Positions 1 through 64,000 of a DNA stretch of 64,000 bases are shown here, piece by piece; the stretch's first letter is position 1, and every line of letters starts with the position of its first letter. Under the pieces are notes generated by a model. It made no database searches, was not told the DNA's origin, and was given only the letters and a program-made list of their open reading frames with translations. The stretch comes from Diadema setosum (Eukaryota; Echinodermata; Echinoidea; Diadematoida; Diadematidae), in contig NW_027307649.1 of the NCBI RefSeq assembly GCF_964275005.1, forward strand, positions 883,001-947,000, given 5' to 3'. A program made the position numbers and the translations under genes.

Positions 1-51
1 TGTGTTTGTGCCGTCGGGTCTAATTCAAGCCTCTTTCCTGTTCTCCATCAG

Positions 52-159
52 GCCAGGAATCTAGGCCCCAGCAACCTCCCTTTTATGACCAGCGTCAACA
101 TCTCCGTTCCCTGGAAGACAAAATCTGGAGACATGCTGGTTTACTTCTCAAATATCGAG
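52..159 (+). CDS. ITGA: Integrin alpha exon A (calf-domain strand)
   Basis: 36 codons, acceptor TTCTCCATCAG just before, donor GTAAGAG just after. Reads ARNLGPSNLP...VNISVPWK...MLVYFSNIE. The pattern N-x-G-P-S-x-L then V-x-I-x-x-P is the usual start of an integrin alpha calf-2 segment. Phase 0 at both ends. Whether the exon starts at 52 or at the next AG (56) cannot be settled by sequence; 52 keeps the frame. Confidence 0.85.
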
Positions 160-3100
160 GTAAGAGACGCTATCATTCTCTCTGATTCAGTCAAGTCTCT
201 GGAATAACTGATTATCTTGTCTTAATCTTGCCCATACACCTTTGCAAGAGTACCGAAGGCATTGTTGTTAAATACTAACAACACCTCTGACTTAAGTATT
301 TCATGCCCTTTTGTTTGTATGTAATCTCACCTGCAAATTACAGTACCGTGTATTTGATACTGCCATTGAAACTAGCAAGAAGATAAAGGGGAAAAAATAA
401 GTAATATATAATGTTCCTGTGGGAAATTTGCAGTTATATCTTACGTACATGATAATTTGATTTAAAGATGAGGATATTTTCACTATTATTAGTTATCATA
501 GCATAGATTTTGAAGGGAAGAGTGGAGTTTATTGTGGAGATCCCCTAAAAAAAAGTGAATTGAGTACCAGAACAAGAATAGAGACTTAACAGGAACATCA
601 TACCTTGGGGAGCATGTACAAATTTTCAAAAATGTGATGTACACCATCACCTCAATGTCTATCACATTCCCGTAAGTCTCCGAGGACAAGCATATTCGTC
701 TGACACTGTCGTTTGAAAGTTTTATTATAGATTGTGAAGTGAGCGTGATATACTTTTAAATATATCGCACAGTATCCTCTCGGATGTTTCAATCCTAAGA
801 ATCTTTCATGAAAAAGTTTTGAAATGATGCTGTGAAGAGGAACAAACTGACATGATTGCAAAAGGTAGCTCTGTTGGTGTTCGACATCGAAACTTACGAT
901 CAGATCCAGCTTGTGTGTGTTTGTGAAGGAAATAACACAGTGTTGTTGTTTTGCAAATTGACCCCCCCCCCGACATTTCACGCCACGATTCCGCAACGCG
1001 CAAAGATTTTGCCGCGTCCTTTCTTGACTTTTTTTTATTGAAGTCTCCCGCATATTTTGAGACCAAATTTGCGACGTGCGAGTACACTATTCCGAAGTTA
1101 CATAATGTTTTGCATATGCATGTCAACCCGGAAACAGCTCAAATTCATGAAATCGTGTGGAAATCCAATGCAAATTGTGGGTGTTTTTTTAAAAACTGAT
1201 ATAAATTAGATTATTTCAACTTTTAACCACTTAAATCAATCAATTCTAATGTAGACTGCCTGCAACAAATTTTGGCAAAAAAAAACAAAAACAAAACAAA
1301 AGGTTGAAAAAACAATGAAATACATAAGAAATTAACAAAACAATAAAAAAACAAAAGAAAGTGATTTTGATTTTGCTATTTTTTTGCAAAAAAATTATTC
1401 GATGTGTCTTGAGGAACTTTGACACAAAAATTCCGTGATCCTTCAGTTTTTTTAATGGAGTTATAGGTGAAAATATGATTTAATGCTTAAATTTGCATAA
1501 TTAATTTATTATTAGAAGTAGAAAGCCAATATTTTTCTATTGTATGACCATGTTATCTTGTAGTTGACATCCGGCTCTATCTTCAGGCAAAATTTTGCGG
1601 CGATCGCGAGATCGGCAGCCGAGATCTGAAGGGGGGTCAAATTGACCCCCCCCCCCCCCGTAAAAACTTGGTCTCAAATAGCCCAGTTAGAATAGGGTTA
1701 AACAAGAAGAAGAGATCGGCAGCCGATATCTGAAGGGGTGGGGGGAGGGTCAAATTGACCCCCCCCCCCCCCGTAAAAATTTGGTCTCAAATAGCCCAGT
1801 TAAAATAGGGTTAACACCCAAGTGAGTTCGTTTTGGTGTCTTGACATGTTTCTTTCAGATGAAAGGAACAGGCACGTGTGACATCCACTCCCTCATGGCC
1901 GAACAGTCCCGACTCCTACAGACCATGTTGGCCCAGAGGAACAAGACGGCCACCCCAGAGGAGACACCCAACGGTCCGGTGGCATCGGCCCTCTTTGGCT
2001 CCAACAAAAATAAGCGATTGGTAAATACTTGTCACGTGACCAGTCTTTCAGGGATGAGAATGGGCGTTCTAGGATGCGTATCTTAAACGTATAGCCTTGT
2101 TGTCTTGCACGATTGTTAAAGGACAAGTTCACCTTCATATACATTAGGATTGAGAGAATGCAGCAATATTAGTAGAACGCATCACTGAAAGTTTGAGGAA
2201 AATCGGACAATGCGTTCAAGAGTTATGAATATTTTAAATATCTGCGAAGTCACTGATGGATGAAAAGACTACTACAGTGTATGATGTCACATGCATACAA
2301 CTATATAAGGAAAATAAAAAGAGAATTTCACAAAACTTCACTTTTTGTCTCGCCCACCGGAGGTGAAGGCGAGACTAAGGGATCCACATGGCGTCCGTCC
2401 GTCGTCCGTCGTCCGTCACAAATGTTAAAGTTTACCTGCAAGACTCTCTTATGATGCATAACTTGGCAACTGTTACAGCAATGGCAGCCACACTTGGGTG
2501 ATAGAAGCACTAGGGGTATCTTCATGTTATGGTGTTGTCGGAGGTCATGTGATGATGTCAAAGGTCATTTGAGGTCATATATTAAAGAGTATGTGCAAGA
2601 CTCTCTTTTCTATGTTAAAGTTTACCTGCAAGACTCTCTTTTGACAAATAACTTCACATAAGTTGCTTGGATTACAACCTAACTTAGGTCATAGATGCAC
2701 TAGGGGTACCTTCATGTTATGGTGCTGTTGGAGGTCACAGGATAAGGTCAAAGGTCATTTGAGGTCATACGTTAAAGTTTACTTGCAAGACTCTCTTATC
2801 ACACGTAACTCGACACATGTTGCTACAATGGCAATCAAACTTGGGTGATGGATGCACTAGGGGTACCTTCATGTTATGGTGCCGTAAGAGGTCACATGAT
2901 AAGGTCAAAGGTCATTTGAGGTCATGCGTTAAAGTTTACTTGGAAGACTCTCTTATCACACGTAACTCGGCACATGTTGCTACAAACTGTACAATGGCAA
3001 TCAAACTTTGGTGATGGTAGATGTCTCTTGGGAAGTTGAAGGTAACCACAAGGTTAGAGGTTACAGACGGGGGTCAACGGACTTTTAGGGCCCAATGTTA

Positions 3101-6100
3101 AGTTTTTAGGGCGCATTTCGTTTATGGCTCATAACTTTTGATCCCTTTGTCCGTTTGTGACCAAACTTAGATGGAAGATGTCCCTTGGGGAGGTGAAGGT
3201 CGTCACAAGGTCAAAGGTCACAGACAGGGGTCAACAAACTTTTAGGGCCCAATGTTATGTTTTTAGGGTGCATTTTGATTGTGGCTCATAACTTTTGATC
3301 CCTATGTCCGTTTGTGACCAAACTTGGACGGTAGATGTCCCTTGGGGAGTTAAAAGTCATCACAAGGTCAAAGGTCACAGAAAGGGGTCAACAAATTTTT
3401 AGGGCCCAATGTTAAGTTTTTATGGCGCATTTCGATTATGGCTCATTACTTTTGATCCCTTTTTCCGTTTGTGACCAAACTTGGATGGTAAATGTCCCTT
3501 AGGGTGTTGAAGGTCACCACAAGGTCAAAGGTCATAAGCAGGTCAATTAACTTCTGGGAGTTATAAAAAATATTAATTCCTTGTACGCGAATGGGCGAGA
3601 CACAATTTGGCGATTGCCTTGTTGAATAAAGTGCACATTTCTTCGACTTGCTACTGACGTATGTTAAGGGTAATATTATTCCCCCTGCCTTCTGAAAGAG
3701 AGAAGTCGTGTGTTCTTTTGTTATACGAGAACTTTCTCTATTCTTTCTTTATATCGTTTTACTCATGTGACATCACAAGCTTACTTAGTCTTTTCATCCA
3801 GCCGTGACTGAGCAGAAACTTCAAAAATTCATAACTTTTGAACGGATTGTCCGATTTTCCTCAAACTCTCACTGATGAGTTCTACTAATATTGCTGCATT
3901 CACTCAACCCACATGTCTATGAAGGTGAACTTGTCCTTTAAGCCCGCCGCACACTATACGATCCGACCGGTCGTACGACCGTAAAACTGGAAGTGTGACG
4001 TCGCAGTCTTGCCAGTTTCCAGTGGTACGACTGGGTCTAAGCGCCAGTCGTAGAGATTTGATATGTTGAATTTCTACGACCGGTCGTGGGCTTTCAGCCA
4101 ATCAAGATACAGTAAAATGCAAGCGCACGCAGTGCGCACTGCATGCACTTTAATACTCCTTGGTAAAATGTACTGAAGACAGAACAGTCGTAAGCCTACT
4201 CGTAAGGTCTGATCGTATAGTGTGCGTTGGCAGGTCGTACGACTGGGTCTTTTGGTCGTAAGGTCGTATAGTCGTGAGTCGTGTAGTGTGCGGCGGGCTT
4301 TACAAAATCAAGAGCTGATCAAGATAGACCAATCAGGATCAAATATCAAATAGATTGCTACTGATTGATGGTATAAAGCCAAGAGTGATAAGCATTTAGG
4401 GCATGCATCTTACAAATTACATATGAAGGGTTTGTTTGCAAAAACCGATAAGTCCATTTTTGAAGATTTTAAAGTACGATCTCTGCCATAAAGTACAAAA
4501 TAATACTTTTTAAATGATATATTGGTCACTACTTATAAAGGTATATTTTTGAAGTTATGGTCAAAAGAATCAACATTTTTCTTATTATTCTCTTTATTTT
4601 TCTTGACCTTCAATCGCAAATATCTCCATTTGGCAAATATGGACTTATCGGTTTTTGCAAACAAACTCTTCATATATACGAGATCTTTAAAAACAATGAG
4701 CATGACATTCTAGTAATATTTTTCAAGCAAATAACAGTTGGATACCTCAATTATTGTATTGTTACATGTTGTTAAATTGTTATTAAGAAAATATTATAGA
4801 CTTTCTTGTTTGCAAGATGGGGTGATGGATTGCCCTACATCTCGAGGGAAGAATTTCTTGCTATTGGTAATCTCATGGCTACAAAAAAAAAAGAATAATA
4901 ATAATGAATAAGTGACAGGAGATGAATTGAGTATCATTTCCTTGAATATCCATGTAGTCTACAACTTGCATTTTGATTTTTATTTGGGTGCATTTCCTTT
5001 CTTTGTCCCTCCTCCCAGCTTATTGAAGTGAAAGGACAAAAAATGGGTAAAACAGTGTGATTTGAGATGTCAGAATATATTAAATCACAACATTCATTAC
5101 CAGCAAAGAGAGTCGTACGTCCATTTGCCCAGAAACGTGTGATAACTGTAAGCCAGTTTACAGTTCCAATTTGCGCATGAGCACAAAAAGGTCATTTGCA
5201 CAATCAGGCATGACTGTTTTTTAATTCACTGAGATAAGCATCCCTAATGTAATGATTATTCATGTAACCCTTATAAATGGTGCTTACTAGCACATCCACC
5301 TGACTGCAAGCCTGGTATTTAGCAATGTTGGTATAAGAAAGACTTATTCAAATTCATGAATTTCTTCCGTCGAGATGTTTTCATTGCAACTGATTGACAA
5401 ATTGCCCTACATCGACGTAAATAAGCACTGAATTGATCAGTGTTTTTTAGTAGTAGCCATGATAAAAAATCATGAACGTACACACTCGAGCAGGATTCGA
5501 ACCTACGACCTCCTGATCACCGGGCAAGCGTCATCTCCACTAGACCACCGAGCTTTCGCCCGACAGCAAGTGTTGGTTCTAATCCTTATAGCATGCAGCG
5601 GGTACTGCTTTGTTATTCAAATTCATGAATTTCTTCCGTCGAAGAAAGCTACTACTAAAAAACACTGATCAATTAAGTGCTTATTTACGTCGATGTAGGG
5701 CAATTTGTCAATCAGTTGCAATGAAAACATCTCGACGGAAGAAATTTAAATAACAAAGCAGTACCCGCTGCATGCTATAAGGATTAGAACCAACACTTGC
5801 TGTCGGGCGAAAGCTCGGTGGTCTAGTGGAGATGACGCTTGTCCGGTGATCAGGAGGTCGTAGGTTCGAATCCTGCTCGAGTTCATGATTTTTTATCATG
5901 GCAACTACTAAAAAACACTGATCAATTCAGTGCTTATTTACGTCGATGTAGGGCAATTTGTCAATCATTTGCAAAGAAAGGCTTTGTTTATGCATTCAAC
6001 ACAAAACAGTGAAATGAACATCTGCCAAAGTGTCAACTGACAGACCATTCTTGTCACCTGCTCTGCGCAAGTTTATTCTTAGTTTAACGTGAGTTCCATA

Positions 6101-9100
6101 AATTGTGGGCATGCTTATGCATCATGCTGCTTTGAAAACGAGTGAAGTGTCTAACCAATGGAGAAAAAGAAAGGTCATTTGTACCAATGTGCCCATTAGC
6201 TAACTGTGAACTGGCTTATTCTTGGATGGCTTGTCGCCATTCCTTGTCATTTCTTCTTCAGCTGGATGGTATCAGATTTAAAATAAGCATGGAAACAAAT
6301 AATTCGCCCTAATTAACTGTGATATTATCTAATGATATTTTGTTGAGATACATATGTAACTCTGTGGAGAATGCAGTCAGCTGCTATAAAGTCTAGCAGT
6401 GATGATTCATACTTACGTGATACACTGGTAATAATATGCTGTGCTTTATTTTTTTTTCTCTCTCTCTCTAACAATCTTCCAGACATGTTTCAATACAGAG
6501 TGTGCATATATTCCCTGCACGGTAGACACCTTGGAGCAGGGTGGGGGCGCTGTTGTGGAATTCAGCATGAGGATATTTGAAGATACCTTTTTGAAGGTGA
6601 GATGGAGCTCGGTGTGATAGGAGTGACTGGAGGTTCATTAATTCCGCAGCTTTTTTTTTTTTTTTTTTTTTTTTTTTATAGATCTTGTAACTTGTTGAAT
6701 TGCCATTGACCCTTGACCCCACGATCTAGCCTGCAGATCTCCCCCCAAACACACACACTAAAAAATGTTCTGCAGTCCCTGAAACATATTGAGCAAAGAT
6801 ATAATTATGCTGGATATACTTCAAACGCTCTCTTTCCCTTTGCCTAGTGGAACAGGCAAATGTTGAATGTATTAAATATTTAAAAAACAACACAAAACAA
6901 AACAAAATTGTGATTTTTTTGTTCCTGAAATATAACATTAAAATATATGTAGATCTAATTTAATGAACTGAAGTCTCCATCCTTGAGGATGAATGGGGGT
7001 TAATGTAAACTGACATATTATGTGAGAATAAAGAACATGCTGATTTTTTTTTTTTTTTTGTCACAGCTAAACAAAGAGAAGTTGAATTAAATGGTTGCCT
7101 GGATACATTGTGCATCATCCTTGTACTGATATTTTATGCATTCATGTACATTGTTTTGATCTGCAGGAAGATTTAGGGAAAATTGAGCTGGTTGCCGAGG
7201 GGAAGATTGGCGTGGACGACCCTCTTAGGAGACATATACAGCCAACGTCAGACAGACCTGACTTAGTAAAGGTGAGTTGGTGTATCATTGATGTAGCAGG
7301 GATACGGTCATCACTTAACCCGTTCAGTCCTACAGGAGTTCTGCTTCAGATATGATCCGTATTGCTCCCATTAAAAATCCCTGAAAAACTCTGAATTATT
7401 GATATAGCATATTCGACATTGGAGAATTTGGGAAAGATGAGATGAAACCTGTTAACCCTAACTAGGCCGGGGGGGGGGGCCTCCGAGGCCCCCCCCCCCC
7501 CCGACGTTCCGCGCGATGTATCGCTAACGGGAAAAGCTATCGCCGCGACGTTTCATGACTTTTTTCTTTTGAGTCTCCCGCATCTTTTGTCACCAAATTT
7601 GCAATGCCCGGGTGCGCGGTTCTGAAGTTGCGCATAAATATGTATGTGCATGTCAGACCAAAAATTGCTCAAAAACGTGAATTCGTGTACAATTTCAATG
7701 CAAACTGTGCTGACAGGCAAATTTCATAAAAGTATGATTATTTTGGGGTTTTATTGATTAAAATCAATTAATAACATATTTTCTTGATCGGAACAATGTC
7801 ACGGACAAGTTTCATCGAAAAAACAATGAAAAACATAAGGTCGAAAAAACAAAGAAATACATAAGAAATTCAAAAAACAATAAAATACTTAAGAAATTTT
7901 TTCTGATGGCAAAATTTTTTTCTCTCATATTTGTTCAGGACACTAAAAAGAACGTTCACACAAAAAATGTGCCCATTTTGAGCTCTATTTAGTGATTTAT
8001 ACCAAATTGTCTGATTTCATGCATCATTATGCATAAATTAGCATAATTTAGCATAAATGATAATTTTTAAAAATTTAACTTTGTGATACTTTAGATTACA
8101 TCATAGGCAATGTGTGTGCCAATTTTCGTCGCGATCGCGCGGTCGACGGCCGAGATCTGGAGGGCCCCCCCACCCCCCCCCCCCCCCCCCCCCCCGGCTC
8201 TATGATCTACCTAAATAGCCCGGCCTAGTTAGGGTTAAACTCATTTTGATCAGCACAACATCAGAGGAAAAGAATACAAATATTTGTAAATTTGAGACAG
8301 AAAGAGTAATGTGTTGTTTGAAAGTTTTCCTATTCTCCCATCTCCATTTGTGCAATCCTCAACTTCCAGCTCCCAGCTGCCCATTGATTCTCACTATTTG
8401 CCTTCCCTACACTCTCTCTACGTCACTTCCCTCTCTACTCTCCTCTTTCTAGATTCTTCTCTTGCCAAACAAGTCCTTTAAAGGACTACATTACACATGA
8501 TGTTCCCGGAAATCGATCAAATCTCACATAGCGATAAAAATTACAGCACAAAGATACATCACCAAACCATAGGAACGTGGTTCCTTGCCATGGACCAAAT
8601 TTGCAAATGCAAACTCTAAGGTACATTAGCCTTACTAATGGAAATTAATCTTTCATATTTTAGAATGTTGAAGTCAAAGGACATAAGTAGGTAGGTAGAA
8701 TTATAAGTCATTGAATGGATAGATTGTATATCTTTTCAAATGCACTGTGTGTATGCAATATGTGATTATAAGACTGGCAAACCTAACTTGTTTCTGGAAA
8801 TGTGTGTTTCAAGGGTTCGACTCTTTGCGTGAAATTTGTCACGCGTGAGAATTAGACAGCGCGGGTGAATGCACCAAAGAACTAGCTATTGGTCATGTTT
8901 TACTGTTGCGTTTTCTTCCACTCTTTGTCCAGATCGTAACATTAATATACACGGAATCGTCCGTGTCCAATAAGCCCGTGCCAAAGTGGGTTATTGCGGT
9001 GAGCATCGCAGCGGGAATCGTCTGTCTTGTCGCCGTCATTTTAGTCATGTGGAAGGTAAGAACGTCGGTAGTAAGGACTTCATAGCCTGAGCATCTCCGT

Positions 9101-10468
9101 TTTCAGGTCTTCAGATAAGCAGATGGGTGCTGATTTAATGCCCAATCTATGGCACTTTTCTGCAGCTCCATATAGATATCAATATCAAGGCGTGCAAATT
9201 ACCTCTGATATTCATGTCTGCAGTACTTAGTAATCACCTCACAGCCCAAGCAAATGATCTTATTCACTCTTGTAAAGAAAAACAATACTATTCCAAGTGT
9301 CATCTACGGCACTAATGCCCTTCTGGGGCTTAAAGGGGCATTCCGGACGATTTTCATAATTTCACATCATGTAGTACATAAATCAACAGCTTCATGTATA
9401 GATTTGTAGAATTTATTGTGGTTCTTGAGCAGAGAAACAGTACTTTCAAAAACCTTAAACAAATTACACTGAACAAAGATGATGACATAGGAGCCTCACA
9501 TATCTCAGAAATGTAGCAGTGTCATTCCATTACAATACCGCATGCTTGCAAGCTCACCTGTGTGTAATCTATGCATACCTTCTTCTTTTGTGCTGCTTCC
9601 TTGAGCCACATCTCATGCATTCGTATGGTGAGGCTGCCATGTCATCATCCTTGTTCATTGCAATTTGTTATAAACTTTGAAAACATTCTTATTTTTCATC
9701 CCAATCATTATAAATCCTCAAACTCTGTACCCAGTATAACTAATTTATATATGTTCAAATGTAAAAATTTGAAATTAATGAGTCTTTAGTTATTTGATCA
9801 AGGCTGACAGTCAGGATAAGAACATGAATTTTGTGGTTCGATGAGATGGAGTGATGTAGGCCTATAAAACAAGGGAGGGAGATTAGGACATGTAAAGAGA
9901 GATGGAAATATCCTTTGGCATAACCTTTGCAAAGGCAGCTCCTTATAATTTGTGGACGTGCACAGTCACGGCAAGTGAAGCGACCAGCCCTGCGAGCGGA
10001 GCTAAGCGACCTGCGAGCGGAGCTGAGCGAGCCGATCGCTGTTTGCGATTCCATTGCGAGGTGCCTTTGCCAAACTAAGGCTATTATACCTTTAATATCG
10101 AGACGTGGTAAACAATATCTATCAGGTGACAGGTAATTTCATTTTTCTTTTCTTTTTGCCAACCAGTTGAATACTCTATTCCTCTTCTTTACCCGAGGCT
10201 CATATTCTACTGACCTCATGACCCTGCCCAGGATGTATAGATACCTCTTTTATCTTTTCCTATAAATACCCTATTATGGGAAGTAACGCTATCAAGGCAC
10301 ATACACTGAGCCAATATTAGTAAGGTACAAAATCATCAGAGTAAGACGAACAAAGTGATTTGCTGGTGGGAATTATAGGGAAAAAAAAAGCATGACTGAT
10401 GACCCCTGCAATCTGATATTATAGTTCACAATATGCCACCATAGTTCACTTCTTATCCAAACTAATTT

Positions 10469-10513
<45 letters not shown>

Positions 10514-10922
10514 CACAAATGCGAAACATTATTTTCTGCAGTTCGTCAGACATAGAGCCTAGTGAAGAAGAAAGGAGACGGCCCAAATAATGATGCTTGA
10601 TTGCTACATTGTGTAATCGCAAAAGTAATTACAATAATTGTTTATGCAAGATTTGAAAAAAAAAGTTAAGGCAGAAGGAAAGTGCACGCACACACACATT
10701 AACACACACACACACACACACACACACTTTTTTATGATTCTTAATTCGAATTTTGTTCAATGCCACATAAATCACATTCACAAAGACAAAACAGCATTAT
10801 ACAAAGACAAACAACATTTACTAACATACAAAGTTTATAAAGGTATGTCAAATCTTACATCAAGATTCAGTTGATCAAAGTTGATCAAAATAATATCCGG
10901 GTTTTTTTAGCGCACACACAAA

Positions 10923-10968
<46 letters not shown>

Positions 10969-11586
10969 TACACACACACTCACCCCCAACCAGCCCATGC
11001 ATGCTTTCAGCTCTCGTGTTTCAATTTATAAGTATATTAAAACTTGAATAAATCTGGCCTACGTGTAATTGCCTTTTTTTTTTCTTTATACAATACAATA
11101 CATTTTGGTAGTGATGTGAAAGTGATGGAAAAAAATCAGCAACACATAATAATGACTGACTCTCAAGGACAACTTAACAAGACGGCAAAAAAAAAAAAAA
11201 CGAAAGAAAAGAAAGAAAAACAAACCTTCACCTTAAAACATTACGTCATCGGCTTGTATATGTTCCCACATTGACAAATAAGTTATTCCAACTGTTCCTC
11301 TTCTAACTGCTATTTCATTTTCTTCTTCTGTACACTCCCTAAAATACTTCATTACATCATTAAGATTTGGTACTTCCCCTTCTGATCTCGCTGAATATAA
11401 AACATATTTAATCAATATAATTGTCTTCCATCCTTTAGTTTTTAACGAATTCTCCGATATACCTGTATAAACAACTTCCCAGCACATATTTCCTTATTCT
11501 TCTAAATTCAATTTCTGAATAATAATTGTCATAATTCCTGCACTTATTAAACTACAATCCCAAAATGAATGCAATTATATCTCAGT

Positions 11587-11633
<47 letters not shown>

Positions 11634-11956
11634 CGCACATGCACACGCACACACAACGTACACCCACCTCAGACAGTACTGCCAAATCATACACTGGGAA
11701 GACACTATGAAGATGTAATATGATATACGCACACAAGTATGTCTCGTATGGAATTTTGTATACATTTTGTTCAAGTGGTGTTATATTTTGCACCACTTTC
11801 ACTTTTCTTTTTCCTGTGAAGTGTGGATTCTTCAGACGGCGGATGAGGGAGGAGATGGAAAGATTAATCCAGGAGAAGGACGAACGGGAATCCCTCAGCC
11901 CGGATGGTCTTCTAAACGATACCGACTACCCAGAAGACAACTTTCGGTCGTATTAG
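52..11956 (+). CDS. ITGA: Integrin alpha subunit, 3' part (last six exons)
   Basis: Six exons (52-159, 1859-2020, 6483-6596, 7167-7271, 8933-9055, 11822-11956) all meet AG...GT rules and join in phase 0 to give 248 residues ending at a TAG. The product is the end of an integrin alpha chain, a cell-surface adhesion receptor that pairs with a beta chain and links ligand outside to the cytoskeleton inside. What shows it: a leg-domain segment with the NLGPS-type start of a calf beta strand, a Cys pair region (CFNTECAYIPC), a single transmembrane helix after KPVPKWV, and a cytoplasmic CGFFRRR motif, the alpha-chain hallmark (GFFKR/GFFRR). The 5' part (beta-propeller, thigh, calf-1) lies outside the window. 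The GFFRRR form followed by acidic helix is like vertebrate alpha-4/alpha-9 tails, but this is weak evidence for subfamily. Neighbour: a TLR cassette array starts just downstream on the same strand. Confidence 0.92.
160..950. other. Intron A-B, left part
   Basis: AT-rich intron sequence. No gene, RNA or repeat family was recognised here apart from short A/T runs. Confidence 0.6.
951..1814. mobile_element. TTAACCC-ended non-coding element, degenerate copy
   Basis: Starts at a C homopolymer (GACCCCCCCCC) and shares blocks with the element at 7451-8239: the GACATTTCACGCC-like start, AAGTCTCCCGCAT, GAGACCAAATTTGC and the end TCAAATAGCCCAGTTA...TAGGGTTAA. The right end is itself duplicated: two ~100-bp blocks at about 1611-1702 and 1713-1814 both carry CGGCAGCCGA, a C run and AGGGTTAA. 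No reading frame of note. It lies inside the first visible integrin intron. Confidence 0.65.
1859..2020 (+). CDS. ITGA: Integrin alpha exon B (extracellular leg loop)
   Basis: 54 codons after a good acceptor (TTTCTTTCAG) and before GTAAATAC. It opens MKGTGTCDIHSL and has a polar, Pro/Thr-rich middle with one N-glycosylation sequon (NKT) and ends KNKRL. The hydrophilic insert ending in basic residues lies where alpha chains that are cleaved into heavy and light chains carry their processing loop; KNKR could be a furin-like site, an inference only. Phase 0 at both ends. Confidence 0.85.
2116..3941. mobile_element. TTAA-flanked long-TIR element with nested insert
   Basis: Left end TTAAAGGACAAGTTCACCTT and right end AAGGTGAACTTGTCCTTTAA are perfect inverses. 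The inversion continues inward for over 200 bp with decay (ATTAGTAGAACGCATCA against TGATGAGTTCTACTAAT). TTAA at both ends fits a TTAA target as used by piggyBac-type elements, though the superfamily is not proven. No transposase frame is present. A second element (2347-3630) sits inside it. Confidence 0.75.
2347..3630 (+). mobile_element. Hairpin / CGTC / AGGTCA-repeat element (nested)
   Basis: Opens with a hairpin (GTCTCGCC...GGCGAGAC, 2347-2375), then a CCGTCCGTCGTCCGTC microsatellite (2394-2418), then six to seven tandem units of 157-158 bp, and closes with TGGGCGAGAC (3592-3601), the inverse of its start, followed by a small GGCGATTGCC hairpin. Units carry AGGTCAAAGGTCA. The same order of parts is seen in the element at 24538-25165, which has a different hairpin. 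It resembles non-autonomous Helitron/Helentron elements by architecture only. Confidence 0.6.
3940..4300. mobile_element. Palindromic MITE, AAGCCCGCCGCACACTA ends
   Basis: Ends AAGCCCGCCGCACACTA and TAGTGTGCGGCGGGCTT are exact inverses and the body is rich in nested palindromes (CGGTCGTACGACCG near 3969). 361 bp, no coding capacity. It abuts the TTAA element on its left, sharing the CCTTTAAG junction. Confidence 0.75.
4301..5340. other. Intron B-C, AT-rich stretch
   Basis: AT-rich intron sequence with no gene or repeat recognised. Short open frames at 4522-4775 overlap in two frames and show no family features. Confidence 0.5.
5360..5985. repeat. Head-to-head pair of tRNA-derived SINEs (600-bp palindrome)
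   Basis: Two arms of about 300 bp are near-perfect inverse copies around a centre near 5660. Each arm holds a tRNA-like core (right arm + strand 5811-5885, left arm - strand about 5483-5557) with an A box TGGTCTAGTGG (5819-5829), a B box GGTTCGAATCC (5863-5873) and a clean 5-bp T stem with TTCGAAT loop. The acceptor stem is imperfect and the anticodon loop is nine bases, so these are SINE heads, not working tRNA genes. The arms share the body ACGTCGATGTAGGGCAATTT. Confidence 0.75.
5986..6482. other. Intron B-C, right end
   Basis: No repeat or gene recognised. It ends in a TC-rich tract and the acceptor CTTCCAG of exon C. Confidence 0.5.
6483..6596 (+). CDS. ITGA: Integrin alpha exon C (Cys-rich calf-2 strand)
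   Basis: 38 codons between AATCTTCCAG and GTGAGATG. Reads TCFNTECAYIPCTVDTLEQG then GAVVEFSMRIFEDTFLK. Three Cys in CFNTECAYIPC match the conserved Cys pattern before the last beta strands of integrin alpha chains (C-x(n)-C-x(4)-C). Joins in phase 0 to the exons on each side. Confidence 0.88.
6597..7166. other. Intron C-D
   Basis: 570-bp intron with a 26-base T run near 6652-6677, another near 7046-7060 and a short CA run near 6745. Nothing else recognised. Confidence 0.6.
7167..7271 (+). CDS. ITGA: Integrin alpha exon D (last extracellular strands)
   Basis: 35 codons between TTGATCTGCAG and GTGAGTTG. Reads EDLGKIELVAEGKIGVDDP then LRRHIQPTSDRPDLVK. Alternating hydrophobic residues fit the final calf-2 beta strands just before the membrane. 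Phase 0 at both ends. Confidence 0.85.
7451..8239. mobile_element. TTAACCCTAACTAGG-ended element
   Basis: Ends GTTAACCCTAACTAGGCCGG and CCGGCCTAGTTAGGGTTAAAC are inverse over about 19 bases, then G/C homopolymers follow inside on both sides. 789 bp, AT-rich body with ACATAAGAAATT repeats, no coding frame. Related to the copy at 951-1814. Lies in intron D-E. Confidence 0.75.
8240..8932. other. Intron D-E, right part
   Basis: No repeat family or gene recognised; ends in TTCCACTCTTTGTCCAG, the acceptor of the transmembrane exon. Confidence 0.5.
8933..9055 (+). CDS. ITGA: Integrin alpha exon E (transmembrane helix)
   Basis: 41 codons between CTTTGTCCAG and GTAAGAAC. Ends the ectodomain (IVTLIYTESSVSNKPVPKWV) and then holds one strongly hydrophobic stretch (IAVSIAAGIVCLVAVILVMW) closed by K, the typical integrin alpha transmembrane helix directly before the GFF motif encoded in the next exon. 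Confidence 0.92.
9056..10465. other. Intron E-F, left part
   Basis: Contains a one-ended repeat start (TTAAAGGGGCATTCCGGACG, near 9330) that looks like the end of a TIR element without a visible partner, and two short repeats of CTGCGAGCGGAGCT near 9990-10025. No gene seen. Confidence 0.45.
10470..10517. repeat. CA microsatellite 1
   Basis: Long (AC)n with one CG interruption. Confidence 0.95.
10683..10727. repeat. CA microsatellite 2
   Basis: (AC)n split by ATTAA. Confidence 0.95.
10912..10981. repeat. CA microsatellite 3
   Basis: (CA)n of about 70 bases with small interruptions. Confidence 0.95.
11587..11655. repeat. CA microsatellite 4
   Basis: (AC)n of about 69 bases, about 165 bases before the last integrin coding exon; reads as (TG)n on the other strand. 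Confidence 0.95.
11822..11956 (+). CDS. ITGA: Integrin alpha last coding exon (GFFRR cytoplasmic tail)
   Basis: 45 codons including the TAG. After acceptor TTCCTGTGAAG it reads CGFFRRRMREEMERLIQEKD and continues with ERESLSPDGLLNDTDYPEDN to FRSY and stop. GFFRR is the membrane-proximal alpha-chain motif that clasps the beta tail and holds the receptor inactive. The tail is 44 residues, with a charged helix and then an acidic Ser/Pro-rich end. The 2.8 kb intron before it is full of CA repeats. Confidence 0.93.
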   Translation, partial: CGFFRRRMREEMERLIQEKDERESLSPDGLLNDTDYPEDNFRSY

Positions 11957-12717
11957 GGACCTATGTCTCCATGGCAACAGGGGAGGATGGAGGAAGCGAT
12001 CGAGTGAGAAACATTCTGCCCTGCGTTTAAGAGGGAGTCTGTTATAGAAGCACGTACTGAGTGTAATATTATGGCAGTAGTTTCTTCACGTTTCATGTAG
12101 ACACGTTCTTCGATTGATGAGCAGGCTCAAAAGCTGCTGTTGAAGGCAAAAGGGAATATCGACAATATTTTTTTTTAAAGTATATATATTTCGATGCCTC
12201 GTTGGTAAACTCTTAGTATTTATTTGTTACACCACTTTTGAAATTAGCATTGTTGTGCATGCAATGAATCTAGTGTTGTATCAAAGAGAGGTGTAGATTT
12301 GTGTATCTCTAAACGCACAATTAAAAGCAAAAACAAACAAAAGCGTGTCGACAACAGGAAAAGCCACTTTGATCATTCCATAGATGTAAGTGTAAAAATG
12401 TCACCAAAGACGTCAGCACCAAATTGTTGGGACTTTCTGTTGTCTTAAAAAACCAGATATAGCTCAGCATCTTGAACTTCCCCACAAGATGCAGAAAGTA
12501 GTGCTAAAGCTCGCCTGGACAATACTGCTAAATTCTCCTTTATTTACCACGTGACCACCAGAAAATGATGATATTACATGTATATGCATAACTCCTGTCC
12601 ACTTTACCCATGTTTGCAAATTTTCCAAGTTGTGATTTCCTTTTCAAGCATGAAGATTTAAACTTGCAGGTAGGATAGCTAGTGTAAGTGTAAGCGCATA
12701 TGTATTAATGTCTACAA
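11957..12717 (+). other. ITGA: Integrin 3' UTR, unique part
   Basis: Follows the TAG of the integrin alpha gene. This stretch is not repeated elsewhere in the window. An ATTAAA-like signal lies near 12318. At about 12718 sequence begins that recurs in the three later cassettes, so the true 3' UTR may run into the cassette, up to an AATAAA at about 16373. Confidence 0.55.
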
Positions 12718-14612
12718 AAATGACAGTAATCATTTGAAAATAAAAGAAAAATAATCAGTGTATCTCCACATGGCAAAATGCTGGATGATATATTAAACCT
12801 CCCTTCCCATTGCATGGTTAAAATGTTACTTGAACTATAAAATGTGGGAGTAACGGGGGTATCTGGTATTGTAAAGATTTGGGATATCACTCTCGCAGTT
12901 CTTTCCTAGTACATACCATTTAAGTTGTGGAAATACTTGCATCTTTCGAGATGGTAAGCCGAACTTTTGCTTATTTGGATGTGTTTCTGATACTTCATTA
13001 TCTAAACTATTCATTTCACTTCATGTTGTAACATCAGCACATCCCTATTGGACTTTCACCTACAGTTTGTTATTATTCTTACTTTGACTACTAATTAAAC
13101 CAAACTGAATCAGTGAGTAGGAGGATATTTATTGTTTTCCCTTGTTGTGTAGAGTTAAAATGGACACACAAGTATCACTTGAAACATTGTTACAGATGTC
13201 TTGTCACGGTCTATGTGTGCTTATGACTTTGTATGAACGACGAGGATGTGCTTGTGTAATCATGCACAATTAGTGTCTAAAACCCTAACGATATCATTGT
13301 CACAAATTGTGTTTATTTTTAGCATTAGCAGGAATTGTATTTGTAAGGAAGAATTTATGTATTTGGACCTCTTCTGACATTTGTTTAACGTGTCAATTCA
13401 CATGCAGCAGTTTTAAGAGCAGTGCCTCGTGACCAACTAAAAACGGTGTATTGTGAGTAAAAATTATGTCTACGCAAAACAACTCTTGTGAGCAACATAT
13501 CTTGTGAACCCTCCTGTTTTTCACAATAATTGTAGCCTCTTCAGCCACTAAGAATACATACCACCACCTTACCGTAAGAAAAGCTATAAAGAAGTATAAT
13601 CACTGTGAAATATTTCCAGTGTGAATTGTTCACGCTCCCTACCAAGCATGCACGCACCAAGATGTAAATCCACCAAACTGCTGTGATCTATTTATTACGT
13701 GTTTTCTAGAATGATGTTTCCTGAAACATGAATTGCAGTTAGATTGAATGGAAGGCGTGTAATATATATAGGCAGAATAGACTTGCAGGACAAAGGGAAA
13801 ACAAGATGCGATTTGTAGGATTTATATCTAAGAGGCTGTGATAAAAAATGAAAAAAAAAAATGAAAAAAATAGCTGTTCTGTGCCAGAATATAAGACGTT
13901 CGTTAGGTGCTTTGTGTGTTCGGGAGAAATATGCTATGTTCTGAGGGTCCTTACATGACATTAGTCGCAAGCTTTGCAGACTTAAGTTTATCAGAGTATG
14001 CATCGATTAAAGTATTAACTCTGTATCTTTGCTGACTTGTTCGTGGAGATGGCATGTGCAAAGTTTTCTTCTTTACAGGCAATGCCTTTAGTTATAGCCG
14101 TCTAGTCTAGCCACGAATTGCTGAGTGCAATCAGGTCTGTACGCATTTTTGTTTTTAATCATCCTTTTAAGGCGGCACGGCACGGAATGTACAGTAATGT
14201 TGTTGTCTTTCTAGAGAGTCAAGGTAACATTGTACATTTTATTGTAAGCAAAACAAAAGGACAACTTTGTTATTATTGAAGCTGCACTGCTCTTTGTAAC
14301 ACAGAAAATATTTGAAGATTTTGTTTGTTTGTTTGAGCCTCTTATGCCAGGCAAAGTTTTATCAGTATTTAAGTTTGTCGACTGCAGCAGGGAAATTAGA
14401 CTACTGTGCGATCTTGCCAGCTCTCACAATGTACATAATTACAAAATATTGTATTTTTTTTTCCGGTTCTAATCTTTGTAAATACTCGTCTCCCTTATTA
14501 TCGCTTTGACGGTGTGACGCAATTGAGCAGAAGGCAGAATGATGTCGTGTATTTACACCCTCAGTAGTACTAGATCCAAATACGACCACACACTGATAGA
14601 CAAAGAACAAGC

Positions 14613-14776
14613 CAGGGGCGGATCCAGGAATTCTGTAAAGAGGGGGCGCCTTTACAAAATCAAAGGGGGAGGGGGCACACACACCCCTTACCTATTTTTT
14701 TTTTTTTTTTTTTGCTATTAATTTCTCTTGTTTTAACAAAGAAAAAATAAAGTGCGCTCCCTCTGGATCCGCCACT
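14613..14776. mobile_element. Small TIR element, CAGGGGCGGATCCAG ends
   Basis: Ends CAGGGGCGGATCCAGGAATT and CTGGATCCGCCACTG are inverse (CAGTGGCGGATCCAG). CAAGC stands on both sides, a likely target duplication. 164 bp with T run inside. The same insertion is at 30298-30420 in copy 2 and its right half starts copy 3 near 43842, so it predates the duplication; copy 4 ends just before this site. Confidence 0.7.
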
Positions 14777-15559
14777 GCAAGCGATCTGGTTAACGGATAA
14801 CGGCGACTGTTTTTTCTCCAGTTCTTGTTTGTAGTATTTCGTGATAGAGAAGCTTTGCTTCTTCTTTGTTTCTTCCCATCTGTATCAATGGTAATCAAAG
14901 CGCCGACGTAGACTTTATTTCACCCGTAGTTTTATGGAGAGATTTTTCTTTTTCTTTTTTTTTAAAATCAAGGTATGTGATACATGAAGATACGTGTGTG
15001 GACTAGCATGATTTGAATGAGATCACGAAAACAAAATATATGTGCTGGTATATGTCCCTATGCGGATATGCATACGTGGGACTATGTCATTTATTTGAAG
15101 GTAATGCGAATATGCCACAAACGGTTAGCAATAATTTGATTCCGTTTTACGTTATGCTGAACGTAGAAATGGGATTCATTCGCTTTTACACACAAGTAAC
15201 ACAGCCGATGGTGTGTCAGTCTACAAGAACGAAAGAGGTGTGAGAATACTGTAGAGCTTCCAATATGGAATGAAAGAAGAAAGTGAAATTAGACCGAAAT
15301 CAAACCAGTTACTGACATATTATATGTGCGCACTCGTTCAGGTCGTAGAACTAGCCGAAAGCCTCGTAACGTATAGTGCAAGTATGAAAATTCATTGCGG
15401 CCCATATAGGCGTACCACAAGGAACTGTGCATGGTTTACAAGACAGCCAAGCTGAATGAGTTGTAAATGTGAATGTATGACACTCTTCGTAGTTTGGACA
15501 TATTAAGAAGGGGAGATATGAATTATGTTCTGAAGTGGAATTGATTGATATATTACCAG

Positions 15560-15587
15560 CCAACAACAACAACAACAATGACAACAA

Positions 15588-15628
<41 letters not shown>
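15560..15628 (+). repeat. CAA trinucleotide repeat
   Basis: About 22 CAA triplets with small breaks. The same site in copy 3 (about 44870-44886) has only about six, so the array changed in length after duplication. Confidence 0.9.
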
Positions 15629-16370
15629 GAAAGAATATCAACGGTACTAGCACCCTTGCTAATTCGATACGTATTTTGAATACGAAAATATTGTTCCTCC
15701 TCTCAGTCAAGACGACAACTTACAATTTAGGACAAGCAGATATTGATGATATTAAAGTACCATGATTTTTACCGATATTCTTTTTTGTTTCCATTTGTAG
15801 GCGGCATTGGATATCTGTGAAGTTTAATTCACATGTCCTTCACCACTAACGCGTGTTATCTCGTGGCCCTATATGATAATTCTGACAGGTAGATGATGAT
15901 AATCTTCGTACTTCAGCACAAGATATTCACATCACAACACATGTTTAACAAGAAATGGAATGCTTGCATGTTAGTTTGTTTTTCGTAAGATATCAATACA
16001 ATTTTAACGTGAAATTTGGGTGGTTTTTTTTTTTTTTTTTTGCATATGGCAATCAATGAATTCTACAATCGTCCTTAAACTGATAAAGAAAGGATAACCT
16101 CTATAAAGTCAGGCAGAAAATCACCTTCAGTTTTTGTGAATTTACCGAACGATAAAGCGATACTGTCCTCAAGTCACACGAATATATTACTTTGCAAGGT
16201 ATTTGCAAAAAAAAAAGGTGAATTATAAAAAGAGAGGTCGTAGAAACATATATTATGTACAGTATACTGTGCGACAAACACAATAGACTGTATATGTAAA
16301 AAAAAAATGCTGTTATATTTCATATCGTTATTGTATATTGTGTACATACTCTAGCGATTGTTTTAACAAC

Positions 16371-16378
16371 TGAATAAA
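16371..16378 (+). terminator. Candidate poly(A) signal (AATAAA)
   Basis: AACTGAATAAACACC lies in a block kept in copies 1, 2 (about 31071) and 3 (about 45611). It is the best candidate 3' end for a long integrin transcript in copy 1, about 4.4 kb after the stop codon. No transcript data support it here. Confidence 0.35.
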
Positions 16379-16497
16379 CACCTACAAAAAGATTTGCATA
16401 TTATTATTGTAGAATTAGATGTCCTGTGTTTTTCTTCAACGCGATGGGGTTTCTAAAAAAGGGCATGTTGCACCCATATATATATATATATATATAT

Positions 16498-16770
16498 AGT
16501 TAACAACAAAATTATTCATACCCTTGAGAAATTATTAGTTTGGAGCAGATTTCTTACAAGTGAAGGATGGAGTGATGGTGATTGGGTGTTAACTTTTTAC
16601 TCTTATTCGTCCTCCATAAATTGACATTAATTCCAGTTTCTCCTCATTTGCATAATAATAGAAAATCCATGAGATATAACACCCAATCACTGTCACTTCA
16701 TCGTTTACTTGTAAGAAATCTGCTCAAAACTAAAAATTTCCCAGGGGTATGAATAATTTTGTTGTTAACT
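16498..16770. mobile_element. Tc1/mariner-type MITE
   Basis: Ends AGTTAACAACAAAATTATTC and its inverse GAATAATTTTGTTGTTAACT bound 273 bp with decaying inverse arms (TTTCTTACAAGTGAAGGATG against the right-arm partner). Inserted in a TA tract that stands uninterrupted in copies 2 and 3, so it came after the duplication. Non-coding. Confidence 0.8.
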
Positions 16771-16784
16771 GTACAAATATATAC

Positions 16785-17462
16785 AGTGTATATCAGAAAA
16801 AAAGATAATCTAACTTTGGTTACTATTTCATAATTGTCAGCTATGGAGAGCTCAATGATGGCTGTGAGGAAAGTGAACTCTTCTCTTTCAATTGATACTT
16901 AATAATATTGACTAATGTCACTCATGACTGAGTACATGAACTTTAAAGACAACAATGACAAATTGCACTTTTTTCCAAGTTTTATCACCTTGAAGTCCAT
17001 TTTGTGTATATGTGTGTGTGTGTTCACATTAACGGATTTTAACACATAACTCGAGGCGACAAACCATGTCTTGAATATGAAGAGAGAAAAATGGATAATT
17101 GGTTAGCCTTAATGGGAGTGACCAAGTTATCGACAACGTGGCTATGTTGAAGGTTATGGACCATAAAAGGCTAAAAGAAACCCTAAATACAAACCTCCAG
17201 TTGTGCAGGCTGGCCTGCTACTTTGACCATTTTCATTGACAGATCTCACCCACTCAGTGAGACATTCATTGTTCTTTTACGATAACACTCAAACTTGGAA
17301 AAAGCTCATGTGCTCAGTCGTGTATGACATTTGCCGACATAATTAGGTACCACTTGATAGAAGAAGAGTTCTTTTTTCCTCACAACCAACATTGTGCTCT
17401 CCACAGCAGCTGACAGGTTTAAAATAGTAACCTTCCAAATTTGGATTACCTTTTTTGATATG

Positions 17463-17465
<3 letters not shown>
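16785..17465. mobile_element. TA-bordered foldback MITE
   Basis: Left arm from CAGTGTATATCAGAAAAAAA to about 16990 and right arm from about 17290 to TTTTTTGATATGCACTATAT are inverse over about 190 bp (GGTTGTGAGGAAA against TTTCCTCACAACC). TA microsatellites lie on both outer sides. Present in all three full cassettes: copy 2 about 31250-36250 (split by the 4.28 kb element) and copy 3 about 45765-46430. Confidence 0.75.

Positions 17466-17533
<68 letters not shown>
17464..17533. repeat. TA microsatellite
   Basis: About 35 TA units beside the foldback MITE end. Similar tracts: 31177-31217, 32693-32748, 36264-36310, 46432-46520. Confidence 0.95.
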
Positions 17534-17535
<2 letters not shown>

Positions 17536-17599
17536 AATTGAACCATCCTAATCTGTTCAAAAAGTGATTGAAATGAGGGAGAGAGAAAGTTAGGAAGTG

Positions 17600-17799
17600 C
17601 AAGTTCGCAGAAAAGGGAGAAAAGAGCGTTAAACGATTTCGGTCACTCAGGCGTGCTATGTTTTGTTTCCGAGTGAAAACACTGCCTGTCCGAAAGAATA
17701 TGGTCCAGAAAAGTGCTAATATCTCGATTTCGGTTTTGTTTTAAGCCGTCAAATTTTGACACTATAGGCCTAAAGCTACAGAAAGGATTACTCTTCCAG
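17600..17799 (+). other. Candidate non-coding first exon of TLR copy 1
   Basis: A non-repeat block conserved in all cassettes (about 36365-36510 and 46735-46946). It ends in TCTTCCAG|GTAAGACA, a near-perfect splice donor (GT at 17800), kept in copy 3 (GT at 46947) and missing in copy 2. Together with the conserved acceptor at 20910 it could make a 5' UTR intron. This is inference; no transcript is available. Confidence 0.3.
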
Positions 17800-17877
17800 G
17801 TAAGACAAACTTTTTTGGGGGTCTGTCAACATAACTTACTACATTGTGTCTTAGTCTATTTACAAAGAATCCTATAT

Positions 17878-17919
17878 TTGTGTGTGTATGTGTGTGCGTG
17901 TGTGTGTGTGTGTGTGTGG
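17878..17919. repeat. TG microsatellite
   Basis: (TG)n; expanded in copy 3 at about 47028-47087 and nearly replaced by a G run in copy 2 (about 36581-36606). Confidence 0.9.
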
Positions 17920-17941
17920 ATTTGAATTGGGCTGTCATATG

Positions 17942-19808
17942 CAGGGTGGTCCAAAAAGAACGAAACACCTAAGATCTTGAATTTCAGCAATATTGTTGCA
18001 AATATCTCATTATTTTGCATACTATTGGAAAGGCCACTCTTTTTCCATGAGAATAACATCAAGTTCTTTAATTTTGGTTAATGCGATATGATTTTAGGAT
18101 CATTTTTGTCAATCCTTGCAATTTTCAAAATGTGATCATTTTGCACTCTCAGATATACCGAAACCAGCAACAATTCGGCTACCATAGAATACCAGTAGCG
18201 TTCACAATGTGTGGAATGTGGGGCGGACGGTGTGATTGTCATTGTCCGTTATCATTGTAAATGAGACGACCTGCTGGGCTCATTAGGCATTTTCACATCA
18301 GCCCGATGTTTAATTAATTCAATTATAAACCGACACGCAATATTCTCAGTTCTCTTTGTGTCTATCAATGTACACTTAATTAAAAGTACGGGCTTTATTC
18401 CTAAACCACTTATGAACTCACGTCACTGCCAATCATGCCTTTGAAAAAAACTCGCTATTTTCCAGCTAAATTTAACATCTCAGTAGGCGTTTTCAAATCA
18501 GCCGGAGGTTTCCAAATAGCGCGCTATTTTCTGACTTGGGAAATTTTCCCGATAGCGAAATAGCGCGCTATTTGATAATGTGAACACAAATTAGCCCGCT
18601 AATTGTATCGCTCTGATCGAGAACATTTCTCGACTCCAACTCGGGAAATTTCTGAAATAGCGGGATAGTAGCGCGTTATTTGATAATGTGAGAACGACTC
18701 GAGAAATTAGCGCGATGAATCCCATCATGCCTAGCGTGTGTGACCCGATCGATCGAGGCAAACTGCACACAAATCATGAGGAATTTTTGAGAGGGCACAC
18801 ACATGATGCTGTTTGCACATACTTAGCTGTCGAATTAGCTCGAAAAAAATGCGGACTAATTCTCTTCGGGCTGATGTGAATAAGAAATGAAATAGCGCTC
18901 TAATTCGCAATCGCGAAAAATATTTCGAGCTTGGATTTTTATCGGGCTGATGTAAAAACGCCTATTGAGATGCAAAATTTAGCTGGAAAATAGCGAGGTT
19001 TTTTCAAAGGCATGATTGGCAGTGACGTGAGTTCATGAGTGGTTTAGGAATAAAGCCCGTACTTTTAATTAAGTGTACACTGATAAATACAAAGAGAACT
19101 GAGAATATTGCGTGTCGGTTTATGATTAAATCAATTTATGATCTTCATTATGATTGCTTTTCTTTGTAGTTTTCATCCATATGAACACAATTGTAGAGGT
19201 CAGACAGCCCAGATTAGGAATGTTAAAATCGGTCAGTCACATTGTTAAATCGTGTCTTTAAATTATCTTGCGACTGCTCGGAGACACTGTAATTTCACAA
19301 TAGACGTCTCAGAGTCGTGGGCTATAACATAGCGAAGACATCTCAGTCGCAATCGCAATAGAAGAAATCTACAGTCGCGAACTAGTTTCAAGCCCGGTGA
19401 GATTGGGCCGAATGCATAAATCAAGCAATTGCTAGCTAAATTTCTAGCTAAATTTAGCATCTCAATGAGCCCAACAGGTCGTCTCATTCACAATAGTAAC
19501 GGACAATGACAATCACACCGTCCGCCCCACATTCCACACATTGTGAACGCTACTGGTTCTATGGCAGCCGCATTGTCGCTGGTTTCGGTATATCTGAGAG
19601 TGCAAAATGATAACATTTTGAAAATTGCAAGGTTTGACAAAAAATGGTCCTAAAATCATAACGAATTAACCAAAATTAAAGAACTTGGTGTCATTCTATT
19701 GAAAAAAGAATGGCCTTTCCAATAGTATGCAAAATAATGAGATATTTGCAACAATATTGCTGAAATTCTAGATCTTAGTTGTTCCGTTCTTTTTGGGCCA
19801 CCCTGTAT
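17942..19808. mobile_element. Long foldback element, CAGGGTGG ends
   Basis: Ends CAGGGTGGTCCAAAAAGAAC and GTTCTTTTTGGGCCACCCTG are inverse and the arms run inward for several hundred bases. A second inner inverse pair (GTACGGGCTTTATTCCTAAA near 18388 against its inverse near 19047) brackets a centre rich in TAGCGCGCTA palindromes. No transposase frame. Copies 2 (36633 to about 37390) and 3 (47112 to about 48230) keep the left end and part of the inner arm but lack the right end. Confidence 0.7.
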
Positions 19809-19810
19809 TG

Positions 19811-20894
19811 AATGCATACGAATTCTCAGTACATTTATTCATAGGTCATACATTTTTACTTTTGTACTTTTTTGTACTTTGGTACCATCGCTTTTGCTGA
19901 CGTTTTATTTCTTACTGAATGAATTCTCTCAAGTCGTTAGCTAGATTATGAACACTCGTGTATTTCCTTACATATCGGCTATTTTTCATAAAAGTTCATG
20001 AATGCTTAAAATGTTTTCACGTCATGTACTCACTCCTATATATACCATGCGCATTTCTCCACTTCTTGAAAACAACCGCGATTGCATTCCCCCCCCCCCC
20101 CCCGACAACGAGGTTCAACTGTCATGCAGGGGACAGTACATTGCTGTCATAAAATTGTGGTTTTATTAGGGAGCCATCTTACCCACTCCTTTCTTTCACA
20201 AAAACATAATCTCTATAAAGCTGACAGGTCCTTGACAATGTTGAAGGGTGATCACTAAACTCTTTATGCCACTACCGGCTGGCCAGAAAAAAGAAAGAAA
20301 GACAGAAAAGATGGAGGGATGGAAGAAGAGTTATTTCATGCTGAACGTTTGGGACTAAAATGAATTTTATAAAGAACATTTTTTTTTTTTGGTATGAAAA
20401 CACAGCAATCACAGAGGGAACTTTAAGTCTTGTTTCACATGAGATTCCATCAGTGTCCCAAACAGTGAATGTCTTCACCTAAAACGGAGCGTGCAACGAA
20501 TGGAAGGGAAGGACCAAAAAAAGCAGATTGCAATTCCTTATTTACACCTACAGTCAAAATGACAGAATAGTGAAGATATGCTACAAACTTGCTCCTTTCT
20601 TTCAGTTCAGTGTAACGGCCCTTCCTTGTATGCATCCCAGTATACTATACGAATGTGATACACTTTTTCGAAGGCAGCAGCAAATGAGTGACAGTCCTCC
20701 TAGTGCATAGACAGATTCCTGCTTTTACAAAACTACAGACACAATGGAGAGCCGATAATTAGAACATGCACAATTCCCTTTTGTTTTCGGTTTGTTTTCC
20801 TATCTTTCCTTCCTTATTGTAATTTCTTTCATTAGGAAGGAAAGCTCTTAGGAAAGAAATCGCGTAGTGTTTTTTTTTTCTTATAGTTTGATTG
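19811..20894. other. TLR copy 1 upstream flank
   Basis: No coding feature recognised. Contains a C run (20090-20103) and an inverted pair TTCCTTCCT...AGGAAGGAA (about 20807-20842) that is kept in all three cassettes. Confidence 0.5.
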
Positions 20895-20910
20895 CACCTT
20901 CTTCCTGCAG
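20895..20910 (+). promoter_or_regulatory. Candidate splice acceptor before TLR start
   Basis: ACCTTCTTCCTGCAG, a pyrimidine tract plus CAG, is identical upstream of all three TLR copies (ends at 20910, 37944 and 49054), about 200 bases before each start codon. It would fit the end of a 5' UTR intron. Inference from conservation only. Confidence 0.4.
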
Positions 20911-21053
20911 CTCTTGATATTATAAGTAGATAGAGTTCACTAAACTTTGTATGAATGTTTGCACTGCAAACGAACGAGAGTGAAACAAACGAACACGGGA
21001 TAGCGCTTGCACTTGCTCATGAAGTGACCCAGATTCCTGGAAAAGATTAAAAA

Positions 21054-21295
21054 ATGATTGCATGCAGCACTGGAAATTCAGAGTGAACTATTTCGCCGCA
21101 AACCACGATGGCTGGAAGTGTTGTTTTTACAATTTTATCTACAGTGATGACTTTGTCATGTATTGCTGGCCACTGGGTACAATCTCCTCCCACATGCTCC
21201 ATCTCTTATCCGGGCCCCTTTCCGCGAGTAGACTGCTCTCACCTCAATCTCTCAGCTGTTCCTCAGAATCTTCCAGACGACGTCTACAATCTTGA
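21054..21295 (+). promoter_or_regulatory. Upstream start codons overlapping the TLR start
   Basis: Two ATGs lie 54 and 46 bases before the TLR ATG. The first gives a 10-codon frame ending at 21086. The second (21062) gives a 77-codon frame that overlaps the TLR start in another frame, with a poor context (TGCATGC). Copy 2 keeps the same 77-codon length (38092-38325). The TLR ATG itself has A at -3 and G at +4, so leaky scanning could reach it. Confidence 0.4.
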
Positions 21296-23855
21296 CTTAT
21301 CATACAACAACATTTTGACCATCACCAACATGTCGTTTGCTGCATATGGAAAGCTCCAAGTCCTGATTTTGCGATGGAACGCGCTGACTCAGATCGAGGG
21401 AAATTCGTTCGAGCATCTCCTAGACTTGAGAGTGGTTTATATGAACTTCAACAACATCAGCCGACTTCCAGATGCCCTCTTTCATAACAATCTTCATCTG
21501 TCACTCCTTGAGCTATCTCATAATAGACTGACCGACATCCCAAATAACGCTCTTGGGTCCATTAGAGCCTTGAAGTTTATTTTCCTCGGCCACAACCTGA
21601 TCACAAACATCAGTTTCGCTCAATTCTCATCCTGCCAACACCTATTTAAGATTGATCTCACAAACAACAAGATCACGCATCTTCATCAGGAGAGTTTTGC
21701 TGCTATTTGGAACTGTACAATAGACCATCTCGACCTGGCCTTCAACAAAGTATCGGAACTTCCCCATAAACTCTTTTCGAATTTCCGTAACCTGACGGGT
21801 CTCTATTTGAACCACTTTAACCTTCTTACATTCGACGTGAGAGCCTTCATGGGAAATTATAAAATCAGTTATGTAATGATCAACAGCGCAAAAATTCACA
21901 CTATTATACCTCTCACCTGTCAAGGTCTAGACTTTCCCAATTTGAGATCAATTAATCTTGGGCTGAATAAACTCTCTCAAATACAGAGCTACGCATTTAG
22001 GGGGTTTAGAAACCTGCATTCTTTGAATCTCGAGGACAACAAGATAGCCTTGATCACTAATAGCTCATTCTGTGGATTGAATTCACTCATCTACTTGACT
22101 CTCAGAGGAAACAAACTTTCACACTTGCCTCTTCGTGCGTTCGCCTGTACAAAAAAGCTACAATTTCTCAGGCTGGACAGCAATGACATAAGAGTGTTGG
22201 ATCCTCTTGTACTTCATGGCGTTCGCTATCTTAAATATATTGATCTTTTCGGCAATAAAATAGAGAAGCTTGCAGGACCATGGCATCTGCCTTCTTTGCG
22301 GAAACTGAAACTGCAAAAAAACGAAATATATTCTTTGAATAAAAACACATTTGAAGGAATGTCCCATGTGCAAGAGGTCAACCTAACCGCTAATAATATC
22401 AGAAACATTTCCAAAGATACATTTATCGGGCTCACTTCCCTGAAATATATTGATCTGTCTTTTCAACCGTTTATCGAACTTGATGGTACTTTTGAAAAGT
22501 TGGAGAACCTCGAGAACCTAACGTTCATGAAAACAATTATTAAGTTTTCGTCACTAAATCAATTTACATATGCAAGCTCTATGAGAACACTCGTCATGTC
22601 ACTCGCAAAGTTGAGTGTCAAAGACCTGGTAAGTAATCATGAACATTTATCCGTTTTCTTCGGGTTAGACTCACTAACATCCCTCGATCTATGGGGAAAT
22701 AAGTTGGTAAACTTGCACGAGTACCCTTGGGTTTTTAAACCTTTACGTCAGCTGCAAATGATTGACCTAAGCGATAATCGAATCACCGTTTTGAAAGCAG
22801 GGATGTTCTCTCACCTATCGTCTCTAACACACCTATTTCTGTATTCAAACGAAATCCAGAAAATCGACCCACATGCTTTTGAAGGATTGGGATTCTTACG
22901 GCAATTGCTGCTGCAGGCTAATGTGATATCTCTGTTTGAGAAAAATCTACTCATCTACACGCCGAATCTCACAAGGTTGTACCTTCATAATAATCATCTC
23001 ACTACAATTTCTGCAAACACATACTTTCCAGAGACTCTTGTGCGCCTTGATATCTCCCACAATCCTTTCACTTGTGACTGCAGCTTGACATGGTTCCAAA
23101 ACTGGCTCCATACCACCAACGTCAATGCCACCCCCTTTAATGAAACCCTGTGCTCACAGTCGTCCTTCAAAGAACTTGTGAACCTGCCACTTGAAGCATT
23201 CCATCCAGGTGACTTTTGTGGAATCAATGCACCACTCATCTCTGGACTTATCTCCGGCAGTGTCATAGTAACATTACTGGGACTTTTGATTTACAGGAAA
23301 CGCTGGTGGTTGAACTACAAAATATTCCTGCTGAAGCTTTTTGTCTTGGGGTATAAGCAACAAGAAGAAGACGTACAGGCAAATGACTATGAGTATCAGC
23401 TCAACATCATGTGCCATGATTACGATGATGACTGGGTTCACCGTGTCCTGAGACCTGCACTGGAAGAGAGAATGCCCCATCTCCAACGGGTTGCCTATGG
23501 CGACGAAGCTCTCAGAGTTTCAATGTACTACATTGATGCTGTTCACCACATCATCGAGACCAGCTACAAGACTGTTCTCTTGATTAGCAACCACTGTGTT
23601 GATGATGCCTGGTTCATCACCAAGGTCAGAGTGGCTCTGGAGCATGTAAATGAAACAGGACTTGACAAGGTGATCCTGGTATTTTTGGAAGACATACCAG
23701 ATGAGCGGCTGCCCTACCTGGTAAGACTCTTTCTGAGCAGAAACAGGCCTAACCTGGTTTGGACGGAAGACCACGATGGCCAGGACTTGTTCTGGGCCTA
23801 CTTTGAGAAGAGCATGCAGACAAATCCACATATCAATCATGTTTTTCCTATCTAA
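21108..23855 (+). CDS. TLR: Toll-like receptor, copy 1 (intact, 915 aa)
   Basis: Type I membrane pattern-recognition receptor with an uninterrupted coding region, as in most sea urchin TLRs. Signal peptide 1-23 (MAGSVVFTILSTVMTLSCIA), N-terminal LRR cap with C30 and C43, about 23 leucine-rich repeats (xLxLxxNxI pattern; weak around 480-510), C-terminal LRR cap 652-704 (NPFTCDC, C656/C658, C704), transmembrane helix 708-729, basic stop RKRWW, then a cytoplasmic TIR domain about 761-905. TIR box 1 is YEYQLNIM, box 3 keeps FW (895-896). Box 2, normally RDxxPG, reads YGDEAL (797-802), so the adaptor-contact BB loop is atypical. The start is chosen because it gives the signal peptide and an A-3/G+4 context. 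It differs from copy 2 at about 50 residues, mostly in the ectodomain. Ligand unknown. Confidence 0.97.
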   Translation: MAGSVVFTILSTVMTLSCIAGHWVQSPPTCSISYPGPFPRVDCSHLNLSAVPQNLPDDVYNLDLSYNNILTITNMSFAAYGKLQVLILRWNALTQIEGNSFEHLLDLRVVYMNFNNISRLPDALFHNNLHLSLLELSHNRLTDIPNNALGSIRALKFIFLGHNLITNISFAQFSSCQHLFKIDLTNNKITHLHQESFAAIWNCTIDHLDLAFNKVSELPHKLFSNFRNLTGLYLNHFNLLTFDVRAFMGNYKISYVMINSAKIHTIIPLTCQGLDFPNLRSINLGLNKLSQIQSYAFRGFRNLHSLNLEDNKIALITNSSFCGLNSLIYLTLRGNKLSHLPLRAFACTKKLQFLRLDSNDIRVLDPLVLHGVRYLKYIDLFGNKIEKLAGPWHLPSLRKLKLQKNEIYSLNKNTFEGMSHVQEVNLTANNIRNISKDTFIGLTSLKYIDLSFQPFIELDGTFEKLENLENLTFMKTIIKFSSLNQFTYASSMRTLVMSLAKLSVKDLVSNHEHLSVFFGLDSLTSLDLWGNKLVNLHEYPWVFKPLRQLQMIDLSDNRITVLKAGMFSHLSSLTHLFLYSNEIQKIDPHAFEGLGFLRQLLLQANVISLFEKNLLIYTPNLTRLYLHNNHLTTISANTYFPETLVRLDISHNPFTCDCSLTWFQNWLHTTNVNATPFNETLCSQSSFKELVNLPLEAFHPGDFCGINAPLISGLISGSVIVTLLGLLIYRKRWWLNYKIFLLKLFVLGYKQQEEDVQANDYEYQLNIMCHDYDDDWVHRVLRPALEERMPHLQRVAYGDEALRVSMYYIDAVHHIIETSYKTVLLISNHCVDDAWFITKVRVALEHVNETGLDKVILVFLEDIPDERLPYLVRLFLSRNRPNLVWTEDHDGQDLFWAYFEKSMQTNPHINHVFPI

Positions 23856-24537
23856 ATTGAATCAAGATATAAAAATGCCTGATATCCTGCTACCTAACAT
23901 TTACAGTAGAAAGTAATCGATTTGAACACAAAGTCTTTGCATACCATGCTCTTGTAACATGTTCTGTAACATCTCTCACACACGGAAGAAGGTCGAAGAG
24001 TGACATCATTATTTCCCTTTAATCTATGTTCAATTATCAGGGCACGATTAAGTTAATTTTGACGAAACCTACAAAACACAGCTGAAAATGTACTTTTAAT
24101 CGTTTATTTGAAGCGTGTGACTTTCCTAGGGGGCTGCAGCCTGGCCCCGGGCCACGCACTTATTTTCCTACACAAACAGCAAAACTATGAAAAAACAAAA
24201 CAAAACAAAATGAGTGACTACCAGATGGTTCCAGATTCTTCGGGGGGGGGGGGGGGGGACTGAGCACTACCCTTTAACCCAACAAAGAGCACTAGGACCC
24301 ACTCCATGCTTAGGTGTGAGGATACGCAATGATAGGATCTGTAAAATTACATTTGCAGGTATGTAACCAATGAACTGCACTTATTTGTTTCTGTTCAATA
24401 CAGTGTGTAAAAGATAAGCTGTGCTTAGAAAACGTTCAAGAGTGATTTTAAAACTTCTTCAGAATAGATTATGTACTCCCTCGTGGTCACATACCGGAAT
24501 TACTACATTTATGCCGCTGTATTGGGTCACACTTTTT
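23856..24537 (+). other. TLR copy 1 3' flank
   Basis: Conserved with the flanks after copies 2 and 3. Holds CTAGGGGGCTGCAGCCTGG and an 18-base G run (24241-24258). The AATAAA seen in copies 2 and 3 is changed to AACAAAACAAAA here (about 24195), so this copy lacks that poly(A) signal. Confidence 0.6.
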
Positions 24538-25165
24538 ATGCCTCCGCCACGAAGTGGTGCCGGAGGCATTATGTTTTCGGGTTGTCCGTTATTCCGTCCG
24601 TCCGTCCTTCCGTCCGTCCGTAATGAATTTTGTCGACAGCGTAACTAAAAAACCTTTGGAGGTATCCTCTTGATAGTTGGCATGTATGTATATTAGGGGG
24701 TGAAGTTGTGCCTATCAACTTTTGGGTGCACATGCTCAAGGTCAAAGGTCAAAAGGTCAAGTAAAAATGTTAAAATTTCACTTTTATCTCCATACCTTGG
24801 AAATGCTTCAAGGTATCTTCATAGAACATAGTATATATGCATGTACTGACTGGCAGTGATTATCTAGGGAATTTTGGGTTCATGGGGTCAAAGGTCAGGG
24901 TTAAAGGTCAAGGGTAACACTTCAAAATTTTACTATACCCCTCATATTTATGCAATGCCTGCAGGATTATTTTCTTTTTAAACTTGGTGCATGCATGTTT
25001 AACCCAATAGAGATTCTCGGGAAAGTGTGGGTTTTTTTTTTTTTTTGCCAAAAAGGTCAAAGGTCAAACGGTCAAAGATCAAGGGAAAGTGCTGAACTGT
25101 ATACCTATTAGGAGAATCATGCATTATGGCGGAGGCATACCAGTCGCATAGCGACAATTATAGTT
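24538..25165 (+). mobile_element. Hairpin / CCGT / AGGTCA-repeat element
   Basis: Starts with ATGCCTCCGCCAC and a hairpin closing in GGAGGCAT, then TCCGTCCGTCC tracts (24594-24622), then AGGTCA-rich repeats with AGGTCAAAGGTCA at 24739-24751 and 25054-25066, and ends with GGCGGAGGCAT (the exact inverse of its start, about 25127-25137) and a GTCGCATAGCGAC hairpin (25143-25155). Absent at the same site in copies 2 and 3, where there is a T run, so it inserted after duplication. Confidence 0.7.
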
Positions 25166-26234
25166 CTTATTAGATTGGAAGACCCTCCCGATAGGTGGTG
25201 CTGTGGATACGCAGCAGCGGTAATATATGTACTCACAAAATATGTCTGTTTTATACGATCAGAAGCAGAAGTGCGAGAGGTAAGCTGGGAGGAAAGTAGT
25301 TTGTATATCACATAACCTCAGTTAACTTGTTGACGCTTGTAATGTAGGACCCTTTCAAGTCCTCATTAACCTTCTGTATATGAAGAGCTTGCTTCCAAAA
25401 GGCGCTAAATCCATTAAAAAATAATGGATTTAGCATCTTTTGGAATGAAGTTTTTCATGTCTACAATATATCTTATACAGAACTCAGCTGGATTACAATG
25501 TCACGAGAATTTCCAATGAAATAATAAATGTCTCGAGTACATTTTTTTTAAAACTATAATATAAAGAAAACCCACGAGTGCAGCTGATACATAGACAAAT
25601 TACGAAAGTGAAAACAAAAAATCATAGCCAGATAAGTATCTTGGCAGGGAAATTACTAAAATGATTTAACAGGTGTAAAATGATTATGATGACACAGTGT
25701 CGAATAAACTCAGTTGAAATACTCTTCCCCCTGCATACAATAATGGTAATGATGTTATTGATTGAAATGATATAAAGCAATGATAATAACAGTGAAGCGT
25801 TCTCTAGGAGATTCTCAGAGACTTGTACCGAACCGAATGATTCCCCTACGCAATGGATTGAAATTTATTCTTCAAAATTCACGTTACTTGAAATCTCACA
25901 CAGCGATGATAAAACAAAAGCTAAATCACCTGCAAGGTATTAATTGGTATGTTTGATTGGTCAATAAAGGAGAGAGAAATAGGTGGTTTTTCTTCTTTGC
26001 AGCAAAGATTATATTGCATTATTAATATTATGTGTACATGTTCTGTCTATCTGACCAACATGCACTAAATAATACGAAAAAGAAAATGCATGTATATTCA
26101 TAAGGACTAGTTTCACAGGTGAATTAATGATGCTTATTTTATACGGTTAAATTTTAATCATACCTGATGCTATAGTACAAAATTTGGTCTACAAGTTCTT
26201 TGTATCTCACATGGCTTTTTTCTAAGATTCGTTA
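25166..26234. other. Cassette right flank, copy 1
   Basis: AT-rich sequence shared with 42118-43385 and 53490-53975. Includes a block (25937-26080) that recurs in diverged form at 26566-26700, an older local duplication. A small inverted pair CAAAAGGCGCTAAATCCATT/AATGGATTTAGCATCTTTTG near 25397-25442 is private to this copy. Confidence 0.5.
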
Positions 26235-26420
26235 TTAAAGGGATGGTAAAGTTATGACTGAGATGGAGGATCCAGATTTTAACTTTATGTGAGATAATTA
26301 GAAACCACTCATGAAATATATTTACAAAAAAAAAATACACTGGATTCTAAGAGGAATTCTGAGTTTATTTGATGAAAGTCGATTTCGAAATGGCTGAGAT
26401 ATCTAAAAACAAAGTAAAAA
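26235..26420. mobile_element. AAAGGGATGGTA-ended palindromic MITE, left half
   Basis: TTAAAGGGATGGTAAAGTTA start and TTGATGAAAGTCGATTTCGA match the complete copies at 43392-43806 and 53976-54382; the right half is missing. Confidence 0.65.
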
Positions 26421-27298
26421 CATAGTGCACGGAAGATGTTCATCATCGTGGTTACAAACTGAAGGAAATGAAGCTGATCTTTTGTCCCACGAAGCGAGGT
26501 AAACACGAAAGAATGAATACGACAAAAATGACCGAAATGATGATAAAAAGGTTAAATCACATTCAAGGTTTAATTGGTCAATTAAGAGAGAAATATGTGG
26601 TGCTTTTTTACTTTGTCTGCAAAGCTTATTTTACATTACCAATATTATGTGTAAATGTTCTATCTGGCCTACATGCACTAAAATATAAGAAAATGGAAGT
26701 ATACTCATTAATGTCTTATGAGTAATTTCACATGTGAATTAATAATGCTTACTTTATAAGAGTAAATCATACCTGATGCTACATTTCAAAATTTGGTGTA
26801 CAAGTCATCCATTATCTCACATTTCTTGTTCTTTTACATTCGTGATTCAATAAAAACAGTAATCATTTGAAAATAACAGAAAAATAGTCAGTGTATCTCC
26901 ACAAGGCAAAATGCTTGATGATATATTCAACCTCCCTTCCCATTGCATGGTTAAAATGTTACTTGAACTATTAAATGTGGAAGTAACGGTGGTATCTGGT
27001 ATTGCAAAGATTTGGGATATCACTCTCGTAGTTCTGACCTAGTACATACCATTTAAGTGATGGAGATACGTGCATCTTCCGAGATGGTAAGTTCAACTTT
27101 TGCTTATTTCTTATACGTTCTTATACTTCGTTATCTTAACTATTTAATTTTCACTTCTCATACATTAACACATCCTATATCCTGCGGACTTTCACCTGAA
27201 GTTTGTTATTATTGTTGCTTTGACTACTAATCAAACCAAACTGAATCAGCGAGTAGGATTTTTTTTAACTGTTTTCCCTTATTGTGTAGAGTTAAAAC

Positions 27299-28627
27299 CA
27301 GTGGCGTATCTAGGGGGGGGGGGGGCAAGGGGGGGGGCACGTGCCCCGGGCGCCACTCCTTGGGGCGCAAAAAACAAAAAAAAAAAAGAGAAGAAGAAGA
27401 AAAAAAAGAAGAAGAAGAAGAAGAAAAGAAAAATGAAAAGAATAAGAATAAAAAACTCATCCGGAAGGAGGGGGGCAGAAAACCAAATCAAACAAGATAG
27501 AAACAAAACATGATGATGACGCGGACAAAATGACAATGTTTATTGTGTTCACACAAGAATTCCATGTTCTGTAAGCTGAAATGCAAACATTTTCGGCTCG
27601 CTCGCTGCGCTCGCTCACCAAAATTTATATAAAAAAAGAAAGTAAGAACAAAACGTGGTGATGACGCGGACAAAATGACAATGTCTACTGTGTTCACACA
27701 CGTCATTTCATATTTAGCAGGAAAAATGTTACACGGAGCAGCGACTGCAATTTCATTCGTTCTGAAGCGATCGCCGATTGGATCAAAAGAGGACGCCAAC
27801 TGTTTCGAACATACGGTGGGGGGGGGGGCAAAAAAATCAAAAAGATAAGAACAAAACGTAATGATGACGCGGAAATATACAAATTTCGGCTCCCTCGCTC
27901 GTACTAATTTAAAGTATTTTTTTCAAGTACTCAGTTTGTTGGTATAAATCGTTATCTATAAGGTCGTCACTGTATCTTGATTAGAATTGTAAGATTTAAA
28001 GGCATAATTTACCATTTGCAGATGAAAGCATTAGTGCTTTAAAATAGTTCTAAAATGTGAGTTAGGGATAGAAACAACCACTGTCAAAATTTGAATCCGT
28101 ATAATCGATGTTAAGTGTTGTTAAATACACAAAATGTGAACAATAGTTATAATAAAAATGTTTCCAGACTAAACCGTATACAGTTACGGTTTACTGAGAA
28201 AAACCCTGATATCTCCTTATATTTTAGGTTTTATTGCAAATATTTCATATGGTAGGATGTTTTATGATACAACAGACCTACACATATGCATCAAATGTGA
28301 TATCTTGAACATTTTTGAAATCACTGCTCCCAAAGGTAAACTGGACCTTTAACAAGCAAAAAAAATGACAAGAATCCCATGTTTTGCATAAGCTGAAAAA
28401 CAAAAAAATTTCGGCTCGCTCGCTGCGCTCGTTCGCCAAAATTTATCAAAATTCATTACATTTAAATCACCCTCAAAAGACCCCTTTTGAGTGCTTGAAA
28501 AAACATATCATGTGGACTTTGTTTAAAGTCCCTACCGGGATGGGGTTGGGGTTGAACATTTTTTCAGAAATTAGGGGCGCAATTTTCGCGCTTGCCCCGG
28601 GCGCCGTTTTCCCGAGATGCGCCACTG
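27299..28627. mobile_element. hAT-like non-coding element, CAGTGGCG ends
   Basis: Ends CAGTGGCGTATCTAGGG and CCCGAGATGCGCCACTG are inverse. Flanks GTTAAAAC and GTTAAGAT look like a decayed 8-base target duplication; copy 1 has the uninterrupted site (GTTAAAATGGAC, near 13155). The interior has G runs, a GAA-rich tract and three copies of a GCTCGCTCGCTGCGCTCGCT-like palindrome. No transposase frame. Inserted after the cassette duplication. Confidence 0.7.
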
Positions 28628-29641
28628 GTTAAGATAGACACACAAGTTTCACTTGAAACAATGTTACAGATGTCTTGTCACGGTCTATGTGTGCTTATGA
28701 CTTTGTATGAACGACGAGGATGTGCTTGTGTAATGAAGCGCAATAAGTGTCTAAAACCCTCACGATATCATTGTCACGAATTGTGTATATCTTTAGCATT
28801 AGCAGGGATTGTATTTGTAAGGAAGAATTTATGTAATTGGATCTCTTCTGACATTTGTTTAGCACGTCAAATTCACATTCAGCTTAAAGCAGTGCCTCGT
28901 GACCAATTAAAACGGTGTATTGTTAGTAAAAAGTATGTTTACGCAAACCAACTCTTGTGAGCAACGTATCTTGTGAGGCCAACTATTTTTTAACAATAAT
29001 TGTAGCCTCTTCAGCAACTCAGAATACAATTGTCATGCCACCACCTTACCGTAAAATCTATAAAGAAGTATAATCACTGTGAAATATTTCCTGTGTGAAT
29101 TTGTTCATGCTCCCTACCAAGCATGCACGCACCAAGATGTAAATCCACCAAACTGCTGTATATAGGATCTATTTATTACGTGTTTTCTGGTGTGCTGTTT
29201 CATGAAACATGAATTGCAGTTAGATTAAATGGTAGGCGTGTAATAGGCAGAATAAAGTTGTAGGACAAAGGGAATACAAAATGCGAGTTGTAGAATCGAA
29301 AACTATATCTAAGAGGCTGTGATAAAAAAAAATAGCTGCTTTGTGCCAGTATATAAGACGTTCGTTAGGTGCTTTGTATCTTCGGGAGAAATATGCTGTG
29401 TTCTGAGGGTCGGAAGCTTTGCAGACATAAGTTTATCAGAGTATGCATCGATTAAAGTATTAACTCGTGGAAATGGCATGTGCAAAGTTTTCTACTTTAC
29501 AGGCAATGCCTTTAGTCTAGCCACGAATTGCTGAGTGCAATCAGGTCTGTACGCATTTTCGTTTTTAATCATCCTTTTAGGGCGGCACACACGGAATGTA
29601 CAGTAATGTCGTTGTCTTTCTAGAAAGTCAAGGTAACATTG

Positions 29642-29901
29642 TGGGGGGGGGGGGGGGGCTGTGGCATAGTGGATAAGACTCCCGACTCCCGAACGGAGGA
29701 CCGCGAGTTCGAATCCCGCCCAGTGCTTACATCCTTGGACAAGATGTTTTTACCCACAATGTCCCTCTCGACCCAGGTGTATAAATGGGTACCTGGCAAC
29801 GCTAGGGTAATAATAATAGCAGGGCCCTCTGGTAGAGCAGTGGCAACACTGAAGAGGCTACCCTGGGTAAATAAGACCTTATTATTATTATTATTATTAT
29901 T
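29642..29901 (+). repeat. tRNA-derived SINE with ATT tail
   Basis: A box TGGCATAGTGG (29662-29672) and B box AGTTCGAATCC (29706-29716) about 34 bases apart, then a body with CCCAGGTGTATAAATGGGTA and an (ATT)n tail. ACATTGT/ATTGTAC at the edges is the likely target duplication. The same site in copies 1 and 4 reads ACATTGTACATTTTATTG without the SINE, so the insertion is young. Confidence 0.85.
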
Positions 29902-30297
29902 ATTGTACATTTCATTGTAAGCAAAACAAAATGCTAACTTTGTTATCATTGAAGCTGCACTGCTCTTTGTAATACAGAAAATATGTGAAGATTTTGTTTG
30001 TTTGTTTGTTTGCTTGTTTGTCCGAACCTCTTATGCCAGGCAAAGGTTTATCAGTATTTAAGTTTGTCGACTGCAGCAGGGAAATTAAACTATTGTGCGA
30101 TCTTGCCAGCTTTCACAATGTACATAATTACAAAATATTGTATTTTTCCGGTTCTAATCTTTGTAAATACTCGCCTCCCTTATTTTCGCTTTGACGGTGT
30201 GACGCAATTGAACAGAAGGCAGAATGATGTCGTGTATTTACACCCTCAGTAGTACTATATCAAAATGCGACCACACACTGATAGACAAAGAACAAGC

Positions 30298-30420
30298 CAG
30301 GGGCGGATCCAGGAATTCCGTAAAGAGACACACACCCTTCTCCCATTTTTTCTTTTAATTTCTTTTGTTTAAAAAAAAATAAAGTGGGCGCCCGGTGCGC
30401 TCCCCCTGGATCCGCCACTA
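30298..30420. mobile_element. Small TIR element, second copy
   Basis: Orthologous to 14613-14776, 123 bp, with the same CAAGC flanks. Ends CAGGGGCGGATCCAGG and GGATCCGCCACTA. Confidence 0.7.
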
Positions 30421-31172
30421 CAAGCGATCTGGTTAACTGATAACGGCGACTGTTTTTTCCTCAGTTCTTGTGTGTAGTATTTCGTGATAGAGATGCTTCT
30501 TTTTTTGTTTCTTCCCATCTGTATCAATGGTAATCAAAGCGCCGACGCAAACTTTATTTCACCCGTAGTTGTATGGAGAGATTTTTCTTCTTTTTTTTTT
30601 TTAAAATCAAGGTATGTGATACACGGAGATAAGTGTGTGGACAAGCATGATTTGAATGAGATCACGAAAACAAAATATATGTGCTGGTATATGTCCATAT
30701 GTATGCGGATGTGTATACGTGGGACTATGTCATTTATTTGAACCGAGGTAATGCGAATATGCCACAGACGGTTAGCAATAATTTGATTCCGATAATCTCT
30801 ATAAAGTCAGGCAGAAAATCACATTCACATTTTGTAAATTTACCGAATGATAAAGCGATACTGTCCTTAAGTCACACGAATACATGTATATCACTTTGTA
30901 AGGAATTTGCAAAAAAAAAGTGAATTAAAAAAGAGGTCATAGAAACCTGTTTGATGCACAGTTACTGCGCGACAAACACAATAGACTGTATATGTAAAAA
31001 AAAGAATGTTGTTATATTTCATATCGTTATTGTATATTGTGTACATACCCTAGCGATGTTTTAACAACTGAATAAACATGTACAAAAAGATTTACATATT
31101 ATTATTTTTAAAACTAGTTGTCCTGTGTTTTTCTTCAATGCGATGGCGCATCTAAAGAAAGGCATGTTGCAC

Positions 31173-31220
<48 letters not shown>

Positions 31221-32685
31221 AATCATAAATTATATTTATATGTATATATATACATTGTATATCAGAAAAAAGATCATCCAACTTTGGAGGGCTACTATTT
31301 CACCATTGTCAGCTATGGAGAGCTTAATGTTGGTTGTGAGGAAAGAGAGACTCCTCTTCTTTCCATTGATACTTAATTATATTGACTAATGTCACGCATG
31401 ACTGAGTACATGAACTTTAAAGACAACAATGACAAATTGCACTTTTTCCAAGCTTTATCACCATGAAGTCCATTTTTATTCTGTTCACATTCAACACAGC
31501 TCGCAGCGACAAACCATGTCATGAATATAAAGAGAGAAAAATTGATAATTGGTAGCCTTGAGTTATCAAGATATGGACAACGTGGCTATGTTGAACGTTA
31601 TGGACCATAAACGGCTAAAAGAAACCCTAAACACAAACCTGCAGTTGTGTAGGCTCATAAAAGGCTAAAAGAAACCCTAAACACAAACCTGCAGTTGTGT
31701 AGGCTGGCTTGTTAATTTGACCATTTTCACTGACAGATCTCATCCACTCAGCGAGACATTCATTGTTTCTTTCACGATAACACTCAAACTTGGAAATAGC
31801 TCATGTGCTCAGTCGTGTATGACATTATTTTGTCAACATAATTAGGTACCATTTGATGAGGAAGAGTTCTTCTTTCCTCACAACCAACATTGTGCTCTCC
31901 ATAGCGGTTACAGCTCGTTATTCCGAAGGTTCTTTGCTCCGAAGGTTCGTTATTCCGAAGGTTCGTTATTCCGAAGATTCGTTATTCCGAAGGTTCGTTA
32001 ATCCGAAAATGAAATAAGATTCGTTATTCAGAAGGTTCATTAATCCGAAAATGATACAAGGTTCGTTATTCCGAAGCTTCGTTTAATAATCCGAAAATTA
32101 AATAAGATCTGCTATTCCGAAAGTTCGTTAATCCGCAAACGAAATAAGGAACGTTAATCCGAAAATGTAATACGGTTCGTTATTCCGAAGGTTCGTTAAT
32201 CCGAAAATGAAATAAGGTTCGTTATTCAGAAAGTTCGTTGATCCGAAAATAATAATAGGATCGTTATTCCGAAGGTTCGTTAATCCGAGAATGAAACAAG
32301 GTTCGTTATTCTGAAGGTTCGTTGATCCGAAAATAAGAATAGGCTCGTTATTCCGAAGGTTCGTTGATCCGAAATAAAATATGACTCTTAAATTCCGAAT
32401 AAAGGAGTAAAATTCTTGTCGTGACAAAATATTGTGTTTTGATTACAATACTGTCTTATGTGTTCGTTGACACCTTTCATTCCTCATCTCTTTCAATTTC
32501 TATATATACCCTTGACCTTATTAACTCGACGTCTTTTACGGTCATGTGCGTTACATTATTCATTTTCTAAGAAGAAATGCATGTATATAAAAGAAACTAC
32601 AACTTTTCTGTGTAAAACTCGATTTTGGACACATAGTAAGGTGTATACTGTGTGGATATTTAAGTTAGGATACCCATTGTTAGAA

Positions 32686-32752
<67 letters not shown>

Positions 32753-32864
32753 AGAGCTGTCAGTTTGCATGCATTTCACTTTCTTTAAACACACGATTTT
32801 TTTTTCTTGGGGTGGGGGGGGGGTGGCCGCGGTCACCGTCTTAAAAGGGGAAGGCATATTCCAA

Positions 32865-33210
32865 CTTTCTTTTGTGAGATAATGAAAAACTGCTTATGAA
32901 ATATGAAAGAGCATGTAATTGTACAAGGACTTCAAAGTTTATTCGATGAAATTGGTTCTGAAATGGCTGAGATATCCACAGCAAACGGATCCTAATAAAA
33001 CGTTGGGCCCACCTTTTGTTTAGCCCATTGTGTTTTACATTTTTGTTTGTGTATCCTGGCCATTTCAAAAACCAATTTTGATACAACAAACTTTGAATTT
33101 ATTTTAGAATTGTATCCTTTTTGAATTTCTCAGGTGATTCCTAATTGTCTTGCCAAAAGTTAAAATTTGCATCTCCCATCTCAACCAAAACTATATTATC
33201 CCTTTAGAAT
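32865..33210. mobile_element. Diverged AAAGGGATGGTA-type MITE
   Basis: Shares TTTATTCGATGAAATTGGTT, GAAATGGCTGAGATATC and the right end CATCTCAACCAAAACTATA with the palindromic MITE copies at 43392 and 53976. Confidence 0.6.
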
Positions 33211-34142
33211 GCCTTGCCTCTATGAAATAACCATGATTCTGTATAAGACATTAATACCCCCAGAAGATCGATACAAGCCTCAACACACATACACACAGAC
33301 ACAAAATAAAAAGGGGACTAACTGCAAGCACCTCACGAAAACAAGACACACCGCGTCACTTGATATTTGTACAAAAAAAAATGTATGTATAGATGTTGCC
33401 GATTATATAGGTCGTTATCATACGAACAATCATAATCATGATTCTGAGTGCTAAAAATAACCATTATGAAGGTGGACGATTTGAGCTCATAATGAACCGC
33501 TGCACATCGAAGATCCCGACTACAGTATGGGGAAGGTGGGACATGGAATGGAGCACTAATATTTCAAACTTACAAAATGATGTCCTCATTGACTCAACAA
33601 CAGTAAAAAAAAAAAAATAACGGTTTGAGATACACGTTGTACTGTTGTATGAACTTAATCATGTAAACGAAAAAACGACCAAACCACTGTAAAATTTCAA
33701 GGAAACTCGAAGCAAATTTTACAAAAGTAATATCAAACTTGCCCCATCTCTGGGGATAATGGCACTGAAAGGGCTTACTCGACATAGTATGTCAACCGCT
33801 ATGAAGGAAATTCTTCCTCCCTTTCATCTTTTTTTTTTTCAGTTTTAAAGTGAAAAAAAGCGATGTGTTGAAAACCTCATGATGTCATATTTAAGTTTGA
33901 TTCCTGCTTGTTACTGTAAAAAATGAAGACATTACCTTTATTTTCCCATTTTTACTCCCTCATACATAGTTCGTGCTAACGAGAACGCGGTCTTCTCCCC
34001 TCCCCCCCCCCTCTCTCTCTCTCTCTCTCTCCTGCCAACATAATGAACAAGTTGTTCAATCTGTGTAAAAGCACCACATTCGGCTTATAATATTCAAACA
34101 GATTTTGCTAATGAGCCTTTCTGAAATCTGGCGTCTTCTCCC

Positions 34143-34440
34143 GTTGCCATGGCAACATTAAAAAAAAATCGCGTGTTTCCAGTGATATGATACCATTGTT
34201 AAAGAAAAGTGGTTCACTTTATAGTGCTGGAATTATTTGTTCTATTGCAATACAAGTCCAAATTATTCCCTTATTTCTTCTCATGTTGCCATAGTAACAC
34301 ATTTTTTTGAAAAAAATATACCTTTACTCATTTTACAGTAGCAAGGGTGCCAAAAGTGACTAAAGATTTATGGACTTACAGCCACCTGTTCAAATGCAAT
34401 CGAAATGGGAATGATAAACAATCGCTGTTGCCATGGTAAC
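34143..34440. repeat. 142-bp repeat with X-box-like palindromes
   Basis: GTTGCCATGGCAAC (34143-34156), GTTGCCATAGTAAC (34285-34298) and GTTGCCATGGTAAC (34427-34440) are spaced by exactly 142 bases each. The spacers share short blocks (TGTTC..ATGCAAT). The motif matches the RFX X-box consensus GTNRCC(N)0-3RGYAAC. Lies inside the 4.28 kb element. Confidence 0.6.
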
Positions 34441-36255
34441 ACTTAAAAGTTCCGGAAACTACAATGTTTTTATAATGAAATAATGTAAAAACTTGAAGTA
34501 AGTGTCTGAAAATATCTCTTTCAGTTTAAAGCTTTGTTTCCCATTAGTATCTTGGTTATACAAAGTCACATTTTCCCTAGGGCATGGTGATTGGTATAGC
34601 AACGACTGTGCAGAAATATTGATAGAACAAGAGCACTGGCATCAACCATAGCTTATATCACTAAATACACAATGCTCCAACTATGGCTCACTGAAACTAA
34701 AACTTAGTGGTCTAGCGTTTACTATGATGCCTGTTTAGCAATCATGAAGCTCCAAATATTTTTCCATACTTGCTTGAACATCCAGTTATTAGAACGTTCC
34801 AACGATATATACCATAAGTAATATAAGAACAATAATTTCTGTATGAAAGGAAACTATTTTCATAAGCTTGGGAGTAGGCTGGGACGTCGTCCTAGCCCCG
34901 AACCCCAAGCTGTAATGCGCTTGAATGACGGCTAAAGTGATTGTGCATCTTATTTAATGGAATGGCCTATAATTCGAACTTCCATCTTCAAATATAAAGA
35001 ATATCAACCTGAGAATCAACCTTTGTCAGGTATAATAATTATAGACAAATACAATGTGCAGCGTCATATACATACCTTTGAAAAGAATGCTACAGCGCCC
35101 ATGGTAAAAGGGATGGTGTTGTATTGGTTTAGGTGAGGATTCAGCATTTAATATTTTGCGAGATACTTAGAAACTGCTTTATGAAAAGGTAAAGAGCATA
35201 CAATTCTAAGGTGAGTTCAACGTTTATGTGATAAAACAACAACAACACTTTTCACTATGAATCTAGTAATAATCAGACTTGCCCTGCGTTATCTATCAAT
35301 AATACTTTTTAGTCTTGTCAATACGTATTTATCAATATCTGTATTAGTCTTATCGTCATTACTGTTATTATCATTAAAAATGTGAAGGTGTCTGATGGTA
35401 GGATATAGAAAAATCACACAGCCCCCTATGCCCTGGATCGTTGCTAAGGTAAATAATTGTTCAGACTGAATTAGAATCAAGATTCTTGTTTACGCCACTT
35501 CTTCACGCAACACGACGTGCTTTAGCTGAAAATATACACGTGTATCATCCTCCCCGAGACATATCGAATTTTCATTGCAAGCATTTTTTTTTTTACGACA
35601 ACTTATTTTATTATCACAGTGAATATATTTCATTTTCGGAATTACGAACCTCATTTCATTTTCGGATTAACGAACCTTATTTCAATTTCGGATTAACGAG
35701 CCTCATTTCATTTTCGGATTAACGAGCCTTCGGAATAACGAATTTTATGATATATTCGGATTAACGAACCTTCAGAATAACGGACCCTATTTCATTTTCG
35801 AATCAGCGAACCTTCGGAATAACGAACCTTCGAAATAGCGACCCTTTATTTCATTTTCGGATTAACGAACCTTCAGAATACCGAATCTCATTTCATTTTC
35901 GGATTAACGAACCTTTGGAATAACGGACCCTATTTCATTTTCGGATTTACGGGCCTTCGGAATAGCGAAATCTATTGCATTTTCGGATCAACGAACCTTC
36001 GGAATAACGCCACAAATGTTCGGATTAACGAACCCTTTTTCATTTTCGGATTAACGAACCCTTTTTCACTTTCGGATTAACGAACCTCTATAGGTATATA
36101 AAATTTGCGTGTTTCGGATCAAAGAACCTCGGAATAACGACCCTTCGGAACAACGAACCTTCGGAATAACGAACAGCAGCCCTCCATAGCAGCTCACAGG
36201 TTTAAAATAGTAGCCTTCCACATTTGGATTACCTATTTTTATATGCACTGTAAAA

Positions 36256-36302
<47 letters not shown>

Positions 36303-38137
36303 TACATATATATATAAAATTGGTATATTGAAATATTCTAACCCTTTTAAAGAGTGAAAGGGAGAAAAGAGCGCGTTAAAAAATTTCGGTCACTCATGCG
36401 TGCTATGTTTTGTTTCCGAGTGAAAACACTGCCTGCCGAAAGAATATGGTCCAGAAAAGTGCTAATATCTTGATTTCGGTTTTGTTTTAAGCCGTCGAAT
36501 TTTGACACTAGGCCTTTTTTTTTCTGGTTTGTCAACTTTACTTACTACATTGTGTCTTAGTCTATCACAAAGAATCCTATATGTGTGTGTGTGTGGGGGG
36601 GGGGGTGTGGATTTGAATTGGGTGGTCATATAAAGGGTGGCCCAAAACGAACGAAACACCTAAGATCTTGAATTTCAGCAATATTGTTGCAAGCATGTCA
36701 TTATTTTGCATAGTATTGGAAAGGCCATTCTGTTTCCAATAGAATGACACTAAGTTCTTTAATTTTGGTTAATGCGTTACGATTTTAGGACTATTTTTGT
36801 CAACCCTTGCAATTTTCCAAATGTGATAATTTTGCACTCTCAGATATACCGAAACCAGCGACAATTCGGCTGCCATAGAACCAGTAGCGTTCACAATGTG
36901 TGGAATGTGGGGCTGACGGTGTCATTGTCATTGTCCGTTATCATTGTGAATGAGACGAGGTTTTTTCACAGGCATGATTGGCAGTGACGTGAGTTCATAA
37001 GTGGTTTAGCAATAAAGCCCGTACTTTTAATCAAGTGTACATTGAAAAATACAAAGAGAACTGAGGATATTGCGTGTCGTTGTTGTTATTTTAAAGAGCG
37101 AAAGAAGAGAGAGAGAGAGAAATGGGGCCCTAGAATTGCGTGTCGGTTTACAATTAAATTGATTCATGATATTCATTATGCTTGCTTTTCTTTGTAGTTT
37201 TCATCCATCTGAACACAATAATAGAGGTCAGACAGCCCAGACTGGGAATTTTTAAAGTCGGCCAGCCACATTGTTAAATCGTGTCTTTAAATTTTCTTCA
37301 CAAAAGAGGTCTAAGAGTCGTGGGTTAGCGAAGACATCTCTGCAACTAGCAAAATCTACAGTCGGGAACTAGTTTCAAGCCCGGTGAGATAATGAGTACC
37401 CATAATCATAAACAGAAACAGCAATATTCTCAGTTCCCATTGGTCTGCTGGACAAAAAAAAAAGATAATAACAAAAGAATGAAAAGAGGAGGGGGGGTTG
37501 AAGAACACTTATATAGTGCTGAATGTTTGGCTTCAGTGAATAAAATAACTTTTATAAAGAACATTTTTTTTTTTATATGAAAGCATAAGTGCATATCGCA
37601 GAAGGAACTTTAAGTCTTGTTTCACATGAGATTCCATCAATGTCCAAAACAGTGAATGCCTTGACCTAAAACCTAGCGTGCAATGAATGGAAGGGGAGTA
37701 TAGTGAATTGCTCATTTAATGGACAAATTATTACTAAAGCGCACAGCGCATTATATTCTTGATCCATCTTTAAGCCCATAATTAGAACATGCACAATTCC
37801 CTTTTGCTTTCTGTTTGTTTTCCTATCTTTCCTTCCTTATTGTAATTTCTTTCGTTAGGAAGGAAAGCTCTTAGGAAAGAAATCGAGTAGTGGTTTTTTT
37901 TTGTTTTTGTTTTTGTTTTATTTGATTGCACCTTCTTCCTGCAGCTCTTGATATCATAACTAGAGTTCACTAAACTTTGTATGAATGGTTGCACGGCAAA
38001 AGAACGAGAGTGAAACAAGTGAACACGGGATAGCGCTTGCACTTGTTCATGAAGTGACCCAGAATCCTGGAAAAGATTCAAAAATGATTGCATGCAGCAC
38101 TGGGAATTCAGAGTGAACTATTTCACCGCAAACCACG

Positions 38138-40885
38138 ATGGCTGGAAGCGTTGTTTTTACAGTTTTAACTACAGTGATGACTTTGTCATGTATTGCTGGC
38201 CACTGGGTACAATCTCCTCCCAAATGCTCCATCTCTTATCCGGGCCCCTTTCCGCGAGTAGACTGCTCTCACCTCAAACTCTCAGCTGTTCCCCAGAATC
38301 TTCCAGACGACGTCTACAATCTTGACTTATCATACAACAATATTTTGACCATCACCAACATGTCGTTTGCTGCATATGGAAAGCTCCAAGTCCTGCTTTT
38401 GCGATGGAACGCGCTGACTCAGATCGAGGGAAATTCGTTCGAGCATCTCCTAGACTTGAGAGTGGTTTATATGAACTTCAACAACATCAGCCGACTTCCA
38501 GATGCCCTCTTTCATAACAATCTTCATCTGTCAATCCTTGAGCTATCTCATAATAGACTGACCGACATCCCAAATAACGCTCTTGAGTCCATTAGAGCCT
38601 TGAAGTTTATTTACCTCGGCCACAACCTGATCACAAACATCAGTTTCGCTCAATTCTCATCCTGCCAACACCTATTTAAGATTGATCTCACAAACAACAA
38701 GATCACGCATCTTCATCAGGAGAGTTTTGCTGCTATTTGGAACTGTACAATAGACCGTCTCGACCTGGCCTTCAACAAAGTATCGGAACTTCCCAAAGAA
38801 CTCTTTTCGAATTTCCGTAACCTGACGGGTCTCTATTTGAACCACTTTAACCTTCTAATATTCGACATGAGAGCCTTCATGGGAAATTATAACATCAGTT
38901 ATGTGGTGATCAACAGCGCAAAAATTCACACTATTATACCTCTCACCTGCCAACGTCTAGACTTTCCTAATTTGGCATCAATTAGTCTTGGGCTGAATCA
39001 ACTCTCTCAAATACAGAGCAACGCATTTAGGGGGTTTAGAAACCTACGACATTTGAATCTCAGGGACAACAGGATAAACTTGATCACTAATAGCTCATTC
39101 TGTGGATTGAATTCACTCATATACTTGAATCTGAAAGGAAACAAACTTTCACACTTGCCTCTTCGTGCGTTCGCCTGTACAAAAAAGCTACAATTTCTCA
39201 GGCTGGACAGCAATGACATAAGAGTGTTGGATCCTTCTGTACTTAATGGCGTTCGCTATCTTAAATATATTGATCTTTTCGGCAATAAAATAGAGAAGCT
39301 TGCAGGACCATGGCATCTGCCTTCTTTACGGAAACTGAAACTGCAAAAAAACGAAATATATTCTTTGAATAAAAACACATTTGAAGGAATGTCCCATGTG
39401 CAAGAGGTCAACCTAACCGCTAATAATATCAGAAACATCTCCAAAGATACATTTATCGGGCTCACTTCCCTAAAATCTATTGATCTGTCTTTTCAACCGT
39501 TTATCGAACTTGATGGTACTTTTGAAAAGTTGGAGAACCTCGAGAACCTAACGTTCTTGAAAACAATTATTAAGTTTGCGTCACTAAATCAATTTACATA
39601 TGCAAGCTCTATGAGAACACTCGTCATGCCACTCGCAAAGTTGAGTGTCACAGACCTGGTAAGTAATCATGAACATTTATCCGTTTTCTTCGGGTTAGAC
39701 TCACTAACATCCCTCGATCTATGGGGAAATAAGTTGGTAAACTTGCACGAGTACCCTTGGGTTTTTAAACCTTTACGTCAGCTGCAAATGATTAACCTAA
39801 GCGATAATCGAATCGCCGTTTTGAAAGCAGGGATGTTCTCTCACCTATCGTCTTTAACACACCTATTGCTGTATTCAAACGAAATCCAGAAAATCGACCC
39901 ACATGCTTTTGGAGGACTGGGATTCTTACGGCAATTGCTTCTGCAGGATAATGTGATATCTCTGTTTGAGAAAAATCTACTCATTTACACACCGAATCTC
40001 ACAAGGTTGTACCTTCATAATAATCATCTCACTACAATTTCTGCAAACACATACTTTCCAGAGACTCTTGTGCGCCTTGATATCTCCCACAATCCTTTCA
40101 CTTGTGACTGCAGCTTGGCATGGTTCCAAAACTGGCTCCATACCACCCACGTCAATGCCTCCCCCTTTAACGAAACCCTGTGCTCACAGTCTTCCTTCAA
40201 AGAAATTGTGAACCTGCCACTTGAAGCATTCTATCCAGGTGACTTTTGTGGAATCAACGCACCACTCATCTCTGGACTTATCTCCGGCAGTGTCATAGTA
40301 ACGTTACTGGGCCTTTTGATTTACAGAAAACGCTGGTGGTTGAACTACAAAATCTTCCTGCTGAAGCTTTTTGTCTTGGGGTATAAGCAACAAGAAGAAG
40401 ACGTACACGCAAATGACTATGAGTATGAGCTCAACATCATGTGCCAAGATGGTGATGATGACTGGGTTCACGGTGTCTTCAGACCTGCACTGGAAGAGAG
40501 AATGCCCCATCTCCAACGGGTTGCCTATGGCGACGAAGCTCTCAGAGTTTCAATGTACTACATTGATGCTGTTCACCACATCATCGAGACCAGCTACAAG
40601 ACTGTTCTCTTGATTAGCAACCACTGTGTTGATGATGCCTGGTTCATCACCAAGGTCAGAGTGGCTCTGGAGCATGTGAATGAAACAGGACTTGACAAGG
40701 TGATCCTGGTATTTTTGGAAGACATACCAGATGAGCGGCTGCCATACCTGGTAAGACTCTTTCTGAGCAGAAACAGGCCTAACTTGGTTTGGACAGAGGA
40801 CCACGATGGGCAGGACTTGTTCTGGGCCTATTTTGAGAAGAGCATGCAGACAAATCCACAGATCAATCATGTTTTTCCGATCTAA
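38138..40885 (+). CDS. TLR: Toll-like receptor, copy 2 (intact, 915 aa)
   Basis: Paralogue of copy 1 with the same length and layout: signal peptide 1-23, LRR N-cap, about 23 LRRs, LRR C-cap (NPFTCDC to GDFC), transmembrane helix 708-729, TIR 761-905. About 50 residue changes against copy 1 by eye; they cluster in LRRs near 273-314 (for example CQRLDFPNLASISLGLNQL), while the TIR from about 790 on is identical except near the last residues (NPQINH). Box 1 is YEYELNIMCQDGDDDW; box 2 again lacks RDxxPG. Two LRR-face changes remove or add charges (LEDNKIAL to LRDNRINL). The upstream block is disturbed: the conserved splice donor seen before copies 1 and 3 is missing here and a 4.28 kb element lies upstream. 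A poly(A) signal AATAAA is at 41226-41231. Confidence 0.97.
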   Translation: MAGSVVFTVLTTVMTLSCIAGHWVQSPPKCSISYPGPFPRVDCSHLKLSAVPQNLPDDVYNLDLSYNNILTITNMSFAAYGKLQVLLLRWNALTQIEGNSFEHLLDLRVVYMNFNNISRLPDALFHNNLHLSILELSHNRLTDIPNNALESIRALKFIYLGHNLITNISFAQFSSCQHLFKIDLTNNKITHLHQESFAAIWNCTIDRLDLAFNKVSELPKELFSNFRNLTGLYLNHFNLLIFDMRAFMGNYNISYVVINSAKIHTIIPLTCQRLDFPNLASISLGLNQLSQIQSNAFRGFRNLRHLNLRDNRINLITNSSFCGLNSLIYLNLKGNKLSHLPLRAFACTKKLQFLRLDSNDIRVLDPSVLNGVRYLKYIDLFGNKIEKLAGPWHLPSLRKLKLQKNEIYSLNKNTFEGMSHVQEVNLTANNIRNISKDTFIGLTSLKSIDLSFQPFIELDGTFEKLENLENLTFLKTIIKFASLNQFTYASSMRTLVMPLAKLSVTDLVSNHEHLSVFFGLDSLTSLDLWGNKLVNLHEYPWVFKPLRQLQMINLSDNRIAVLKAGMFSHLSSLTHLLLYSNEIQKIDPHAFGGLGFLRQLLLQDNVISLFEKNLLIYTPNLTRLYLHNNHLTTISANTYFPETLVRLDISHNPFTCDCSLAWFQNWLHTTHVNASPFNETLCSQSSFKEIVNLPLEAFYPGDFCGINAPLISGLISGSVIVTLLGLLIYRKRWWLNYKIFLLKLFVLGYKQQEEDVHANDYEYELNIMCQDGDDDWVHGVFRPALEERMPHLQRVAYGDEALRVSMYYIDAVHHIIETSYKTVLLISNHCVDDAWFITKVRVALEHVNETGLDKVILVFLEDIPDERLPYLVRLFLSRNRPNLVWTEDHDGQDLFWAYFEKSMQTNPQINHVFPI

Positions 40886-42901
40886 CTGGAATCAAGATAT
40901 GAAAATGACTGATATCCTGCTTCCTAACATTTACAGTACAAAGTAATCGATTTGAACACAAAGTCTTTGCATATCATGCCCCTGTAACATGTTCTGTAAC
41001 ATTTCTATCACACGGAAGAAGGTCGAAGATTGACATCATTATTTCCCTTTAATCTATGTTCAATTATCAGGGCACGATTAAGTCAATTTTCACGAAACCT
41101 ACAAAACACAGCAGAAAATGTATCTTCAATCATTTATTTGAAGCGTGTGACTTTCCTAGGGGGCTGCAGCCTGGCCCCAGCCAACGCAGTTGTAGTTTCC
41201 TACACAAACAACAAAAATATGAAAAAATAAACAAAATGGAGAAAAATCATGACTTCCAGATGGTACCAGATTCTTCGGGGGGCGGGGGGGGGGGACTGAG
41301 CATTACCCTTTGACCCAACAAAGAGCACTAGGACCTACTCTTTAAAAAAAAATATACAGTGTATATTTTAATTTGTATTCATTCACTCCACATGTAATTG
41401 TTTGAATTATAAGATTTAGTTTTCATCATGTCACTTATAGATTTACTATGATTTGGATGGATGTTCTTGTATGTGCGCAAGGACTCCTTGGTGTGCGTAA
41501 CCCGAGTGGGTAAAGTTGTTTAGGCATTTGATGTTAGCGTCTTAGACTTCCTTACGTTCATATGAAATGTGTATTGTTTGAATATACATACAGTAATCAG
41601 TTTTATGAATGTTGAATACGGATTATTTTTCTACTATTTACATTTCCTTTACTTTTCCTTATTTGTAATTTTGTTTCAGTCAACAATGTTGCTTCCGTTA
41701 ACTTTACTTTCCTTGCTTTGACTTTTGCCAATTCCCTCTTCTGTGTTTTTGAATAGTAATTTTCCAAAGTTGTATGTAAAAATTTTCGTATATCATACTG
41801 ATATTTACTCTTAGTGGATTTCCTCCACCTGAATGAGATGGGAGTACTGTATGGCATATAACTAGAAAATCATGCTTAGGTGTGATGATACGCAATAACA
41901 ATAGGACCTGTAAAAATTACATTTGCAGGTATGTAACCAATGAACTGCACTTATTTGTTTCTGTTCAATACAGTATGTAAAAGATAAGCTGTGCTTAGAA
42001 AATGTTCAAGAGTGATTGAAAACTTCTGCAGAATAGATTATACTATCTCGTGGTCACATACCGGAATTACTACATTTATATCGCTGTATTAGGCCACAAT
42101 CTTTTTTTTTTTTCTTATTAGATCGGAAGACCCTCCCGATAGATGGTGCTGTAGATACACAGCAACGGTAATATAATTATGTACTCACAAAATCTGTCTG
42201 TTTTATACGATCAGAAGCAGAAGTGTGAGAGGTAAGCTCGGAGGAAAGTAGGTGGTATATCACATAATCTCTTTAACTTGATGACTTTCGTAATGTAGGA
42301 CCCTTTCATTCAAGTTCTCATTAACCTCCCTATGAAGTGCGTGGTGTGCTGATCTACGGCTCTATTCATCTACAATATCCTATACAAAACTCAGCTGGAT
42401 TACAATGACACGAGAATTTCCAATGAAATAACACATGTCTCGAGTACATTTTTTTTTTAATCCCATCATATAAAGAAAACCAAAGAGTGCAGCTGATACA
42501 TAGACAAATTACGCAAGTAAAAAAAAAAAAAAAAAAAAAAATCATAGCTAGATAAGTATCTTGGCAGAGAAATTATTAAAATTATTTAACAGATGATGAT
42601 GACACAGCGTCGAATAAACTCAGTTGAAACACTCCTCCCCCTGCATGCAATAATGGTTATGATGTTAGTGATTGAAGTGATATAAAGTAACAATGATAAC
42701 AGTGAAGCGTTCTCTAGGAGATTCTCAGAGACTTGTACAGAACCGAATGATTCCCCTACGCAATGGATTGAAATTTATTCTTCAAAATTAGCGTTGATTG
42801 ATATCTCACACAGCGATAATAAAACAAAAGCTAAATCATCTGCAAGGTATTAATTGGTATGTTTGATTGGTCAGTAAAGGAGAGAGAAATAGGTGGTTTT
42901 C
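40886..42901 (+). other. TLR copy 2 3' flank and cassette right part
   Basis: Homologous to 23856 onward and 52012 onward. AATAAA at 41226-41231 about 340 bases after the stop is the best poly(A) signal. A G-rich run (41278-41294) follows. About 480 bases at 41345-41860 are shared with copy 3 but missing in copy 1. No other gene recognised. Confidence 0.6.
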
Positions 42902-43183
42902 GGGTGCTGTTCGTTATTCCGAAGGTTCGCTATTCCGAACGTTCGTTATTCCGAAGGGTCGTTAATCCGAATCACGCGAATTCCCTGTACCTAGAGGTTC
43001 ATTAATCCGAAAATGGAAAAGGGTTTGTTAATCCAAAAATTTGTGGATTTATTCCGAAGGTTCGTTATTCCGAAGATTGGTTAATCCGAAAATGAAATTC
43101 GGAACAATGAACCTTCGGAATAACGAATCTTAGGAATAAAGAGCCTTCGGAATAACGAACCTTCGGAATAACGAGCTGTAACC
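42902..43183. mobile_element. Short TTCGTTATTCCGAAG foldback element
   Basis: 282 bp; ends GGGTGCTGTTCGTTATTCCG and CGGAATAACGAGCTGTAACC are inverse and match the ends of the 4.28 kb element. GGTTTTC/GGTTTTT flanks are a probable short target duplication; copy 3 has the empty site (AGGTGGTTTTTCTTTCTCGC, about 53760). Almost wholly made of terminal array units, so it is a minimal internal-deletion form. Confidence 0.75.
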
Positions 43184-43391
43184 GGTTTTTCTTTCTCGCT
43201 GCAAAGATTATATTGCATTATTAATATTATGTATACATGTTCTGTCTATCTGACCAACATGCAAAACGAAAAAGAAAATGCAAGTATATTCATAAGTGTT
43301 GTATGAGTACTTTCACAGGTGAATTAATGGTGCATATGTAGGTCTACAAGTTTTGTGTATTTCACTTGGCTTTTTCTAAGAATCTTTATCA

Positions 43392-43720
43392 AAGGGATGG
43401 TAAGATTTTGACTGAGATTGAGGGATTGAGATTCAACTTAATGTGAGATAATTAGAAACCACCCATGAAATATGAAAAAAAAATATACACTGGATTCTAA
43501 GAGGAATTGTGAGTTTATTTGATGAAATTCGATTTCGAAATGGCTGAGATATCTACAAACAAAGTAAAACAAAGTGGTCCTTATAAAAGGTGGGTCATGC
43601 CTTTTATCAGGACCTCTTTGTTTTTGGATAACTCGGACCATTTCAAAACCAATTTTCATCAAATAAACTTTGAATTCCTCTTAGAATGTGTATGCTCTTT
43701 CATATTTCATAAGAGGTTTA

Positions 43721-43761
<41 letters not shown>

Positions 43762-43806
43762 GGAAACCTGAAGCCCCATCTCAACCAAAACTATACCATC
43801 CATTTA
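43392..43806. mobile_element. AAAGGGATGGTA-ended palindromic MITE (complete)
   Basis: Starts AAAGGGATGGTAAGATTTTG and ends AAAACTATACCATCCATTTAA; arms pair over about 150 bp (ACACTGGATTCTAAGAGGAA... against CTCTTAGAATGTGTATG). A CA array (43723-43760) lies in the right arm. Shared with copy 3 at 53976-54382. Confidence 0.75.
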
Positions 43807-43839
43807 AGTAATGATGTCTACAATGAACATGACTGTACA

Positions 43840-45700
43840 GTGGGCACCCGGTGCGCTCCCTTTGGATCCGCCACTGCAAGCGATCTGGTTAACGGATAAC
43901 GGCGACTGTTCTTTTTTCAGTTCTTGTTTGCCCTGCTTGTTTGTAGTATTTCGTGATAGAGAAGCTTTGCTTTATTTTTTGTTTCCTCCCCACCGTATCA
44001 ATGGTAATCAAAGCATGACGTAGACTACGTTTCACCCGTAGTTTTATAGAGAGATTTTTTTTTTTTAAATCAAGGTATGTTATACACGAAGATACGTGTG
44101 TGGACAAGCATGATTTAAATGAGATCACGAAAACAAAATGTATGTGCTGGTATATGTCCCTATGCGGATATGCATACGTAGGACTATGTCATTTATTTGA
44201 AGGCAATGCGAATATGCCACAGACGGTTAGCAATAATATGATTCCGTAGCCGATCTTGTGCTGTAAACATTACGAGCACACAGCGTACTCAAAGTATGAC
44301 GAACAAAGACCTAATTCCTTTCAGGATTTCTATGTGTTGCCATGATATACGCTGAATGAAGTGAAACGTGTTGACTCCTGGCATGTAGAAAGTAAAAAAA
44401 AAAAAAAAACACTAATACTAAAAAGACATGTCCACCCCCTTCAACTGGGTGTCACATTATGGTGAAAGTAGAAATGGAATTCATTCGCTTTACACACAAG
44501 TATCACAGCCGATGGTGTGTCAGTCTACAAGAACAAAAGAGATAGTATGAGAATACTGTAGAGCTTCCAATGTGGAATGAAAGAAGAAAGTGAATTAGAC
44601 AGAAATCAAACCACTTACTGGCATATTATGTGTGCGCACTTGGTCAGGTCGTAGAACTAGCCGAAAGCCTCGTAACGTATAGTACAAGTATGAATATTCA
44701 TTGGGGCCCATAGGCGTACCACAACGAAATGTGTAAGGTTGACAAGACAGGCAAATTGAATGAGTTGTAAACGTGAAAGTATGAGACTCGTCGTATAGTT
44801 TGGACAGATTAAGAAGGAGAGATATGAATTATGTTTTGAAGTGGAATTGATTGATATATTACCAGCCAGCAACAACAACAACAACAGAAAGAATATCAAC
44901 GGTACTAGCACCCTTGCTAATTCGATACGTATTTTGAATACGAAAATATTGTTCCTCCTCTCAGTCAAGACGACAACTTACAATTTAGGACAAGCAGATA
45001 TTGATGATATTAAAGTACCATGATTTTTACCGATATTCTTTTCTGTTTCCATTTGTATGCGGCATTGGATATCTGTGAAGTTTAATTCACATGTCCTTCA
45101 CCACTAACGCGTGTTATCTTGTGGTAGATGATGATAATCTTCGTACTTCAGTACAAGATATTTCACATCACAGCACATGTTTAACAAGAAATTGAATAAT
45201 GCTCGCATTTTGATTTATTTTTCGTGAGATAAAATCAAGACAATTTTAACGCGAAATTTGTTTGTTTGTTTGTTTGTTTTTTTCGTGCGTATGGCAACCA
45301 ATCACAATGAATTCTACAAACGTCCTTAAACTGATAAAGAAAGGATAATCTCTATAAAGTCAGGCAGAAAATCACCTTCAGATTTTGTAAATTTACCGAA
45401 CGATAGAGCGATGCTGTCCTCAAGTCACACGAATATATTACTTTGCATGGTATTTGCAACAAAAAAAAAAAAGAGATCATAGAAACATGTTGTATGATGC
45501 ACAGTATACTATGTGACAAACACAATAGACTGGTTATGTAAAAAAAAATGCTGTTATATTTCACATCGTTATTGTATATAGTGTACATACTCTAGCGATT
45601 GTTTTAACAACTGAATAAACACTTACAAAAAGATTTGCATATTATTATTGTAAAACTAGTTGTCCTGTGTTTTTCTTCAATGTGATGGGGTTTCTAAAAA
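43840..45700. other. Left block of cassette copy 3
   Basis: Non-coding block homologous to about 14755-16440. Contains the short (CAA)6 and the conserved AATAAA near 45611. No gene recognised. Confidence 0.55.
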
Positions 45701-46481
45701 AAAAACAAACAAGGCATGTTGCACCCATATATAAAAAAATATATATATTTATGTATACGTATATACAGTGTACATGCATATAAAAAAAAAAATCCAACTT
45801 TGAAGGGCTACTACAGTTTTATATATTTCACAATTGTCAGCTATGGAGAGCTCAATGTTGGTTGTGAGGAAAGAGAAGACTCCTCCTCTTTCCATTGGCT
45901 AATGTCACTCATGACTGAGTACATGAACTTTAAAGACAACAATGACAAATTGCACTTTTTCCAAGTTTTATCACCATGAAGTCCATTTTTTTTTCTGTTC
46001 ACATTCAACACATAGCTCGCAGCGACAAACCATGTCTCAAATATGAAAAGAGAAAATGGATAATTGGTTAGCCTTTATGGGAGTGACCGAGTTTTCAGTT
46101 ATCGACAACGTGGCCATGTTGAAGGTTATGGACCATGATAGGCTAATAGAAACCCACAAAAACCTGCAGTTGTGTAGGCTGGCTTGTTAATTTGACCATT
46201 TTCACTGACATTTCTCATCCACTCAGCGAGACATTCATTGTTTCTTTCACGATAACACTCAAACTTGGAAAAAGCTCATGTGCTCAGTCGTGTATGACAT
46301 TTGTCGACATAATTAGGTACCATTTGATGGAGGAAGAGTTCTTCTTTCCTCACAACCAACATTGTGATCTCCATAGCAGCTGAAAGTTATAGTAGCCCTC
46401 CAAATTTGGATTACCTATTTTTATACGCACTGTATATATATATATATATATATATATAATGGTTTAATTTAATAATTTATA

Positions 46482-46516
<35 letters not shown>

Positions 46517-46579
46517 TTGAATTGTTGAGTTTTTATATATATATGTATACATACATGTATATAATACTATATATATATA

Positions 46580-46634
46580 TGTGATAAAAACCGAAAAAGG
46601 CATTAGTCTAATGCCATTTTAGGTTTTTATCACA
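46580..46634. repeat. Near-perfect 55-bp hairpin
   Basis: TGTGATAAAAACCGAAAAAG and CATTTTAGGTTTTTATCACA close on GGCATTAG.CTAATGCC with one or two mismatches, in a TA-rich setting private to copy 3. Confidence 0.8.
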
Positions 46635-47035
46635 TATATATATAAATTGTTGAAATGAACCATTCTAGCCTGTTCAAAAAGTGATTGAAATGAGAGAGAG
46701 AGAGAGAGAGAGAGAGTTACGAAGTGCAGTTTCACAGAAAAGGGACAAAAGAGCGCTTGACGATTTCGGTCACTCAGGCGTGCTATGCAGGATTATTCAT
46801 CAAAACATGTTTTGTTTCCGAGTAAAAATACTGCCTGTCCGAAAGAATATGGTCCAGAAAAGTGCTAATATCCCGACTTCCGTTTTGTTTTAAGCCGTTA
46901 AATTTTGACACTGGGCCTATAGCTACAGAAAAGATTACTCTCCCAGGTAAGACAAACTTTTTTTTTTCTGGTTTATCAACATAACTTACTACATTGTGTC
47001 TTAGTCTATTACAAAGAATCCTATTTGTGTGTGTG

Positions 47036-47088
<53 letters not shown>

Positions 47089-48239
47089 ATTTGAATTGGG
47101 CGGCCATATACAGGGTGGCCCAAAGCGAACACCTAAGATCTTGAATTTAAGCAATATTGTTGCAAGTATGTCATTATTTTGTGTATTATTAAAAAGGCCA
47201 TTCTTTTTCCAATAGAATGACACCAAGTTCTTTAATTTTGGTTAATGCGTTATGATTTTAGGACCATTTTTGTCAACCCTTGCAATTATCCAAATGTGAT
47301 CATTTTGCACTCTCGGATATACCGAAATCAGCGACAATTTGGCTGCTATGGAACTAGTAGCGTTCACAATGTGTGGAATGTGGGGCGGACGGTGTGATTG
47401 ACATTGTCCGGTATCATTGTGAATGAGGCGACCTGCTTGGCTCATTAGGCGTTTTCACATCAGCCCGATAAAAATCCAAGCTCGAAATATTTTTCGCGAT
47501 TGCGAATTAGAGCGCTATTTTATTTCTTATTCACATCAGCCCGAAGAGGGGGGTAGCCCGAATAGTCAATTTTTTTAAAATAGCTAATTCGACAGCTGAG
47601 CATATGCAAACAGCATCAGTAATGTGTGTGCCCTCTCAAAAATTCCTCATGATTTGTGTGCAGTTTGAGAAATTTTCTCGATCGGAGCGATACAATTAGC
47701 GTGTTAATTTGTGGTCACATTATCAAATAGCGCTATCGGGAAAATTTCCCAAGTCAGAAAATAGCGCGCTATTTGAAAACATCGGGCTGATGTGAAAACG
47801 CCTACTGAGATGCTAAATTTAGCTGGAAAATAGCGAGGTTTTTTCAAAGGCATGATTGGCAGTGACGTCAGTTCATAAGTGGTTTAGGAATAAAGCCCGT
47901 AGTTTTAATTAAGTGTACATTGATAGATACAAAGAGAACTGAGAATATTGCGTGTCGGTTTATAATTAAATTAATTTATGATCTTCATTATGCTTGCTGT
48001 TCTTTGTAGTTTTTCATCCATCTGAACACATCTTATAGAGGTCGGACAGCCCAGATTGGGAATTTTTAAAGTCGGTCAGCCACATTGTTAAATTGTGTCT
48101 TTAGATTTTTTGCGACTGCTCGGAGACACTGTAATTTCACAATAGACGTCTCAGAGTCGTGGGCTAGCGAAGACATCTCTGCAACTAGCAAAATCTACAG
48201 TCGGCAACTAGTTTCAAGCCCGGTCAGATAATGAGTACC

Positions 48240-49043
48240 CGTTAATTCGTTCAAAAATGGAAACAGTAATATTCTCAGTTCCCATTGGCCTGCTGCCCCC
48301 CCCCCCCCCAAAAAAAAAAAAAAGAAAGAAAAGAAGAGGGGATGTGGAAGAAGACTTATATCGTGGTGAATGTTTGGCTTCAGTGACTAAAATTAATTTT
48401 TATAAAGAACATTTTTTTTAATGAAAACATAAGTGCATATCACAGAAGGAACTTTAAGTCTTGTTTCTCATGAGATTCCATCAATGTCCAAACAGTGAAT
48501 GTCTTGACTTAAAACGGAGCGTGCAATCAATGGAAGGAGAGTATGGTGAATTTCTCATTTAATGGACAAATTAAGCGCACAGCGCATTATTTTCTTGATC
48601 CATCTTTCCTGAATAATGTACCATTGATGAGAAACGTGTTTTTCTCTCCCCCCCCCCCTTTGGATCAAGGCCAAAAAAGCAGATAGCAATTCCTTATTTA
48701 CAGCTACAGGCAAAATGACAGAATAGTGAAGGCATGCTACAGACTTGCTTCTTTCTTTCAATTCAGTGTAACGGCCCTTCCTTACATGTATCAATTAATT
48801 CATATTATACGAACGTGATTACACTTTTTCGAAGGCAGCAGCGAATGAGTGACAGTCCTAGCACAAAGAGATTCCTGATTTTAGACACAGTGGAAAGCCG
48901 ATAATTACTACATGCACAATTCCCTCTTGCTTTTGTTTGTTTTTCCATTCTTTCTTTCCTTATTGTAATTTCTTCCTTCAGGAAGGAAAGCTCTTAGAAA
49001 AGAAATCGATAGTGGGTTTTTTTTTTTCAATTTGATTGCACCT
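48240..49043. other. TLR copy 3 upstream flank
   Basis: Homologous to 20280-20900 and 37400-37930. Contains a C/A homopolymer junction (48297-48322) and a second C run near 48650. No gene recognised. Confidence 0.5.
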
Positions 49044-49258
49044 TCTTCCTGCAGCTCTTGATGTTATCACTAGATAGAGTTCACTAAACTTTTCATGAAT
49101 GTTTGCACTGCAAAAGAACGAGAGTGAAACAAATGAACACGGGATAGCGCTTGCACTTGCTCATGAAGTGATCCAGATTCCTGGAAAAGATTAAAAAATG
49201 ATTGCATGCTAGCTGCATCACTGGGAATTCAGAGTGAACTATTTCGCCGCAAACAACG

Positions 49259-52011
49259 ATGGCTGGAAACGTTGTTTTTACAGTTTTAACTACAGTGATG
49301 ATTTTGTCATGTATTGCTGGCCACTGGGTACAATCTCCTCCCACATGCTGCCTCTCTTATCCGGGCCCCTTTCTGCGAGCAGACTGCTCTCACCTCAATC
49401 TCTCAGCTGTTCCTCAGAATCTTCCAGACGACGTCTACAATCTTGACTTATCATACAACAATATTTTGACCATCACCAACATGTCGTTTGCTGCATATGG
49501 AAAGCTCCAAGTCCTGATTTTGCGATGGAACGCGCTGACTCAGATCGAGGGAAATTCGTTCGAGCATCTCCTAGACTTGAGAGTGGTAAATATGAGCTTC
49601 AACAACATCAGCCGACTTCCAGATGCCCTCTTTCATAACAATCTTAATCTGTCAATCCTTGGGCTATCTCATAATAGACTGACCGATATCCCAAATAACG
49701 CTCTTGGGTCCATTAGAGCCTTGAAGTTTATTTTCCTCGACCACAACCTGATCACAAACATCAGTTTCGCTCAATTCTCATCCTGCCAACACCTATCTAG
49801 GATTGATCTCAGAAAAAACGTGATCACGCATCTTCATCAGGAGAGTTTTGCTGCTATTTGGAACTGTACATTTGACAGTCTCGACCTGGCCTACAACAAC
49901 GTCTCCGAACTTCCCCATGAACTCTTTTCGAATTTCCGTAATCTGACGGGTCTCTATTTGAACCACTTTAACCTTTTTACATTCGACGTGAGAGCCTACA
50001 TGGGAAATTATAACATCAGTTATGTGATGATCAACAGCGCAAAAATTCACACTATTATACCTCTCACCTGCCAACGTCTAGACTTTCCGAATTTGACATC
50101 AATTAGTCTTGGGCGGAATAAACTCTCTCAAATACAGAGCAACGCATTTAGGGGGTTTAGAAACCTGCGTTATTTGAACCTCGATGACAACAAGATAACT
50201 TTGATCACTAATAGCTCATTCTGTGGATTGAATTCACTCATCTACTTGAATCTGAAAAGAAACAAACTTTCACACTTGCCTCTTTGTGCGTTCGCGTGTA
50301 CAGAAAAGCTACAATTTCTCAAGTTGGACAGCGATGACATAAGAGTGTTAGATCCTGATGTACTGCATCGTGTTCCCTTTCTTGAATATCTGGATCTTTT
50401 TCGCAATAAAATAGAGAAGCTTATAGGACCATGGGATCTGCCTTCGTTACGGGAACTGAAACTGCAAAAAAAAAAAAAAAATATATATATATTCTTTGAA
50501 TAAAAACACATTTGCAGGAATGTCCCATGTGCAAGAAGTCAACCTAACCATTAATAATATCAGAAACATTTCCACAGATACATTTATCGGACTCACTTCC
50601 CTGAAATCTATTGATCTGTCTTTTCAATCGTCTTTTATCGAACTTGATGGTACTTTTAAAAAGTTGGAAAACCTCGAGAACCTAACGTTCGTGAAAACAA
50701 TTATTAAGTTTTAATCAATTTACATATGCAAGCTCTATGAGGACACTCGTCATGTCACTCGCAAAGTTGAGTGTCACAGACCTGGTAGGTAATCATGAAC
50801 CTCTATCCGTTTTCTTCGGGTTGGACTCACTAACATCTCTCGATCTATGGGGAAATAAGTTGGTAAACTTGCACGAGTACCCTTGGGTTTTTAAACCTTT
50901 ACGTCACCTGCAAATAATTAACCTAAGCAGCAATCAAATCACCGTTTTGAATGCAGGGATGTTCTCTTACCTATCGTCTCTAACACACCTATTGCTGTAT
51001 TCAAACGATATCAAGAAAATCGACCCAAATGCTTTTGAAGGACTGGGATTCTTACGGCAATTGCTTCTGCAGGCTAATGTGATATCTCTGTTTGAGAAAA
51101 ATCTTCTCATCTACACACCGAATCTCACAAGGTTGTACCTTCATAATAATCATCTCACTACAATTTCTGCAAACACATACTTTCCAGCGACTCTTGTGCG
51201 CCTTGATATCTCCTACAATCCTTTCACTTGTGACTGCAGCTTGGCATGGTTCCAAAACTGGCTCCATACCACCAACGTCAATGCCACCCCCTTTAATGAA
51301 ACCCTGTGCTCACAGTCTTCCTTCAAAGAAATTGTGAACCTGCCACTTGAAGCATTCTATCCAGGTGACTTTTGTGGAATCAATGCACCACTCATCTCTG
51401 GACTTATCTCCGGCAGCGTCATAGTAACGTTACCGGGACTTTTGATTCACAGGAAACGCTGGTGGTTGAACTACAAAATCTTCCTGCTGAAGCTTTTTGT
51501 CTTCGGGTATAAGCAACAAGAAGAAGACGTACACGCAAATGACTATGAGTATGAGCTCAACATCATGTGCCAAGATGGTGATGATGACTGGGTTCACGGT
51601 GTCTTCAGACCTGCACTGGAAGAGAGAATGCCCCATCTCCAACGGGTTGCCTATGGCGACGAAGCTCTCAGAGTTTCAATGTACTACATTGATGCTGTTC
51701 ATCACATCATCGAGACCAGCTACAAAACTGTTCTCTTGATCAGCAACCACTGTGTTGATGATGCCTGGTTCATCACCAAGGTCAGAGTGGCTCTGGAGCA
51801 TGTGAATGAAACAGGACTTGACAAGGTGATCCTGGTATTTTTGGAAGACATACCAGATGAGCGGCTGCCATACCTGGTAAGACTCTTTCTGAGCAGAAAC
51901 AGGCCTAACTTGGTTTGGACTAAGGACCACGATGGCCAGGACTTGTTCTGGGCTTACTTTGAGAAGAGCATGCAGACAAATCCACAGATCAATCATGTTT
52001 TTCCGATCTAA
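49259..52011 (+). pseudogene. TLR: Toll-like receptor, copy 3 (two frameshifts)
   Basis: Open from the usual start through residue about 409, then an A7CGA3 site has grown to A16 plus extra TA units (50466-50491, net +10 bases) and the frame is lost. A second lesion at about 50710 removes eight bases (AAGTTTTAATC against AAGTTTTCGTCACTAAATC) and gives a stop at 50712-50714; the third frame is then open to the normal end (50737-52011). The transmembrane segment has VTLPGLLIH where the others have VTLLGLLIY. LRRs at 330-410 differ more (LCAFACTEKL, DSDDIRVLDPDVLHRV), while the 3' half is nearly that of copy 2. Box 2 is the same atypical form. It could be a recent pseudogene or an allele-specific lesion; an assembly error in the A16 run would remove only the first break. 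Confidence 0.9.
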
Positions 52012-52468
52012 ATGGAATCAAGATATGAAAATGACTGATATCTTGCTTCCTAACATTTACAGTACAAAGTAATCGATTTGAACACAAAGTCTTTGCATAT
52101 CATGCTCCTGTAACATGTTCTGTAACATTTCTGTCACACGGAAGAAGGTCGAAGATTGACATCATTATTTCCCTTTAATCTATGTTCAATTGTCAAGGCA
52201 CGATTAAGTCAATTTTGACGAAACCTACAAAACACAGCTGAAAATATACTTTTAATTGTTTACTTAAAGCGTGGGACTTTCCTAGGGGGCTGCAGCCTGG
52301 CCCGCGGCCACGCACTTGTAGTTTCTTACACAAACAACAAAAATATGAAAAAATAAACAAAATGAAGAAAACTCATGCCTTCCAGATGGTTCTAGATTCT
52401 TCCGGTGAAGGGGGGGGGGGGGGGGACTGACCCTTACCCTTTGACCAAACAAAGAGCACTAGGACCTT

Positions 52469-52501
<33 letters not shown>

Positions 52502-52898
52502 TACAGTACATATTTCGATTTTTATTCATTCACTCCACTTGTAATTATATAAATTATAAGATTTAGCTTTCATCATATCACTTAAATAGATTTACTATGA
52601 TGTGGATGGATGTTCTTGTATGTGTGCAAGAAATCCTTTGTATGTGTAACCTGACTGTGTAAAGTTGCTTAGGCATTTGATGTTAGCGTCTTTGACTTCC
52701 TTACTTTCATGTAAAATGTGTATTGTTTGAATATACATACAGTAGTCACTTTTATGAATGTTGAATAGGGATTATTTTTCTATTACTTACATTTCCTTTA
52801 ATTTTCCTTATTTGTAATTTTGTTTCAGTCAACAATGTTGCTTCCATTAACTTTACTTTCATTGCTTTGATTTTTGTCTATTCCCTCACTGTGTTTTT
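52012..52898 (+). other. TLR copy 3 3' flank
   Basis: AATAAA at 52352-52357, a 16-base G run (52408-52424) and a 30-base A run (52471-52500). Homologous to the flank of copy 2. Confidence 0.6.
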
Positions 52899-53140
52899 AA
52901 TTTTTTTTGTGTGTGTTTTTTATGACATCATTCGTGCATATACTTTATATTGTATTTGAAAAAAAAAATGCGTTTATCAGACGAATGAAAGACAAATTGA
53001 AAGCTTCTACTGCTTTGGATCATGTTTCCTTTTTTCCTTTTTCTTTTTTTTATGATGGAAATAAATAAACTATTGAATTGAATTGAATTGAATTGAACTG
53101 AATTGAATTGAATTGAATTGAACTGAACTGAATTGAATTG
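52899..53140 (+). mobile_element. LINE/SINE 3' end with ATTGA tail
   Basis: An insertion absent from copy 2, where the site reads GTGTTTTTGAATAGTAATTT. It ends in ATAAATAAACTATTGAATTG and a (GAATT)n array with GAACT variants. Such microsatellite tails are usual for CR1/L2-type retroposons and their SINEs. Only the 3' end is present. Confidence 0.6.
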
Positions 53141-53975
53141 AATAGTAATTTTCTCAAGTTGTACGTAACAATTTTCGTATATCATACTGATATCTCCTCT
53201 TACCACCTGAATAAGATGGGAGTACTCTATGACCTTTACGTAGAATAGCATGCTTAGGTGTGAAGATACGCAACAATAGGACCTGTACAAATTACATTTG
53301 CAGGTATGTAACCAATGAGCAGCACTTATTTGTTTCTATTCAATACAGTATGTAAAAGATAAGCTGTGTTTTAAAAATGTTCAAGAAAGATTGAAAACTT
53401 CTTTTAGATAGATTATACTACCTTGTGGTCACATACCGGAATTACTACATTTATACCGCTGTATTAGTCCACACTTTTTTTTTTTTTTGTTAGATTAGAA
53501 GACCCTCCCGATAGGTGGTGCTGTAGGTACACAGCAACGGTAATATATGTACCGTGTACATATGTGTGTAAGCGTTCTCTAGGAGATTCTCGGAGACTTG
53601 TACAGAACCGAATGATTCCCCTACGCAATGGATTGAAATTCATTTTTCAAAATTAACGTTAATTGAAATCTCACACAGCGATAATAAAACAAAAGCTAAA
53701 TCACCAGTCCTGCAAGGTATTAATTGGTATGTTTGATTGGTCAGTAAAGGAGAGAGAAATAGGTGGTTTTTCTTTCTCGCTGCAAAGATTATATTGCATT
53801 ATTAATGTTATGTGTACATGTTCTGTCTATCTGACCAACATGTACTAAATAAAACGAAAAAGAAAATGCAAGTATACTCATAAATGTCTAATGAGTAGTT
53901 TCACAGGTGAATTAATAGTGCATATGTAGGTCTACAAGTTTTGTGCATTTCACTTGGCTTTTTCTAAGAATCTGT

Positions 53976-54302
53976 ATCAAAGGAATGGTAAAGTTTTGAC
54001 TGAGATTGGGGGATTGAGATTCAACTTAATGTGAGATAACCACTCATGAAATATGAAAAAAAAATATACACTGGATTCTAAGAGGAATTCTGAGTTTATT
54101 TGATGAAATTCGATTTCGAAATGGCTGAGATATCTACAAACAAAGTAAAACAAAGTGGTCCTTATAAAAGGTGGGTCCCGCCTTTTATCAGGACCTCTTT
54201 GTTTTCGGATAACTCAAACCATTTCAAAACCAATTTTCATCAAATAAACTTTGAATTCCTCTTAGAATGTGTATGCTCTTTCATATTTCATAAGAGGTTT
54301 AT

Positions 54303-54333
<31 letters not shown>

Positions 54334-54382
54334 ACATACACAAATGGAAACCTGAAGCCCCATCTCAACCAAAACTATACCA
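53976..54382. mobile_element. AAAGGGATGGTA-ended palindromic MITE, copy 3
   Basis: Homologous insertion to 43392-43806, with a CA/TA array (54303-54342) in the same place. Confidence 0.75.
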
Positions 54383-54422
54383 TCCATTTAAGTAATGATG
54401 TCTACAATGAACATGACTGTAC

Positions 54423-54470
54423 AGTGTCGGGCGGTCCCCCCGACACTAGCCATCCCCTTTAATTTTTATG
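54423..54470. repeat. Small GC-rich hairpin at cassette break
   Basis: GTGTCGGG and CCCGACAC form a stem around CGGTCCC. It stands where copy 2 jumps to the middle of copy 3: both sites share ACTGTACAGTG and differ after it. Confidence 0.5.
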
Positions 54471-54758
54471 TTTAATTGGTCAATTATGAGAGAAATATGT
54501 GGTGATTTTTTCCTCTACCTGCAAAGATTATTTTGCATTATTAATATTATGTGTAAATGTTCTATCTGGCCTACATGCTCTAAAGAATAAGAAAATGGAA
54601 GAATACTCATTAGTGTCTTATGAGTAATTTCACATGTGAATTCATACCAATGCTTGCTCTATAAGAGTAAATCATACCTGATGCTACATTCAACAACAAA
54701 AAAAAATACAAGTCATCCTTTATGTCACATTTCTTGTTCTTTTAGATTCGTGATTCAA

Positions 54759-56636
54759 TAATGACAGTAATCATTTGAAAATAAAAGAAAAATAATCAGT
54801 GTATCTCCACATGGCAAAATGCTTGATGATATATTCATCCTCAATTCCCATTGCATGGTTAAAGTGTTACTTGAATTATTAAATGTGGAAATAACGGGGG
54901 TATCTGGCATTGCAAAGATTTGGGATATCACTCTCACACTTCTTTCCTAGTACATACCATTTAAATAGTGGAAATACTTGCATCTTCCGAGATGGTAAGC
55001 CGAACTTTTGCTTGATGTGTTTCTGATACTTCATTATATAAACTATGTCATTTTCACTTCATTTTGTAACATCAACACATCCTTATCTGACTTTCACCTT
55101 AAGTTTGTTATCATTGTTGCTTTGACTACTAATTAAACCAAACTGAATCAGTGAGTAGGATTTTTATTGTTTTCCCTTGTTGTGTGGAGTTAAAATGGAC
55201 ACACAAGTATCACTTGAAACTTGTTACAAATGTCTTGTCATGGTCTATGTGTGCTTATGACTGTATGAACGACAAGGATGTGCTTGTGTAATGAAGCGCA
55301 ATAAGTGTCTAAAACCCTCACGATATCATTGTCACGAATTGTGTTTGTTTTCAGCATAAGCAGGGATTGTATTTGTAAGGAAGTATTTATGTAATTGGAC
55401 CTCTTCTGACATTTTTTTAGCACGTCAAATTCACCGCAGCTTAGAGCAGTGCCTCGTGTCCAACTAAAAACGGTGTATTGTGAGTGAAAATGATGTCTAC
55501 GCAAACCAGCTCTTCTGAGCAACATGCATATCTTGTGAACCCAACTGTTTTTCACAATAATTGTAGCCTCTTCGGCCACTAAGAATACTTGCCACCACCT
55601 TACTGTAAAATCTATAAAGAAGTATAATCACTGTGAAATATTTCCAGTGGGAATTTGTTCATGCTCCCTACCAAGCATGCACGCACCAAGATGTAATCCA
55701 CCAAAATGCTGTATAGAGGATCTATTTATTACGTGTTTTCTAGAATGATGTTTCGTGAAACATGAAGTGCAGTTAGATTGAATGGTAGGAGTGTAATAGG
55801 CAGAATTGACTTGTAGGACAAAGGCAAAACAAGATGCGATTTGTAGAATCGAAAGTTATATCTAAGAGGCTGCGATAAAAAAAAAAAAAAGCTTCTCGGT
55901 GCCAGAATATAAGACGTTCGTTAGGTGCTTTGTGTTTTCGGGAGAAAATATGTTGTATTCTGAGGGTCCTTACATGAAATTAGTCGCAAGCTTTGCAGAC
56001 ATAAGTTTACCAGAGTATGCATCGATTAAAGTATTAACTCTGTATCTTTGCTGACGTGTTCGTGGAGATGGCATGTGCAAAGTTTTCTACTTTGCAGGCA
56101 ATGCCTTTGGGTATAGCCGTCTAGTCTAGCCACGAGTTGCTGAGTGCAATCAGGTCTGTGCGCATTTTTGTTTTTAATCATTCTTTTAAGGCGGCACAAC
56201 ACGGAATGTACAGTAATATCGTTGTCTTTCTAGAGAGTCAAGGTAACATTGTACATTTTATTGTACGCAAAACTAAAGGCCAACTTTGTTATTATTGAAG
56301 CTGCACTGCTCTTTGTAATACAGAAAATATTTGAAGATTTTGTTTGTTTGTTTGTTTGAGCCTCTTATGCCAGGCAAAGGTTTATCAGTATTTAAGTTTG
56401 TCGACTGCAGCAGGGAAGTTAAACTATTGAGCGATCTTGCCAGCTCTCACAATGTACATAATTACAAAATATTGTATTCTATTTTTCGGTTCTTTGTAAA
56501 TATTTGTAAATATTCGCCTCCCTAATCGTCGCTTTGACGGTGTGACGTAATTAAGCAGTGGGCAGAATGATGTCGTGTATTAGTGTACACCTTCAGTAGT
56601 ACTAGATCCAAATACGACCACACACTGACAGCCAAA
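54759..56636 (+). repeat. TLR cassette, copy 4 (truncated left block only)
   Basis: Matches 12718-14605 of copy 1 without its MITE, then stops at GACAGCCAAAGA and passes into the 53-bp satellite. No TLR follows. Frame shifts against the other copies argue that this block does not code for protein. Confidence 0.87.
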
Positions 56637-56689
56637 GATACGGAAGCTTAAAAGTGCCAACCAGATGACGAGATAAGAAGACGAGAAGA

Positions 56690-58340
56690 CAGGTTAAATA
56701 CCGAGAAGCCGAGTTATTGCAACTCGGCAAGTCGACTTGCTTGGATCAAGAAGACAAGATGACAAGTTGTTGAAACTCGGTAAGTCGACTCGTTTGGGAC
56801 AAGAAGACATGATAACGAGTTGTTGAAACTCGGAAAGTCGACTTGCTTTGGACAAGAAGTTAAGATGACAAGTTGTTGAAACTCGGCAAGTCGACTCGTT
56901 TGGGACAAGAAGTCAAGATGACAAGTTGTTGAAACTCGGCAAGTCGACTCGTTTGGAACAAGAAGACATGATGACGAGTTGTTGAAACTCGGAAAGTCGA
57001 CTCGTTTGGAACAAGAAGACATGATAACGAGTTGTTGAAACTCGGAAAGTCGACTTGCTTTGGACAAGAAGTCAAGATGACAAGTTGTTGAAACTCGGCA
57101 AGTCGACTTGCTTGGGACAAGAAGTCAAGATGACAAGTTGTTGAAACTCGGCAAGTCGACTCGTTAGGGACAAGAAGTCAAGATGACAAGTTGTTGAAAC
57201 TCGGCAAGTCGACTTGCTTTGGACAAGAAGTCAAGATGACAAGTTGTTGAAACTCGGCAAGTCGACTTGCTTGGGACAAGAAGTCAAGATGACAAGTTGT
57301 TGAAACTCGGAAAGTCGACTTGCTTGGGACAAGAAGTCAAGATGACAAGTTGTTGAAACTCGGCAAGTCGACTCGTTTGGAACAAGAAGACATGATAACG
57401 AGTTGTTGAAACTCGGAAAGTCGACTTGCTTGGGACAAGAAGTCAAGATGACAAGTTGTTGAAACTCGGCAAGTCGACTTGCTTGGGACAAGAAGTCAAG
57501 ATGACAAGTTATTGAAACTCGGCAAGTCGACTTGTTTGGAACAAGAAGTCAAGATGACAAGTTGTTGAAACTCGGCAAGTCGGCTCGTTAGGGACAAGAA
57601 GTCAAGATGACAAGTTGTTGAAACTCGGCAAGTCGACTTGTTTGTGCCAAGAAGATATGATAACGAGTTGTTGAAACTCGACAAATCGACTCGTTTGGAA
57701 CAAGAAGACATGATAACGAGTTGTTGAAACTCGGAAAGTCGACTTGCTTTGGACAAGAAGTCAAGATGACAAGTTGTTGAAACCCGGCAAGTCGACTTGC
57801 TTGGGACAAGAAGTCAAGATGACAAGTTGTTGAAACTCGGCAAGTCGACTTGTTAGGGACAAGAAGTCAAGATGACAAGTTGTTGAAACTCGGCAAGTCG
57901 ACTTGTTTGGGACACAAAGACATGATAACGAGTTGTTGAAACTCAGCAAGTCGACTCGTTTTGGACAAAAAGACATGAAAATGAGTTGTTGAAGCTCGGG
58001 AAGTCGACTTGTTTGGGAAAAGAAGACATGAGAACGAGTTGTTGAAACTCGGCAAGTCGACTTGTTTGGGACAAGACGTCAAATGACAAGTTGTTGAAAC
58101 TCGGCAAGTCGACTTGTTTTGGACAAGAAGACACGAAAACGAGTTGTTCAAACTCGGCAAATCGACTTGTTTTGGACGAGAAGACAAAATGCCGAGTTGT
58201 CAAAACACGACAAGTCGACTTGTTTTGGAAAAGAAGACAAATTGGTTAGTTAGTGGAACGGAAAAGTCGACTTGTTGCGGACAAAAAGACAAGTCAACGA
58301 GTGGTTGGAATTTGTTTAGGACAAGAAATCAAGGTGACAA
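56690..58340. repeat. 53-bp satellite array (about 31 units)
   Basis: Units of 53 bases such as TTGTTGAAACTCGGCAAGTC followed by GACTTGCTTGGGACAAGAAG and TCAAGATGACAAG. Most carry GTCGAC, many the full palindrome GCAAGTCGACTTGC; variants alternate CTTGCTT/CTCGTTT and AAGTCAAGATGACAAG/AAGACATGATAACGAG. Central units are almost identical, edge units diverged. The minus strand is open across long stretches in three frames because 53 is not a multiple of three; this is judged incidental. Borders the truncated fourth TLR cassette. Confidence 0.95.
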
Positions 58341-58357
58341 GTTGTTTATCGACATTT

Positions 58358-58510
58358 GGGGTCTAGGAACACTACCCCCTGGAAAACTACCCCATAATTA
58401 CTACCCCTTGGATCTGGATAACTACCCCCGGATAACTACCCCCGGATAATTACCCCCGGGATAACTGCTCCTGGATAACTATCCCACAGATGACTACCCC
58501 CAGATAGCAC
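58358..58510. repeat. GGATAACTACCCCC minisatellite, block 1
   Basis: Short units (14-18 bp) of GGATAACTACCCCC type. Follows the 53-bp satellite after a 30-base link. Confidence 0.85.
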
Positions 58511-58914
58511 TATCAAATAAAACATCATCACAACGACAACAACAAAAAAGCAGTGAATTCAAAGACAAATACAACTTAAACAATCACTGAATATTTCCGA
58601 TGCCCCACCCTGACCCGATGGTGTTAGCTCATCCAGCAAAACTGGTAATTGGATTTATGTTCTTTCAGAAAAAAACAGAAAAAAAAAGAAAGAAAGAAAA
58701 AAAAAACTTGTCATTATAGTACCACCCAACGGCAACACATTGCCCTACGATGATCACAGATATGTTCAGTTTATTTAGAAATGATTGTCCTCACCAAAAT
58801 TTCAATGCATAAACCTGACGAATGGAGCAAAACTCTGGTATTTTTTTTTTCTGAAAATACTGTTTCCGTGACAACACAGTGTCTAACACCGACAAATGAC
58901 GAAGGTTGCACTAC
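58511..58914. other. Unrecognised AT-rich stretch
   Basis: A-rich tracts (AAAGAAAGAAAG near 58685) and nothing else recognised. Confidence 0.5.
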
Positions 58915-59100
58915 AATCGGGATAACTACTTCCCGCATTAGTACCCCTGGTATAACAACTACTTCCCGATAAATACCCTGGGGAATTACCACTGCAATCT
59001 TCCACTTTACCAGCGCAGTTACCCTCCAGGGCAATCGCAGGGCTAGCCCCGAACAACTTACCTCCAGGGCTATTCCCGATAGGGCAACTCATGGGGGTCA
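58915..59100. repeat. GGATAACTACCCCC minisatellite, diverged block 2
   Basis: Degenerate units such as GGGATAACTACTTCCCG and GGGCAACTCATGGGGG, ending at a G run (59101-59112). Confidence 0.65.
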
Positions 59101-60030
59101 CGGGGGGGGGGGTGTTAGGGTGCTTCAGTCTGCGAGCGACCTCAACGCCGGACGCTAAATAATTTGTTTTTCTTTTTCTTATTCAATTTTTATTTTTATT
59201 TTGCACCAGGGGGAAAAAAAAAAACAAAAAAACAAAAAAACAAAAAAAAAAAACAATCGCACCCCGGATCTGGCAGCACTGATGCATTATACATACAGTG
59301 TTTACTATCTATCGACCGTACTGTATACGTAATATTTCATTCATTGTGCAACGGATTATCAATTCAGAAAAAGCAAAAGCTCCATCGCATGGGAGGAAGA
59401 TACCCCGCCCACCCCCTCCCCCGATAGGTCTCCAATCAGTGGCGTAACTGGGGTGGCCCCCCCCCCCCAATCCGCTGGTTAAAAAAAAAAATATCAAAAT
59501 GGTAATTCAAGGGTTAGTAAACTGCTTTTGAAATTGACATGAGCAAGAAATTATCATTTTTTTTCTCTAAGATTTCTTTTAACCATAATTAAAGAGGCAT
59601 CAATAGTGTGAAACATTGTTCAAAAAGCCCGGAGCCGACAAAAGATTGTGATTCATCGTGATTCCTGGTTGGCATTCTGAATGATAGGCAGGATGGAGCA
59701 GTGTACTCAGAACATCCGAACGGCAAAGAGTCGCTGTAATGTTGCGCAATGTGATGTAGAATTACATCTCTGTACCTTACACTTCGTTATATCAAAGCTA
59801 GATCACTGATTGTTGCTTTACATACTATAGTCTATATCAAAATGCCTTGCATTGCCAATAATAAGACTTGACGGGCTATTTCGCAACTTTCCCAACACAC
59901 ACAAACACAAACAATTAGGGGATGCTCTAAAGTGCATATTTTGGAAATCCTTCCCCCGCTTGGTCACTTCAACGCCCCCTCGCTGGTCATACCTCCCCCA
60001 ATCATGAACAATAAACCGACATCCTTGACT
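59101..60030. other. Repeat-rich stretch without a gene
   Basis: A/C-rich homopolymers (59214-59255), a CAGTGGCGTAACTGGGGTGG element start (59437) followed by a 14-base C run, and unassigned sequence. No matching opposite end was found. Confidence 0.45.
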
Positions 60031-61175
60031 ACCAGTGGCGCACCGCCCCCCCCCCCCCCCTCTTAATTTCCAAAGCGAAAACAAGATATTTATAGCTAAA
60101 AACGGCAGTTTTTTGACTGTAAAATGTCAGAATTTTCACTCTCACTCGCTCCGCTCGCTCGTATTTAATCGCTCTGCCATTCTCCTGATGTTGCTGCCAG
60201 TATTAAATTGCCAGCAGTTGCACCCGGTGCGCCCCCTTAATTTCCAAAGCGAAAAGGATAGCTACAAGCGGCAGTTTTTAGACTGTAAAATGTCAAAATT
60301 TTCAAGCTCGCTCGCATTTTAATCAATTCAATTCAATTCAAACTTTATTTCATTTTTCGAAAAGAACATTAACATTTCACTTCCTTCGGTAACAGAATAA
60401 GGTTGCATAATCAAAACAAAGTAAATTGAGAAATCATAATTGTGGAACATTGGGGTAACAGAAACGTTGTAAGGAAAATTGATTGACTGAAGTGAAACAG
60501 ACGATATAATCGTTATGCCATTCTCCTGATGTTGCTGCCAGTAATTGCCAGCAGTTGCGCCCTGTGCGACCCCCTTAATTTCCAAAGCGAAGAAATATAG
60601 CTACAAGCGGAAGTTTTTTTGACAGTAAATTGTCACATTTTTCAAGGTCGCTCGCTCCGCAAGCTCGCATTTAATCGTTATCCCATTCTCCTGATGTTGC
60701 TGCCAGTAATTGCCAGCAGTTGCACCCGGTGCGCCCCCCCTTAATTTCCAAAGCAAAAAAATACAGCCACAAAAAGCAGTTTTTGGACTGTAAAATGCCA
60801 AAATTTTCAACCTCGCTCGCATTTAATCGCTACACCATTCTCCTGATGTTGCTGCCAGTGATTGACAGCAGTTGCGCCCGGTGCGGCGCCCGGTGCGGCA
60901 CCCCTTAATTCCCAAAGCGAAGAAGTATATCTACAAACGGCAGTTTTTAGACTGTAAAAGTATTATGTCAAAATTTTCAAGCTCGCTCGCTCCGCTCGCT
61001 CGCATTTAATCGCTATGCCATTCTCCTGATGTTGCTGCCAGTGATTGACAGCAGTTGCGCCGGTGTGCCCCCCCCCCTTAGTTTCCAAAGCGAAGAATAT
61101 AGCTACAAACGGCAGTTTTTGGACAGTAAAATGTCAAAATTTTCAATGTAAAAAGATTTCACCGTGGGAGGGGGG
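60031..61175. repeat. ~165-bp tandem repeat with CGCTCGCTCCGCTCGCTCG core
   Basis: About six units (starts near 60041, 60219, 60555, 60718, 60877, 61048), each with GCGCCCGGTGCGCCCCC, CTTAATTTCCAAAGCGAA, CTACAAACGGCAGTTTTT, GACTGTAAAATGTCAAAATT and often a GCTCGCTCGCTCCGCTCGCT palindrome, then CCATTCTCCTGATGTTGCTG. Interrupted at 60320-60512 by another element. Confidence 0.85.
60320..60512 (-). mobile_element. LINE/SINE 3' end, reverse orientation
   Basis: Reads from a TCAATTCAATTCAATTCAAA start and CTTTATTTCATTTTTCG on the + strand, so on the - strand it ends AAATAAAG...(TTGAA)n, as in the insertion at 52899-53140. It splits one ~165-bp unit. Confidence 0.6.
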
Positions 61176-62000
61176 AAACCCCCCTACCATACCCTCCCCC
61201 CTTGCTTGCTTCGCTCCCTAACGATCTCATAACCGCTCCCCCTAAGATCAAATCCTGTCTACGCCGGTGATAGACCCCACTATTTTGTAGGCCTTCGCAG
61301 TGATGTCGCACAGGCGGAGAAAGAGCTGAAATACCACGATTTAGTCATTCAATAATATATTGTGAATATTTCATTTTCTATTGAGTTTTTTTAAGAAAAA
61401 AAAACACAAAAACTTCACCAAACGTGTGCACCAGATCGCTGAATTTCAGGTCTTAAAAATGCAAAATCTTCCTTGTGTGGGAGAGGGATACACCCCCCCC
61501 CCCCCCCATACACACCCTCCCCCCGTTCGGTCGCTCCGCTCCCTCTCACAGATATTTCAAAAACAAACTGATTTTCCGCCGCAAGTCATCTGACAAGCAA
61601 AAAAAAAAGCAAAAACAAGAACAAAAAGTCTTCATATTTTTGCTGCCATTCTCCTCCCACTTTATATTTCTGCAAAAGAGTGGGACATCCGATCCCTGTA
61701 AAGTGTGTGTGTGTGTGTGGGGGGGGGGGGGGGAGGGGGCACAAAGCTCCCCCCCCCCCCCAAGGCTGCGCCGGTCCGGTTATGGGCTTGTGATCGTGGT
61801 GATGGTGACCATCCCCCCCACTCCTCAGTACGGATTTACGCCGTTGATGTATACAATCACATGTATGTACATATATTGAGTATGTGTAAATGTACATGAT
61901 GACACAGGATCCAATAAATCAAATAAAAAGAAAAATCTCACAGTTTACATTTACTGTCAAAACGCACCCCCCGCCCCCTTGAAAAAAAAAGCTGGTGACG
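61176..62000. other. Homopolymer-rich stretch
   Basis: C runs at 61492-61507 and 61750-61761, G run at 61720-61733 after a short TG array, TCGCTCCGCTCCCTC motifs near 61205 and 61540 that echo the preceding tandem repeat. Several short open frames cross the C/G runs and are not credible genes. Confidence 0.5.
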
Positions 62001-62004
62001 CCCC

Positions 62005-62270
62005 TGCAACTCACCCTCTCCCCCGAAAACATCCCCCGTCCCCGGATAAATACCACCAGGACAATTTTCGCAGGGCAACTACCCACCAGATAAATATCAC
62101 CCGGTTGATTACTCCCTCTAGGGCTTTCCCACCAATCCTGATAGCCTACAACTATTACCTTTGGATATCAAACTTCTTACCCTCCAGGCCAATTCACCAG
62201 AACAATTCCCTATCGGGCATCCCCCGAACCCACGGCCCACGACAACTACTCAGAGGCAGGCAGGGATGAA
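62005..62270. repeat. GGATAACTACCCCC minisatellite, diverged block 3
   Basis: Degenerate units (CCGGATAAATACCACCAGGA, GGGCAACTACCCACC). Clearly related to blocks 1 and 4. Confidence 0.65.
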
Positions 62271-62807
62271 ATGTCATGGAGTACCCCATGAATATGTCTA
62301 CTTATGGGCCCACATATTTTACCTTTATTTCATAAATTAATAAGTACATTACTGCATCTATTTTGAAAATTCTTATCACTGCCTCCAGATGTGTCTAGGA
62401 GAATTTCGATGCTATTTTCTGTTTATACCGTATTTAGTAGTCCGGCAGCCAAAAGCCATTTTTTTGCCCGAAGTACTTTTTCTCTGATACAGTTTTTTTT
62501 TCTCTGATGATTATTCATTTTTTGGGTCTTTTCAAAGGTATTCAGGTGGTTGTGGAGCTCTCACCCTTGGGCAATTTTGATTATTCAAAATGGCGTCCAA
62601 CATGGCCGCCATACAGCCCTCAATATAGGAAAATGTATGTAATCATGTGTTTTAAATGCTACTATATCAACGTTTGGATTGGAGCAGTTGTCCAAAGGTC
62701 CAATGACTTGAACAAGATATTTTTGACATTTTTTGTTGCAGGACAGTTGCCACGGTAAACATTGAATTAGCTTAAAATCCCTAAAATGCACAATATAAAC
62801 GTATCCG
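62271..62807. other. Insertion-like stretch between minisatellite blocks
   Basis: Includes CAAAATGGCGTCCAACATGG and GCCGCC, a pattern common in repeats, and GTTGCCACGGTAAAC near 62749. No gene recognised. Confidence 0.45.
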
Positions 62808-63420
62808 GGCACTTACCCCCTGGGCAACTACCCTCCGGACAACTACCACCCGGATAATTACCCCCCAGGTCTATTCCCCCCTAGAGCAACTACCCTCCGG
62901 ACAACTACCCTCCTAGGGCAATCACCCTCCAGGGCCATTACCCCCTAGGACAACTACCACCCGGTCATCTACCCTCCTAGGGCAACTACCCCCAAGGGCA
63001 ATTACCCCATGGACATCTACCCCCCGGAGAACTACCCCCCTGGGTAATTACCCCTGGATGACTACCCCCCGGATAACTACCCCCCAGAAAACTACCACCC
63101 GGATAACTACCCCCTGGATAACTACCCCCCGGAGAACTACCCCCCAGTTAACTACCCCCCGGATAAATACCCCTGGATAACTACCCCCCGGAAAACTACC
63201 CCCTGGGTAACTACCCCCGGTTAACAACCCCCAGGATAACTACCATCCGGATAACTACCCCCGGATAACTACCCCCCGGATAACTACCCCCAGGATAACT
63301 ACCACCCGGATTACCACCCCGAGATACCCCCCCCCCCCCCATAAACATACCCCGAACCGCCCCCCCCCCCCCTCCTGATACTTACCCACTGGACAACCCC
63401 CCCCCCCCTCCCCCCCCCCG
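62808..63420. repeat. GGATAACTACCCCC minisatellite, main block 4
   Basis: About 35-40 units of 14-18 bp, most uniform between 63050 and 63300, ending in long C runs (63327-63340, 63360-63372, 63398-63419). On the minus strand, evenly spaced G5 runs. Confidence 0.95.
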
Positions 63421-64000
63421 AAAGTTACCATACACCCGTTGTAATTTTTCCATAAGTTCATAACACCATATCAGAAGACTAAGCTCATATAGGCCCTATC
63501 ATTAATGCACCTTTCTCTTACACTGTCATCATCTACTCTTTTGGCTTGTCATTTTCTACCATTATAACACATTAGACGATAAACATAAGAAAAGGAGAAT
63601 TGATTTCACTGCAATTCATATTCCCTTAACATTAGCGAGGGACCCTTCGATATAAAAGCCATAGTTTCTGATAGGATCCGGGCGCGGTTTTATGAAAGTT
63701 ATCAGTCCTGACAAGCTGTCAGTTCCATACAGTTACCAATCGTTGTAGTTCGATCAAAGCAGGTCTATGGTAACAAGTCAGTGACTCGAGCTTATCAATC
63801 AAGCAGAACCCATGGTTTTATTGAAATTATTAGAGACTAACAAGATGTCATAACTGGCAACTTTTATCAAATGGTGCCCTAATCTGTCATTTGAGTAAAA
63901 TTACAGCTTATTTTACATACAAGTGGAATTGTGCTAGTTTTCAAATTAAATGTTGTCGACACTTTAAGGGGAAATCCAGTTCAAATATAAGCTAGTCTGA
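63421..64000. other. Window end, no gene seen
   Basis: AT-rich; a TTAAGGGGAAATCCAGTTCA start at about 63964 looks like the end of another TIR element running out of the window. Confidence 0.4.

Follow-up and report, generated by a model that had tools for sequence, protein, structure and literature searches.

TLR cassettes in tandem downstream of an integrin alpha gene in Diadema setosum, with one mosaic copy and a 26.5-kb fold-back-like insertion

Echinoid TLR families are known by number, and the way in which their unit duplicates is seldom legible. The question raised here is by what steps one such gene was multiplied in a 64,000-nucleotide stretch of Diadema setosum DNA (the window), where a TLR gene had been predicted to be amplified as a tandem cassette adjoining an integrin alpha gene. 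This prediction holds. Collinear chains were recovered for the cassette pairs A/B, A/C, B/C and A/D, corresponding to four copies of one unit in the same orientation with starts near 12719, 26851, 43841 and 54759, as had been claimed:

12719..26850, + strand, cassette A, the complete unit (14.1 kb)
26851..43840, + strand, cassette B (17.0 kb), missing ~0.33 kb at the unit's end
43841..54758, + strand, cassette C (10.9 kb), without the first ~2 kb of the unit, a D-like/B-like mosaic
54759..56638, + strand, cassette D, left part (1.9 kb in the window)
83145-95214 (window numbering), outside the window, cassette D, right part, carrying an intact TLR-D

The cassettes are linked by single matches 3.6-4.0 kb long with 92-95% identity, far above chance, and the whole array spans about 83 kb (12719-95214 in window numbering), running past the window edge. 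The founding joint is identical at A/B and C/D and shows a 5-bp microhomology, AATGA, to the two array edges; head-to-tail collinear copies with a common joint identify a tandem segmental duplication. Unit edges, microhomology joint and intruding elements were all legible, as the original prediction had said of the joints and mobile-element content. It had erred in describing the fourth copy as cut short: cassette D is split at 56639, where 26,506 bp have been inserted, and its remainder, with an intact TLR, reaches 95214; the truncated-cassette reading was rejected on the right flank, where the cassette resumes. The copy placed at 43840 is a real cassette, but its start (43841) is not the unit start; it begins ~2 kb inside the unit because a deletion of ~2.4 kb spans the B/C joint, and its TLR is broken. 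A flanking repeat driving the duplications was also considered, in the form of the unit's 1.9-kb left segment, and was rejected: D goes on past the insertion, and the array stops at a unit end without a further copy. A six-frame Pfam scan of 14800-19800 gave no match.

The array lies downstream of the 3' end of the integrin alpha gene, whose exons, upstream of the array, are on the same strand, as predicted:

1..204, + strand, integrin alpha exon, Ig-like domain 3 region, earlier exons lying left of the window
11711..11953, + strand, open stretch with the last integrin alpha exon (cytoplasmic tail, GFFRR motif, then stop)

The exon at 1..204 matched Pfam Integrin_A_Ig_3 (E 0.0053, 16.7 bits) under its cut-off of 23.6, and an Integrin_A_Ig_2 exon was detected above cut-off (E 5.7e-8) on the same strand, 5.8-6.0 kb farther upstream. 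The open stretch matched the Pfam Integrin_alpha cytoplasmic region over 8 residues and under cut-off (E 0.069); its assignment also fits the position and strand of the upstream exons, and it carries, as GFFRR, the GFFKR-type motif that we take to be the signature of integrin alpha cytoplasmic tails. Ig-like domains and a GFFKR-type tail, in order on one strand, identify an integrin alpha gene. No integrin match was obtained with Pfam at E 0.01 in three whole frames of window 1-10000, nor among solved structures with two whole-frame queries and one exon.

A TLR at the same relative place had been predicted in three cassettes; the frames are indeed collinear in A, B and C, but the array holds four TLR copies, three of them intact:

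21108..23855, + strand, TLR-A, intact, single-exon, 915 aa
38138..40885, + strand, TLR-B, intact, one exon, 915 aa
49259..52011, + strand, TLR-C, broken
89358-92108 (window numbering), beyond the window, TLR-D, intact

The frame of TLR-C is split by +10 and -8 bp indels that are private to C among the four copies. TLR-A and TLR-B encode an LRR ectodomain (LRR_8, E 8.7e-85 in TLR-A and 1.1e-81 in TLR-B) and a TIR domain barely over the PF01582 cut-off of 21.3 bits (23.2 bits in TLR-A, 23.0 in TLR-B); a hydrophobic stretch from residue 710 (read by eye) is a candidate TM segment. The box-2 position reads GDEALR, the usual TIR motif being RDxxPG, and the solved structures nearest to TLR-A were TLR3 chains. 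Across the six pairs, Ka/Ks was 0.47-0.70 in the ectodomains versus 0.10-0.27 in the TM and TIR parts, so the ectodomains evolve faster; the intact copies are putative receptors, whose ectodomains would be freer to vary and whose TIR ends would be constrained. Genome-wide, 34 TIR matches exceeded the cut-off; among 50 TLR matches scored out of 288 candidates, the best full-length match on another contig was 71% identical, and shorter C-terminal matches elsewhere reached 80-81%.

Divergence among the cassettes was read as JC distances from well-aligned columns only, because the MAFFT noncoding alignment pairs unrelated insertions, which inflates its raw values; the distances given below for the last 0.85 kb of C and for its 1.5-kb tract come from BLAST pieces. 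Cassettes A, B and D are 0.068-0.077 apart in each pair, in 5' and 3' noncoding sequence alike (0.055-0.13, a wider range, by BLAST pieces), and many indels are private to single cassettes. Cassette C has a mosaic make-up, resembling D up to the TM/juxtamembrane codons and largely B beyond them: its distance to D is 0.024-0.027 upstream of the switch (0.027 in the 5' noncoding part), and its distance to B is 0.023 at the 3' end of the TLR gene and 0.036-0.037 in the last 0.85 kb. The topology switches at A-position 23261-23345, in the TM/juxtamembrane codons of the TLR, with C D-like at 212 of the 255 informative sites to the left (43/255 opposite) and at 24/80 to the right, a gain reached in 0/200 shuffles. 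A tract of 1.5 kb past the TLR-C stop departs from this pattern (distance 0.086-0.095 to B, 0.073-0.077 to D and 0.097-0.109 to A); it is about equally far from all three, so one recent crossover alone does not suffice for C, and a single clean crossover was set aside as its whole history. Between A and B, the ectodomain Ks of 0.046 is lower than the 5' noncoding distance of 0.077, which suggests further exchange.

The history that we regard as probable begins with a ~14-kb segment, the TLR and its flanks downstream of the integrin alpha gene, which would have been duplicated first through the AATGA microhomology joint, the array then expanding by misaligned recombination between copies. Cassette C would most likely have arisen when the present B and D, then neighbours, underwent unequal crossing-over inside the TLR at the TM/juxtamembrane codons, placing a D-type ectodomain on a B-type TIR end; C does sit between both presumed parents, the position expected for the product of a duplicating unequal crossover. 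Subsequently, ~2.4 kb would have been lost across the B/C joint by deletion and the TLR-C frame would have been lost, while mobile elements would have entered B, which grew by a 4.27-kb fold-back-like element and by smaller ones, and D, which the 26.5-kb fold-back-like element split. The sequence itself shows the array, its joints, the insertions and target duplications, the broken frame and the topology switch; this order of events and crossing-over in preference to conversion are what we infer.

Gene conversion between existing cassettes, in place of a duplicating crossover, would also produce a mosaic C, and it gains from the substitution distances, which require more than one switch downstream, and from the A-B ectodomain closeness, which resembles a conversion tract as well. 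We nevertheless consider it unlikely, given the extent of the tracts: the D-like part covers ~8.5 kb (A numbering) up to the surviving cassette edge, the B-like features (a shared insertion and the last 0.85 kb) extend towards the other edge, and usual conversion tracts are shorter than these.

Rather unlikely, too, is that C is an assembly artefact in which haplotype 1 of D was run into haplotype 2 of B at the conserved TM/TIR region, the true array having three cassettes. The low distances of C to D upstream and to B in its downstream parts are within allelic divergence in sea urchins, the switch is located in a conserved coding stretch, and the array sits on a 1.2-Mb contig in which C could be a haplotype misjoin. 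However, C has its own frame breaks and its own deletion of ~0.5 kb near 53552-53569, and its edge bears the 2.4-kb deletion; the switch region still shows ~3% divergence between B and D, so an assembler working on accurate reads should not jump there; and, with full-length matches elsewhere reaching at best 71%, no second-haplotype copy was seen among the 50 candidates scored out of 288.

The element that splits cassette D extends from 56639 to 83144, its left part lying in the window:

56639..64000, unstranded, left part of the 26,506-bp insertion in cassette D

Its outer inverted ends are identical at 122 of 122 positions, and a 53-bp minisatellite (56712-58236, 28.8 copies) recurs in inverted orientation at 81595-83073, with about 28 copies at each end. 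The insertion is bordered on both sides by a 6-bp target duplication, CAAAGA, and cassettes A and B show the same site without interruption. With extended inverted ends that hold tandem repeats, and a target duplication judged against an empty site, it is a transposon-like, fold-back-like element. In the scanned interior (which excludes 63399-64000 and the minisatellite end arrays) the sole domain match was one RVT_1 fragment, at cut-off, and no transposase domain was found; the outer 72 bases had no match in the other loci compared. It may be compared with the sea urchin TU element, a fold-back transposon. Polinton/Maverick elements are likewise large and make 6-bp target duplications, but the same scanned interior held no polymerase, integrase, ATPase or capsid match, and a Polinton was rejected on coding content. 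That the 26.5-kb stretch is a local rearrangement with inverted minisatellites and no transposon appears improbable: the lack of a transposase domain in the scanned interior and the judgement from a single copy speak for it, and the perfect target duplication and the identical outer ends speak against it.

That the whole array consists of duplicated or collapsed haplotypes misplaced in tandem is very improbable, since A, B and D diverge in every pair with many private indels, the same founding joint recurs at A/B and C/D, and neither flank is repeated in the stretches compared (the left edge with the integrin gene, taken as window 1-12718 plus 10 kb upstream, matched nothing in the array and shares only one 261-bp dispersed repeat with the next 40 kb, and nothing in the window matched the 8.8 kb that follow the array on its right), so that on sequence grounds A, B and D are unlikely to be stray haplotypes.

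The array is an echinoid-type TLR expansion, a known kind, and a well-readable case of the ordinary growth of an immune gene family. Urchin TLR genes are clustered in tandem and, as here, exist in many copies with LRR ectodomain and TIR, joined by a TM that is putative here. For Strongylocentrotus purpuratus, 222 (PMC6043800) or 253 TLR genes (PMC8634487) are given. What differs in D. setosum is that the unit can be followed base by base, together with its joints, its switch point and the elements that intrude on it; unit edges, microhomology joint, a presumably younger hybrid copy, a broken gene and intruding elements are readable within about 83 kb. Immune genes in tandem segmental duplications with a hybrid gene also recall Sp185/333 (SpTransformer), which has hybrid genes and for which unequal crossing-over has been proposed (PMC5103432; PMC8634487). 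Its units measure about 2.7-4.5 kb, GA or GAT repeats being the proposed edges (PMC8634487), and a section heading calls the family free of pseudogenes (PMC5103432), in contrast to the ~14-kb units found here, whose edges show a short microhomology and one of whose genes is broken.

Fold-back transposons (Drosophila FB, Tetris; Tm1) are described as having inverted ends that are long, composite and built with tandem repeats, around a middle that varies, and as making a target duplication (PMC4079207; PMC3169594). The insertion in D shares the composite ends and the target duplication, the latter 6 bp long compared with 8-10 bp in Tetris and Tm1, and differs in its 26.5-kb size and 53-bp repeat unit. 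Its size and identical outer ends give practical access to a large fold-back element. A more speculative reading, doubtful as a whole, is that a TM/juxtamembrane crossover duplicated the gene, joining a D-type ectodomain to a B-type signalling end, and that a giant, possibly undescribed fold-back family (26.5 kb long, with a 53-bp minisatellite at the ends and a target duplication of 6 bp) and smaller fold-back elements keep landing in the array, where they may promote breakage and rearrangement.

Five smaller elements were delimited in the cassettes:

14612..14778, unstranded, MITE-like small inverted-repeat element in cassette A, ends GGGGCGGATCCAGG / CTGGATCCGCCACTG
27298..28627, unstranded, insertion in B, ends CCAGTGGCG / CGCCACTGG, TTAA-type site, not in A or D
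31906..36178, unstranded, 4.27-kb fold-back-like insertion in B, not in A, C or D
41369..41798 (B), unstranded, ~0.43-kb insertion common to B and C, downstream of the TLR, not in A or D
42901..43183, unstranded, 283-bp insertion in B, related to the 4.27-kb element by shared ends

The 4.27-kb element carries inverted tandem arrays (TTCGTTATTCCGAAGG...) at both ends and a target duplication of ~9 bp, CTCCATAGC, and gave no Pfam match in a six-frame scan. The ~0.43-kb insertion occupies 52518-52901 and 53138-53187 in C. The MITE-like element of A is also present in B and D and left a remnant in C, and is therefore older than the duplications.

Self-comparison of the window, which lies in Diadema setosum contig NW_027307649.1 (1,217,513 bases, in a genome of 102 contigs and 912,680,840 bases), linked four units by collinear chains. 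The tandem array of four TLR cassettes is real and well preserved, and is an array of a known kind. The cassettes and the integrin alpha gene upstream of them are as follows (positions above 64000 lie in the right flank, with window numbering continued):

5.8-6.0 kb left of the window, Integrin_A_Ig_2 exon, detected with Pfam
1-204, integrin Ig_3 exon, same strand and in order, below the Pfam cut-off
within 11711-11953, integrin cytoplasmic tail, same strand and in order, below the Pfam cut-off
12719-26850, cassette A, complete unit
26851-43840, cassette B, lacking the last ~0.33 kb of the unit
43841-54758, cassette C, lacking the first ~2 kb of the unit
54759-95214, cassette D, ending outside the window and split by an insertion at 56639-83144

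The array starts about 760 bases past the integrin tail. Neither window positions 1-12718 with the 10 kb to their left nor the 8.8 kb to the right of the array matched elsewhere in the window (BLAST, E 1e-5); at the same threshold, a single repeat of 261 bp from the left-edge region (4418-4678, in the integrin region) recurred over the 40 kb that follow the window, at a place within the D insertion (67603-67861, 93% identity). A description of this locus was not noticed in the literature search, whose scope did not include the main echinoderm TLR-family paper, and its absence from print is not claimed; the comparison literature comprised parts of PMC5103432, PMC4079207, PMC6043800, PMC8634487 and PMC3169594.

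At the A/B and C/D joints the unit end passes directly into the unit start. The joint has AATGA in common with both array edges, left (AAAAATGACAG) and right (CAGTAATGATG), and this suggests that the first duplication was microhomology-based. The losses at the end of B and the start of C form one ~2.4-kb deletion spanning the B/C joint. On its C side, this joint falls within a small inverted-repeat element, of which A has an unbroken copy (14612-14778) and which B and D carry as well. A near-palindrome, AGTGTCGGGCGGTCCCCCCGACACT, was observed in C (54423-54447) where its B counterpart is severed by the deletion. The unit has at its 3' end two related segments of ~290 bp (25951-26236 and 26568-26847, 76%), which are probably copies of one older repeat.

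The fourth copy had been described as cut short; it is actually split by a large fold-back-like insertion. The match of D to A halts at 56638 (A 14606) and, once 40 kb of right flank were added, picks up again at 83144-83145 (A 14600) and reaches the unit end at 95214 (A 26849), which rules out a truncated cassette. The insertion (26,506 bp, continuing outside the window) is flanked by a perfect 6-bp target duplication, CAAAGA, and its site is uninterrupted in A and B. Its outermost 122 bases are inverted repeats (122/122 identical), followed by two arrays, with arrays of a ~15-bp repeat further inside:

56712-58236, left array of a 53-bp repeat, 28.8 copies
81595-83073, right array of the 53-bp repeat, 28.0 copies, inverted relative to the left

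A six-frame Pfam scan of 58400-63398 and 64001-81502 (18 translated frames) revealed almost no recognised coding content: the single family match was a reverse-transcriptase fragment near 71038-71445 (29.8 bits, cut-off 29.6), with no other Pfam family in these two stretches. Judged by its sequence, the insertion has the anatomy of a fold-back element, known here from one copy; the sea urchin TU element is cited in the part of PMC4079207 used. A 1.3-kb inverted repeat pair (68567-74031, 83.5%) is nested in the insertion and encloses the reverse-transcriptase fragment. A 360-bp piece of the D insertion matches part of one of the B insertions at 98.9% identity.

Cassette B gained a total of ~6.1 kb from four insertions, a growth offset in part by the lack of some stretches of A:

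27298-28627, 1.33-kb element, TTAA-type site
29643-29901, 0.26-kb insertion
31906-36178, 4.27-kb insertion, inverted tandem arrays at its ends, ~9-bp target duplication
42901-43183, 283-bp insertion, relative of the 4.27-kb insertion

The last two are large and miniature forms of one fold-back-like family in the same cassette, and their ends carry TTCGTTATTCCGAAGG. One more insertion, of ~0.43 kb (41369-41798), occurs in B and C but in neither A nor D.

Jukes-Cantor distances from well-aligned noncoding columns were computed separately for both sides of the gene. For AB, AC, AD, BC, BD and CD they were 0.077, 0.074, 0.073, 0.078, 0.077 and 0.027 on the 5' side, and 0.077, 0.076, 0.068, 0.058, 0.076 and 0.072 on the 3' side; the spread was wider in BLAST pieces. 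Because of these noncoding distances, A, B and D are taken to be about equally old and a large part of C to be younger. Among 335 sites where B differs from D and C agrees with one of them, C was D-like at 212/255 to the left of A-position 23261-23345 and at 24/80 to the right, a gain matched by 0/200 shuffles; control switches for A, B and D were weak (reached by 13, 25 and 92 of 200). The switch point corresponds to codons 718-746, the TM/juxtamembrane stretch, and the BC distance was 0.023 across the gene 3' end and, over the final 0.85 kb of the cassette, 0.036-0.037 (BLAST pieces); the 0.43-kb insertion common to B and C is a further B-like feature of C. A single recent crossover is opposed by the first 1.5 kb past the stop codon, substitution-distant from all copies (BC 0.086-0.095, CD 0.073-0.077, AC 0.097-0.109; BLAST pieces). 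C is a mosaic copy, with the switch between ectodomain and TIR.

TLR-A and TLR-B are one-exon frames that encode LRRs as well as a TIR domain barely above its cut-off, and the closest solved structures to TLR-A were TLR3 chains. The frame of TLR-D is intact (89358-92108). TLR-C carries +10 and -8 bp changes private to C relative to A, B and D, and a +3 change also present in TLR-D. Whole-coding-region Ks was 0.059-0.095 over the six pairs, and Ka/Ks was 0.47-0.70 in the ectodomain versus 0.10-0.27 in TM+TIR, values that are descriptive only, because the pairs have branches in common and include a broken gene.

Scoring of 93 candidates in the genome yielded 34 TIR matches, all above the cut-off, and TLR numbers of this order, like the genome size, would be in keeping with an echinoid. 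With TLR-B as query, 50 out of 288 candidates were scored and gave 50 matches, among which the best full-length one outside the array was 71% identical and shorter C-terminal ones reached 80-81%. In a tree of 20 proteins of this genome (eight of the 34 TIR matches, truncated at one end, plus 12 from the 50 TLR-B matches; TLR-C left out), TLR-A, -B and -D formed one clade (support 100/100) within a 12-member group. The usual TIR box-2 motif is RDxxPG; its absence in this group may bear on adaptor choice, all members (12/12) having GDEA.R or GDEG.R at the box-2 position.
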